Below, one piece after another: positions 1 through 64,000 of a stretch of DNA of 64,000 bases. The notes under the pieces are model-generated. The model was not told the DNA's origin. It did not search any database and saw only the letters and a program-made list of their open reading frames with translations. The position numbers and the translations under genes are program-made. Origin of the DNA: Sipunculus nudus (Eukaryota > Annelida > Sipuncula > Golfingiida > Sipunculidae); the NCBI GenBank assembly GCA_026874595.1, contig CM049314.1:31447729-31511728 (forward strand). The letters run 5' to 3'. Each line of letters opens with the position of its first letter. The stretch's first letter is position 1.

Positions 1-1500
1 ACGTACTCACTGATGTGTATGTTTCTTAATCCATGACCAATAACATGGCTTCTGCACTCTTGTTCTAAGACAAGTGGCGTCAACGGAAAAATTAATATGA
101 TTTTAAGTGACATCTTTCTGAGATGTTTACCAACACGGAACCTTAACCAAAGGTGATGGTGCCAAATATAAGAACAGCGGTTATCAAGGTTTAGCCCATA
201 TGCAGTATAGCCTATGCTTTGTGACTTATACTTTACTAGGAAATCAGGAGCTGATAAATAAAATTGAACAGGATTCGTGTACACATACACACCTTTTCAA
301 GGTTTGTTAATTTGAGTATAATTTATTTTACCTGATGGTGTTATATGTGACGATCCCAGCATACATAATAAAACCGCTAAGCATAAACCTTTGTTATCTT
401 TAATTTATCAGCAATGTCTGATTTCACTTTTAATAATCAAGCAAGTGGCTTGCATGCGTTTATAACAATTGAATAGTGTGGTTTTATTAATATTAGTATG
501 AACGGATAATGTTGACTTGTCCGCATCTGATATCATAATACGGGCGGGTAGACAGATACGTCTGTGATAGGAAACATGACGCTGCAGTCAGATAATGCAT
601 ACCAGTTAGAATAACACAGAAGAGCCCCCATATTTTCATGTGGAAATAATATTACCAACTACCGGCGTTTCACAGCAACGGAACATCCGAATGAAACACC
701 GCGGTACCTGGTTTTGAGAGCCGGCGAAACATTCTTGTGGACAAATACAAAGTACCTACTTTTGATTCCTCATAAATTCGTGTTATGTTTCGCGAATGCG
801 GAGTTTGAACGTGTCACATATTCCTATGACATCTTAGGGTATTTTGTAAGCAATCCATTTACCGGGGATGTTTCCCATCACGTCCCCTAATAGTGGGTTT
901 ATATTTTCGTGTTGTTTTTTCCCATTTGTCTGCCGAAACTGATATAGTACATGCAGATAAACGCAGAACTAAAAATAAAGCCGGTTATGTCTTGGACGCC
1001 TAAAAAAAACGGTATTACTAAGAGGTAAAATCCATGTCTGAATCGCACTATCCTTTAAATGAAACCCAAAAGAATTGAACATTAAAAATTGGTGACAAAC
1101 GTATTTAAAAATGATCAGACGATAACCACACGATAGCTATTCTTTGTATTAATAAATAATGATCAAGGTTTAGAATTGGCAACCATTTCAAACTCGATGA
1201 CCATTTAAATAAATATTGTATCTCTTTGCTCAGAATATAATATAAAAGTAATTAAATTATCGGGTCATAAAAAAATTAACTATTCACACACTTTAGGAGA
1301 AACAAGCATTGGTCTTCGGTAACATATTCTTGTCCTCAATTGTGAGAATATTCCTTATTAAAAACCAATGTGACTGAGTTGTATTCTATTGCATATGTTC
1401 AGCGTCCCATATTGACCATATAATAATAATTTACCAATAATGTTGAGTGCTCATTACAAGTGTGAGTCACAGATCCCATCTGAATTAGATAAACCGATCG
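1..1500. other. No recognised gene; AT-rich
   Basis: I see no EGF-like exon, transmembrane exon, RNA gene or transposon end here on either strand. The stretch is AT-rich intergenic or intronic sequence downstream of receptor copy 1, which reads leftward into it. A 3' UTR or last tail exon of copy 1 could be hidden here, but nothing in the sequence identifies one. Confidence 0.5.
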
Positions 1501-1531
1501 TCAGATTGCATGATGGTAAATTAATCCTCAC

Positions 1532-1589
1532 CAACTTTGACATTCCGGATAAAGCAATTTTTGCAAAACCTCAAATGATAACAAAAGAT
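1532..1589 (-). CDS. Candidate cytoplasmic-tail exon of receptor copy 1
   Basis: A 58-nt open stretch sits between a good acceptor (pyrimidine-rich, ending TTTATCCAG) and a donor GTGAGG. It starts in phase 1 and ends in phase 2, so it joins in frame to the candidate juxtamembrane exon at 1687-1748. It would encode a leucine-rich segment, DLLLSFEVLQKLL. No homologue is recognised in the other copies. The support is splice-signal and phase agreement only, so it could be chance. Confidence 0.3.
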
Positions 1590-1686
1590 CTGGATAAAGA
1601 AATATGCAAATGTTTACAGTTTTGTTCAGTAAAACTACAATTAAATAGTAACAGATATAATTATTTAAATTAATGAACAACCCTAC

Positions 1687-1748
1687 CTGCCGAATTAAAA
1701 AGAAACTCAGGTGATCCTGTGCTTCGGTGTTTACGCCATTTAAATTTT
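1687..1748 (-). CDS. Candidate juxtamembrane exon of receptor copy 1
   Basis: A 62-nt segment has acceptor TATCACAG and donor GTAGGG. Entered in phase 2, as a TM exon would deliver, it reads R-KFKWRKHRSTGSPEFL and ends in phase 1. The cluster of basic residues is what a stop-transfer region just inside the membrane looks like, and the 2-to-1 phase pattern matches the juxtamembrane candidates of copies 3 and 8. The problem is that no TM exon is visible between this exon and module E at 2582-2770, so its connection to copy 1 is inferred. Confidence 0.4.
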
Positions 1749-3695
1749 CTGTGATACCCCACATATGGGCGCATTTCATTCTTGGCTTTAGCCCTTTTAA
1801 TAATCTGTTTCAAAACATGGCCGTGTCATCAGCTGATTATTTGACATGGGATATTAAAACATATTTAAATATGAATTGATCTCTTCTGAATATTTTCTTG
1901 ATCCATATAGAAACTACACGTGTTAAAAAATCAGACCAATTGCAAGACTTCAAAAGCACTCCTTCTTAAAGCAAAGGTTAAAACACCTATTTTCCTATAT
2001 TTTTTTGGTGCTAGATCCACTGTAGTCGTTGTCCTAAATGCTCATAATAAAGCTAGGTATATGAATGCAGGAGAATAATTCCTAGTAGCTGATTACATTA
2101 AAATCATTTATTAACCACAATGCTCGCCTGCATGCAACATAAAATATAAAACATTCCAGACAAATTTGTAAAATATTAAGGAACAACTGAACGATGTTAA
2201 CACATGCTCATGAGACAGTTCTATGACGCTAACATGCTCATTACCCCATTGAATCATCAATATATAACAGATGATTAGTTATATCAAGTCCTATAATAAA
2301 TCTATAATAAATCTTGCCATAAGCGATATATTTTGACAATAAAACAGTGTCAATATGGTATAACCTTCCATGAAAATACGATCATTCACGTTACTTCAGC
2401 ATTAAGGTCCCGCTGGCATTTAAGTTGAAAAGAGACCTTTCTTGTACAAATATGAGGACTTGTTATTGGATACTTATATAAATATAGGTGTCTTACATGC
2501 TGCTTATTTATTTACTTTTTTTATACACTAAAGGCACACAAAAATTATGTTTTACCCTTTGAAAAATTATTCATGTCTTACTGGAACTGTTATAGTTTGA
2601 CTGTGTTATGTTCCATTCTGGACAACACCTTTCAATACAGTTATTTTCGCAGCGTTCCCCGAACCAACCGTCTACGCAAGCACATGCACCGTCAGCCGGG
2701 TCACATGGGGATATAAATCCAACTGAACAAAGCTCCCTACACCGTTCTCCAAATGTGCCTGACCGACATTCTTCAATAGAAAAAGAAAACATTTTATACA
2801 ATAATATTATAAAACAATAATAAACTTCCGCACTTGGATATCAAGCTATTGCGAAATTATTGAAGGAAAATGTAGGAACCATTCAAGAGCCAACACGATT
2901 TATTTCCATTTAAAATATGGATATTGCATTGTCTTCACAAATATATAACCAGCCAATGTGACATTGATATAACATAACAATTTTCAACATAATTTTGAAT
3001 GTTGAGAATCCACATGTGTGATGATGTTTAACAGAGAATCAAGTTGTCGGATCATAAAATCTTGATTTACCATTAAATTCCAAATAGAGTTTTATTCTTA
3101 TCTACTGTACAAATGCTTCATCGCTCTATCTATAATAAGCCAACTTTCCTTAATTTGAGATTAACATTTAACCTAGCCCCATGAGTTTTATAAGCTTTGC
3201 CATCGAATTAAAGGAATATGTATAAATACCCTGATTATCAACACAGTATCTATGTCCATCACATGGACATTTGCCGTCCGTGTCGCAATTTTGATTGTTC
3301 CAAGTCTCACATCGTCTCCCTTTCCACCCAAAACGGCATCTGCAAGAACCATCAGCTGGGCCACAAACATCCTTACAGCCAACCGAACATTTTCTTGTAC
3401 ACGAAGGGCCCCACGTACCAGCTTGACAAACTATGACACAATCATATTTATTTGCAGTAATAGAATATTGGGAACATGGCTTGCGTCATAATGACATTTT
3501 ATAAACGTTTCCAGTTTTACATCTTTAAATCTATTTCACTGTAAATGAGACCGCCTTACCTTTGCCACATTTGTTACCTCTTTTTCCCCGCACACAACCT
3601 CGAAAACATATACCGTCGGTGCTTCGACACGCACTATATTTGCAACTGTAGAGGCATGTGTTTTTACAGTATTCGCCATACCAGCCAACGGCACA

Positions 3696-3749
<54 letters not shown>

Positions 3750-6098
3750 ATATATAAGTCAACTGTGTTTAATTACATCATGTTCGCACAAATTTATACA
3801 TATAAGTCAAGGTAATAGGACACAAATCTCCAGCCCACCTTGTTCACAATTTGCTCCTGCTTTTCCCAGCACGCAGCCGCTGTTGCATAATCCATATTCA
3901 TTGCAGTCTGTATGCTTGCACTTCGTCTTGCAGGATAACTTGCAGTTTTCACCATATTTTCCCCTGGGACATCCTGTAATACAAAAGTGCTAGATTATTT
4001 TGTAATAAGGAAAATTATGTCATTGTAAATTGTTCCTGGGAATAAAGTTATACTTTATATATTACAGTGAAACCCCTCTTGGGCGGACAGTTACGGGACC
4101 GAACGATTTGTCCGTTATAGCGGGGTTTCCGCCCTAGAGAGGATGGGGTCAAGGAGGTCCGTTTAAGACCAAGTATGGGATTAAAGGAACCATGAAAGCG
4201 GGTATTTTTTTATCTATATTTGATCTACAATATATGTTATATGTGAATAAAATTTATTGCACCCGGTTGTTGTGTTTTATTTTATCTTATAATGAGGCAT
4301 ATATGATTAACTGGAACATTATCGTCATGACTTGTGAGAAAATAATATTTTAACATTGATTGGCATCGACTGCACTTACTCGTAAGCGTCTAAACGTATT
4401 TCTGCACTCTGTCCGTAAAATTTCGTAATTCGTTATATTAAGAGAATCGCTTATGGAAAAAAAATAATATCTGACATCTCGTTCATGTTCTGTAAAAATC
4501 CTTCCCGATCGAAAGCAAACTTGATAAATACATGCATGATATCATTTGCGCCTTATGATTGGCAGGTGGGGCTCATTTCAAACGATGCAAATGTTTTAGG
4601 ATAGGGGATTGGCTCCCGCCCCGCCCGGGTGTGTTATTGGAGTAAATCATTTTGAGCAATGAGTGCACGCATAAGTCGCCATACAGGTGCATTTTTTAGC
4701 TTTGATTGTCTTTAATCTAAAGCCCAGCTGAGCCCCCTTTCCAGGCGAGAGGTCATGACCCGTGACTTCTGTCGTCCGATTGTGTAAAAGATACGTCATT
4801 ATCCTCGCTCCCGGGCCCTTGTTAGAACAATGTGGCTCGAATTCAGAATGAATATGTAGCTTCACTGAAAGCTCGCCTCCATAAAATATCCGTGAATTGT
4901 GTCATTTTTATATGCACTACTATGGATAAAAGGATAAATTCTTATCAAAGATCCAGCTGAAAGAAAAGGTAAATTTAGTTAAACTAGCCCATACCTTATA
5001 ATCCTGGAGTTATATGCCTTAAAAATAAGAAAATTAAAGAGATATAAGGCGTACTGGAAACAGACCAAATTTGCAATTTCAAGTATTACTGCGGACATCG
5101 ATCTTGGGTGTCCGTTAGCCGGGACGATTTAAGCAATCGGGAAGAGAAAGTGTCACTTTTCCTGCATAGCGGGGTGTCCGCCCCAGAGGGGATGTTAAAA
5201 GAGAAAAACGCTCGGTCGGCCCAAACACTGTCCGTTAGGCGGGGTGTCCGTCCCAGAGGGGTGTCCGCAGACCGGGGTTTTACTGTAATCTAAATATACG
5301 CGTATCCAGTAAGGTACTACCATTATTTTTTGTCAAGAGGTAAATTAAAGTTGTGTCTGATTTAAAACTATCATGCACCCAATAATCAAAAATATTTTGT
5401 TCACGCCATTTCGTCCCTACTTCATTATTTCCAAGATCAATGTTCCAAAAAGGTCTATGGATCATTTTAACGGACAGATTAGGTAATTTTTGTTGCTTCA
5501 TCACTGAATGGGGTTAATAGATTAATCTCTTGCCGGTAACCGTGGTCTACATTAAGCTATATAAAACCCCGACATTCAGAAAAACAATTACCTGTCAAAT
5601 AAAAAATAGATTTACAGCATGTGCAGTAGCAGAAAGGAAAATTATGTACCATTATAGTAAAAGTATTTACCAATTGCACACGACGATCCCATTCTCCCGG
5701 AAACACATCCGTGTCGACAAGTGCCATTGCGGAAACACTGCTTCTTGGCACAATGTGCTGAGCACGGATGGTCGCAGTAGAGTCCGTATTTATCCGGCGG
5801 ACAAGCTGTTATGGGGTTTGGTGTATAGAATAGAAACATTACTATTTTGTTGTTAGTCAGACAACTGTATGAGAAAATAATATTTAGATCCTTCCGGTAT
5901 GCTCTAATTCACTCTTGCATTGATATTGGATAGATGCAAGATAGATAAAATTAGTTATCTAATTAAATTTAGGATAAAGACACGGGTATTCTAAGAGCAG
6001 TAAAACTCACCTCCAGGTATGGCAAGATGTATAATCTGGCCTTTTGTTGATGAATCCATTATCAACAGTATAAACAGTGTATTGTGTAGTATAAACAT
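1687..6098 (-). CDS. Receptor copy 1: five-module EGF-like (MEGF10/CED-1-like) protein
   Basis: Gene-level entry. Exons in reading order are signal 6011-6098, A 5671-5805, B 3839-3973, C 3560-3697, D 3230-3430 and E 2582-2770, with a candidate juxtamembrane exon at 1687-1748. All six leading exons are open, have GT/AG borders and join in phase 1, giving about 295 residues of secreted or extracellular protein with regularly spaced cysteines. Proteins with this EGF/laminin-like spacing (MEGF10/11, CED-1, SR-F) bind apoptotic cells, microbes or matrix; the ligand here is unknown. No TM exon resembling those at 17.9, 41.6 or 59.3 kb is seen after E, so the product may be secreted, may use an unrecognised TM exon, or may be incomplete. 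Intron A-B carries a 1.2-kb transposon. Confidence 0.75.
2582..2770 (-). CDS. Copy 1 module E exon (EGF-like)
   Basis: 189 nt, phase 1 to phase 1, acceptor CTATTGAAG and donor GTAAGA. It encodes ECRSGTFGERCRELCSVG and continues with DGACACVDGWFGERCENNC, a typical EGF-like repeat, then a CC pair and an Asn-rich end with possible N-glycosylation sites (NIT, NSS). It corresponds to the E modules at 18.6, 32.9, 49.2 and 59.7 kb and is the only clearly intact one among those five. Confidence 0.85.
3230..3430 (-). CDS. Copy 1 module D exon (EGF-like)
   Basis: 201 nt, symmetrical phase 1, acceptor TGTCATAG and donor GTATTT. It begins VCQAGTWGPSCTRKCSVGC, passes through VCGPADGSCRCRFGWKGRRC, and ends with a further cysteine-rich segment including KCPCDGHRYCVD. 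The same longer module (1.5 EGF units) recurs at 10.3, 19.1, 33.9, 52.4, 56.5 and 60.1 kb. Confidence 0.88.
3560..3697 (-). CDS. Copy 1 module C exon (EGF-like)
   Basis: 138 nt, phase 1 both ends, donor GTAAGG. It encodes ECAVGWYGEYCKNTC, then ACRSTDGICFRGCVRGKRG and KCGKG. The acceptor lies inside a GA repeat that directly follows a (TA)n tract on the minus strand. There is therefore almost no polypyrimidine tract, and AG choice could be ambiguous; AG at 3698-3699 keeps the frame and module length of the other C exons. Confidence 0.85.
3700..3757. repeat. (TC)n / (TA)n / TG microsatellite at the module C acceptor
   Basis: The plus strand shows CT repeats followed by about 20 TA units and a short TGTGTGTG run. 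It borders the acceptor of the copy 1 C exon. Open frames through it (IYIYIY) are repeat translations, not genes. Confidence 0.95.
3839..3973 (-). CDS. Copy 1 module B exon (EGF-like)
   Basis: 135 nt, symmetrical phase 1, acceptor TTGTATTACAG and donor GTGGGC. It reads GCPRGKYGENCKLSC, then HTDCNEYGLCNSGCVLGKAG and NCEQG. The unusual GTGGG donor is shared with the paralogous B exon of copy 3 at 22.6 kb. Confidence 0.88.
4065..5285. mobile_element. TA-flanked non-autonomous DNA transposon (Tigger/pogo-like ends)
   Basis: The element starts CAGTGAAACCCCTCTTGGGC and ends, in reverse complement, CAGTAAAACCCCGGTCTGCG. A TA dinucleotide sits outside each end, as expected of Tc1/mariner-superfamily target duplication. 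Its ends contain repeated pieces of the type TGTCCGTTA..CGGGGTGTCCG. It is about 1.2 kb and I see no transposase open frame, so it is a deletion derivative or MITE-like copy. It sits in the intron between modules A and B of copy 1. The superfamily is inferred from TIR style and TA only. Confidence 0.65.
5671..5805 (-). CDS. Copy 1 module A exon (EGF-like)
   Basis: 135 nt, phase 1 to 1, acceptor CCCCATAACAG and donor GTAAATA. It reads ACPPDKYGLYCDHPCSAHC, then QCFRNGTCRHGCVSGRMG and SCAIG. It is the first cysteine-rich module after the signal peptide and pairs with the A module at 23.2 kb. Confidence 0.88.
6011..6098 (-). CDS. Copy 1 signal-peptide exon with start codon
   Basis: The ATG at 6098 opens MFILHNTLFILLIM, a hydrophobic core, followed by a polar stretch ending AIPG and donor GTGAGT in phase 1. 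The split codon (G+CT) gives Ala directly before the first cysteine of module A. A homologous first exon with the same phase occurs in copy 3 at 23551-23644. I chose this ATG because it is followed at once by the hydrophobic run. Confidence 0.75.
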
Positions 6099-9000
6099 GT
6101 CTGTATATAATGTTAAAAGTGACACAGAGTATGGACATCCTCTGGGGACTCACCCTGTCAAATAGAATAGACAGGAAAAGTCTGTGGCATAGTTAATGTT
6201 ATTTAGTTATACGATTCATTTTAAAGCCTATTATCTATTATTTGTCTTCCTGTTAGTGTGAAGGATGAAATGCACTTAATTGGATTAATGATAAAAGGAA
6301 TGTCAGCATTAATTACACGTAGATGGCAGTGTGTCAGGATGTATATCTATTTCTCTTTTTTTATGAAGAATAAATTGTATTTAACTGGAATGATAACAAT
6401 GTCAACCGCATTATGTACATGGTAAACAATGGTAATTGTGCAGGTGGTTGTTACTAGGGTATTAGCTCAGATGATTGAAAATCATCCGAGCTGTTGCGAA
6501 GGGTTTTGTCGGTAATCCTTCCGGTTTTCGGTCGTCTGGTCGTCAATTTCTCCTTCGAAACTTGGAATTCGAACCTCTGACTACATTCATTGAACTGTTG
6601 AAAGAAAAACACAATTAGCCCCTTTGACATGGCCACAGATGGCCACATATTGTAACATTTGATATAGAAACTTCTCATTGAAACAGTGGAGTCCTAATGG
6701 AATATTATTGGGAATTTGAAATTAGGTTGCCATGACCTATATTATTTGGGGTCCGCGAAGAAAAGGACATTTTGCAATGGAAATCCTGATTATAAATGTT
6801 GATCAAAGTTCTTACGTGCCAGGTGTCCATACCGAGTAGACTTTAGTGGCCATCTAACTTGTGAAGGGTTCATTCAAGAAATATAGACTTTGTGATGTAT
6901 ATTATGCATAAACTATATGGACCTTAAACAGTAATGTTGGCACCTCGGAAGTCAACCTGGGCACAAATAAAATAACTCTATGGTCCTTGAAATTTGTTAT
7001 TTATAATCATAAACGCAATGTGCTTGTCAGTGTTGTTAGAATCCAGCAGAAAGGTCAATGTCGCGTGTATATTGTAATGTTTTATCACAAACATGAGATA
7101 AACACCCAAAAACTCAGATGAGCACAAAAAGCTAGACCTGGAACCTCTTTCTTCATATCCGTCTATGGCCGAGTGAAATTTCCTTGCAAAGCTGAATACA
7201 ATCACTGATACCTATATTCTGTGAGCTTTGAGAAAGCACATTATTTTGGAACCATAAAAGGCAGAATGGCACATATTATAAGAGCGTAACCAAAACATAT
7301 AACTTAATAATCAGGGTCAGGTAAAATCTTCTTTTAAACACAAATGACTATTTATACTTTTCAAGAAAATAAATGGGTGTGCAAAAAAAGGTAATTGCAA
7401 TGGTAATGATCACAAATATAATTTTTGGGGAAACAGGAAGTTGGGCTTCTGGGAGAAATAAGGAAAAAAGGGAAAGCTACTTACCATATAAATCATGATT
7501 ATTCTTCTTGCTTATAAATAGCGACATAGGCATATATCTTGTTTTGTAAGAGTATTGGTAAAAATGATAAAATACGCAAACCATTCAATGCATCTAACTA
7601 CGAACAACTGTTGTATTCCTGTTGAATATTTACACAGAGGCCAAAGTCAAAATTCCATTTATTTTCGTAGTTATGTTATACATTAATTCAAAAGAAACAA
7701 GGGATACCTTTTTTAAACGAAGGTTTAAATTATCACTGCCTTGAGCAATTTTTGTCAAGAGGAAGCACTGCTGGTATTATTTTTTCTGTTGGATGACGTC
7801 CTTCATTCAATTTTTGGATAGAGTAAGACTCATCTTAATTTTTGGTAAAATATTGGTGTTACAACCTTTCTATGGGGCAAACACAATAATTATAAAGTTT
7901 TTCTGAACGCTTACATGTTTCCTTCATTTAAGAATACGAGTTTTTGCAAATCAAACAGCACAACTTGTCTAGAAATCGTATTTTATGTACAGTTGTATAT
8001 TACTTGATCTCCATCTAGACATAATTCTATATACACTGTTCCAATAGTAATTCATTAATGCTTTCGCCGTGGGATTAGAAAGACTCTTTGGACAGAAAAC
8101 GATATGTAGAACTCTCCGCTCAGGTCTTGGAACAAACCAAGGTAAGAGGATTATATCCTATGATGGGTCATGTGGTTTCGGTCAACTTCTGGCTGAGGTT
8201 AATGTTTTATATTGTAATTTTACCTTTATATTATAATAATTCTTTAAATCGATTCAAAATAACGTATAGATTATAAAATGTTTCGTGTTTTGGATCGATA
8301 GTTTGCTGTCCGGGTTTGTTGCTAATAATCTTAGTCTTAAATATTACGAGCCCCTGAATGCAGCCGCAGATTACATCACCAACGTCACACGAAATATAGA
8401 GTTTTGTATAGCCGTGCAAGTCTTTACTAACAAAGCATAATCCGAATGGTTGACACCTTTTTAAAGGCTACCTATGCCACACAGCTAGTCTTTGATAAGC
8501 AGTCAACCATTCACATTATGTGTTTATATAGTTTTATATCTGGCAAATCATACACGTCATTGCATGACAAAGTACACTGAAACCCACAAATACATGTGAT
8601 TGCATGACAGAATAGACGGATTATAGAGAGCGGTTCAGTCGTGTACATATGCATTACCCCGGAGGAAAAAATATAGTGTTGATATTTTTACGAGGGCAAG
8701 AAAAGATTGCATCATTAATTGCACCTTATTCCGGTAATCTACGGCCGAATTTATAATAGGGTTGTTTCCGAATAAACCACAAAATAATCGGACCGTTTGA
8801 CATATGATTCAGGAAATTTTCACAATAAAAGCCGGCCCGTTCATGTTGGTTAGATGTAATTACCTATTATCCGGGAATAATAGTCATCTAATAATTACGT
8901 GCTTAAGTCTGTTGTTATGAAATATAACAGGTCTATGTATTCATCGGTTTTTAACAAACGGGACAAGGTAATTCAGAAAATATATAAACATCACACAAAT

Positions 9001-9718
9001 GTTTATTGTATGGTCTATACATTATGTTGGATTAAGCAGCACAGCATTTACAAAGAAAATAAATTGAGAAAAAAAATCGCTTGATTCTATGATCCCCTGA
9101 TCAGAACTCGGTTATCTTTGAAGTTAAATAATAATAACCCTTAGTCAACAATTTTGAACCGGTAAGATCAACATAAACCATGCTTGAAATATCCGATAGC
9201 GGGTAGATTTGCTTCCTTCGCGCAGCTACACCTTCTTATTGTTCATCAGAAGCTATTGTCATGCATTTTTTTCAGATAATACTTTCTCTTTATTAACCAG
9301 AGCCTATTATTATTATGTTGTGTATTTGTGTTGCCTCGAGGGTAAAATAAATTACTTTATAAATGCTTGACTCAGCAGTATTTTTTGTTTAGTTATTAAT
9401 GTCGATTGGATCCAGTTCATGCGCTTCTGAAGCAAAGAACAATTATAATTCCTTGAAGTTTATGGAAAAAAAACAAATATAGAATCCTGCTTTATTATTT
9501 TCTTATTGAGACATCCCATCTAAATTTTATGACTTCGAATAATTTTAAAACACTAACATTAAATTTGCATGAAAATCTATATGTTGATGATTTCCGGACC
9601 TGGCCGCCCTTTAGTATTTTTATAAAAAAATGTAACAGTATTGTTTGATTAAACCTACTGTAGTATCGATGAAGCCGAAAACTTCGCATAAACAATTTAA
9701 TTTTATATATGACGATTT
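6099..9718. other. No recognised gene; intergenic
   Basis: Apart from AT-rich unique-looking sequence I see nothing here: no EGF-like cysteine pattern, no TM exon, no clear transposon termini. One short plus-strand frame near 8.09-8.14 kb ends at a GTAAGA motif but has no recognisable product. The promoter of copy 1 should lie just above 6.1 kb but no defining motif is visible. Confidence 0.4.
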
Positions 9719-9771
9719 ACATCCAACTGAGCACTTCTCCTGACAACTTCACCATATCTGCCTTGTCCTAA
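9719..9771 (-). pseudogene. Truncated module E relic
   Basis: The reverse complement reads GGACAAGGCAGATATGGTGA and continues to a TGCTCAGTTGGATG-like end, clearly the start of module E (GQGxYGExC..CSVGC). One base is missing before the second cysteine codon and the rest of the module is gone. It is a decayed exon downstream of the D relic at 10.3 kb. Confidence 0.6.
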
Positions 9772-10234
9772 TTCCTTAATGAATAATGGAAATATGGAAT
9801 GAATTTATAATTAATTATACCGAAAAAGAGTTACCTTTTAAGTTTGTATCCTTTTTTGTATAATTTCTTCTTGTACACATACAATCAGTATGACATATAT
9901 GTATATAGATATAACCTAAAGCTGATCTAACAAAACGACTTTTGTTGAAGAATTTGTTAAGATTTGCTTAGGAAGTCCACAGTTATTGCCTTTATGCCTA
10001 CAATTACTTGATTTTATATGATTTTACCGTCAGCACATCTTTCCCATCTGGCCTCGATAAAATTGATTGACCAATGTTGTTTAAATAGTCGAAAAATATG
10101 TATTGTAATATTCTTTTTTATTTTGCCTTGGTCATTAAACACAAAACGTTTTCCAAATTTAAAAGACTGAAGTGTCAGCTAAACCGTAAGCATTACTATG
10201 TATACGCCTTAACAATAAGGTTGGAAGCCCTTAC

Positions 10235-10416
10235 TATCAACGCAATCATTCGGTTGATTCTTTGGGTAGGATACACACTGCCTCCTTTGACACACTTTAC
10301 CTTGTTTTTTGTCTCACCTCGTCTCCCTGTCCATCCTGGACTGCACATAAAACCACCGTCAGCTGGGCCGCATACATTCCTGCTACACGAAGTATCCCAC
10401 AGACGAGCTTGGCACA
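10235..10416 (-). pseudogene. Decayed module D exon
   Basis: The acceptor (TTATATAG) and donor (GTAAGG) are still present, but the interior is 182 nt, not a multiple of three. It starts VCQARLWDTSC, then lacks about seven codons that contain CSVGC in intact copies. It resumes VCGPADG..GWTGRRGE with a Cys-to-Gly change, and shifts frame before the end. About 20 bp of intron separate its acceptor from a (TA)n tract. Confidence 0.8.
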
Positions 10417-10436
10417 CTATATAAGACAGAGACATA

Positions 10437-10437
<1 letters not shown>

Positions 10438-10487
<50 letters not shown>
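10438..10487. repeat. (TA)n microsatellite
   Basis: About 23 TA units next to the acceptor of the D relic at 10.3 kb. Confidence 0.95.
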
Positions 10488-10744
10488 TTAAAAAAAGGTC
10501 ACAGACGGCTCCCCATGCGGTGGGTCCTAAAACAAATTGTGTTATTAATAAAGATAACGTTACTCTTTGTTTTTATAATACGTTAAATTGTTTTTATACA
10601 GGTAATAAAACTATTCTTTGTGTAAACAATTATTTCATGGTATGATTGTTAATTAATTACGTTCTTTCAGGCTGACAAGTAAGAGGGCACAAGAAAGAAA
10701 AAAATAACTAAATGTTTAACTTTGTAATCAACAGCGCTCTTTTA

Positions 10745-11006
10745 ACCCTGTTCAGTTTAATTTCTCAAAATGCTGAGAGTAATGTGGATGCAGTAGACAA
10801 TGATTAGCGCTTTGTGTTTTTACTGACATGCAACATCCACTTAAACATCTAGCCTTACGTACATCCAAGTTTTTTCAATCAGATTTTAAAGATATATATA
10901 ATCATCCCTGTACACATCATTTATGTGTAAATTTAGTTTATGACCAAATTAAGAGATTACTCGTTCATTTACCTCAACATTTCTTTCCTTTAAAGTAATA
11001 ATGTAT
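10745..11006 (+). repeat. Arm 1 of a near-perfect 262-bp inverted repeat
   Basis: Its reverse complement is found at 13037-13298 with, by eye, a single mismatch. The equivalent sequence at about 15.36-15.62 kb in the other duplicate is clearly more diverged, so the inverted copy is younger than the 2.7-kb duplication. Confidence 0.9.
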
Positions 11007-11399
11007 GTGATTAAAATAATCATTTATCCCGTAACTAAATGGTAGCGTGTTTACAAATGATCTAACTCTTAAATTTCACAATTATTTTGTTTCCCAATTA
11101 GAACAGTTGTGTAAATCGATTTTACAAAATACGGTATACATCATAGCCACATGAGCCATTTGGCTATCCTCATTAGACCCTTTTCTAATATACACACTGA
11201 AATTACCTATGATCGGTCCAATAAACAAAAAAAAAAAAAACCAGAAACACAGCATCACTCACTCTTTGAGAGTACTGTCATGTTGGGAGGTAACAAAGGT
11301 TTTGATAGATAAAGGAATTTTCATGAATTTTTTAGCCGAAAATATTTGAATTGGTTAAATAATTCAGAGTACAGGCAGAAACAGAAGAAAAAAAAAACA

Positions 11400-11600
11400 A
11401 ATGGTCAATGTGATGCCGACACCAGGGGGAGCATTAGGTAAGGCATAGACAGTGGTACCAAGCATTGTTGCCACTGACAATTCAGAAAAGTTTTCAGTCT
11501 GTGAACCGGTAATGTAAGGAGACAAATGACTTGTGCAGTTGCCACCAGGTGAAACGCAACTGGACAAATGGTCCAATAAAGGCTTCACAAAATTGTATCC
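11400..11600 (-). pseudogene. Candidate tail exon, left duplicate
   Basis: An open minus-strand frame includes SSCVSPGGNCTSHLSPYIT and later GTTVYALPNAP. The paralogous stretch at 16203-16415 keeps this frame's wording (SPGGNC, LSPYIT, GTTV, ALPNA) despite nucleotide divergence, which hints at past coding function in a Ser/Thr/Pro-rich cytoplasmic tail. No clear splice borders were found, so this is tentative. Confidence 0.3.
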
Positions 11601-12803
11601 CAACCATTACAAAACACCCAAAGTTGGTAGCACAAAAACATGGCTTGATTGCCCATATTGTCTTATGAAAAATTGATCATTTAACGTTAGAGCACAACGT
11701 GAAAAGATTAAACAGACTGGTAACTGATGTATATTTTTTACATTTGTCCGTTGCAAATGTAACTGTAAATGTGTATAGGGTATGGATAGTGCCACATTGA
11801 TAATTTGAGTATGTGTGATATTGTGGTTGATCATTGTTGTTACATCTTACATTTTGACAGCAACTCATCAAAAGCATTAATCGTTGTATGTGTAATCAAA
11901 CACATGAAATAGTGACTTTGACGCGGGAGGGCCTGAATTGTCCAATCGGACGACAGAATAGTTCACAAAGATATATGACAATGGTTATTCCTTTTGCAAG
12001 ATATGTCTGAACGCATGCTATAATTTCCCGGTTTGGCCTGATTAGGCTTCAGTAATAATTGAATATTATTAAAAAATAATTGTACCTTATCTGATTCGAT
12101 TACATGCATGAATGGGCCCTAAACAATGTTAATATTCGAGACAGGCAGTATATTTTTTTCATAATTGAATTTGAGGGAACCTCATGGAAGCACATTTCTA
12201 AATAAAAGATATGAACATTTTTTGGTTATCCAGGGCCATCATGGCGTCCTTCATCACGCGTATAAATTAAGCCATGCCATTTATTTATATAAGTAAAATA
12301 ATCATTCATCCCTAAAAAAAATGAACAAAGTGTGTGTAGAGATAGCGAAGCCGTTATTTATTTTCATTTTATTTTTAACATGTTGTATTGTTCGTTTTGG
12401 GGTACAATAATGATTTAGAGTTGATAACAGAGTCATTCAATATTCACAAATATGCCTCACATTTGGTGAGCCTTGCACATGTCAATATTCTCTAGTCTTG
12501 ATGAATCGGGATTTGACCCCGATAGTGTTGTTTTCAATCCAGCTGTGGATCGGATGTTAGGTATCCTCTAATTCACATAATGTAACATATAAGAACAAGA
12601 GTATGTTAATACACCCCCCCCCCCCACCCTCCTGTCACCAAATGCACATGAAGTTATTTCCGCGATAGGGGTTATAAAGTCGCACTAAGAAATGTTTTAA
12701 AAGAAGAATTGTAATATACCCATGGCTTTTAGCACTCTGCAGATGGCATAAATATGGTGTTTCTGTAAGGTATGTATATAACAAAAAGTTAAAATATACA
12801 TAC

Positions 12804-12847
12804 GTTCCGCCGTTTCAACTGCAATCTTTACACGCACGATCCATGCT
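12804..12847 (-). pseudogene. Juxtamembrane exon with lost acceptor, left duplicate
   Basis: Homologous to 17674-17717. The 44-nt exon still reads RAWIVRVKIAVETAE and keeps donor GTATGT, but the acceptor ends CAA instead of CAG, so it should not be spliced in correctly. Confidence 0.55.
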
Positions 12848-12994
12848 TTGTTAAATGTGAGACAACTGGATTACCCGAATAAAATTAACATTGTTTCTTT
12901 TTCATGTGGAGCACATTTATATAAACCCTGAGTTCCATTTCAAATACTTCGACATTATAAAGCTTTATAAATGCCTATTTAATATTCGAGTATG

Positions 12995-12996
<2 letters not shown>

Positions 12997-13036
<40 letters not shown>
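12997..13036. repeat. (TA)n microsatellite at the inverted-insert boundary
   Basis: A TA run marks the junction where colinearity with the right duplicate stops and the inverted 262-bp segment begins. Confidence 0.9.
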
Positions 13037-13042
<6 letters not shown>

Positions 13043-13298
13043 TATTACTTTAAAGGAAAGAAATGTTGAGGTAAATGAACGAGTAATCTCTTAATTTGGT
13101 CATAAACTAAATTTACACATAAATGATGTGTACAGGGATGATTATATATATCTTTAAAATCTGATTGAAAAAACTTGGATGTACGTAAGGCTAGATGTTT
13201 TAGTGGATGTTGCATGTCAGTAAAAACACAAAGCGCTAATCATTGTCTACTGCATCCACATTACTCTCAGCATTTTGAGAAATTAAACTGAACAGGGT
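13037..13298 (-). repeat. Arm 2 of the 262-bp inverted repeat
   Basis: Reverse complement of 10745-11006 with one visible mismatch. On its right side colinearity with 17.88 kb resumes at once (GTATTG..TTATGGTTCTTAATAT), so the segment was inserted inverted into the duplicate. Confidence 0.9.
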
Positions 13299-13334
13299 GT
13301 ATTGGTTATGGTTCTTAATATCTAAATACTTTAC

Positions 13335-13407
13335 CAGCGCGATACCAAGAACAAAGCAAATAAAATTATGACAAATGCGTATATTCCAGAATATATGGGA
13401 ACCGTTG
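13335..13407 (-). pseudogene. Truncated transmembrane exon relic
   Basis: It reads TVPIYSGIYAFVIILFALFL and ends at donor GTAAAG, closely matching the TM exon at 17916-18057. The stalk-coding first half is missing because an inverted repeat begins at about 13408. A Trp-His to Ser-Arg change precedes the donor. Confidence 0.8.
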
Positions 13408-13626
13408 CAGCTTAATTGTTTGAGTACAAATTTCCCTCCTTAACTATGTCTATAATTGGAATAATTACCTACCATTGGCTATAATGTTATTACTACGAAA
13501 GATGATTTATCATATGTAATTACATGTAGTGCTTTGTACCGACATACAAGAACACGTCATATAAACCAATTAATATCTCCTCCGCAATTTGTTGATCAAC
13601 ATAGCACTCCTTTCTCGATCTCTTAT
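13408..13626 (+). repeat. Arm 1 of a diverged inverted repeat around module A relic
   Basis: Matches the reverse complement of 14223-14434 with several mismatches and short indels. The arms flank the inverted signal exon and the A relic. Confidence 0.75.
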
Positions 13627-13709
13627 GAACATATACCCTATATATTCCACAGGACGAGAACAAAGCAGATGCACATGAACTATACTAGATGTGGTAAAAA
13701 TTAACAACA

Positions 13710-13797
13710 ATGTATGCATTATATGTCCTGTCTTTTCTGTATGTGCTGTTGGTAAAGAATTCGTCATTCTTTTTTTTGTCAATTTGGACCACGCCTT
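13710..13797 (+). pseudogene. Inverted signal-peptide exon relic
   Basis: On the plus strand, ATGTATGCATTATAT opens MYALYVLSFLYVLLV, and a GTTAGT donor follows ACCAAAAA. This is the first exon of copy 3 (23551-23644) in opposite orientation to every other receptor exon here. A longer T-run shifts the frame in its second half. The exon has been flipped and is decayed. Confidence 0.7.
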
Positions 13798-13889
13798 ATA
13801 CCAAAAAGTTAGTACTTTATTGGTTAAATAAAATTGAATTACAGCCTTTATCTGGAAAACGTCAGGGACCTATAACACTTATTGTTATT

Positions 13890-13994
13890 CACAAGAAATG
13901 CCGACATGTTCCGTTCCTGTAGCAGTGCACAAATTGACGACTTGATGGGTAATGATGCTGGCAAAAGGCTCCATATTTATCCTCGGGACAACAT
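13890..13994 (-). pseudogene. Decayed module A exon
   Basis: Matches the copy 3 A module: CCPEDKYGAFCQ at the start and CYRNGTCRH near the end. The PCPSSC-type cysteines have become YPSSR, the acceptor AG is gone and a stop follows RHFL. It lies between the arms of the 13.4/14.4-kb inverted repeat. Confidence 0.75.
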
Positions 13995-14222
13995 TTTAAG
14001 GTTTGTGGAAAAGATAACGAATAAAGCTTGTTCTGTTTATAGGCTGGTTGCAAAACTTAGGTTCATTACACTGCACAGATTTGTCTAGAAGAAAAAAATA
14101 TTTCATAGATCCCGGATGTATTCCAGATAAGGGTTATTATTCAATTTGGTGGATTTTATTGAATAATTTAGAAAAAAAATAAAATAAAAATAATGTATAG
14201 GAAAGAAATACTTACCTTTTGG

Positions 14223-14434
14223 TATAAGAGATCGAGACACAAGGAGATCTATGTTGATCAACAAATTGCGGAGGAGATATTGATTTATAAGACGTGTTCT
14301 TATATGTTCGAACAACATGTAATTACACATGATAAATCATCTTTCGTAATAATTGCATTATAGCAAATGGTAGGTAATTATGCAAATTATAGAATTAGTT
14401 AAGGAGGAAAAAGAATACTCAAACAATTAAGCTG
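14223..14434 (-). repeat. Arm 2 of the diverged inverted repeat
   Basis: Reverse complement of 13408-13626. Immediately left of it, at 14211-14222, is the end of a signal exon on the minus strand (ACCAAAAG then GTAAGTATTTC), showing that the unflipped original once ended here. Confidence 0.7.
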
Positions 14435-15115
14435 TGGATGATGATAGAATATTTGTTCAAATGATTACCCGATATCTTATATAAATATCTTAGAATAATC
14501 TTAGATAAGATATTATGGCCTGCAATGGCTTTTACCTGCGGAAATGGAATCTAGTTTTCTTACTGATGTAAGATACAAATATTCATCTCCCCAATGAAAA
14601 CCCTGCAAGTCTTGTTATTTTTTGAGCACATTAAATATTACCATGTGGTAGGACAATCATGGTATAACCATAGTAGATTTGTTCCCGCTTTCTCATTTAG
14701 CATCGTAGATATTTACAAACAAAAACTACCGTAGATTATCTGGCATCGGGCTTGTACAGACGAGCCCGTGCGAGAATATCGGAAGTTACATGACATGTAT
14801 ACCTTAATGACAAAATAATTGATAACGGAATCAAATTAAAGCAGCATTCACCTTCAAATGTTATCACTTCCGGTTCTCGATAAGAATTTCCTTGCGAAAG
14901 ACTGAGACAAACATAGCTCTTCATTTGTTTAAATCACTCTTTTATAAAAAAAGAGATGTGGGTCACAACACGTAACATTTCAGGTCGTTAGGTTCTTCCA
15001 TAGAAAAAAGTATGTTTGTTTTATAACAATTACATGTTACTTATCTGATTAAAAATAATTATTTTGTTTCAGTAAGACTCTTCCTGGGCTGGGGAAACAA
15101 TTGTCGTCATACGTA
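14435..15115. other. No recognised gene
   Basis: AT-rich spacer between the scrambled unit and the right segmental duplicate. No supported feature. Confidence 0.4.
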
Positions 15116-16202
15116 GACGGCACTCCTATTTGTTGGGTTCTTAAACAGATTGTGTTAATAATAAAGATAACGTTACTCTGTGTTTTTTTTTATAATACAC
15201 TTAATTGTTCTTATACAGGTAATAAAACTAGGCTTTGCGTGAACGATTATTTCATGGTATGATTGTTAATTAATTACGTTCTTTCAGGCTGACAAGTAAG
15301 AGGGCAGAAGAAAGAAAATATAACTAATTGTTAAAATTTGTAATCAACAGCGATCATTTAACCCTGTTCAGATTAATTTCTCAAAATGCTGAGCTTAATT
15401 ACGCTGCATTAGACAATGATTACCGCTCTGTGTTTTTACTGACATGCAACATCCACTAAAACACCAAGCCTTTCGTCCAACCAAGCTTTTTAATCAGATT
15501 TTAAAGGTAAATCTTATCATACCTCTCTGTCCACATCCTTTATGTGTTAATCTCAGTGTATGACCAAATTAAGAGAATACTCATCATTTAGCTCTATATT
15601 TCTTTTTTTTAAAGTAATAATGTGTGTGATTAACATAATTATTTATCCTGTTTCTAAATGGTAGTGTATTTAAAAATTATCTATCTTTCAAAATTCCGTA
15701 AATATTTTCTTTGCTAATTAGACCAGTTGTGCACAGTTGTTTTTGCAAATAAGGTATACATCATAGGCTCATGAGCAATTTGACTATCCTTATTAGACTG
15801 TTTTCCATAATACATATATATTGATCTGTAAGTACAGCTGCAGCGGCAATTATCTATTACACATAATAACACCGGTTCCTCTGTTGCTGTCAGTGGGCAC
15901 ATCCGTGTTTTAACATTAACTCCACCAAGGTAAAACAGGTATGGGTCATTTTTGGTAGGAAACGCGCGTGTCTTTGTAGAACCTCGCTGCCTTAGCGTTT
16001 TTGATGGTAATTCCAAAATTCATAAAACGACAAAAAAGCATCGCTCACTCCTTGAGAGTACTGTCATGTCGGGAGGTAACAAAGGTGTTGATAGATCATG
16101 GAATTTTTTTGAAGTTTGGAGTCAATAATATTTGAATTGGTTATATGTCATTGTACAGGCAGAACCCCAAAAAATAAACAAAAAAAAAAAAAAAAAAAAA
16201 AA

Positions 16203-16415
16203 CAAAAACAAATGGCCAATGTGATGCCGATTGAACAGAAAGAGCATTAGGTAAGGCAAAGACAGTGGTACCAGGCATTGATGAAACTGATGATTCAGAA
16301 GAGGTATCTGTCTGTGATCAGGTAATGTATGGAGACAAAGGACTATCGCAGTTGCCACCAGGTGAAACGTTACTGGAAAACAGATCCGATAAAAGCCTCA
16401 CAAAATTGGTTACCA
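16203..16415 (-). pseudogene. Candidate tail exon, right duplicate, with in-frame stop
   Basis: Paralogue of 11400-11600. It keeps NVSPGGNC, LSPYIT and MPGTTVFALPNA in one frame, but a TGA follows SPYIT. The conserved wording suggests an old exon that is now interrupted. It is not included in the copy 3 model. Confidence 0.25.
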
Positions 16416-17289
16416 AACATAATAAAACAACCAAAGTTGGTGCCAAATAAATGTGGCTTGATTTCCAATATTGCCTTATGAAAAATGGGTCTTTCAACTT
16501 TAGAGCATAACGTGATAAGGCAAAATGGACTGGTAATTGATGTATCTTTATACAGATATTTCCGATGACAATGTTACTGTAAATGTGAATAGAGTAGGGA
16601 TGCCACCACTTTGATAGTTTGAGGGTGTATGATATTTTTGTTGATCATTGTTGTTACATCTTACATTTTGACAGCAACTCATCAGAAGCTTTAATCGTTG
16701 TCTGTGTAATCAAACACATGAGATAGTGACTTTGACGCAGGAGGGCCTAAAATCGGACGACAGAATAGTGCACAAAGATATATGACAATGGTAATTCCTT
16801 GTGCAAGATATCCGAACGTAAGCTTTAGTTTCTCGGATGGCCTGATTAGCCTTCAGTAATTATTCAATATTATTAAAATAATAATTGTACCTTGTCTGAT
16901 TCGATTACATGCCACAATGGGCCCCAAAAAATGTTAATATCAGAGACGGGCAGTATTTTTTTTTTTTCATAATGGAATTTGACGGAACCTCATGGAAGTA
17001 CATTTATTAATAAAAGATATAAAACATTTTTGGTTATCCAGGGCCATTATGGCGCCCTTCATCAAGAGTATAAATATAGCCACTCCCATTTATTTATATT
17101 GGTGAAATAACATTAAAGAATATCATAACAGCAAATTTAAAATTAATGTGAACATTCATCGCTTAAAAATGAACAGAGTGTGTTTAGAGATAGCGAAGCC
17201 GTTATTTATTTTCATTTTATTTTTCACATGTATTTTTTCGTTTCAAAGTTCAATAATGATATAGATTTTATAAAAGAGTCATTCAATAT

Positions 17290-17435
17290 TCACAAATAAG
17301 CTTCACATATGGTAAGCCTTGCAAATGTCAATATTCTCTTGTACTTGATGTATCCTGTTTTTACTCCGATAGTGTTGTTTTCAATCCAGTTGTGAATCGG
17401 TTGATAAGTATCCTTTATTTCACATAATGTAACAT
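17290..17435 (-). CDS. Copy 3 candidate last exon (cytoplasmic tail, stop)
   Basis: Acceptor GATGTTCTCAG, entry in phase 1, 48 codons including the TGA stop. It reads VTLCEIKDTYQPIHNWIENN and later TGYIKYKRIL. Entry phase matches the juxtamembrane exon at 17674-17717. The tyrosines (TYQPI, GYIKY) could be sorting or phosphorylation sites, which is inference. The duplicate at 12.5 kb has lost both the acceptor and the frame. Confidence 0.45.
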
Positions 17436-20400
17436 CTGAGAACATCATTACGTTAATATCCCCCACACCCCCCCCCGCCACCCCCACCATCATGTCAACC
17501 TTCTTCCATCTGCACATAAAGTTATTTCCGCAATGGGGTTACACAGTTTGCAATAAGAAATGTTTAAATAGAAGAATTGTAATATACCCCTTGCTTTTAG
17601 CACTTTGCAGATGGCATAACTATTGTGTTTCTGTAAGATATGTTTTAAACCAAAAACGTAAAAATATACATACGTTGAGCAGTTTCAAGTGCAATCTTTT
17701 CGCGCACGATCCATGCTCTGTTAAATGTAAGACAACTGGATTGCCCGAATAAAATTAACATTGTTTCGATTTCATGTAGAGCCCATTTATATAAACTCCG
17801 AGTTCCATTTCAAATACTTCGACATTATTAAGCTTTATAATTGTCTATTAAATATTCGAGTATGATATTTTAAGTCGGTGTATTGATTATGGTTCTTAAT
17901 ATGAAAATACTTTACCTGTGCCATACAAAGAACAAAGCAAATAAAATTATGACGAATGCGTAGATTCCAGAATATATAGGAACTGTTACAATAATATAGT
18001 TTTCATTTTCCTTGAAATATTGTAGTGTTTCATTGGTAACAGCAGAGGTAACTCGGCCTAAAATTGACGGACGAAGATATGTGATTGGATTAAGTGTAAA
18101 ATTTTTAAATATTGGTAACACGTAGATAATTGGGGAAAAAAATCCTCGTGTCAAGTTTCTCGATCAAGAAACGATGCTTAAGAATTTTAATAGAACATAT
18201 TTTGTGAATAAAGATATAGGATGAGTTTACAGTTTTGGTATAAGATTAAATGTTAGTCAGTTAATATTCGTTACATATCTGTTTCTATACAATTGCTCAC
18301 AAATTGCCAACAAAGGGTCTTTATCTATAAAATTTTGAACAATAAATAGAATTAAAGTCAAATAAAGCTACCAATATAAAAATATATCTAGTGTTGACAG
18401 TTCTGATTGAAATAATCTGAATGGATTTACCATTATCGCATTGCTTATTTACCGGTATCACGGCCCGAGGAAAATATTCCTCATGAATCAGAATAAATAA
18501 TGGTTAAAAATATTCTCCAATGTATACTTAAAGCGATATGCATTGAATATTTTGTTGACAAATATAACAGGCCTTACTCGAAATGTTATGGCATTCTTCT
18601 GCTTCATTTCGTTTTGTACAGTAGATTTCACATCGCTGACCGAACCAACCGTTCTGACACGAACATGCTCCGTCAATATGGTCACATATGGTTTACAGCC
18701 AACTGAGCACTGCTCAAGGCAACGTTCACCATAGGTGCCTTGTCCACATTCTTCAATGGAAAATGACAAATATTATATAGAATAGTCAAAGAAGCATGAT
18801 AAAATTATATCAGAAAAATACGAATACATAGAAGCTCTTTAATAAATGATTGCTTTGCTGTACAAGGTCTTTTCATAAATATGTTGTATCATATTTAGCA
18901 AAATGCACACACATGCATTTAATAAAAACTCAACAATGCTATTTTTCTTCATCCTTTCACTTACATATTACCTGATTTTGGACTATTTTACTCATTATAG
19001 TAATATTGATAGAATTCCTTACTGTGCACGCAGTCGTTCGCTTGATACCCGGAGCTACAGGAACATTTTCCTTTTTTGTCACACTCTATGTTTCTTCTTA
19101 TCTCACATCGTCTACCAGTCCATCCCGTATAGCAACTACAACGGCCATCTGCTGGACCACAAACATCCTTGCAGCCAACCGAACAGTTGTTTCTACATGA
19201 ATTACCCCATAGACCAACTTGACAGACTATAACAAACAGATATTTTGATTAAGGTCATTATTATTCTTATTATCTTACATTTTACATATTATATTAATAT
19301 TATTCATACTATTATAATTTAATCATAACCACATAATTATATTAATATTATACATATAATTATAATTTATTCATAACCACATACACTACAAGTTTGTTTT
19401 AAGACTGGCTCCCGATAACGACTTCCCTTTGTTTCATTTTTTTACATTTGCTCTAATAAAATCATTCCAATTACGTTAATTCTAAGATTTTTTGTTTTAT
19501 TTCAGAGGACATACTAAGATGTAATCAGCGCAAATATTGTTCCAATATTGGCAAAGAAATACTGAGAAATATATATCATAAAATATTTTTGAAGATTTAA
19601 AAAAATTAGGTTAGGAGAAAACGGCAAAAAATTACCATAAAATTGATCTGTCCGTCTACATAATTAAAGAAACAAAAAACTAAGTGACAGTGAACTTAAT
19701 TCAGAAAGTACGGCATGTCCTATCAATCTATGGAATCATTTAAATCTGTCAAACACTGCGTGCTCTGGTAGCCTCAAGAAGGCGGAACTTATATTCTTGG
19801 ACCAAGGTGGACGTTATACCTGAAATCGCGGGCGCAGAAGTCTATTCGAGCCTCGTCTTCGCAAAAATGGCACTGAGAGGGATCTAGCCATAGAATGAGA
19901 ACGAGGATTTATTTTCTTATTGTTTATGCTCTATATAGTTAGGTTATTGGGAGGGGCAAGTAGAAATAACCAAATCTGACATACACGCATGTACTATTGC
20001 CTCCCGTATTCTCCTTATCCCGTTGGTTAGGAGAAAACGGCAAAAAATTACCATAAAATTGATCTGTCCGTCTACATAATTAAAGAAACAAAAAACTAAG
20101 TGACAGTGAACTTAATTCAGAAAGTACGGCATGTCCTATCAATCTATGGAATCATTTAAATCTGTCAAACACTGCGTGCTCTGGTAGCCTCAAGAAGGCG
20201 GAACTTATATTCTTGGACCAAGGTGGACGTTATACCTGAAATCGCGGGCGCAGAAGTCTATTCGAGCCTCGTCTTCGCAAAAATGGCACTGAGAGGGATC
20301 TAGCCATAGAATGAGAACGAGGATTTATTTTCTTATTGTTTATGCTCTATATAGTTAGGTTATTGGGAGGGGCAAGTAGAAATAACCAAATCTGACATAC

Positions 20401-21327
20401 ACGCATGTACTATTGCCTCCCGTATTCTCCTTATCCCGTTGGTCCGCTGTTACTTGCTGAGTTCATTAAGCATTTTCATTTCGCAAGGGAAATTCGAGAT
20501 TTATCGGGTCGACCCATTATAGTTTCGTGTTTATATAAATGTATAATTTTATTACTTTGTTTTTGCGTTGTAGCGTGATTTCAGCCATGCCATTAAATGG
20601 CATTTGCTTAGCTTATTTGGAAATAATTTTGCAGAGGTAACATTATAACAATATGGTGTTCTATCGATATGCAGACGTCATAGGTCAAAAAGTTCTGGGA
20701 TATAACGATGACACTAACAGTAACATGCTCACCAGTTGCATGCTAAGCTACTAAGACTGTGCTTTCAGACATCGTTAGTCACTTCTGGCTGGCCTAGACA
20801 ATGACTTAGCTAATGCATTAATCAAACCTCTGCAATGCTGGACTTGCCCAAGTGAGCGGTTAATTGCGAATGACTGACAGGCTTTTGAAATAGCATGAAC
20901 ATGTATACAAACATCCTTCCTGAACCTGGGGGAGTTTCCTGAATCCAGGTCATCGTATTTACATAACAAAGTCTGCTTAGTGCCATTCAATTTGATCATT
21001 ATTCAACAAACACGACACTTTTTATCACTTAAAGGACAACACCATTTTTTTTTTAGTATTGTGGTCTAAAATGAATATTATTTTACATGAAGTTTTATGG
21101 ATCTCTATCACGCATATGGTTGACTAAAACTGCAAGACGTTTAAATTATTAATTTTATTTTTATAAGCATACTACAATTGACTGACTTACCTTTGTGACA
21201 TTTTAATCCTACTGTCCCAGGTAAACAGCCCTGTAGGCAAATACCATCAGTACTTCGACACGCATTATTTTTGCAGTTATAACGACAGGTCTTCTTACAG
21301 TCTTTCCCGTACCAACCAGCTGCACAG

Positions 21328-21405
<78 letters not shown>

Positions 21406-21527
21406 CGGACACTGACGGGACCGGACAGAGGTGCCCTTAGTAAGGAGTTTATTTATTTCGGGACCTACTTTCAAGGGACTGTCCGTATGTGGCCGTAAAA
21501 AGGAGGTGCCCGTAAGGAGAGGTTCCA

Positions 21528-21570
<43 letters not shown>

Positions 21571-23644
21571 CATATATATATATATATAAACTTATAAACT
21601 GTATTTGTCACCTACATTCACCCAAATAAACATTCTTTGCTCTAATAACCCATTAGTGGATACTCTTTACCATTGCTCCACTGTTGGACTTTTCAAGGAG
21701 AGCCGCCGAGAACCACCAAGGACCAGCATAATTTACTGGGAAGCCACTTAACAAAAAATGTACACATGCTTCAAACATAATTTTGATACCCCTGATACAT
21801 GAATGCAATATTTATCATGTATTATTTGAGATCAGATAATGATCATGACCATACTTATGGACTTTCAACCTTCTCATGCCCGGGTCAACAGTTTAACTTT
21901 TTACCATTCATACCCCAACATGAATTTCTTTTAACCAGTTTACAATTATAGAAATACTATATGTTCATGTGTACACAAATTAAATATTTTCATACACTAA
22001 TATATATATTATATTATTGTTATATTAAATATTTTTTTGAAGATTTCACTGATATTTTTTTATTTTGAGAATCTACATATATTGTATTTAAGCCAAAACC
22101 AGAAGGATACCATTTTTGAATATGAAAACCTTAATTACTTACATAACAAGAGGAAAGGGCTTTGATTTGTGTAAAGTTGGTGGCTCTAAATGGCTCTAGT
22201 GGCTCATGGTGAAAAGACCCCCACTATTGTCATAATAATTATCAGTTTATAGACAAATGTATGTGTCTGGTATTCATTCATTCATATATAGCATATCAGA
22301 TATGTTCATATTTGCATAATAAATCATAAACAGGTATTTCTACGTCTCCTGAAAACGAGATGATTGGCTCGATAGCTCAGTTTCCGTACATAGAAACGGT
22401 GGGTATATAGTCAAAGCGAAATACTATACGATTATAAATGTTTTATCTCTACATGAAACTCTACAGAAACGGTAGGGGTCCATAGTCAAAGCAAAATACT
22501 ATAAGATTATAAATGTTTTAACTCTACATGAATGTAATGGGAGGCGAATGCCCTACCCACCTTGTTCATATTTTGTTCCAGTTTTCCCTGGCACACAGCC
22601 ACTATTGCATATACCCAATGAATTGCAGTCTCCATGCTTACACTTTGCTCTGCACGACAACCTACAGTTTTCCCCATATTCTCCATTTATACACTCTGCA
22701 ATTAATTTTTATATGTACATGCACTGTTGAATTGCCACAGAGAATTTGTCTTGCACGCATATAATTTCATCAAGGACAAACTTTTTAAAAACCAAGAATA
22801 ATCAAGAGATGCGTCGTGTTTAATATTTCACAGTATTCTTGTATTATGAATGATACCGTCATCCATAATAACAAATCACTTTCTGACGAAATAAATTACT
22901 AAGAACGCTCAGTCCTGAAGATAATTTTGGGATGACTCATTTTAGTATATATCATGCTACATTTTACCTCATTTAGTAAATAGTTAGTGTTTGCATTTAA
23001 ATTATTGTACGCATCCTGAATTAATTGAAACAGTAGAGTCGAATTCCCCTGGATATTTTACATGCATTTTTAACATGTATTTAAACCATCCCTCGAGGGT
23101 GGGACTAATATTTTTGTGAAACGAGGCCTGTAGGGTTAGGCATTTGTACAGGTACTTCAGCCAAAACAACGAAAATTTGTAATGTTTATTTATGCGGATA
23201 ATTTTCCAGTAATTTACCAATGTTACAATGTGATCCTTTTCTCCCTGAAACACAGCCATGTCGACATGTTCCGTTCCTGTAGCAGTACGCCGATTTACAA
23301 CTTGATGGGCAGTGACGCTGGCAAAAGGCTCCATATTTATTCATTGGACATGCTTTTATGGTTTGTGGGAAAGAAAACAAATTAGGCTTGTTCTATTTTC
23401 AGGTGACAAAACATAATTCCATTACACTGTACAGATATCTTTTGACAAACAAATATTGGCATACGTCCTGGATCTAATCGAGATAAATAGTCTAATTCAA
23501 TTTTATTGAACTTATTGAAAATTTAAATATTTTAGGAAAGAAATACTTACTTTTTGGTATAAGGCGTGGTCCAAATTGACAAAATATAGACAAATCCTTG
23601 GCCAACAACAAATACAGAAAGGCTTTTGTATATAATGCATACAT
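17290..23644 (-). CDS. Receptor copy 3: EGF-like single-pass membrane protein, one frameshift
   Basis: Gene-level entry and the most complete unit. Exons are signal 23551-23644, A 23218-23352, B 22561-22695, C 21191-21328, D 19023-19226, E 18578-18750, TM 17916-18057, juxtamembrane 17674-17717 and tail 17290-17435. Every junction agrees in phase and the product would be about 400 aa: signal peptide, five cysteine-rich modules, short stalk, one membrane helix and a short tail. The exception is module E, whose 173 nt lacks one base relative to paralogues and would end the frame before the membrane. Either this copy is a very young pseudogene or the base is a sequence error or allele. Module B has also lost one conserved cysteine. 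Relatives (MEGF10, CED-1, SR-F) act in engulfment or recognition at the cell surface; the ligand is unknown. Confidence 0.75.
17674..17717 (-). CDS. Copy 3 juxtamembrane exon
   Basis: 44 nt, acceptor CATTTAACAG, donor GTATGT. Entered in phase 2 from the TM exon it reads RAWIVREKIALETAQ and leaves in phase 1. Basic residues after the membrane segment fit the positive-inside pattern. Confidence 0.6.
17916..18057 (-). CDS. Copy 3 stalk and transmembrane exon
   Basis: 142 nt, phase 1 in and phase 2 out, acceptor CAATTTTAG and donor GTAAAG. It has a short stalk with an N-glycosylation site (VTNETLQYF) followed by the hydrophobic helix IYSGIYAFVIILFALFFVW and HR. Paralogous TM exons lie at 13.3, 41.6 and 59.3 kb. 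Confidence 0.85.
18578..18750 (-). CDS. Copy 3 module E exon with one-base deletion
   Basis: It starts ECGQGTYGERCLEQCSVGCK and in the shifted frame continues as CDHIDGACSCQNGWFGQRC. Acceptor CATTGAAG and donor GTAAGG are normal. The break lies where the paralogue at 32.9 kb has an undisturbed CQSACD reading. Length is 173 nt instead of a multiple of three. Confidence 0.85.
19023..19226 (-). CDS. Copy 3 module D exon (EGF-like)
   Basis: 204 nt, symmetrical phase 1, acceptor GTTATAG and donor GTAAGG. It opens VCQVGLWGNSCRNNCSVGC, then VCGPADGRCSCYTGWTGRRC and KCSCSSGYQANDCVH. Open throughout with all cysteines kept. Confidence 0.9.
19609..20440. repeat. Perfect 416-bp tandem duplication (two units)
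   Basis: Unit 1 is 19609-20024 and unit 2 is 20025-20440. By eye they are identical, each beginning GGTTAGGAGAAAACGGCAA. There is no gene in them. They lie in the intron between modules C and D of copy 3. A very recent duplication or an assembly artefact are both possible. Confidence 0.9.
21191..21328 (-). CDS. Copy 3 module C exon (EGF-like)
   Basis: 138 nt, phase 1 to 1, donor GTAAGTCA. It reads DCAAGWYGKDCKKTC, then ACRSTDGICLQGCLPGTVG and KCHKG. Its acceptor (ATATATTAG) is the last few bases of a (TA)n tract. Confidence 0.9.
21329..21401. repeat. (TA)n microsatellite
   Basis: About 35 TA units abutting the module C acceptor of copy 3. Confidence 0.95.
21402..21530. mobile_element. Solo end of a DNA transposon inside (TA)n
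   Basis: The reverse complement starts CAGTGGAACCTCTCCTTACG with repeated ACGGGCACCTC/ACGGACAG motifs, the same style as the 4.07-kb element, and the flank is TATATA. The other terminus is not recognisable. TA-targeting into a TA microsatellite is expected of this superfamily. Confidence 0.5.
21531..21588. repeat. (TA)n microsatellite
   Basis: Continuation of TA repeats on the far side of the transposon end, interrupted by CATACATA. Confidence 0.95.
22392..22536. repeat. About 73-bp imperfect tandem duplication
   Basis: Two units beginning GAAACGGT and containing CATGTAGAG-type ends on the other strand; both hold AAAGC(G/A)AAATACTATA. They lie just left of the copy 3 B exon. Confidence 0.75.
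22561..22695 (-). CDS. Copy 3 module B exon (EGF-like, one cysteine lost)
   Basis: 135 nt, phase 1 to 1, acceptor TTAATTGCAG and donor GTGGGT. It reads ECINGEYGENCRLSC, then HGDCNSLGICNSGCVPGKTG and KYEQG. The final cysteine of the module is Tyr here (TAT for TGT), so one disulfide partner is missing compared with copy 1. Confidence 0.88.
23218..23352 (-). CDS. Copy 3 module A exon (EGF-like)
   Basis: 135 nt, phase 1 to 1, donor GTAAAT. It reads TCPMNKYGAFCQRHCPSSC, then YCYRNGTCRHGCVSGRKG and HCNIG. The acceptor (CCATAAAAG) is purine-rich and weak, but it gives the correct phase and module length. Confidence 0.87.
23551..23644 (-). CDS. Copy 3 signal-peptide exon with start codon
   Basis: ATG at 23644 begins MYALYTKAFLYLLLA, a hydrophobic signal core, then a polar stretch ending LIPK and donor GTAAGT in phase 1. 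The split codon makes Thr before the first cysteine of module A. Homologous exons are at 6.0 kb (intact), 13.7 kb (inverted relic) and 35.1 kb (relic). Confidence 0.78.
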
Positions 23645-24780
23645 TGTCTGTATTTATTCCCTCATCTGGCAAACTGCAGGTGCATCTGCTTGGTACTCGT
23701 CTGGTGAAGTAGAACGGATAAAAGATTATTTGAGCCCGAGACACAAGCAGTGTTATCTTAATAAATTAATTGGTTAGGAGACAGGCAGGAAAATCATGGA
23801 ATAACCATAATTACATTTGTTTTCGCTTTCTCATTTGGCATCCTGGACATTTACAAACCAGTTACCATAATGATTACCAGGAAGTATTATGCGTCGTCAC
23901 TTTTAAATGCTAGTACAGAAGCACTCACGCAAGAAAAAAATGCCTAATTGTTTGGAATTTATTACGGAATCAAATTTTAATTTTAATTTTACCCTAAAAC
24001 ATGTCTAACAAGATCACCTGTGAATTAAGACCACTTGTGCCCAGTCCCTCAGTTGATATTCTCAGTTTAAAACCAGAGTAAGGGAATACTCATTCATTTA
24101 GCTCCACATGACTTCCCTTTAAGGTACAATGGTATATGTTTAACACAGTTATTTATCATGTGTATAAGTGTTGTCCTGTTTAACAATTTTATAATTTCAT
24201 AAATATTTCATATGTCAATTAGAACAGTTATTTATCTTATACTACACTGCCAAATCTGCTTATCAATTAATTATACATATTTATTTATATGTACAAGGAT
24301 TAATTGTAAAGCCGTGTCAGTCTGTAGTGGAAGTGTTGCTTAAGAGTAATAGTTAAGGCCTTTAGGATAGGCGTCACTCTAATTTCAAAAAGTTATCATA
24401 ATTACAGCCACGATTACAACCATAATAATGTCAAAAGGCAATACAATAACTGCGTACTCTAAACTTTATTCAAATGCTTCAAGGTAACCTTTGTCTTTAT
24501 TCAGGTTATAATGACGATACTAAACATGATAGAAATTAAATTTGAAACTTTGATTAAATCTATTTTGCTATTGTTCCATCTCAAACGTTCTCGGAATTCA
24601 GATAGTTTCGCCAGATACATCTACCAGGGAAGTAGGATTTGATGGGTGTCAACAATCACAGCACCTGAATCCTATTATCATGATTACGCTTATATGAGGA
24701 GAGTAATCAATTATAAATACAATTACTTTGCATTAGAATAAACGTTATTGATTACGATTACGATAATTACTAAACCATAA
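23645..24780. other. No recognised gene; upstream flank of copy 3
   Basis: Expected to contain the copy 3 promoter, but no defined element can be supported. Sequence is AT-rich and unremarkable. Confidence 0.4.
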
Positions 24781-24794
24781 GCGGTTGCAATAGA

Positions 24795-24795
24795 T

Positions 24796-24841
<46 letters not shown>

Positions 24842-24842
24842 T
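24795..24842. repeat. (GA)n microsatellite
   Basis: About 20 GA units; frames through it (SLSLSL) are not genes. Confidence 0.95.
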
Positions 24843-24993
24843 TGCTAGAGGCTGCGTCTCTAGTCCCTTTTGTGAATAATACACTGCATACACCCATACG
24901 ATCATAAAAATACCGATATCATTTTTTGTATATTAATTTCAACTTGTTCCATAATCTGAAAAATAACTTTTTAAAAAACTTTGTCGACAAGTC

Positions 24994-24999
<6 letters not shown>

Positions 25000-25078
<79 letters not shown>

Positions 25079-25100
25079 CAGACAGACAGAGAAAGAGACA
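25000..25100. repeat. (TA)n followed by (GA)n microsatellite
   Basis: TA repeats to about 25035, then GA repeats and GACA variants. They border the SINE-like element on its left. Confidence 0.95.
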
Positions 25101-25139
25101 GAGAGAGATGAATGAATAGCCATGCTGGTTCGTTGTACA

Positions 25140-25366
25140 AAGAAATGGAACATGAATACACAGCAAAGTCGGTTCACCGCCGATGGGAATCGAACCCATG
25201 ACCTTACGATTGCCGGTCGTTTGCTCTATCCACTATCCCCGACCCCTCTGTGTATTTGCACACTTTTATAGAACCAGCGAAGTGACATCAGAGTACTCTC
25301 CACTTCATGTATTGGCAAACTTTGCATGCAGCAGGGAGAACTGGTGGCCTTATATGGTGTGCGGCA
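25140..25366 (-). mobile_element. tRNA-derived SINE-like element
   Basis: On the minus strand 25180-25240 resembles a tRNA: AGTGGATAGAGCAAACG as an A-box-like segment and ATGGGTTCGATTCCCAT as a perfect T-arm/B box. The anticodon arm and acceptor stem do not pair well, so it is not a functional tRNA gene. Downstream tail sequence (ACATCAGAGTACTCT region, AGAACTGGTGGCCTTATA) recurs at 34.5-34.6 kb, which supports a dispersed repeat. It is bounded by microsatellites on both sides. Confidence 0.6.
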
Positions 25367-25404
25367 TATATATATATATTATATATATATATATATTATA
25401 TATA

Positions 25405-25449
<45 letters not shown>
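25367..25449. repeat. (TA)n microsatellite
   Basis: TA repeats with periodic TATATATTATATA interruptions, at the end of the SINE-like element. Confidence 0.95.
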
Positions 25450-25452
<3 letters not shown>

Positions 25453-26373
25453 GCTTCAAATTTCAGTAGAGAAAAGGGACACCTGACCGGTTTATTTTTT
25501 CCTAATTGTGAGGTCCCTTATTATTGCAAGGTACAATTAACTGTTTCGACAATTATTGGTGCATTTTGTGACGACATTTTGATATGGTAGACAAATTCAT
25601 ATAAACAAAAAACATTCATGCCATAGCTTGCATAGCGTTTGATGATGCTTAAGATTAAAGGTAAAATCCTACAGGTTGCATAATATCTAGAACAACAAAA
25701 AATAATTGAACAACAAATATTTTGTAATACATTATCACTACCAAGAATGGATGTTATAAATTACATACCGGTAGTTCGTTAAATAACCAGGAATAAAACC
25801 AGTAATATTCCTGTTTCTGGTGTTCATTTGACAGTTGACTCATTGCGAGAACGATTTTGTCATTATATATATCACGGAAATACATGAGAAGTGCAGGATG
25901 AAATTGTTCACCCATGTATATTTTATTTTGAAATTCATAGCAGACCAAGATATAAGAAAGCGAGTAAAGGTCATTATGTCATTGTACATCATTGAAAAAT
26001 CAATTTAAAATATACGGGCGTAAAAATTGGGACCAGAACTTCTGACTGTTATAGATATTCTGACGGTTATGAGGACAGATTCAAAGTAAACTCTCCACAA
26101 AAAAAAAATTCACAACCTGGAATTTAATACAAAATACTCAGGATTTTTAATTTGGCCAAATATCTACGAATCTACCAACTAGAGTGTAATGAATACTTTA
26201 TGTCATATATGAATCATGGAATATATCAGGGTTTATTTCACAAGTGTTGTCATATATTGTCAAACGTGTATATATGTGGCCATCTTCTAGATGCTAATTC
26301 TGAGATGTAAAAGATAATGGAAGAGGCTGTGGCATATCTTTTAAGGGATGTTAATTATTTAATTAAAGATATG

Positions 26374-26409
<36 letters not shown>

Positions 26410-26689
26410 TTTGTTTATTTGTGAATAATAAACTGTATTTAAATAGACAAATGATAAGGAACCTACCGGAATAATTACATGATAAACAATGGCAATCATA
26501 CTTCTATGGTGATTAATGTCAAAGGAATCATTATACTGTCAAGGAAATTGTACTGGTCAGCTAATTGATATTTGCAATATAAGTTGGTGATCTGCAGCAT
26601 CAGACTAACAATAATTTGTGTCTTGTTTTAGCTTAAGTGTTATTTATTGTTCTATTAATGTAATTTTATTTCTCTCTCTGTGCCCTTTT

Positions 26690-26741
<52 letters not shown>

Positions 26742-27100
26742 AATAATAACCTTCAAGTTGTGTATTCATTTATCAGTAGAATGTACATAGCACTTGCTTG
26801 AATAAGTGTTATTACCTTTTTAGAGTATAAACCATTCTACTTTTAACGTGACTATATTCCAAACAGTCCCAAGGGCATTTACGAGGAGATCCGACGTGAT
26901 AGCTTTAAATGGCGATAAAGACTCTCTCTTGTTAAAAAGTTTGCCGGTTCAACCTTGAAATACAGTTTCTTTTCCACAGAGAATTCAGTCTTAATCTGTC
27001 ATATTATACATTAACCCGTTTAACATGCATAATAATGTATATGTTTATGTGTATGTGTATGTGTATACGTATGTGTATATATGTACGTATATAAGAGCGG
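25450..27100. other. No recognised gene; (TA)n at 26376-26406 and 26696-26739
   Basis: Only microsatellites are supported. One minus-strand frame near 25.75-25.95 kb ends at a GTATGT motif but has no recognisable domain. Confidence 0.45.
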
Positions 27101-27101
27101 A

Positions 27102-27159
27102 ATAACTCTGAAGAAACACAACACTGTTAATTTACAGTGTTGTTTTTCTTCGGAGTTAT
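27102..27159. repeat. Long hairpin (26-bp arms, 6-nt loop)
   Basis: ATAACTCTGAAGAAACACA.. pairs with the reverse complement ending ..TTCTTCGGAGTTAT around a TAATTT loop, with very few mismatches. It may be a MITE remnant or a structured transcript; no gene is adjacent. Confidence 0.8.
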
Positions 27160-27174
27160 ATATATCTCTCTATA

Positions 27175-27180
27175 TATATG

Positions 27181-27228
<48 letters not shown>

Positions 27229-29180
27229 CATATATACATACATACATATATATATCATAATCTTCAACAACTGTCGTCGATAATGAAAACCAAAAAAAAA
27301 TTAAATTATACATTGAGAACTGAGACGTATATAAGCTGTATATGTGTTTATTTAAATATGTGAGAATATGAATATATATATGTATATTTTGGTAGTATAT
27401 AAAGATTTCGATCCATTTACGTACAAAATATGGGTACAATCGAAAGTTAATATTAGCATGTGTGTATATTTATGTATAGATATGTTTCTATGGCTATATT
27501 TGTACATGTGAATCGTCAACAAATGGCGTCAATGATGAAAACAAAAAAAAAGATGTTGTAAATTATACATAAAAAACTGAGACGACAAAAGAAAGAAGAA
27601 AAGAAAAAAAAAAACATTAACCCGCTGCATGTTTCGGATGAAAGGCCATTGATACCATATGTTCGTCCACTTTAAATTTCGCCTTCCGAATGGAATTATA
27701 TTGACACTTAAATAATGGCTATGCAAAGATAAAAACGTAATTTAAGAGATTAGGTATTTGTATAGCTTATGCAATGGTTATAAAGTTATTTGAGGGACCA
27801 GTGTTGATGTACTCTTTTACGGTTAATTGAAACGGTAATATTCTAGGGGGAGCGGAAGGTGTTTATCATATAAAACATTGTTATGCTTCCTGTTTCTTTA
27901 TATCCATTAACCTCTACCTATGTTTAAGCAGTGGGAAAATAATACAAAATACATGCAATCTAATGTCCATAGAAGGTACGACAATTTCTATGTCTATTTC
28001 TTTTTCTTTTATGTCCAAAACTCGTCATGTTCTTTAGAGTTGAAGGCATCTCATTGCTACATGGTAATAATGCTTTATCAATTCATTCCTCCCTGCGAAC
28101 ATGCGGATCCCAACAATTAAGATCTTCAGTCTTCTGCCCGTGGTATTTATTGGTCACATGGTCTCAGAGACCAGGGTTCTCATTCCATCTGTAGGTTCAG
28201 TGCCAAGTATTTCAAACATTTTTAAAGGGGCCCAATCACTTATCTGACCATTATAAACTGAAGGCAATTCCTTGGAGCTTCCATAAAAATAGGCCAGAAA
28301 ACGTGGTTTTAACCACACATAGGCTGCAAGTTTTGTTTATATCAATGTGATTATAATATGTTGGGGCCCGCCAAAATAATCAAAACAAATTAAACAAGGG
28401 CATCTGTCAGCAAGCCAGAGCTTTACAAATGGCGTTTTGCAACAAGTGACCTTTCTACCTCCACATACATGCAATCTACCACCTTAGGTTACACGTTTTT
28501 CCTGTTTGTCAACATTGCTGTGTTTACAAACATGTTGTTGATAAACAAGTTCACATATCCTTCACGAAGGCCTTATGAGAAATTTTCAGAACCAAAATTA
28601 CCTTTAGATCATAAATATGAACACACAGAAAGCCAGAAATCACATAAATTCTTTTTTAAAAAGCAGGTGATTGGGCACCTTTAAACATCAATCTATATTT
28701 CTTTCTATTGTCTCGATTAGTGTTCCGTAGTTTCCTCTTGTTTACTTCCCATTTATTCTTATCTTATTTATAATTAACAAGTTTCCTTGAGCAATTTTAA
28801 ATATTGCAAACGTTTATTTGCCTTTTCGCTATTACTTTCAAGGTGATGCATATGTTATAATTCTGTGTGTATCATTGTCACGAAATAGATCGCGTCACTT
28901 TGTTTTATTTTCATTCCTCAAGTTACCTGTACCAGGTTATCTGTACATTTATATTTGTTTAGCGAGAATCTACGTGAAGGTTTCCATGTGCACAGAAGGT
29001 CTTGTTATGCCTTCTGTTAAAAGCGATCGCCTTGGAATGTGTGTTTTGTTCCCAGACTATTAAGTATTCAGCGTGCTCAGAAATATAGATGGACCTTAGT
29101 AGGAAAAGCAGGCAAGGCTTTGTTTTAGTCTTTTGAATATAAATGAGCCTCCAGGGGAGAGGGGTATTTGAAAGTGTCCA
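27175..29180. other. No recognised gene; (TA)n at about 27183-27222
   Basis: AT-rich sequence with short open frames only. Nothing resembling the receptor exons or a transposon was found. Confidence 0.4.
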
Positions 29181-29227
29181 TATACAGTATTAAAGGAGAC
29201 ACAGTGTGAAGCTTGCAGAGACCAAAA

Positions 29228-29650
29228 GTGCCGTTCGCCGGAACCCTGTGAGGTGCTGCCAGTGGGTGTCCAGTGAGGCTCTGCCAGCCTGTGTCCAGTG
29301 AGCAGCTGCCAGCCGGTATCTAGTGAGGTGCTGCAAGCCCTTGTCCAGTGAGGTGCTGCCAGCGGCTGTCCAGTGAGGTGATGTCAGCATTTGTCGGGTG
29401 AGGTACTGCAAACCGGTGTCCAGTGAGGAGCTGCCACCAGTGTCCAGTGAGGCGCTGCCAGCCGGTGTCCAGTGAGGTGCTGCAAGCCTTTGTCCAGTGA
29501 GGTGCTGCCAGCGGGTGTCCTGTGAGGTGCTGCCAGCCGGTGTCCAGTGAGAAGCTATCAGCCGGTGTCAAATTAGGTGCTGTCATCCGGTGTCAAGTGA
29601 GGTGGTGCCAGCGGGTGTCAAGTGAGTTGCTGTTGGCGAGTATCTAGTGT
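29228..29650. repeat. 25-bp minisatellite, about 16 copies
   Basis: The unit is close to GTCCAGTGAGGTGCTGCCAG followed by CCGGT, repeated with point changes. Minus-strand frames reading TGWQHLTG and the like are consequences of the repeat; 25 is not a multiple of three and three staggered reading phases appear. Confidence 0.92.
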
Positions 29651-32280
29651 GATGAAGCCCAGCAAGCAGTATTAATGGTGCCAGGTTAACTGTCATTTTC
29701 GTATGGCGGGACCTATCGATCCACGCGGGACTCTATAGCGTCTCAAAGGGAGCCTACAATTTTAAGAAATTGGTCTTCTCATCCAGTCCTCAAGAATGGG
29801 ACTAAAATTCGGCAACATTTAATTCTTCTTTGGTACATAGCAATATTAATCTCTCACGGTTTTAAATTTCTTCGTTTTATTTTCATGAGGATGCAAAACA
29901 GAGACCGAGACTAGTTCATCTGCCGCAAGGCATCCCAATTTGATGCTAAGTTTTTCCGAGTAGACATCCCTGTAGCGGAGCATAGGTCGGTATGAGGGCC
30001 GAGAACATTATGAAAGTTTACCATACCGTGTCAGCCTTGGTATTTTGGCGTTTCTCCTAAGCAGTCCTCACGCAGTCAATCCATTCCGGGGATGTGCTAA
30101 TGAAGGATCGATTAGCTTTTTGTGTGCATCCTTCACATGACCAGGAACAGCTTAAACGATTATTCATTAATTGTACAGTCACTTATGCAGTAATAAGCAT
30201 TGGAATGTGTGCCGAATAAGTAAAGGAAAACCCAGGTTGGGGAGCATCTCCCATTAGGAACGCCCTCGTGGCTGAGGCTTACATTCCCTTGAATGCCAAT
30301 TTCGAGACTCATTTTCGGAGGAACGACCCCACTCTGGATTGATTCTTTAAACACAAATGTAACGATGCGCACCATTGGGAAGCCAGGTTTGAAGTGAAAC
30401 TAATTGACATAACTTTGGTTTGGGCGCCTAAGAGCAGCCTTTCCTCTTAAGACTCAGATGCCACACAGCTACTTACCATTAAACTCCTAAACCTCTAATG
30501 TAACCATCTACGGAATTTTGCAAACTCTATTCAGGTCTTTATTTACATGTGCTAGTCTTATAAGAGATTTCTGATCATTGCATGGGACAACAATCTTTAC
30601 ATAAATAGGACCATCTTGAATTTCCTGGGTAGTACAATGCAATCATATGTGTTCTGTGCCATTCTTGATGGATTCTAGGTCTCTTAAATGCTATTATCCT
30701 TAAAACTTGCGCCTCAGGTGTTTGGCATATCTCAAATCCTAATAACAGCAAGATAATAATACCAGCACAGTAATACCATTGTTCACCGGTCTGAGTGTGT
30801 CCTCCATTCAATCTGTGTTATAATTCCGAAAAGCCTGAAAGACGAAAGCAACGGATAATGCATGATCTAAAACTAAGCCATGTTTCAGCAGGACCCGTCG
30901 CAGGCTAATTACTTAAAAATTGTACATTTGTAGATGTAGATATTATAAATTTATATTTTTTATGAGGCATGAAGATGCTAAGGCAATCAGAAATAATATG
31001 TGCTTGTAATGAGCAGATTACTGGCTTAATGAGTGGCTCATTTTAAAATAGACTAATACTATTTTATTTAAAATGTTATTATTGACATAAAAATACAGTT
31101 ATTTATCTGGCCGAAACTGCTTCAAAACATATACACATGGTTGTATGACATAACACACGTGAAAGAAGATAATCAACCTGGACAACAGAAGGAAAGAAAG
31201 ATCTTGTGTTATAGTTAATGATCTTTGGCAGTGTTAGCAAAGCGCAACATAAATTAAATCAAAACCCGTAAAGTAGGACAGTTTTAATATGCTTCAGCTT
31301 AAGAATGTTTCTGTATATACAAAACCCAAATTTATTAGACCATTTATTATAACATATAGGACATTAAAAAAAAATTGGTACATTGTAGTTAAACAGGTTT
31401 TCATCATCCTATACCAGAGCTGATATTTACATGAGTGGCGGAATGTTCATGTGAAAATTAGACGCAAATTCACATTCTCCTGAAAAGCAATTATTATTAT
31501 GTTGGTCATTTATTCATTAATGTTTTCCAGTGTATTGTCATAAAAATACAAAGGAATCATTAGCTGTTGACTGACTGGACTAAGAACTTTTAAATTAGGG
31601 TTTTCCTTCACGTATATATTAATTTTCAATCAAAATGGATTTCAGAAAATAAAAGCATACTTTAGTAAATGAAAAAATCCTCGTTTGATAACGTCAGAAA
31701 ATTATCTTTTAAAGGTGTCCCTAAGATAACTGTTTAAAGATTCCAAGTTTGCCTGTACCAAAATCCATGTTTTTGCATATACCAGACTCCATATATCTTT
31801 CAAATCCAATGATAATATCACTTTCTAAATGTTTGTCCACGATTTTGAACAGAGGAATCCATCATTATCTATGCTTGGATTATCCTATGGCATCAGCCAG
31901 AGCAAATCGTTTGCATATTGTGTATTGGTGTTAGCTCTGCAGGTACAATCAACTATTTCATAAATGCTGTACTCTACTAGAAGTTTAAGCTATTCCTGTT
32001 GATCGGTGCCAGTTTCCGAGTTTCCTAAAGTGAGAGCAAAAATATATTATAAGCAATTAGTCTTCTTTTTGTGCAATATCACATTATTTCTCCCTGGATC
32101 CTCTGCAACATCCTATGATCAATTAACCGGATTGGTCCATTAGCTGCTTATTTTATAAAAATCCTATTTTATAAAAAATGTTGATAATTTATGCATTGTT
32201 CCTATCTTACATTTATATTTCCGAGTAAAACCTAATTAAATATACTAATCCTGATCCCATAAAAAATTTATATATATATA
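29651..32280. other. No recognised gene; base composition slightly higher in GC to about 30.9 kb
   Basis: 29.65-30.9 kb is less AT-rich than its surroundings and may be an old insertion, but no termini, coding motif or repeat match could be recognised. The rest is AT-rich spacer. Confidence 0.4.
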
Positions 32281-32282
32281 TA

Positions 32283-32370
32283 TGGGTAAAACCTCTGAAT
32301 TACGATCACCAACGGGACCACGATAAAGTGGTCTCATTTCCGAGGACGTCACTTATGTGATGTTTGACTA
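32283..32370. mobile_element. DNA-transposon end relic
   Basis: GGTAAAACCTCTGAATTACG followed by ATCACCAACGGGACC and GTGGTCTC matches the style of the TIRs at 4.07 and 21.5 kb, and again follows a TA run. Only one end is visible. Confidence 0.35.
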
Positions 32371-32868
32371 TCAACTTTGTCCCATGTGGCTGGCATGGAG
32401 CGATATCCAATATAATATTTAAATACTTTTTTTATTCTGTCTCCACCTAGTTCTATATTAAACAAAAGAAATTAAGACGATACGTTTTGTAACATATTCT
32501 TCATTATTACTGAAAAAAAGAGAAAAAGTCGAACTGCCCTCAGCCAATAAACAGTTTCTAAATACTTGTTCAACGGACAAATGAGGTGCTTGCTGCTCCG
32601 AACTGTAACTATTTGATATAAAGAGCCAACAAAATCTGGACCATGAAAGTGGGCTGACTGAAATTTAATATGAATCTGTTATTCATTCTTATCGGGCTAA
32701 TATGCTTGAACTGCAGAAAATATTCTTTTGTGAATCAAATTTAATAATGGTGGCCACAGATTTCAATGTAAACTGTAACCAATATGAACATAATAATTTG
32801 TTAATCAATGCCTTTCTAGAAAAGTAACGGTATGCTTGTGTTTTGTTCTATTATGGACAACGCCTACC

Positions 32869-33005
32869 TGTATAGTTCTTATCACATCGCTCACCGAACC
32901 AACCTTCTTGACACGAACAGGTGCCGTCAATCGAGTCACATGCGGATTGGCATCCAGCTGAGCACCGCTCCTGGCAATGTTCCCCAAATGTACCTTGTCC
33001 ACATT
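32869..33005 (-). pseudogene. Copy 4 module E exon, decayed at its end
   Basis: It reads ECGQGTFGEHCQERCSAGCQ and DGTCSCQEGWFGERCD, then a missing base shifts the frame. In the paralogous alignment two stops follow (TAA TAG) where other copies read into the CCPEWN region. Length is 137 nt to a GTAGGC motif. The acceptor AATTGTAG is good. Confidence 0.75.
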
Positions 33006-33072
33006 CTACAATTAAATATAAACTTATTTATTTTACATGGATTGTACAAATAGTTATTATAACTAATCGAGG

Positions 33073-33256
33073 CACTCTCCATGGCTCCGGTGATGGCGTT
33101 CGGTAGTCTGCAGAGGTGGAGGAAACCGGAGTATCCGGAGAAAACCACCGGCCTTGGACGGGCAACTACAACCCACTCTCATAGCCACGCGGGGGATCGA
33201 ACCCGGGTCGCCAGCGGAATTAACCAAGCGTTTTACCACTCATCTGTCCAGGCCCC
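33073..33256 (-). mobile_element. tRNA-derived SINE
   Basis: The minus strand reads AGATGAGTGGTAAAACGC (A-box-like) and CCCGGGTTCGATCCCCCG (B box), followed by a body with GGTTTTCTCCGGATACTCCG and GTTTCCTCC. That body resembles a core found in many invertebrate SINEs (recalled, not searched). GC-rich against an AT-rich background. Confidence 0.65.
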
Positions 33257-33774
33257 TAAAGGAAATAAATCAGGGAATCAGCCCATTATATATAAAAAAG
33301 CATGGTACAATTATCAGAATTTATGCGATCAGTTTAACATTACCTCTTCTGTGTCATCTCACTGCTATAACATAATGTGCAAATTAAAATAAAATCAAAA
33401 GAACAGAAATGGGCGACTCGGAATACCTTAAAACTCTGTGGCCAGTCAATTATATCTCATTAATATGAGGTGGTTATTCCCGAAGAAGAAATTGTTTTGG
33501 TCACTCGCACCCTATTTCTTTTATTATAGAGACATAGTTCTTATTCGTAAGCATTACAGGTTAAATACAATTGGAGGGGAAAAATCCGCCTAAATATATC
33601 GCAATTACACCGCAGTTGACAGAGGTGTAAATTGAGCCTTCACTGGTATATTCGAAATCACTTTAAGTTATCGATGATCATTACCTGGATAAGGTTTTCC
33701 AATATTAAAAGAATAAAGGGTAAGCTTTACCAGACTAATCAAGTATACAAAACAATACTCATAGAAACCCTTAC

Positions 33775-33977
33775 TGTCGATGCAACCATTCAGTTGATAC
33801 CCAGGACTACAGGTACATTTCCCTTCTATGTCACATGTTACTTTGTGTTTAGTCTCACATCGTCTTCCTGTCCATCCCACATGACACTTACAAGCTCCGT
33901 TAGTTGACCGCAAACATCCACACAGCCATTCGAACACTTTCTGGTACACGAAGGGCCCCACAGACCGGCCCGACAGA
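33775..33977 (-). pseudogene. Copy 4 module D exon with frameshift
   Basis: It begins VCRAGLWGPSCTRKCSNGC and VDVCG, then one base is missing and the module continues in another frame as GACKCHVGWTGRRCETK and KCTCSPGYQLNGCID. Acceptor GTGTCGTAG and donor GTAAGG are intact. 203 nt instead of 201 or 204. Confidence 0.85.
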
Positions 33978-34236
33978 CTACGACACAAAACGTTTAAATG
34001 CCTATGTAATAGTAAGAAAAATACGAATCGAAGGAACCAATATAAAATGCTACACAAGACAGCTGAGGCACAAGCTTATAGATGATAATTATTTCACGTG
34101 ACTGTAGGAGGCGTCTACTCAAACAGGGATAAAACGGATATATAACGGAAGTATACTGATTTATTTATACATGCATTACTATACTATGTTAGCCCTGGTG
34201 GCCATACTTTTGTCAAACATACAATGATTCACCTAC

Positions 34237-34374
34237 TTCTGTGACATTTTTTACCTAATTTCCCAGGCACACAGCCCTGTAGGCATGTACCATCAGTGCT
34301 TCGACATGCACTATGTTTGCAGTTATAGCGGCAGGTATACTTGCAATCCTTCCCATACCAGCTTACAGCACAGT
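34237..34374 (-). CDS. Copy 4 module C exon (open, in a pseudogene)
   Basis: 138 nt, phase 1 to 1, acceptor TATTTCAG and donor GTAGGT. It reads DCAVSWYGKDCKYTC, then ACRSTDGTCLQGCVPGKLG and KCHR. This is the only undamaged exon of copy 4, and it again directly follows a (TA)n tract. Confidence 0.8.
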
Positions 34375-34377
34375 CTG

Positions 34378-34378
<1 letters not shown>

Positions 34379-34441
<63 letters not shown>
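34379..34441. repeat. (TA)n microsatellite
   Basis: About 30 TA units next to the module C acceptor of copy 4. Confidence 0.95.
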
Positions 34442-34443
<2 letters not shown>

Positions 34444-34622
34444 GAAACATGAATACACAGAAAAGTCGGTCCCATATCAGCATGCCTATGCTTGAATCTC
34501 TCTAAGGCTACCAGTTTTCCATGCTGTATGCAAAGTCATATGTTCTTGGTCGCACTCTGATGTCACTTCGCTGGTTAGTATAAAAGTTTGCCGATACAGA
34601 GGGGTCGGGGATGTGTACTAGC
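34442..34622. mobile_element. Rearranged copy of the 25.2-kb SINE-like element
   Basis: The first 30 bases match 25147-25172 in direct orientation (ACATGAATACACAG.AAAGTCGGT). From about 34520 the sequence matches the 25.22-25.35 kb part in reverse complement (CACTCTGATGTCACTTCGCTGG, CAGAGGGGTCGGGG). The tRNA-like B box is missing. A foldback derivative. Confidence 0.6.
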
Positions 34623-34763
34623 TTAGCTTTTACCTATTGACCTATCCCCATTAATCTATTCTGTTCATATGACATGAACATATTTGTTAGGTACTGATAA
34701 GTTAGGTTGCCATTAAATAAAGCAAATCAATGTTAGGAGTTCTGGCACGAAAGCATTTCCAAC

Positions 34764-34886
34764 ATTTCTCACACTTTGTACCATTTTTCTCTGGCACATA
34801 GCCGCTATTGTATATTCCAAATTAATTGCAGTCTCCATGTTTAGACTTATATTCGCACGTAAAACTACAGTTTTCCCAATATTTTC
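34764..34886 (-). pseudogene. Copy 4 module B relic
   Basis: GKYWENCSFTC and SKHGDCN are followed by a TAA, then FGIYNSGYVPEKNGTKCEK. Two conserved cysteines have become Tyr, and the GTGGG donor is not preserved. Confidence 0.75.
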
Positions 34887-35078
34887 CTGCAATCCATATG
34901 ACCATATTAATGTTGTGACCATGTCATAGAGAAGTAGTACATGAAACTTTCAACCAAAGACAAAAGATTTAAAGGGATCTGTTTAAAGGCCTCCAGTTGA
35001 ATATTTCTTGTATAACCGTATTCAAAAGTTATCATTTTTCATGACGAATTATAAAATCATTTCAGAATAGAAAAACTC

Positions 35079-35150
35079 ACGGAAACGATTACATCGACGA
35101 ACTGCTGATAAAGGTATTATAAACAGTTCAGAGACTACTGTATATAATAC
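35079..35150 (-). pseudogene. Copy 4 signal-exon relic
   Basis: ATGTATTATATACAG is followed by a stop. Similarity to the first exon of copy 3 and the GTGAGTTTT donor of copy 1 identify it. Confidence 0.45.
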
Positions 35151-36136
35151 ATATATTCCTTTATATGATTCACATCTGACAAAATGCACGTATATCCTTT
35201 AGGTTCCATTGCATTGGATAGTTACAATGGAGAGCAAGATATTTTATATTATGCTTATTATCCAGTTGTAGAAGAGATGGTTTTTATTTTTCTTTCCCAA
35301 TTGTGTAGACAAGGAAGTATATTAAATGACACAGGTGATAAAATTATGTATCGTTAAATCTAAATGAGATATTTACGTAGCATAATTATTCAAATGCTGG
35401 TTACAAGGCGTTTTGATAACTGGGTATGCTTTGATATAACTGTTGATAAAAGTACCCGACTTACAACATATATCCTTCTATCAAATATTCTAAACTGTTA
35501 TGGCTAATTAATAAATTATAGCATTATTGCACCATTCGTGTCAAGCTTATACTTGTCCCATATACTTTTTTTATCTTATTGAACTGATATATTTCGAGCG
35601 GGGCCTATACAGGATAATGCTTGGTCCAATAAAATTGGTTTTTCTGTATTTATCAAAGCAATTCTCGGTCATTAATGAATGCCACTCTGATAACTGATTC
35701 TTCAATAAAAAGTTATGCATTCCCCTTTCTATGAAATGTATAATAATTTCCAAAGACTTTCTGTTTAAGTGTATCAAGTACTGTTATGCTTTTAGTAAGA
35801 CAGTTATATAACTGTGAAAGTTTAAATTTTCGGATAAACTGATACTATTTTCTTTTGCAATGCATGCGATACAGTGTGTGACAAGTCCTGTACTATTTTA
35901 CCTGGGTACCTTTAACAACGCTGGTCATGGACGCTTGTTGCACAAAATGTCCACGTCTTAATAGTAACCAAATAAGTAAATAAAGGACGCGAAGGTAAGT
36001 ACACTAGTGTTGCGTAAGTTCTTTGATATAACTGACCTAGTCATTACGGGAAAAGCATGATGTTTGTATTAAACCTCTGACTTTACATACTTGTTGGTGT
36101 TTTGAAAAGGCTGCATAAAGCATATGCAATACTAAC

Positions 36137-36290
36137 CCTGATGACATCGAAATTTGGAACATTTTTTCTCTGGCGTACATCCTTTTCAGGCATCTACCGC
36201 TAGTTTTTAGAAAGGCTTCTTTAAGAAAATCCATCCTGTAGGGTGATTACATTCTTGTCCGTAAAAGTCTAATTTGCAGTCTATCCATAT
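36137..36290 (-). pseudogene. Module C relic
   Basis: DCKLDFYGQECNHPTGW, two stops, then GRCLK and a cysteine-bearing end at a GTTAGT donor in the wrong frame. It is the C module pattern with frameshifts. It belongs to an older unit than copy 4, together with the A relic at 37.0 kb. Confidence 0.5.
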
Positions 36291-36772
36291 GCAATAGGAC
36301 AGATGATTTATTTTCAATCCCCTGTGACCATGTTTTACCAAAATATATATATGGTTTAAAAGTACTTTCGTGTCTCGCTGTAGTAAATGTATGAGAGTTA
36401 CAGCACACACATAAAATATAAGAGACAAACCTAAGGCTGAAAAACACTGGCACACCTTCATTTAATTATGAATGTAAACGAGAACGAAATGGTAGGAGTG
36501 TCGTTGATCGTTACTGAATTAATAGCTCCTCGACTATAACAGCACAGGTAAGTAACATTATATGTATTTGCGTGTAAAACAATCATCAACATAGTTATTT
36601 CTGTTTATTTTTTTACTGTTTTAGTATATGAATATTTTGTTAAGTTTAATACTTATCAGCAAATTGTGATTAAACACTTCAAGTAACGTACATCAATGAT
36701 ATCGATAAGGATAAGAGAGAGGGGAAAAAGAATATATGTAAACTTTACATGAGACCTGATTTATAGAAAGTG

Positions 36773-36776
<4 letters not shown>

Positions 36777-36813
<37 letters not shown>
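36777..36813. repeat. (TA)n microsatellite
   Basis: About 18 TA units. Confidence 0.95.
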
Positions 36814-36819
<6 letters not shown>

Positions 36820-36964
36820 GCATACATATATCTTTGACTTTTCTTAAATCTGATATATCGTGACCCCAGCTTGTCAATGATATATTACAAAGCATGTGTT
36901 TTTACGAGACAAACCAGATACACTTAGACATGTTTTCTATGTACAGTTGTTTGAAGGAAACTAT

Positions 36965-37056
36965 TTTTGGAAGTTGATCATACGTGCAAGTTGTACAGCC
37001 TGTTTGATATGTTCCGTTTGGGTGACATTAAGAGAATCTGCACCCTGGAAGGCAGG
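36965..37056 (-). pseudogene. Module A relic
   Basis: ACLPGCRFS, a stop, then CHPNGTYQTGC. This matches the A-module stretch CHVNGTYRYGC at 63.3 kb and CYRNGTCRHGC in copy 3. No splice signals were identified. Confidence 0.45.
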
Positions 37057-37059
37057 CTA

Positions 37060-39704
37060 AAATGGAATAATTAAGATGAACATGCTAATGCAGAAGAGGG
37101 AGAAAGTTATCCTACAGGCATCCATAGACCTTTGTACGACCAATACAGTATACTCACTTTGACAAAAACGAAACCTTTCGAACAATGATCTGCAAAGTTA
37201 GAGGTTGCAATTAAGTGGATCTTATTTAAGGCCCACGTTAAAAAGAGCCAAAAATATAACATACTAGCTACGAGCATAGTGAATTTCACTTCCAACAATA
37301 CAAAGGCGTATCAGTTGTATACAGTGCTTTTAAGCTCCCTAAAGGATGTAATAAATCGTAAGGCTTACATATGGGCCATGATTTGATTAAATCTTCCAAA
37401 CAATATGGTACATATGTTTACTGTCAATAACATTAAATATTAGCCTTCGATTTCTAAGCATAAATCTCATGTTTTAATTAAAAGACGTAAAAATAAGTTG
37501 ACTGGAATAGATACTGTTCTACATTTTGGACCCAATTTACCCTCAACTCAACCAAAGGTGCACGCTCGATTGTTGTTGCATTTAGACCTTTACCTCCCAT
37601 TCTAAATTTCTGCAATTTTTTTTTTCGCCGTAACAGTCAATATAGCAAACTGAAATAAGTCAATATGCTGATGTATAATGTAGGTTGTGTTGGTTTAAAA
37701 TACTGATGACTTTGTTTTTATTTTACGTTTTTACATGGATTTGGGTATTATTGTTACCCACATTTTGCTAACATAAAGGGGGTATTTTTTTTCAATTCGG
37801 TGACCTCAGACATATGTTCCAACACACATTTTAAGGATATATTAACAAACCTATCCAGTAAAGTTATTACTAAAAATTCGTTAATTTTTATTGATTTAAC
37901 TTTGATAACATTACATATCACTTTATACGTTCTCAACTTCCTTACATTTGAAGCTTCGGCTTCCTTCAGCAGACCCCTACTGCCAAACGCCATTGATATA
38001 ACACACCATTCAGACACTCCGCCGGACATGCCAAAATGCAAAACCGACCGAATTTGCCAAGAGGGCAGTTATTTGGTGGAACTTAAATGGGTGCTTTTCC
38101 ATAAATAAATTGTATGTAATTTAATAAAGCGTTTATATTCATATTACACAGGGCTGTAAAATAATTGTTTTTATTAAGGAACTTGAAAGGAAATGCTCTA
38201 AAACAGTTTTGGTCAGTTTGAGTAAGTTTTGGATGATTTAATAATACATAATGACAGACATATTTTCTTCTCTCGTAGAATACCTAATACTATATGTCTT
38301 TCCTTTGATGTGGTCTATTTGTGTGTGAACAAACATTTAACTTTGCAGATCTTGACACGTAGAAGAAGACCAAAATTCCGTTTTAAATATCTGAACACAA
38401 AATATCTTAAAGTAACACATAACACACGCTAAGTATGGACAGATCTCCTAGAACTGGTTATCTTATGGTAACACGTCATCAAAAAAACAAAGCTTACCAC
38501 TGAAGAAATGATTGGATACCCATATATAAATTGCAAAAACATCATGATTCTACCCTTTTAGTGTAACTTGATGTCCAGATGAGACGTATATATTGAGAGG
38601 TAATGAACACTTGTTTAGAATTTTAAAGCAATGCACACATGGGGTTACTGCTCCTCAGCTCAACCATGAGCATCTCTTAACAGTCATATCCCATTAAAAA
38701 TATATGATTCGTTCATTATATTACCCCCTCCTTATTCATTTAATTAAATATATGTTTAATATTATATTTATACTAATCAATAATAATAATAATAATAATA
38801 GGTTTCATATAATATATATGGAATCTGTCATTGGCAGGTATTCACATATAAAACAAAATGTTTCATATAATATATATGAAATCTGTCATTGGGAGGTATT
38901 CCTTGTGCAATAAAATATAAATGATGGATTAACAATTCAACAGTAACACAACATAATTAGAACAATATAGGAACAGGAAAGAAGAATGTGTACTTATATA
39001 ATCACACTGTCAGCCTAAAGCGATTACGATCCCTCGTAAAGCGGCTGATATCATAATAAATCAAATATAGAAACAGGAAGGAAGAATTTGTTCTAATATA
39101 ATCACACGATAAATATAAAGCGATTACCATTACTCGTGAAACTGCTGATAATAATTGACTTGCTACAACGGGCATTATACTGGCAACTACTAAGAAACTG
39201 ATTACATGCGTCAGAACAATAACTCAGGAACGGCACATCCTTGATATTTTAATTTAATTATAACAGACGTACCATGCTCACATAAGCAACCAGAAATGGA
39301 AGCAGTGAATGACCTTTTTGGAAAAAGTCTCATTATTACGTTTGTCGCTTCTCATTCCATTACACAAAAATTCAAATTGAATCAATTATAAAAATAAATA
39401 TAAAATCAATGTACAAGGTACAGAATATTTGCGGGCTTTTAACTTTTACGCATCTGCTACTTTCTCGATAAAATTATATAAATTATAATACTCGGGATTA
39501 CAAATGAACATTCATATCATCAGTTTAAATCAAAGATGTACGCATGCGTCTGTATATCATTATCGGATACTGCGTCTGATCCAATTGGGATGGTTTGCCC
39601 ATCTTTAGATGGCCGACCTAATATCCCATCGGTTATTCGGTCACACGCGTTCTAAGATGGATCAGATCGGAAGATGGCGCGCCACACACAAACATAAATA
39701 TATG

Positions 39705-39778
<74 letters not shown>

Positions 39779-39950
39779 CATACATATATCCTGTATGGAT
39801 ACAACAATATTCCTTTTGGGAAGTTGTTAAAATTTTTTTAGAGTGTTGACCTTGTTCGCAGTTACCTAAGCTACACGTACTCTACAGCTCTGTTAATAAA
39901 CCCAGGGCTGTAATTGAAAAGACATATTTAACATCAATAAATAGGGTAAT
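37060..39950. other. No recognised gene; short tandem repeats
   Basis: Contains a 58-bp tandem duplication (38802-38902), a 100-bp tandem duplication (38962-39152), an (AAT)n run near 38781-38800 and (TA)n/(CA)n at 39705-39785. No coding exon is supported; a minus-strand frame at 37.75-38.04 kb has no recognisable domain. Confidence 0.45.
38962..39152. repeat. 100-bp diverged tandem duplication
   Basis: Two units beginning at 38962 and 39062; both contain GGAA.GAAGAAT, ATCACAC and AAAGCGATTAC. Confidence 0.75.
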
Positions 39951-39959
39951 TCCGAAGCA

Positions 39960-40030
39960 TAATTGTTCTTCCTTCTTCACACTTCGAACCTCTTCGTCTT
40001 TCTATACAACTGTCCTTGCACTTGATTTTG
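39960..40030 (-). pseudogene. Possible receptor module relic
   Basis: The minus strand reads KCKDSCIERRRGSKCEEG, resembling the end of B or C modules (GCVxGKxGxKC). It is short and without splice signals, so it may be chance. Confidence 0.3.
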
Positions 40031-40751
40031 TTAGCCCATTCTTATTCTCCTGTGTGGGGCCTTCAGAATTATTTTGCACGCTACATCAACATTGTGTTTG
40101 TTCTGTCACGATAGCCTGGGGTCGGGCTTATTGAGTCTTGGGAAAGGCAGACGCATCCAAACCTCTGATATAAAACATACCTCTGATATCAAAACACGAA
40201 ACCGGAAATAAAATCTAAAGAAAATTTTACTTCAACACAAAACACGTTACCAGATACATGTTCTTTAAAATATAGCTAAAGTGATACAAAAGATTATACT
40301 GAAACATTCACTTAACTGAATAGTGCAGATGTTCTTGGGTGGGTGCTAGTGAAATAAATTTGCATTGGACATACATATATAAATGAATACAATTCAAGAC
40401 GAGTCATACTACCACGCTCGACTAAATATTTTATAAATGTAACACAACTCTAGACTGGCCAAGTCAATGAAAAGGCTCTGACAGAGATATCAAATGGCTC
40501 TCAATTTGTCGCTCTTTGTATCGGTACTGCTACCATGCTGCAACTCAAATAACTAATAACTACTCTCTGACCCTCTTATTTCATCGACTGGTAAATTTGG
40601 GCAGTTCCGGACACTCAGCGCCACACATCACCGCCTCGCTGAACTAAGGTCTTTCCTAGTGACGTAAGGAGGAATTATAGTGGTCCTTCCCGAAATCTTT
40701 TTTAAAACCAACATGGTTAATTCAGTAACGCCAAACGTTGTCTTCCAGCTT

Positions 40752-40800
<49 letters not shown>
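40752..40800. repeat. (TA)n microsatellite
   Basis: About 24 TA units, with shorter TA runs continuing to 40850. Confidence 0.95.
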
Positions 40801-40802
<2 letters not shown>

Positions 40803-41195
40803 ATATAATATATATATGTATATATATATAAAATGTATATAAATATATAAATACAGCTACAGTAACCCGAAGTATTGCAAGACTAACGTGTATAGATATA
40901 ATTGGTATTAAAAAATACCTCCGATTTTCTAAAAAAAACATAGAATTTGATATATACGGGCAAAAATAAGAAACCTTATTACCAACTGTATGAGAGCCGT
41001 CAACTTGTTCTTCCCACCAAGGCCCTTTGCCGAATTCTTGCAACCCTTTTGGTGAAATTTGGTAAATGTATTTATTGCAGGGGTTGACTTTTCTAGAAGT
41101 AATGTACTGAAATACGTCATAGCACAAATTCCTTTGAAACAAAATATCTGGACTACATTATTGTCGATCTTAGAGGAAAGAGAACTTACAGAAAC

Positions 41196-41199
<4 letters not shown>

Positions 41200-41253
<54 letters not shown>

Positions 41254-41277
41254 ATATATACACACATATATATATAC

Positions 41278-41330
<53 letters not shown>
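41200..41330. repeat. Compound (TA)n microsatellite
   Basis: TA repeats interrupted by ACACAC and GTATAT, 130 bp, downstream of the copy 5 TM exon. Confidence 0.95.
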
Positions 41331-41331
<1 letters not shown>

Positions 41332-41543
41332 CCTGTTTATAAATACACACGGACACACGCATATATATGTATCGTTCTGCACTGTTAATGCTAAAACCAC
41401 AAAATATATGTTCTCAGATATTTTGTTAAATTGCATCATATAACCATGTCGAGGCTATAAATGTTTTGTAAAAATCGATTCAATTGATTTTATCATAACT
41501 TTAAATCAATGTTCAGTAACTTTGCGTTATATTATGTTTTTAC

Positions 41544-41689
41544 CTAATTCCACAGAAAAATAGGATAACCATGGAAATCGAAAATGCACTTATTCCGGAA
41601 AACAATGCAATTATGGTAATGAAGTTGAAATAGTCTTCGTGTCGAAGTTGTGGATGGCGAATATGCCTCTGTTTTGTTAACCTGCTGAA
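41544..41689 (-). CDS. Copy 5 stalk and transmembrane exon with frame break
   Basis: The helix reads FITIIALFSGISAFSISMVI then LFFCGIR, and ends in phase 2 at donor GTAAAA, as in the other TM exons. The stalk after acceptor AAATTTTAG reads VQQVNKTEAYSPSTTSTRR in the frame delivered by module 3. The exon is 146 nt where 145 or 148 would keep frame. Confidence 0.65.
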
Positions 41690-43632
41690 CTAAAATTTCA
41701 TTCAGACTTTTTAAAAAATTAATAAAACTTATAAAAAATATATAAAAACAATATTAAAGAAATAAAAGAGAGGAATATCAAGTGCTTAAAATGAAATGCA
41801 TACTCCACTGGTATAAAATGAAGAATGAGGTATAAAGACAGGCGAACTTGCTCCTTTCATTTAATAGAGACGAACTCGTGCATGTACTTCAGAACTGAAT
41901 TTACCTGTTCTTGTAATAGTTTCAGACTGGCTTTTGTTCAGTTTGTCATTTAGTGCACAGTCGTCTTCTGACCAACTGTGTTTACATCGACAACTTCCAT
42001 TAACAGGATGACAGGAAAATTTGCATTCAGAAGTGCATTGTTTGGTACAGTTTGCACCGTACCAGCCGAGCCTGCAAGCTTTTTATTAACAAGACTCTAA
42101 AGAATAGAAATAGACACAAATATTCTTTTATAAACAAAATTTGTGTAGGCTTTAAAGAATTTAACTCTTTTCCTTAACAGCGGTAACAAATAGCTGGAAA
42201 AAGCTTAAAGAACTTTATATATATTTATATCTATCTCTTTATTTATCTATATATAACATCCCTTAACACGGTCCCCACTTGAAAACTGACGAAGAAGTTT
42301 GTGTGCTTCGAAAGCTCTTGTGTAAATAAAAAAAGTTTATTTAAGTTAAAAAAGTTTCTATGTTTATCTTTACCTATGCTTCATTTATATATAAATATAA
42401 ATATAAATAAATATATATATATATGCAATTTAAAAAAAGTATGTTTTAAACATACGTAGCATACACACAGGAGGTCTGTATCCAGCTTTACACAGGCAGT
42501 TTCCAAAGACGTCACAGGAGTTTACATTCTGGCAGTTTGTTGAACATTTTGATATACAACGATTACCATGCCAACCAGGTCTACATGAACATGATCCATC
42601 CCAAACTCGACAAGTTTCACGGCAGCCGTAAGAACACTTCAGCGTACAACTAGGACCCCAAGAACGAGGATGACAATCTGCAATTTTACTCTAATAGCTT
42701 CACACATATACATCTTAAATGTAGGATATATAGATATTGCCGCATAAATTCGATTATTACATATTCATCTTTATAAACCTGGGGCCCAATAACATCACCT
42801 TAACATATGAAATATGTTCGATGTATGATGGGAAGATGTCTACATATTTTAATAAATTTGAAAATCAATTACCTCTGTCACAGGTATCACCTTGTTTTCC
42901 TAGCACGCACCCTTGACGACACTTTCCTGTGTTGGGTTCACAATCAAAGTAACGACACCTATCCAAGCAAGACATTTTGCACCCTTTTCCATATCTTCCG
43001 GTTTCACAAGCTGTAAAAATAAATCAAGGAAATCATTAACATGATTTTTGTTACATGATCGGGGATTAGCTGTGTACACTGGATTAAATTTTGTTGTGTG
43101 TTATCGACATGATATGCAATCTTGTGTTGGTTTCTTTCGATTGTGCACCCTTTATTTTAACTGTTGTTCCCATTATTACCTGAGGAGGGAAATTAAGAGG
43201 TCCTACATGTTCATCAAATCATAATTAAAAAAAAATACCCAACTCCTAAGGAAGATCATATAACCACCCGTAACAGTGTATTTTTGCATCTGTTACATTC
43301 TATATGTTCCATAATCTTATCATAAAGGCCTATGACCTTCTCAGACTCCATCGTTAAAAGAAATTGACATTTTATTTTCTTTTCGTCTTAACAGAGAAAG
43401 GGGCATCAGTATACCTTTCGCGTATTGGACGATCCTTTTACGCCTATAGACGACAATTTACTGCTTTCAGTCAATAATTATTTGTGCCATTGCTGAAGAC
43501 ATAACGATATTATAGACACACGGAATCTGTTAGAGTAAATTTTATCACCTAAAGTCACTTACCTGAATATATTCGTTTTATACAAATTCCAGTAATAATA
43601 AAACCTATATCAAGCAACCTCATCTTTACAAA
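41544..43632 (-). CDS. Receptor copy 5: three-module EGF-like membrane protein
   Basis: Gene-level entry. Exons are signal 43562-43632, module 1 42873-43010, module 2 42456-42677, module 3 41905-42078 and TM 41544-41689. The whole unit fits in 2.1 kb. Phases match through module 3: signal peptide MRLLDIGFIITGICI, then a C-like module, a long D-like module and an E-like module ending in a Ser/Thr-rich stalk. At the TM exon the stalk frame (VQQVNKTEAYSPSTTST) and the helix frame differ by one base, so the open frame breaks just before the membrane. Either a real disabling indel or a sequence error. Sequence identity to copies 1 and 3 is visibly lower, so this is an older branch. No tail exon is confidently identified. 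Confidence 0.72.
41905..42078 (-). CDS. Copy 5 module 3 exon (EGF-like plus stalk)
   Basis: 174 nt, phase 1 to 1, donor GTAAATTC. PCRLGWYGANCTKQC leads to GSCRCKHSWSEDDC, then a polar Ser/Thr-rich tail KSQSETITRT. The acceptor TTAATAAAAAG is purine-rich, and could be weak. Confidence 0.82.
42286..42313 (+). ncRNA. Hammerhead-ribozyme-like core (Penelope end relic)
   Basis: CTGACGA is followed by a GAAG/CTTC stem II with a TTTGTGTG loop, and then GAAA: the conserved hammerhead core order. Downstream GCTCTTGTGTAAATAAA is the kind of sequence seen at Penelope-like element ends. Stems I and III are not resolved. It lies antisense in the intron between copy 5 modules 2 and 3. Confidence 0.5.
42456..42677 (-). 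CDS. Copy 5 module 2 exon (long EGF-like)
   Basis: 222 nt, phase 1 to 1, acceptor AAAATTGCAG and donor GTATGT. DCHPRSWGPSCTLKCSYGC, then SCSCRPGWHGNRC and NCLCKAGYRPPVC. All cysteines fit two EGF-like units; it corresponds to module D of the other copies. Confidence 0.88.
42873..43010 (-). CDS. Copy 5 module 1 exon (EGF-like)
   Basis: 138 nt, phase 1 to 1, acceptor ATTTTTACAG and donor GTAATT. ACETGRYGKGCKMSC, then DCEPNTGKCRQGCVLGKQG and TCDR. It is equivalent to the A/B/C module type. Confidence 0.88.
43562..43632 (-). CDS. Copy 5 signal-peptide exon with start codon
   Basis: ATG opens MRLLDIGFIITGICI and IYS precedes donor GTAAGT in phase 1; the split codon gives Ala before the first cysteine of module 1. 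It is short but hydrophobic, and its position and phase match the signal exons of copies 1 and 3. Confidence 0.7.
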
Positions 43633-43639
43633 GAACACA

Positions 43640-44940
43640 ACCTTAGCAAAGGCCGGTATAAAATGAAATGGCATAACAACTCCAATGACAGCTGTAATGC
43701 ATGACAGGTTTTCTTGTTAAACAATAAGGCTTTCAGGTTTTCAGCCTACACAGTTGTGGTAATGATTAGAGATAATATCCTACATCATAAACATTATCTG
43801 TAAGACAGAACAACAACATTAAATAGAGAAATGCGAGAACAAATATTGTGTCAGAGTTTCAACAGGGGAATCTAGGAATGGGTGTGATGTTATACACAGT
43901 TCGTTTTATTACCAGGAAGAACGTCTGCAAGCTTATTAATGACTCAGTATTGTTTATTTCCGTCGCTGATGTTCTTGGGAAAGTTTAATCCCTGTGAATA
44001 TGAAAATGTCATTTATGAATTGGATGTTATACATCCATGAGAAGTAAAAACTGAAAGTAAACATCCACCTTTATTTTATTTTGCATTTCATAAATTGGAA
44101 GCGAAAGCAATTCTTTGCTGGGAATTCTACAACAAAGAAGGTGTTTTTCTTCCTTGTATTCTCAACCATCTGTTCATAAAATAAATAAGACTAATAATCT
44201 CCAAAAATACGTGGTAAAGTGTGATAGTTCACCGACTGGCTGCTCTGAGACGATTATTATACTGTGGTTGCCTATTTATTCGCGTGTTGCAATATTCCGC
44301 CACGGAGAATAATCGCGAATATAAAATCCTCGGGAATAAGATGTCCAATCAAATAGGATGACCTCTGGAAAAAAAAACCCATCAGCAACCTAATCTGTGT
44401 ATGATATCGAAACTGGCCAATGCATCCCAGCATTAATTATTGTGAAACACGCCGTACTCACAGAGGCTATATTGACTCTAATACAAGTCATAAGTTACTG
44501 ACTGAGCCAGAAATGAGTGAGATATTGTTGTATTATACTTAACTTTATAATCAATTAAAAATACTACTGCGATTATATTTTATAGTTTTAGTTGCAATCT
44601 CGAAAATGAAACACTCGTAAAAGGTCGCAAATGCAGAAATAGCGCAATTTCAGCCCTCGGAAATATAATGCCAACCACAGTACTATAAATTTAATTGTGA
44701 TCTATTGTTATTGCTAGTCGTCAATCGCCATTTACGCAAAAGACCATTACTGCTGACCTTCAAACATTTAATGTGTCAAAGGGCATGAACTCCACCTGAA
44801 TAACTTGTTTGGACATTTTAAACCCGGCATTATCGTAACGAGAAAATATCCCCGTGAGAATGAGGGTATCATAGTACAAGCTCAGAGCAGCGAATCGGTC
44901 AACTTCCACAATGTACCACGCATTATGCTTATTATATATT
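43640..44940. other. No recognised gene; upstream flank of copy 5
   Basis: AT-rich spacer; the copy 5 promoter is presumably here, but no motif is distinctive. No transposon ends seen before 44.94 kb. Confidence 0.4.
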
Positions 44941-44941
44941 G

Positions 44942-44999
<58 letters not shown>
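44942..44999. repeat. (TA)n microsatellite
   Basis: About 28 TA units, adjacent to a Penelope end fragment. Confidence 0.95.
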
Positions 45000-45002
<3 letters not shown>

Positions 45003-45019
45003 GGTGCTGGCTTAAGACA

Positions 45020-45130
45020 GTCAATGAACACAAAAAGAAGAGAGACATCACCGCCAGCATTTCAAACAATCATTGAATTTGGATAACATATACAGATTGT
45101 TGCTAAATTTTCAGCTACCCCTGTAGCCTT
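45020..45130. mobile_element. Penelope-like element terminal fragment
   Basis: GTCAATGAACACAAAAAGAA.. to GTAGCCTT matches the first 110 bases of the terminal repeat at 45160 with some differences. It stops in the middle of the hammerhead-like core and is joined by a TA palindrome to the next copy. Confidence 0.8.
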
Positions 45131-45159
45131 ATATATATATAAGGCTATATATATATATA

Positions 45160-45670
45160 GTCAATGAACACAAAAAGAAGAGAGACATCAACGCCAGCAT
45201 TTCAAACAATCATATTATTTGGATAACATGTACATATTGTTGCTAAATTTTCAGCTACCCCTGTAGCCTTCGTCAGTGCGAGTGACTAACTGTAAACAAA
45301 GCTGATAGTGTGACCCTTCCCTAGGTCAACGGGGCTGGCTTGCAAGCTATACCCATTAATCTATCTGATGTCTTGTCAGGACTGACCTGTGTATATCCAC
45401 ATGAAAACAGGGCTGCTGGGGTGTCAAAGACAGGGAGGGGAGTGGTTAGTCTCGACGGGAAAAGTATGTGCTGAGTGCCGGGTATTTACAGAGAAAAGCC
45501 AGGTCTTTGTTTAATCCTTTTATGTGCGTACGTAGTGTATGAATGTGCCTTTGTTCGGATGTGAATCTGTCTTTGCTGGAGGGAAAGTTACCTTTAAGGA
45601 TGGTGCATTATAAATCTCGAAGAGAATGGTCTGGTTTGTTGAAATGTGCTGCCACGGGGAATCCGGGAGT
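45160..45670 (-). repeat. Left inverted terminal repeat of the Penelope-like element
   Basis: Reverse complement of 46744-47254, high identity by eye. It includes the reverse of the endonuclease end and, at 45249-45276, the reverse of the hammerhead-like core. Confidence 0.9.
45249..45276 (-). ncRNA. Hammerhead-like core in left terminal repeat
   Basis: Reverse complement of the 47138-47165 core: CTGACGA, a GCTAC/GTAGC stem II with AGGG loop, then GAAA. Confidence 0.5.
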
Positions 45671-45699
45671 TTATTCAGTTTATTCAGTTTATTCTCACC

Positions 45700-46965
45700 C
45701 ATAACTTAATCGAGTTCATTGTTAAGTGCTATGTCCAAACCCAGGGTACGGCAATTGGAACCAAAATGGAGCCCGCTGATGCCAATATATTTATATGGGA
45801 TTTCGAATGGAAACTGCTGTCCGACAACCCATCAAATCCTTTAGCGCATATGCGTTACATTGATGACATATTTATTGTATGGCAACACGGTCGAGAATCT
45901 CTAGAACATTTTTTTTGGCACAAATGAATAATGTCAACCCTCATATCAAATTCACAATCGACTCCTCACCCATACAAATCCCATTCCTTGATGTGTCAGT
46001 TGCCATCACTTAAGGACATTTAACTACCAGCTTTATCATAAACCAACTGACCGTCACAGCTATCTCCACTACAGTAGCTTCCACCCACAACATCTCAAAC
46101 GAGGGATTGTATTTGCACAGATGCTGCGCTACAGACGCATATGCTCAAATGATTCAGATTTTAAATGCAAAGCACTTGAATTAGCCAAACATTTCCTCAT
46201 TAAAGGGTACCCTTTCAAGTTAATCCTACACAATTTTGAAAAAGTTTGTAATATTAAACGAAACAGCCTCCTCAGTTACAAAGAAAAAGACATAAATTCA
46301 CGCATCCACATGATCCAGGAATTCCACCCGGCCATAATCTCTATCAACAAAAATATACATAAATGCTGGAATAACTTTAATTCAAATCCCGCTACAGATT
46401 CTCTTTTCTCCACGCCTCCCGTTGCCGCTTACAGACAACCTCCCAACCTCAAACACATGCTTGTACACTCGAAACTACACAAACAGAACAGCCCGTCAGG
46501 GAATGTCAAATGCGGTGACAGCCGCTGTGAGATTTGCGATATTTTAAACACCAAACCCACATTTCAGTCCCCAGGATCTAACATAACCCTCAGGCCAAGC
46601 CCTTTTTCTTGCAATTCCTCGAATGTCATTTAATTCATTACTTGTAAAAAATTCCCCAAAGGGGAGGGAAATTATATAGGAGAAACCGGCACCAAATTCA
46701 GGCTCAGAATGAACAACCACAAAAAAAAACCATCTGCGACAACACTCCCGGATTCCCCTTGGCAGCACATTTCAACAAACCCGACCATTCTCTTCGAGAT
46801 TTAACATGCACCATCCTTAAAGGTAACTTTCCCTCCAGCAAAGACAGATTCACATCAGAACGAAGGCACATTCATACACTACGTACGCACATTAAAGGAT
46901 TAAACAAAGACCTGGCTTTTCTCTGTAAATACCCGGCACTCAGCACATACTTTTCCCCTCGAGAC
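45700..46965 (+). pseudogene. Penelope RT and GIY-YIG coding remnant
   Basis: The frame runs in pieces: 45.70-45.93 (palm motifs with RYIDDIF), 45.93-46.01 (FLDVSV then stop), 46.02-46.63 (KPTDRH, a basic linker, then CGDSRCEICD) and 46.63-46.97 (YIGETG; then SERRHIHTLRTHIKG and a terminal stop). The N-terminal half of the RT is missing. Only the C-terminal half of a usual Penelope ORF is present. Confidence 0.82.
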
Positions 46966-47251
46966 TAACCCCTCCCCTCCCTGTCTTTGACACCCCAGCA
47001 GCCCTGTTTTCATGTGGATATACACAGGTAAGTCCTGACAAGACATCAGATAGATTAATGGGTAAAGCTGGCAAGCCAGCCCCGTTGACCTAGGGAAGGG
47101 TCACACTATCAGCTTTGTTTACAGTTAGTCACTCGCACTGACGAAGGCTACAGGGGTAGCTGAAAATTTAGCAACAATCTGTACATGTTATCCAAATAAT
47201 ATGATTGTTTGAAATGCTGGCGTTGATGTCTCTCTTCTTTTTGTGTTCATT

Positions 47252-47254
<3 letters not shown>
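46744..47254 (+). repeat. Right inverted terminal repeat of the Penelope-like element
   Basis: Contains the natural 3' end of the element: end of the endonuclease frame, untranslated region, hammerhead-like core, and GTGTTCATTGAC at the edge of a (TA)n tract. Confidence 0.9.
47138..47165 (+). ncRNA. Hammerhead-ribozyme-like core in right terminal repeat
   Basis: CTGACGA, AG, GCTAC-AGGG-GTAGC stem II, T, GAAA. This is the conserved CUGANGA..GAAA core. Stems I and III could not be paired confidently by eye, so self-cleavage is not claimed. Confidence 0.5.

Positions 47255-47255
<1 letters not shown>

Positions 47256-47331
<76 letters not shown>
47256..47331. repeat. (TA)n microsatellite
   Basis: About 38 TA units flanking the Penelope-like element. 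Confidence 0.95.
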
Positions 47332-47335
<4 letters not shown>

Positions 47336-47339
47336 TCCT

Positions 47340-49080
47340 ATACAAACAATGGTAACCCCGACCGTTTAATATCATAGAATATTGTAATAATCCCGTTTAT
47401 TGTCATGCCTGGAACCCTTGGCATTGATACTAGTTCGAAGTAAATATCACATCAAACGCCAACACGGCGAATAATGCGGCCAAGAGTCTGTAATCGGTCA
47501 GGCGTGTCAAACAATCAGACAAGTGTAGTGATGCAAGGCGATGTTTGCGATCACATGTGATACATAATTAACTGTTGACCTTTGAGAGACCGCGGTTTAC
47601 GCCTCTATGACGTAACGCCGTGATGATATAAAGCATAAGCTGTTAACATTGCTTACGACTTGAAATCCCCTATAAGGGTAAACGAAAAGCTAAAAGTTTG
47701 GTGTGCACTGGAGGAGAGACCCGGCATGAGGCACAATACTCACAGAAAATAAATTGTCAGGTACGCTTAAACGTAATTTGATATGCCGTTGTGTAATAAA
47801 AGTATTCATAAAAGTAATAAAAGTATTCATATTTCCTTTTTTTATTAACGATTTATTTAATATGATTGGTGACATGACGCCTCTTATATGAATCAAAAGA
47901 AGCCCGCATAATATTACCCCCCCCTCTTATTATCATAATTCAAGCATGCACCACCGACATGAAAAAAACGGCCATTTTACAGTTTAACCTCGTCTAACGC
48001 CCACCTGAGCATGACGAACAACTCGAAATTACACTTCGCTCTTCATATCATATATTTAAACCTGGAATAACGGGCACCCCGTTTTTCCGTTTTACGACCA
48101 CTTATTTTGGTTCCAGTGGGTGAACTCGACCTCAATTATGCGACCACTAAATACAGAGCAAACACTGCCCGGCCAGGCGTAGCGGAAGATTGAGCGCAAG
48201 CCATGCGACACGCGTACGGCACAGATTAAAGCGTCTTCAGGGATGCTCACACAAGCCCTTGATTAGAATTATGGCTAGCTATCTTTTTATGAGACCTGCT
48301 GTTAATGATATGCGTGATACATATATTGGCCAATGAGGACTTATGATTGGTATTTGTTCAACATTCGGCTTACGGTTTAAAAACTGTTTATTGGATGAGA
48401 AATATGAGGACAGAGGCTGAATACTCGTTGATGAAAAATCGTACCATGTGAGGGCTGTAAGAATGTGCACGTTTCACAGCTAAGCCGAGACTCTTGATCT
48501 TGTATCCAACTTCTGCCAGACCTATTGGCGAAGGTGTGCACGCCTTGTCAAAGTCGGCAACTTTGTATGGATTAGTTTTTCAGGTGATATACTATATCGA
48601 GCCCTATAGATTTGAATTGTTTGGTCTCAGGTTATTTTTTTGTAATATTTAGGATAAATATTGTACAAATATTCATTATATATATTGCAATATTGTTGAT
48701 AACAAAATCTGTGCTTAATTGAGAAGTCCTTGGATATAATTTATAAATAATTATTGTATGCGCGTTTTTATCATTTCATTTATTTTCAGTATTGAAAAGC
48801 ATACGAAACGTATCTTGTTAACGTATACGAAACCCTTCTTAATATGCAGATAAGGTTGAAAACGACCACTCATTTATGAACTTTATTCTGCGAGTGTAAC
48901 GAAATCTGATACTTGTTTGAATAGATTTAACAAAAAAGAGGTCTTCCTGAAACAACAACCGTCATGCATCATGCTTCAGATGAATTTGAAATATATGTCA
49001 TTTTTTAACATGATATCAAAAATTATAGAGAAACAAAATGGATTTGATGATTAAATCAACACTGTTCCTGCCAATATGGT
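47340..49080. other. No recognised gene; possible transposon end at 47980-48145
   Basis: TA-CAGTTTAACCTCGTCTAACG followed by GGGCACCCCG and GACCACTTATTT motifs resembles the other TA-flanked transposon ends, but is degraded. Otherwise unremarkable. Confidence 0.35.
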
Positions 49081-49117
49081 TAACTGTTGATGTGGCTTTG
49101 CAGCCTTGAGTGACCTT

Positions 49118-49272
49118 TCAATTAGGACAGCATCTTGTTGAACAAATAATATCGCAGCGATCATACCAGCCCTCTGCATATGAGATTTTGCCTTCCTTAT
49201 GGTCGCATTCTGTACGACAGCCAAAGGAGCATATCTGCCCACAATCTTTGCCAAAATGGCTTCTCTCGCAAT
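49118..49272 (-). pseudogene. Decayed module E exon
   Basis: DCERSHFGKDCGQICSFGC, then EGWYDRCDIICSTRCCPN and a TGA. The acceptor GCATTGCAG is intact. Two cysteines of the middle loop are lost (GKISYAEG for GxCxCxEG). Confidence 0.7.
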
Positions 49273-49279
49273 CTGCAAT

Positions 49280-52200
49280 GCAATTTGGTTAGGGCAAACT
49301 GAATCTTTTTACTATACATCTCGCAAGTGACATACGTTAGTTACTGTTCTCGATCTACCCCCTCGTATTCTGGCCTTATGGAGGGTCATTAGGCGTATTC
49401 GATTGGCATTGTTTTCCTGAATTAATTTAAGCCCCGCCAACCTATGTAGTGATCAAAACGTGTTTCACGGAATAGTACCAATCGAATGACTTTGTCCTGC
49501 ACGGAAATGTCGGCCTCCATATGTAAAGTAACATGCGTACAGAACTCGGATATAAAATATTATAGATCTTTTCCACGAGCATGCGCACTGTGTGCGTTTG
49601 CGCTGTCGTCTATTGGGTTCGGGTCAGCTAACCCCCATACAGGCAACATTTGACCAGAAGTGTACAGTGGTGACGAGGATATCTTGTTCATTTGATTTGA
49701 GTCCTTAGTGTTCAGATGACCAATAAATAGTAAGCAGAATGCAAGTATACCCCAGTGACACGGCATTGTACACTTTTGTTAATGATATTGGTTTACTGAA
49801 ATTGATAAGTTAACGTGTGGATATACCAACGCAGCACAAAACATTTTACAAACATTTTCTATAAGTTGCACAGAAGTCTAAACGGACCATAAAAAAATAA
49901 TCAAAAAATCTAAAATTTCATAGCTAAGAAATTTTTTTAAAATGTAACAAATTCGTTTAAACTTTTAATGTATCGTTGAATAATAAAAATCTGTATATAA
50001 GAAGTGTATCTTTAGTTTTAATTATATTTACAGCTCTGTCAAAATAGTGTATTAATGAAAGAAATATTTTGATTACTTTCTTAGAATGTTATGCATTTTT
50101 TTTTCATTAGAAATTTTCAAAATGTAAAACGTAAATGCAATTGAAAAAAATTACATATTTTCCGGCAAACTATAAACAGGGGTCAATTTACTTAGAAAAG
50201 AGTTCAAAGCATTGTTATAACCATGTTTCTTTTACATTTTATGAAAACTTTCTGTGCGAACTATTTTGTGCTAACGGGGTATATATGGGGCATTCATATT
50301 TCATGAATAAAAAGTTCATGAATGTCTTCTCTACCTTTGAGCATCCTAGTTAACTTCATTATTTTTTAATACACTCAGCAGTGATTGTCAAATGCATGAA
50401 CAAGTTGTTTCGTTCATGTTCTCACGGTTGCCATGGACGCTACCAATTTCAGTTAGCAACCTGCGTCTGTGTTGATACATGTCAGTTTCACAAGTAGTCT
50501 GGGTATATGTGCACTTTTTTTTCAATTGTATTAGGCCTATAATATGCAAAGCCTAAGACGAGCTTTCCACATTAATTTTAAACAGCACCTGGTCGACCCC
50601 GCATCAAAAATAGGCCATAACATTAGTTCAATATAAGATAAAATAAGGCCCCCTCCTTGTTTTAATTTATATTGCAACATACTTTAGTTTTTTTTATGGT
50701 GGGCTTAGGTGAATAATTTGGGTGATACTTGGATTGAGTCAATTGAATTCAACAGGGCCCTAAGCACAACTGCTTCCGACTTTGAAACTCGTACACGTGT
50801 ACAACCTCGAACCATAGATGTTAAAAATCGCCGACAGGTGTTGCGAGTGAAACGAAAAGGTCTACTAAGTTAAAGTTATTAGATCATTTCATTAAGATTG
50901 CAAAAGCACGAAGGTCTCATTCTTTTAAAGCTGACCTAAAATATAAAAAATATGGCATTGAATATTCAAGTAAAAAAAAAATATTTCATGCCTGTGTGAG
51001 GGGTAAATTAACTGAGCTCAAGCGCTCTATACCTGGCGGTGATGATGCATAGCCAGAAATGTTTACAAATACCGTAATGGAGGGTGTAAATATTCAATAT
51101 AGGATTTAATACATGATTATTCTTTAACGCTGTAATTTTTTTGCATTCAACGCTCTTGTGCAGTGGCCTATTGGGAGGCCTGATTTGGGTCACGTGAATA
51201 ATACACGCAACTTATCACATCCTAAAATTCTCGAAGTACAGTGCTCTCATGGAATTTAAATTTAGCTTCACGGGCTGACCGTACTTCACGAAAACACACA
51301 CGCGATTACAGCTATTGAAGGATTAGTGTAACAACGGTTTTTTCTTGGCAGCACAATATTGTTTTTTTTCTGCTTGTCTTAAAATGATAAGTTGGTGGTG
51401 TCACTTTTATGTGATTTGCGTACAATTCGGAAAATAAATAGATAATCTTGCCACTGCAATCCTGTATTTTAAATAACAAACTCTCTTTACATCTTTTTAG
51501 TGGAATGATTTTTTTAGGATTCGTGTTAACCGTCTAACATGACTGACTCTGTAGAAGTCACACTTTTGGCAGGTGAATCAATAATAGATGAGGGTCTTCA
51601 AAAGTGAGTCAAGTTAAATAGATCATTGGTAAGATGTCAAGAAAAGTGATCAAACCTGACATAAATAAGAAAAAGAATAAAACATTTGTAATAACTTATG
51701 CTATACTGTGCAGAAGAATAACGATAACGATAAAAATATCATCTCAACCTTTGCGCAGCAAGAGATAATTACGTGAAAAAATTATCAACAAAAATGCAAA
51801 TAAAGACATTATTTTTATAACCTTTATTATAATGACAACTATGCTTTATTTGATTTTAAGGCTCTAGATAAACTTTTAATAAATCATGTCTAATGCTTTC
51901 TTACATCAAAAGTTTCTTAGTGACATTATTTTAATGGCTCGGGAACCGTCATATGCGGTCCGAAAAGGGTGTATATTTAATCAATATCAGTACTAATTCA
52001 TTTTTTGCCTTCCAGAGGGAAACAGCCATTCATCATATTTATCCCTTAACATCACGCTTCATACTAATTTGAATCGTTGTATCATTTTCAATTATATCAT
52101 TCTTGAATAAAATGTGTTTGTTCGGTTCCTTCATCTGTCGTATACACTATTTTAGTTATGATTATCTGTTGCATTGTGATATTGCTAAACAAACATGTTA

Positions 52201-52320
52201 TAACATAAATCCGCGAGTTTTAAATTAATAAGTTTCGCAGGTATGCTATATCAAAAAGTTTTCTTAATCGTTTCTAGTTTATTTTAATGTTTTCTCTTTC
52301 TAGTGTCTTTATTGAATATT
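49280..52320. other. No recognised gene
   Basis: AT-rich spacer, partly an enlarged intron between the E relic at 49.2 kb and the D relic at 52.4 kb. A short inverted pair (ATTCGATTGGCA near 49399 and ACCAATCGAAT near 49477) may be a tiny foldback element. Confidence 0.4.
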
Positions 52321-52334
52321 TTCCTAACCAGTGG

Positions 52335-52502
52335 TTGATTTTCTGGCCTCTTCCTCACAGAACTTCTCTTCTGTTATATCGCATCTCTTTCCGGGCCAAC
52401 GTAACTTTCATCTGCAACGGCCGTCACTCACACCACATATAACGGTGCATCCTTTTGAGCAAATCAAGTCACGGCTATTTCCCCATGTACCCGGTTCACT
52501 GA
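52335..52502 (-). pseudogene. Decayed module D exon
   Basis: SEPGTWGNSRDLICSKGC, then VICGVSDGRCR, a TGA, and KRCDITEEKFCEEE. The first cysteine is Ser. The acceptor GAAAAAG is retained. VCGVSDG matches the D relic at 60.1 kb, so the two are closer to each other than to copies 1 and 3. Confidence 0.72.
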
Positions 52503-52784
52503 CTTTTTCACTTTGATAACTTTTTTTTTCTTAATCGTAATGTATTCCATATGCTTTTGGTTCGTATGCTGTTTGCATATAGCTGGCTCAATTTCCGGGC
52601 TTATCTGTGTCAACGATCCGAACAATGATGGAAGGAAAACGCTTTGTCATTTAACTTGTTAGTCTAATTGTATTGTGCCACCAAAATTCGGCTTTTGCGT
52701 TAAAAGAGAGTTTATGTAATTGAAGTGATAAGATATTTAGTTAATTTGAAATATACAACAGCATCACAGACTGGTCACTAATCT

Positions 52785-52845
<61 letters not shown>

Positions 52846-52857
52846 CCACACACACAA
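52785..52857. repeat. (TA)n then (CA)n microsatellite
   Basis: About 27 TA units followed by CACACCCACACACACA. Confidence 0.95.
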
Positions 52858-53200
52858 TAGAACATAAGCATGGACGTGGGCAAGTAAATTGTCTCAAGAC
52901 AAATCTCTGCAGCATTTCAAACAAGTATTTAAATCTACGTATCATAATGAGACATTATGCATTTACTTTACAGGGCTTAAGACAGGAGGCAAATAGATAA
53001 ATCATTTGAAAAAATCATAACAAAAAGATTGCCATCAATTTGAGATCATATGTGTCACAATGAATAAAACACTGGAATTTTACTATGCACGTATAGTTAT
53101 GTTACTCGGTACCGTTATTATTTTATGGATTTCCTTACTTATACTAAAGGAATAATAATGTTAATAGCACAGTTGCAAATGAGATAATTGTTTTAAACAC

Positions 53201-53296
53201 CTTGACTGCATGTTCCTCCATGTTTTTCTTTTACACAGCCATATTTCAATCTACCGCTTTGGTAAAATGTAGAATGTATGCAGCCAGGGGAGCAAA
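53201..53296 (-). pseudogene. Short 96-nt module exon, open but truncated
   Basis: Acceptor TTATTTGTAG, donor GTGTTT, phase 1 to 1: VCSPGCIHSTFYQSG, then KYGCVKEKHGGTCSQG. It is a B-type module lacking about 13 residues and several cysteines. The frame is intact but it lies among decayed exons of the same unit. Confidence 0.55.
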
Positions 53297-53626
53297 CTAC
53301 AAATAAGGAATGTTCAAAATGACAGTGTTTATGTGGAACCCACGTATAAAAAATGCTCAACATGTCTAATTTATTTAATATTTATGTGAGGAAAAAATTA
53401 ATAAATATTTAATGAAATGTAATTTTGGCGTAATAGATCATACATGTATCGTTACCCGCTTACCTTTTCTCTGAACAGATACACACACGGTTTATATGAA
53501 CATATTTAATGCATTAAAAGAATGCACTAATCCATGAGGCTGGTTTCAACTATTTTGCTATAGAAACTATGAATTAATGGTTTAGAAACCAAACCAAGTT
53601 ATTACACAAAACTATGTGATAGCGAC

Positions 53627-53700
53627 CTTTATGACATTTTTCACTTTTTTTCCTGGTAAACATCTTATCAAACACGTTCTATCAGCGTTCAGATAGGCCC
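53627..53700 (-). pseudogene. Module C relic
   Basis: NADRTCLIRCLPGKK followed by a frame shift into KCHK, matching the end of module C (ACRSTDGxCLQGCLPG..KCHKG). The start is missing. Confidence 0.5.
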
Positions 53701-54038
53701 TATAAAAAAATTAGCAGGAAGGACTGTGTTCAGTTGAAACCGTGGTCGCAGTCTTTTATACACGTGTTATACATGTTGAGTAAACACATAATGGCGAAGT
53801 TATTCCTCCCTTTCAATTCATAACGTTACTGGATGTAGAATTTACAAGCTAAGCCTTCCATGGGTTAAAAAACAGTAAAAAGCATATAATGTGAGCAGTA
53901 GGTTGTTTGTATGTTCGTGCTATTGAGATGTTTTCAGTTACACAAACATCATTTAGACATGTCAGAGTAATGACATAAACGGAAACAGGTTTAGCGCCTT
54001 GGACCCATTGTCCTAGGGGCAATGACTACCTGACAATA

Positions 54039-54041
<3 letters not shown>

Positions 54042-54110
<69 letters not shown>
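54042..54110. repeat. (TA)n microsatellite
   Basis: About 34 TA units. Confidence 0.95.
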
Positions 54111-54112
<2 letters not shown>

Positions 54113-54420
54113 CTCCGCCCAGGGAATTCCGCAAAACTGCACTGAGGTCGAGGTCATGCACATTAAGACGATGCGTTGAGGGGTCGCTTGGTAAAAACTG
54201 CGGTCCTCCGTGGTACAGCCGCCATTTACAATAGTAGTCCCTATCCACGTCGCCTGTCGAATGTCAAAATCGGTCTGCTTAAAATGTCGAGTGTGTGCCG
54301 CGACCCGGATACCCAATCCTACTCCTTCTGTGATAGAGGAGGAGTTGCGACTTTCCAGTGCATTGTCCGGCTAGGGAGTTATCTTATTCCCTCAGTCCAT
54401 CAGGCATGCTAGGCAGCCGG
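54111..54420. other. GC-richer unique block, unclassified
   Basis: Roughly 300 bp of balanced composition (for example CTGAGGTCGAGGTCATGCAC, CGCGACCCGGATACCC) directly abutting a long (TA)n. Both strands have open frames but no domain or splice pattern was recognised. It could be a transposon or host-gene fragment. Confidence 0.4.
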
Positions 54421-54559
54421 TATGCAAAGGGAAAAAAATAAACATAAACGTAAGTAATATGATAAAACTTAATAAAGTAAAATAAACGCGGGATGATTAT
54501 GCAAAAAAATAGAATATAAATATAAACAACAACAAAAAACACATAGTACAGATAATAAT

Positions 54560-54566
54560 ACTAATG

Positions 54567-54604
<38 letters not shown>

Positions 54605-54645
54605 TATTATTATTATTATTATTCTTATTATTATTATAATATATC
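54560..54645. repeat. (AAT)n/(ATT)n trinucleotide repeat
   Basis: About 14 AAT units changing into ATT units. Confidence 0.95.
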
Positions 54646-55144
54646 TATACTTTAAGCGTAAAATAAATAATATAAAATCATAAACCGATTATGCTCCGTC
54701 ACATGTCAAATCCACAAAAATCGATCCATCCGAACACAAACTAACATTCAGTAATAGGTCTCTTATCAAAGCTTTAGAAATTCTGCCCTACGCCTTAATT
54801 GATACGATCCAATAATGGGGACTTGGAAGATGTTTTAAGCAGACTCATATAAAGAGAATATTTCTACCATGAAAACTCACCATCTAAATTATCTAAAAAG
54901 CCCACTGCAATAATTAACGACAGATATTGTAACGAAAGATGAACACCACCTAAAAGACGTAACCCAAATAAGATATGTATATTAACACATTGAGAAATAT
55001 GATAAATTCCGAAATAATAAATAAAAACAAATAATCGTACTCTCTATGAACAAAAAGCTATTACCACACTAAAGATTATAGAGAAATAATCATCAGATCC
55101 ACCGATTAAGGCGGCGCCACAGTAAAACAGGACAAACCAGATTA

Positions 55145-56070
55145 TATTAAAGGGGCCGACCGACAATTCGATGATGAAAAATATAACAGAAAATTAGACG
55201 GGAATCAAACTGAAAAAAAATCATTAAAACCACATTCAACAGGAACTATTCACATGCAAAGCCAAAAACCCCGAAACCAGTCATATTCTACACGCTCCCA
55301 AAAATTCATCGAAAAAAATAATCCAGGCAAACCTATTTTTTCCGGTATAGGAGCTCTTACTAAACTAGTTTCTGGATTTGAGGAAACCAATCTAAAAACT
55401 TCCGTACAAAATTCTAATAGCTGTGTCCGCGACACTACAGACTTTCATAATAAACATGATCAACGATATTCCAGAAGACAAGACATTATTTTGGAAACTC
55501 TGGATGTTGAATGTTTATACACTAATATACCTCAGACGGATTGCCTATATGCATGCATGAAACTCCTCAATGATATAAATAAACATAGCAATATAACACC
55601 GAAAATCTTCACTGATTTGGCTGAATTTATCCTTACACAATTATTTTGAATTCGAAGAAAATATTTATCTCCAATAATAAGCAAAGCTGTGGGTACGTGT
55701 ATAGCACCACAATATGCTAATTGCTTTATCAGACACTTGGGGGAAAATTTCTTGGCAAATGAATCTCGTAAACCACTAATTTATCTAAGATACATTGACA
55801 ATATTTTTTTTTAATTTGACGCCACGGCGAAAGTAAACCTTCAGAATTTTACAATAAGTTCTTTAGTCACCACCCTAATATGAATCTAAAACTTGAATAT
55901 TCTACCAATACTATTCATTTTCTGGACACAACGATAAAACAAACTGTCAGAAATATCCAGACTGCACTTCATCGTAAGCCTACTGATCGCCACAACTATA
56001 TACAGAAACTATACCGGAAAGAGCATTGGGAAATCATACCTCTCCTTCCCTCTCACGGGAAGTAGAGTTG
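55145..56070 (+). mobile_element. Second Penelope-like RT relic
   Basis: Plus-strand remnants: LPKIH-type stretch near 55290, GKPIFSGIGALTKLVSGFEE, then TLDVECLYTNIPQT, GTCIAPQYANCF, LRYIDNIF and HFLDTTI with RKPTDRHNYI. The order is that of a Penelope RT, upstream half plus palm. Frameshifts at A- and T-runs break it, and the catalytic YIDD is YIDN. No GIY-YIG end or terminal repeat was found downstream. Confidence 0.8.
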
Positions 56071-56465
56071 GGTATCCAACGGACAAGCTTATTTACAAGC
56101 TGTGATAAGAATTCCTAATGGTGATACTCTTGCAGATCCCTTTGCATACTGTTAAAACATTGGTAAATTGAGTAATGTATGTCTAACTATTGGAAAGATT
56201 AAGTTCATGTACGTGAGCTCTGGTAGTTGCTATTCGGATGAGTGAATTATTCATACAAGTAATTGTTCATCTAAGAACACACACATTCTACATTATCCCC
56301 TCTTAAATATATTATAATACCATCCAGCATGATGTTACCAAAAATACGTTATTTAATACTGCTTTCAATTTTTTCACCTATAAACACAACATTCATCGTT
56401 TTATTTCCCTAAGCCTAGTCTAGGAGGAGAGTTGCTAAGTTTGATGGCTTTAACTGGCTACTAAC

Positions 56466-56633
56466 TCTCGACACAGCCATTGGTTCGTGGTTTGCTTTCA
56501 TTTTCACATCTTCTGCTGTTATGTTTGTCACATTTTTTACCAAACCAGCCAGACTTGCAACTGTCACTAACAAAATGACGTTACGGCCTTCCTCGCAAAG
56601 CGCAGTTATTTCCCCTAAAGCCCCGGATGCAGA
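56466..56633 (-). pseudogene. Lone decayed module D exon
   Basis: VCIRGFRGNNC, a stop, then SCKSGWFGKKCDKHNSRRC and NGCVE before a GTTAGT donor. This is the D-module pattern with its middle cysteines lost. Confidence 0.6.
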
Positions 56634-56639
56634 CTTCAA

Positions 56640-58900
56640 CTGAGAAACATAATTATGTATGGAACAAAAAAAAAATTTTTTCAAGAAAGGTCCAGTTAAT
56701 TGAAATATAAGCTTTAGCATTTTTTTCATTTTTATATTGAGATAGTAAAATCGATAATTCAAGTAACTGACAATTATGAGACGATAATAACATATACAAT
56801 TTAAAATGTAAATGGGCACATATATACTTTAAGTAATCACCGATAACTGACGTATGCTGGTTGTGAGCAGCATACTGTTATAATGGCGTTCAGGTCATCA
56901 GATCCACGTATGTGTGACAACTGCACACGATTACTGGGGATCTCCAGATGAGCGTCACATTTGTTCACCTTTTTTTTATCTGCGACCTCATTTACGTTAC
57001 CAGCAATCTTTCTCCGCCAGAGGTCTCTACCGCTAGACAACTTCCAGGGGAGGCATTACTTGCATTAAATAACGGAATGACCGCTGGAGGAGATCTGTCA
57101 GGTGCAGCTTAGTTATGCTTTCTCATATGGGCACACTTTGTGCAAGTAATATATAATTGGGCAATCAGTACCCCCCCCCCCCCAACCTCTACTCATAGGA
57201 TGGACGGCCTTAATATATATGTATATCGATATAATATGTATGTTACTCCATTCATCTTGATTTAGGATCCAATTTTTTAATTATGACGATCCTTCGCTAA
57301 AGCCTTTTATTTTGTATCTTGGTACGACAAAAATCTACTACTTGATGATTCATGGGAAACGGCGCTGTTATCTTTTACTGGCCGTTTCATATTAACGTGG
57401 TTGTGATATTATTCCATTTTTTCCTCCCCCCCCCCCCGAAAAAATCTGAACCCCGGATCACCCCGGAGCCCCGCCCTAATTTATAATGTGTCAATTATTA
57501 TATATAATTATATATGTCGCAATAAATGTATTGTGTTTTAGCCGTATATTTTTTATATGGCTATATTATTATAATATATAATTGAACAGTGCCCTTACAT
57601 ATTTTTGGGGTCCCTCTTCAGCAAAATTTTGTTTGTTTACTTTAACTCTTTTATTGAATCGGTCTTTACAAAGCTACAAAGCTGCAACATGTGTGGACTA
57701 TGCTCTGTTATCATATTGGTAACAGGAGTGTTTTTTCAATAAAAAGTAAATGGAAAACTGTGGTAATTGATTTTTGGGATTCGGGGTCCGAAACCTGTGG
57801 AGTCCGGGTTTTACACGCTGCTCAGTTTCCCACCAGCACAGTCGTCTCGTTTATAATATCACCAGATCCCGGTTCCTTGTGATACTAAAATACTTCAACG
57901 AAGGTCTGTACTATTATATATTGGCATCATATTATTAGTAATTAAGAAGGATAAAAATATTTCGCCCTATGATCTGCAAAACGGACTCATTTATGCTGCA
58001 CGGCCTTATTAAATACATCTTACTTTGTATAAGTTATATCTTATCATTTGTCAAACTGGGATCTGATACATTTTGAATGTAATCCATTATTTATTCCGTT
58101 AAAATATACGGAATTAACATATAAGCCGATTTGTATTACTGAATTATAAACAGTTGTGAACATTCTCTTCATCACAAGAAATTTATCAGAAGAAATTTAT
58201 TTCTTTAGCAACTGTTTATCCGATTTTACCTCGGTTATTCATGTGACGACTGAAATAATTTTCTGACGTCTTTTCTATTGATAAATTCATAAAATAATAA
58301 TTTCCTATATATATTTCTATCAGTTAGTTACAGTTGCATGGAGTGTACACTGTTATTCTTACCCAGGGTTCGGGACTTGTTCGAACAGCAGAAAATTTAG
58401 TGATGTTCGTCTGTTATTAATACCTGGTTGTGAAATATGATTAAGCGGATGAAAGTGCTCCCCCTTAATCAAACCGCTAAAAGCATTAAGGTGGAAATTA
58501 TTGCAATGCTGTCACGTCATTGTTCGGACAATTATCAGCAATCCAAATATATTAATGTGCACACGTCTTTCTGCAAATAGGCGAGGGTACAAGCGGCGTG
58601 AAACAACGATACACTTTACTGCCACCTTATGAATATTACTCCGAAACACAGAAACATTACTCTTTCAATATCAAACGTTGTATGCTTTTAATAGAAGCCT
58701 ACGCAAAAACGAATGGGCGACACTTAGCTCGGTGAAAATACAAAAGAATCATACTTATGTTTATGAAAGAAACATTAACATGTATACAAAAAAACATCAT
58801 CTACGTATCTTCATGGTTTAGAAAATCAAACATATTGAAAAAGGCATTATTAGTATACATCTAAACATTTCACCTTTATATACCTAATCAGGAACGAGCT
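56640..58900. other. No recognised gene
   Basis: AT-rich spacer with C-runs at 57171-57183 and 57427-57437. No exon or transposon supported. Confidence 0.4.
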
Positions 58901-58908
58901 TCACCTAC

Positions 58909-58940
58909 CCTGAACTGCCAAAACTGAGTTTCGTTCAAAT
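58909..58940 (-). CDS. Copy 8 candidate juxtamembrane exon
   Basis: 32 nt, acceptor TTTGGCGAAG and donor GTAGGT, entered in phase 2 and left in phase 1: RFERNSVLAVQ. Phase pattern matches the juxtamembrane exons of copies 1 and 3, but it is very short and unsupported by similarity. Confidence 0.3.
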
Positions 58941-59265
58941 CTTCGCCAAACATAATTGAAGAAAAAACAATAATCATTTTCTGATACGTTTACAAAATAC
59001 CAATTCACAATGCATCATGAAAAACAAAAGCTTTTCCTAAAAATTTACATTTTCATATCGGTTGCGTCTTTTATGTTAAGTCAGGGTATAATATGTATGG
59101 TAGAAGCGAATTGTTGAATAAAAATACCTTATATAATGATACAAAATGGTTTCATAATGTATGTTTAATCACCTTAAAAAAACTGCAATAATAACATTTG
59201 ATAAATTATTTTTTAAAATATACTCAAATAAGCTCATGCTCAGCAGCTCAACATAACATGTTTAC

Positions 59266-59431
59266 CTGATCCAAACCATCACTACCAATAGCATGCTTAA
59301 TGCCAGTACAAGCATTCCGGTGGTTAAAGCAATATACGCATGAGTGTATTTCGAGAGAGTTGTTTTCGGATTATCATCCAGGGGAAGGTTATCAGGAACA
59401 GTTGTTGGGAGTGATGAAACGTCCGTCAAAT
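59266..59431 (-). CDS. Copy 8 stalk and transmembrane exon (open)
   Basis: 166 nt, phase 1 in and 2 out, acceptor ATATGCAG, donor GTAAAC. Stalk DLTDVSSLPTTVPDNLPLDD, then helix AYIALTTGMLVLALSMLLVV and MVWIR. Architecture identical to the copy 3 TM exon despite little sequence identity. Confidence 0.82.
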
Positions 59432-59589
59432 CTGCATATTATTGGTTATCCAGTTTTATTACATTTCATTGATATGATATCTATTAAATAAGTTAATACA
59501 CTATTTTTTAGTGAACACGTTTCAATGTTTTAATGTGTTTAAAATTGTTGTACCTACCACTTTTGTTGCCATGGCTGTCTATCAAACTG

Positions 59590-59777
59590 ATATTACATTA
59601 TTGTGGTACGTTCCATAGAAGACAACAGTTAGTTGAACAAATGTCGCAACGCTCACCATACCAGCCTTCTTTACACAAGCATTTACCGTCAATATGGTTA
59701 CATTTCACAAGACAACCTGTTGAACACCTTTGCTTACAGAGTGTTCCAAAGAAACCTGGCTCACATGCTGTAACACA
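59590..59777 (-). pseudogene. Copy 8 module E exon ending in a stop
   Basis: ACEPGFFGTLCKQRCSTGC, then GKCLCKEGWYGERCDICSTN and CCLLWNVPQ followed by TAA. In copy 1 the same place continues to a GTAAGA donor; here the donor position reads ATAGAC. The first two thirds are intact with all cysteines, acceptor TGTTACAG. As it stands the transcript would end here, giving a secreted form. Confidence 0.72.
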
Positions 59778-59995
59778 GTTATAAACATGTAACGAATTAT
59801 AAACTTATCTCTGTGACCGCCTATGACACATATTACTATTATCAGTGGGGAAGCGGGCACTGTTTGGGCACTTCTAGATGTTTAAAGGTGTCGATCGACC
59901 CATTAAATCTAAATGGACGGTATTGCTGGTGTTTGTTATTCGATAACTAATATCGTTTCTCAATACTTACAATCTCAGTGAATAAATCCCCTTAC

Positions 59996-60195
59996 CGGCG
60001 ATGCACGTCGTTGGTAGCCTGGTTTACATGTACACCTTCCAACCTCATAACATGTCTAATATTTCCTCTTGTCACAGCGTCTGCCTACCCATCCTAACTT
60101 GCACCTGCAAGCGCCGTCACTGACACCACAGACAGTGCTACAGCCCTCTGAAAATTTCCGAGCACACCCAGCCCCCCACACACCCTGGTTACATA
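59996..60195 (-). pseudogene. Copy 8 module D exon with stop
   Basis: YCNQGVWGAGCARKFSEGC, then VCGVSDGACRCKLGWVGRRC and KRKY, a TAG, TCYEVGRCTCKPGY. One cysteine is Phe, and length 200 nt breaks phase. Acceptor GTCTTCAG and donor GTAAGG remain. Confidence 0.8.
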
Positions 60196-60536
60196 CTGAA
60201 GACATAAAGGAATATCATCATAACTTTAATAATATTGAAGACATTTTGAATTGGGAATTTTAATGCGCGCAAGGTCATTATGACAGAGTACATGCCTAGG
60301 ACATTTAATGATTAAGTATATTTTAAGTTATCTGAGGAGAGAACTACATTAACTTATCTTCGCTGTTCTATCAAATGACCTACATGTTGTCGGCGTGCAT
60401 ACAAATATTTTGTATTTGTCACATATTGTCAAAGACGTCTAGTCCGAAAATATTTTCTTGTATATGACTTACCACTCACTCATGGTCTGCTTACCTAGAA
60501 ATCCTGTTGCCTCAAGTATAATTTTATCAAACCTAC

Positions 60537-60672
60537 CGTGGTGACATTTGTGACCTTTTTCCCAGTTAAGCATCCTTTCAGGCATTTTCCATCTGTCTTC
60601 CGACATGCTCCGTCCAGACAACTCATCAGACATGACAACTTATAATCACGTCCATAAAAGCCCTATTACAAT
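60537..60672 (-). pseudogene. Copy 8 module C exon with frameshifts
   Basis: DCNRAF, a shift, then GRDYKLSCLMSCLDGACRKT and DGKCLKGCLTGKK, and a second shift before KCHHG. Acceptor TTTCTGTAG and donor GTAGGT are intact; 136 nt. Confidence 0.75.
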
Positions 60673-63255
60673 CTACAGAAACACACCGTTTTTTTTTTTA
60701 GATAAAAGAGTATGCACGTTTGAGGACAAACCAGCTACTAAATGTGCTATTCCATTATATCGACAGTTGCAATCAAGCAATAAGTATCATTAAGAACAGT
60801 AATATACTTATTTCAAGCAGTTAGTGTAAATTTGTGTCACTTAATGTGTCTCTGTTATTGATTATTATTAATACTTCTAAGAAGTTAGATGCTTTAAGAA
60901 CTATTTTTTCTACTTAAAACAACTTAACCCAAAGGGGGGGGGGGTTCTCTTTTTGGACAGGGCCCTGCATTTTATTCGTTTAAAGGCACATAACTATCGA
61001 AATAAAGCAATCTTTTCAAGAAGTATCAACAGCACTTAATGGCAAGCCAAACTAAACAGTTTAAAAATATACTCAACATAAGACTAGATAAAAAAAAATA
61101 GTTTCCAAATTTCTCATGGTATATTACAATATATAATAGCTCATCTAAAATGTGCCTGACAAAAACAAGTTTGAATTAGGGAAAATGTTTTCAGGCAATA
61201 AATTGAGCAATTCCAATTGGACGCAGTATCGTTGATTTTCTAAAGTTATACAATAAATTGTTACCACTAATAATCCCTACAATTTAGTGTTTATTATGAT
61301 TAATCATGGGAAACTCAGGCAGTTCATGGGAGATTAACTATAAAAATAATTTATGTACAAATATTGCACTAACTTCAGGCTAAAGAAAAGAATATATATA
61401 CATTTCGTTCATTGGCAAGCTGCATTTTACACCTTTAGTGCATTAGGAGCATATGATTAGAGTAAATAGATAATCCTTTAATTATCTGGTTTGTGCTTTT
61501 GTTTTTGTTTTTACTGTAGAGTGTTATATATAATGCTTAGTGATATTCTTCGTCGATTTACTATCCACAAAACATGTCACAGGGTTTCTAGTCATTACAC
61601 AACTCTACTTTCCATATCTTGTGTCATTATATTAAACATATTATTGTATAGAAGTATATTAATCGGAATATTTCATACATGGGTAAGTCAAGGTTAAAGA
61701 ATTTTCTGTACACAGTTTTTTTACCTTGGCCTCATCTTGGTCCCATTTTGTTTTCCTTATCCATATTGTCAGCTCTGGCAAGACACGTTACAGGGCCTTT
61801 GCTTTCTAGCTTTAAACAGACTAACACTTATTAATACCAAGTATGTCATATGGCCAGCCAGACCCACGACATCTCAGCTGTATATCATACACTCTATGGT
61901 CAATCTTGAGATTATCGTTAGTCCCACTAGCTTCTGTCATATCAAACTCTTTTTTCGCATCAGGATAGTCTGAATACGGATTTACATTATATATAGCTTG
62001 AGATATCATTTATTCCATGACTATTTTAACACTCTGGCAACTCCTTTTATGTCCTATTTCTGTTATGTCCAAATATCATAACCCATGTGTATTTCTATGT
62101 CATATTTATGGCCTCTTCCCAGTACGTAGCATCTAGCATTTCTGGAGATAACAAGAGTGAAAATCTCTGTCATATACTTATATTAAGTATTTTCTTAAAA
62201 ACATAGTGATAGAGGGATATTCATGTAAATGATGTACTATTAGTTAAGTTCTCGGTAAAACATGGAGGGGTCTAACAAGACTCCCGTCCTTTTGAGGATG
62301 AGGCTTAATCTAATTTATATAGATATACTTATCACCTGAGGGCAATTATAAAATGGGATTTCAGAAGCTTAAAACTTACGTGTTTCGTCCGTTAAAAGTA
62401 AGTATAAAAACGATTGTACGATATGAACATTCCAAGGTGTAATATATTTCCAATTAAACAGGCGTTACAAGGGTTACATTTAAAATGTACCTCTCTTTTT
62501 AAACTTAAACAAATATATATTGATAAAATTTTATTCCATTCAGCACCAAACAAAATATTAATGAGATTAGAAGGCCATGTTTTAACAGGCGTTTTACTGT
62601 TTTTATTATTATTATTATTATATTTGTTATTGTTGTTATTGTTATTATTAATATTTTTATTATTAGTATTAATGTGATATGTGTTAGCCCTTTTCACAGA
62701 TCTCCTCTCAGGTATATAACTTTTTCTGGTGCCAGTAAAGGTTTTTCTTAATAGATTTATTTATTATATATAAAAATTCTTTGAAACGGGATGAACAAGT
62801 AGCAGCAATTTTACTTGATTCTTAGAAGATAGATGTAAGGAGCTATATGGTAAAAAGGATATTCAATATCGGTTGGAATTTATGTAGAACTTTAGTGATA
62901 GTGATCCACATATCAGAAAGCAAGTACGTACATATGACTACTCCCCATTACTTTCATTCTGGTGTCATTAAATGTTTTCTAAGAACATGTATACATTACA
63001 AAACCCTTTGCAATTACAAGCATAGGCAGCAACATTTTTTGCATGATAGATATAAGGATTTATTTTGTGAATAGGTTGATCTATGCACGTTGGAATAACT
63101 CCAGAACCATGCTTAAACTGATTAAATTTTTTATTCTGCTGTCATACGATATCTTGGTTGAGTTTAACAAATTTAACAGTTAATATGAGCCTTAATCTCA
63201 AACGTATGTTTTTTTGTGAGAACAAAATACATAGTTGGATTAGTTTTCATGGTAC
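60673..63255. other. No recognised gene; enlarged intron of copy 8
   Basis: AT-rich, with a G-run at 60935-60944 and a (TTA)n/(TTG)n stretch at about 62600-62665. No B module or transposon end was found. Confidence 0.4.
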
Positions 63256-63405
63256 CTTTATCAAAAGTTGGCCTTTGCCTGCCTTCTGTGCAACCATAAC
63301 GATAAGTACCGTTTACATGGCAGTTTCTTCTGAGACATTCCTCTGAACATTTATAATTACATGAAGGCAGCCCGTAAGTACCAACTGGACATCTTTTCCT
63401 AACTT
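63256..63405 (-). CDS. Copy 8 module A exon (open, cysteines reduced)
   Basis: 150 nt, phase 1 to 1, acceptor CATATTACAG and donor GTACCA. EVRKRCPVGTYGLPSC, then NCHVNGTYRYGCTEGRQ. Three positions that are Cys in copies 1 and 3 differ (TYRYGC for TCRHGC, and the terminal Cys is Phe), so disulfide pairing is altered. Confidence 0.7.
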
Positions 63406-63753
63406 CTGTAATATGTCAGCATCAATGAATAATAAACCTATCATTGTAATGCCAGAAAATATTACCGAGGAAATTACATTAGGTAACTGAAGTTAGATTA
63501 TCTTCATACAATATATAACATGACCTTTTCCTAAATGTTTGGTTGTGGTTAACCCTCTCATTTGTTTTAATATTAATATAATTTATCTTACACTGATTAC
63601 ACTGTTATTTTATATTCTTTTGAAGCAAAGGTTGCATTTTGATCACTCGCAATTTTCGTATAATTCCCGGTCGATCCGGGTGTTTACAGGAACCGCTATT
63701 GCGTGAGCTGCTGGACTTTCCCGACCCCGGTGTAAACATATTTTCCCCCCTTT

Positions 63754-63832
<79 letters not shown>

Positions 63833-64000
63833 TGTGCAAGTGAGCGCGGGTATCTGTGTTTGTTTGCGCTTGTTTCCTTCAAATTTTTTACTGGCTATAG
63901 GCCTTATTATCTATTAGTCTAAACGGGGTTATGACATCCTCCTGTGCATAACATATTTTGCAGGTTTTATGGGCTTTGGACCAGGTGGACTACACACCCT
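63406..64000. other. Right edge: no recognised gene
   Basis: Apart from the microsatellite nothing is supported. A signal exon for copy 8 would be expected here or beyond the window, but none is visible. Confidence 0.35.
63758..63828. repeat. (TC)n/(TA)n microsatellite
   Basis: CT repeats followed by about 28 TA units. Confidence 0.95.

Follow-up and report, generated by a model that had tools for sequence, protein, structure and literature searches.

The minus strand of the 64-kb window, the whole stretch of Sipunculus nudus DNA that was analyzed, probably (about 0.7) holds an old tandem cluster of genes, all from a single family of small single-pass membrane proteins; its units were duplicated, and most of them have decayed. 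A profile search reveals 29 copies of five classes of cysteine-rich module (A–E), with a top score of 119.6 bits. The copies span 2.6–63.4 kb, all on the minus strand, and comprise eight of class E, seven of D, six of A, and four each of B and C. As controls, the best match of the module profiles was 7.0 bits on the plus strand and 7.1 bits on the reversed sequence. Each E copy marks one of eight units or unit remnants (U1–U8), in agreement with an initial sequence-only reading, which had counted at least eight units or remnants of one family on one strand. Four of the 29 copies are weak, namely U2 E (7.5 bits with the E profile, 11.4 with D), U6 A (9.2), U4 A (14.2), and U7 E (16.9), and each of them exceeds the highest score that the profile which detected it reached on the reversed sequence. 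Before splice sites were tabulated, the HMM seeds were picked by hand and trimmed so that each starts one residue ahead of the first cysteine. Since the second-round profiles recovered copies from their own training set, only rows that were newly found are independent. Rfam and tRNA scans found nothing.

The exon borders follow a common scheme. An AG dinucleotide is present at the expected phase-1 acceptor base in 21 of the 29 copies, where about 1.4 are expected from an AG frequency of 0.0495. The modules are followed by a hydrophobic exon, as in single-pass proteins, that enters in phase 1, leaves in phase 2, and ends in the donor AG/gtaaa; it is open in U3 (17916–18057) and U8 (59266–59431). 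The U5 membrane exon (41544–41689) has the same donor and a frame problem, and the U2 copy is truncated. In sequence, the membrane stretch of U8 does not match the other membrane stretches significantly, and the match between those of U5 and U3 is weak (E about 0.01), so that the kinship of the U8 and U5 exons rests on place, phase, and donor. The 1-1 phases of the modules and the 1-2 phase of the membrane exon thus stand as first proposed. A 2-1 phase after the membrane exon does not, because the putative juxtamembrane exon of U1 (1687–1793; phase 2-1, read from the sequence) has no convincing second copy in the window by protein and DNA comparison. The best other matches had E values of 0.82 and 0.31 for two protein readings and 0.11 for DNA. 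No tail exon was recognized by eye past the membrane exons of U3, U5, and U8.

U1 consists of a candidate signal-peptide exon (6011–6098), which is signal-like and has the phase-1 donor gtgagt, and five open phase 1-1 modules with GT-AG borders: A (5671–5805), B (3839–3973), C (3560–3697, with an (AT)n run upstream), D (3230–3430), and E (2582–2770). Module E has a phenylalanine in place of one cysteine that is kept in the five other aligned D/E modules. A membrane exon related to those of the other units was not found in U1. One candidate at 2206-2119 was rejected, as none of the other membrane exons is homologous to it and it has no good donor; its best other match (E 0.012) is on the plus strand.

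U5 is a shorter unit with three modules, none of which contains a stop or frameshift: B (42873–43010), D (42456–42677), and a divergent E (41905–42078) with the donor CAG/gtaaat. No A or C module was seen by profile search. Upstream lies a candidate signal-peptide exon (43563–43674) with a start at 43674 or 43623 and the donor CAG/gtaagt. Within the membrane exon of this unit, the frame changes between the stalk and the membrane stretch; only use of an inner acceptor would bring the two into register. At a strict threshold, fixed after both candidates were known, the window contains only two signal-like first exons, situated just upstream of U1 and U5; a looser threshold adds candidates in U1, U4, and U6.

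The remaining units are damaged to different degrees. U3 contains modules A (23218–23352), B (22561–22695; open, with the last cysteine lost), C (21191–21328; a 72-base (AT)n run upstream), D (19023–19226), and E (18578–18750), the last with a frameshift, followed by the open phase 1-2 exon for stalk and membrane stretch; no signal exon was found. In U2, a truncated A remnant that has lost its acceptor (13892–13993) is followed by the truncated membrane exon (13343–13405), a D remnant (10250–10416), and an E remnant (9680–9769). The protein score of this E remnant is low, and its similarity to U3 E at the DNA level decided its class. The truncated membrane exon belongs to a stretch of DNA that U2 and U3 share by duplication; over 21 residues, it has 95% identity with the membrane stretch of U3. 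Matches of <50 bases and matches rich in AT or AG repeats were left out of the duplicated-DNA comparison. U4 comprises a weakly matching A remnant (37969–38070), a B remnant with a stop and lost cysteines and acceptor (34762–34896), a C exon (34237–34374) with a 60-base (AT)n run upstream, a frameshifted D (33770–33977), and an E with stops (32821–33005).

U6 is represented by a weak A remnant (53199–53324), a D remnant with stops (52312–52502), and an E remnant with a stop (49073–49272). The second-round profiles add a weak remnant that resembles C (53719-53624, 11.9 bits) and precedes this A remnant. U7 is a single weakly matching E fragment (56473–56571). U8 has an A that has lost cysteines (63254–63394), a C remnant with stops (60537–60677), a D with a stop (59993–60196), and an E with a stop near its end (59558–59767), in addition to the open membrane exon. 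The order of exons initially described as fixed is therefore only partly kept: classes A–E recur along the array, but U5 is without A and C, the membrane copy of U2 lies between A and D, and the C-like remnant comes before U6 A. The term receptor, likewise, finds support in the membrane exons of U3, U8, U5, and U2, but none was found in U1.

In a tree built from 27 of the 29 module copies of this window (U2 E and U7 E were omitted), 24 sequences group with their own class, as judged by inspection. The exceptions are the three modules of U5, all of which fall outside their class. Support is zero for the node uniting all A copies and 0.64 for the B node. Since the modules group by class, it follows that whole units were duplicated. 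Rates of substitution (NG86 dN/dS) were estimated from open copies of equal length, namely A, B, C, and the initial 43 codons of D; class E and broken copies were excluded. Between U1 and U3, the values are 0.37/0.89 for A, 0.22/1.14 for B, and 0.22/0.66 for D. For C, they are 0.19/2.20 between U1 and U4 and 0.14/0.82 between U3 and U4, and the U1-U3 pair gave no dS. The dS values are large and come from 43–47 codons. In five of six pairs dN is thus smaller than dS, which suggests purifying selection in the past; it speaks of the past because at least four of these five pairs involve the broken U3 or U4.

EGF exons free of stops and frameshifts occur only in U1 and U5. The EGF modules of the other six units show stops, frameshifts, or lost exons, and a complete set of signal exon, A-B-C-D-E, and membrane exon was seen in none of the eight units in the window. 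The sequence-only reading had described states from intact to nearly erased. No unit is demonstrably intact throughout, however, as no membrane exon was recognized in U1, and U3 has a frameshifted E and no signal exon that could be found. Its main proposal, birth and death of units with 1-1 exons that can be lost without a change of frame, is borne out by the grouping of the modules in the tree, the observed lesions, and the existence of U5 with its three modules. The array is a real birth-and-death cluster whose duplicated units are decayed to different degrees. It is mostly dead, and perhaps two of about eight copies are alive.

The window might instead be nothing more than a graveyard of pseudogenes, without a single functional unit, while the live copies are situated elsewhere. 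We consider this unlikely, although the lesions in six of the eight units speak for it. Neither U1 nor U5 is proven intact, because no membrane exon was recognized in U1, a cysteine is gone from its E module, and the membrane exon of U5 has a frame problem; these defects also favor a graveyard. Against it stand the five open modules, GT-AG borders, and signal candidate of U1, the three modules and signal candidate of U5, and the excess of dS over dN, even if the latter reflects an earlier time.

The D and E modules belong to the EGF-like superfamily, as a profile search of the PDB matches them to known EGF modules. The best match is Tie2 (1.5e-16, in three stretches), followed by SCARF1 (9.6e-13, in two stretches). 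The match to SCARF1 does not separate SCARF from Tie. Modules A–C, in contrast, have a conserved cysteine pattern but no PDB match at E values up to 0.1. Against Pfam, A–C show weak matches (best E 0.032 among 8 members). In further Pfam searches with 16 proteins (6 + 10), no match reaches its curated cut-off. When the modules of U1 are joined, a weak match to Tie2 extends over module C (query residues 92-178). AlphaFold models of one D and one B module were poor, with mean pLDDT of 49.4 and 48.8, respectively. By tblastn, no relatives of the joined U1 modules were found in viral contigs (1 pattern match), and none of the U1 D module in prokaryotic contigs (111 pattern matches); these collections are viral and prokaryotic, so both results carry little weight.

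Several known systems resemble the units in part. Tie2, the angiopoietin-1 receptor, gives the best D/E match in the PDB. Tie receptors contain a tyrosine kinase and Ig and fibronectin domains, whereas a kinase pattern has no match in six frames of the whole window. SCARF1 shares EGF-type modules in series and the D/E match, and it differs in that the A–C profile has no PDB match and the units here have only 3–5 modules and an unconfirmed tail; SCARF receptors have a long cytoplasmic tail. The D, E, and U5 modules also match the teneurin, laminin, and DSL types of Pfam EGF families weakly, but every match is under the curated cut-off. Draper, MEGF10, and CED-1 are, like the bivalve draper- and MEGF-like genes, EGF-module membrane proteins of large families. 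Proteins of the Draper, MEGF10, and CED-1 group carry an EMI domain at the N-terminus and, on the cytoplasmic side, a tail with NPxY and YxxL motifs, and they have more EGF modules than the units described here. The EMI signature W.CC.G, a simple pattern, has no match in six frames. The titles and abstract openings of the papers found by literature searches contained no description of this module arrangement, which is not proof of its absence. A study of Crassostrea virginica hemocytes reports dozens of draper-like and MEGF-like transcripts, and its phosphatase category groups receptor phosphatases with EGF-like-domain proteins (PMC13070813).

That category, together with Tie2, a receptor kinase, as the best D/E match, would fit units that are the ectodomains of larger receptors, either phosphatases or kinases, with catalytic exons farther off or lost. 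The tail of U1 could indeed lie to the left of the window. The six-frame patterns, a weak test, argue the other way: in addition to the lack of a kinase match, the PTP signature HC..G..R has no match, and a phosphatase pattern has only two, both the four-letter VMLT (at 33557 and 10196), and neither is situated after the membrane exon of a unit that has one (U3, U5, U8). We regard larger receptors as improbable. It is hardly credible that all units form one giant, alternatively spliced gene with a long series of EGF exons, although the common strand and phase of the module exons would keep any combination in frame. Against such a gene, membrane exons occur repeatedly along the series (in U8, U5, and U3), a further signal-like exon lies at U5, and stops or frameshifts interrupt many of the exons in between.

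In the preferred reading, a tandem cluster of small membrane proteins, each gene would have been built from a signal exon, up to five EGF-type exons A–E in phase 1-1, and a stalk-plus-membrane exon in phase 1-2. Whole units were duplicated, and most of them then decayed through stops, frameshifts, and loss of exons. The members most likely still expressed appear to be U1 and U5 (B-D-E), and these two can be named as candidates for live members. The five-module product of U1 may be secreted, or it may have a membrane exon that escaped recognition. By analogy with scavenger receptors of the SCARF1 and Draper type, the ectodomain could be a short rod of disulfide-bonded modules that binds a ligand outside the cell; both the ligand and the signaling route are guesses. 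Because every module exon is symmetrical, loss or skipping of a module shortens the rod and keeps the frame, and the array is a compact case of how 1-1 exons let a receptor family drop modules. The idea of a distinct five-module subfamily with a short tail is not demonstrated, as the window contains no complete five-module unit with a membrane exon and the tail is unconfirmed. Should the A–C module turn out to be common, such receptors would be hidden from annotation by a gap in the domain libraries. Otherwise, this is an ordinary EGF-module gene cluster, a receptor family that grows and decays.

A bolder and rather doubtful extension is that U1 (A-B-C-D-E) and U5 are both live short receptors, that A–C are of a type that no Pfam model clearly recognizes, and that the length of the (AT)n run could alter the inclusion of exon C, giving four- and five-module forms. 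The window contains 21 AT arrays of at least 24 bases. In three units (U1, U3, and U4), the exon C acceptor has an (AT)n run no more than 10 bases away, and the presence of this run at the same exon is probably due to one inherited event.

A cluster of genes for membrane proteins with EGF modules, mostly dead, is present in the window. Profiles of the five cysteine-rich, EGF-like module classes (A-E, one exon each), seeded with copies picked by hand, were applied to six frames with stops read through. They identified 29 module copies on the minus strand, with a top score of 119.6 bits; the best match was 7.0 bits on the plus strand and 7.1 bits in the reversed sequence. The upper ends of the copies are 5806, 13993, 23353, 38070, 53315, and 63394 for A; 3974, 22696, 34896, and 43011 for B; 3698, 21329, 34375, and 60677 for C; 3431, 10417, 19227, 33978, 42678, 52503, and 60196 for D; and 2771, 9763, 18751, 33006, 42079, 49273, 56571, and 59768 for E. 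Units U1-U8, counted from the left, are defined by the eight E modules, and the claim of the sequence-only reading that eight units or remnants of one family lie on one strand is borne out.

Four copies scored weakly with the first-round profiles: U7 E (16.9 bits), U4 A (14.2 bits), U6 A (9.2 bits), and U2 E (7.5 bits with the E profile, 11.4 with the D profile). The last was assigned to class E because its DNA matches U3 E over 82 columns at 80%. Second-round profiles, trained on the copies already found, added three weak rows that outscored the controls for their class: two A-like, at 37081-36983 (14.9 bits) and 37610-37515 (7.2 bits), and one C-like, at 53719-53624 (11.9 bits). The remaining new rows reached at most 4.6 bits.

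The phase-1 acceptor AG occupies the exact expected base in 21 of the 29 copies, where the minus-strand AG frequency of 0.0495 predicts about 1.4. The eight copies lacking it (U8 A, U8 C, U7 E, U6 A, U4 A, U4 B, U2 A, and U2 E) are all damaged: each has lost cysteines, acquired stops, or been truncated. In U1, U3, and U5 the open copies are followed by phase-1 GT donors, as is U4 C. Exons of class 1-1 are described as the usual type for extracellular modular proteins of animals (PMC8001218), which makes this part of the exon grammar expected rather than special. An (AT)n run ends at most 10 bases from the exon C acceptor in U1 (3705-3741), U3 (21332-21403), and U4 (34380-34440), and another lies about 20 bases upstream of the U2 D remnant; the window contains 21 AT arrays of at least 24 bases.

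The membrane exon, encoding a stalk and a membrane stretch after the modules, starts in phase 1 and ends in phase 2 with the donor AG|gtaaa in U3 (18057-17916, minus strand) and U8 (59431-59266, minus strand). U5 has the same donor, and its stalk and membrane stretch are in differing frames when read from the outer acceptor; an inner acceptor, if used, would preserve phase 1. U2 retains a truncated copy. The U5 membrane sequence matches U3 weakly (E about 0.01) and that of U8 matches neither significantly, so the equivalence of the three exons rests on place, phase, and donor. The putative juxtamembrane exon of U1 (1687-1793, minus strand) permits a phase 2-1 reading, and protein and DNA searches of the window gave no convincing second copy. 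No membrane stretch related to those of other units was found between it and U1 E; the best hydrophobic candidate there lacks a good donor and a homologue. Of the proposed repeating phases, 1-1 for modules and 1-2 for the membrane exon stand; neither 2-1 after it nor the juxtamembrane exon was seen to recur. With no convincing copy of that exon and no related membrane exon found in U1, none of the units displays the full order from signal to juxtamembrane exon.

U1 and U5 are candidate survivors of the cluster, being the sole units whose EGF exons carry no stop or frameshift. All five U1 modules are open and bordered by GT-AG, and a signal-like exon lies at 6098-6011 (minus strand); the U1 E module carries phenylalanine at a position that is cysteine in the five other D/E modules aligned. 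In U5, B, D, and E are open, A and C were not found, and a signal-like exon has its lower end at 43563 (minus strand). U3 possesses all of A-E and a membrane exon, with E frameshifted and B short of one cysteine, and U2, U4, U6, U7, and U8 show stops, frameshifts, missing exons, or mere fragments. A strict first-exon scan of both strands (ATG, at most 49 codons, hydrophobic, phase-1 donor matching at least 8 of 9 bases) returned only the U1 and U5 exons, with a threshold chosen after a looser scan had already revealed both. The looser scan, run upstream of six units, gave further candidates in U1, U4, and U6. The coincidence of the strict matches with the two units free of stops and frameshifts in their EGF exons is the best hint that both are alive; since the membrane exon of each is problematic, we infer their survival rather than assert it.

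In a module tree, 24 of 27 modules group with their own class (E, 5/6, support 0.97; C, 4/4, 0.93; D, 6/7, 0.76; B, 3/4, 0.64; A, 6/6, joined at a node of zero support), which argues that whole units were copied. The exceptions are all three U5 modules, marking U5 as the most divergent unit. Exon DNA common to U1, U3, and U4 is 67-84% identical, and no DNA match above threshold touches U5, U6, or U8 modules; the array is therefore old. dN was below dS (NG86) in five of six module pairs, and U1-U3 C returned no dS. U2 and U3 share a duplicated segment (10503-13409 and 15115-17990; three pieces, 81, 84, and 89%) that is younger than the array and has the U2 membrane remnant in its most similar piece. 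Inside this segment lies a 262-base inverted repeat (10745-11006 and 13037-13298, 99.6% identity). The U3 C-D intron contains a perfect 416-base tandem duplication (19609-20443), which arose very recently or else is an artefact of assembly.

The D/E profile matched Tie2 and SCARF1 in a PDB profile search, and the A-C profile had no PDB match with E of 0.1 or below. Eight A-C members gave weak Pfam matches (best E 0.032); in other Pfam scans, covering 16 proteins, no match reached its curated cut-off. Judged by these profile comparisons, the A-C type is clearly recognised by no Pfam model, the one modestly unusual feature of a cluster ordinary in kind. A weak Tie2 alignment of the joined U1 modules also spans module C, and A-C may therefore descend from the same EGF stock as D/E and have diverged. 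EMI and kinase patterns had no match in six frames of the window, and phosphatase patterns had only two, both four-letter. By anatomy the units resemble a short version of the SCARF/Draper receptors, of which they are candidate kin rather than established members. Expanded families of this type have a precedent, since dozens of draper-like and MEGF-like genes are reportedly expressed in hemocytes of the eastern oyster (PMC13070813).

Retroelement-like sequence also occurs in the window. At 45130-47284, plus-strand ORFs resembling reverse transcriptase (45643-46965, motif YIDD) are overlapped at their ends by a pair of 541-base arms with 97% complementarity. The ORFs match Pfam RVT_1 weakly and under the cut-off (E 0.039), and the structure resembles a Penelope-type element. 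A second plus-strand ORF pair (55110-56062) looks by eye to be of similar kind, without support from the Pfam scan. A minisatellite occupies 29248-29632, with a 25-base unit repeated about 15 times.
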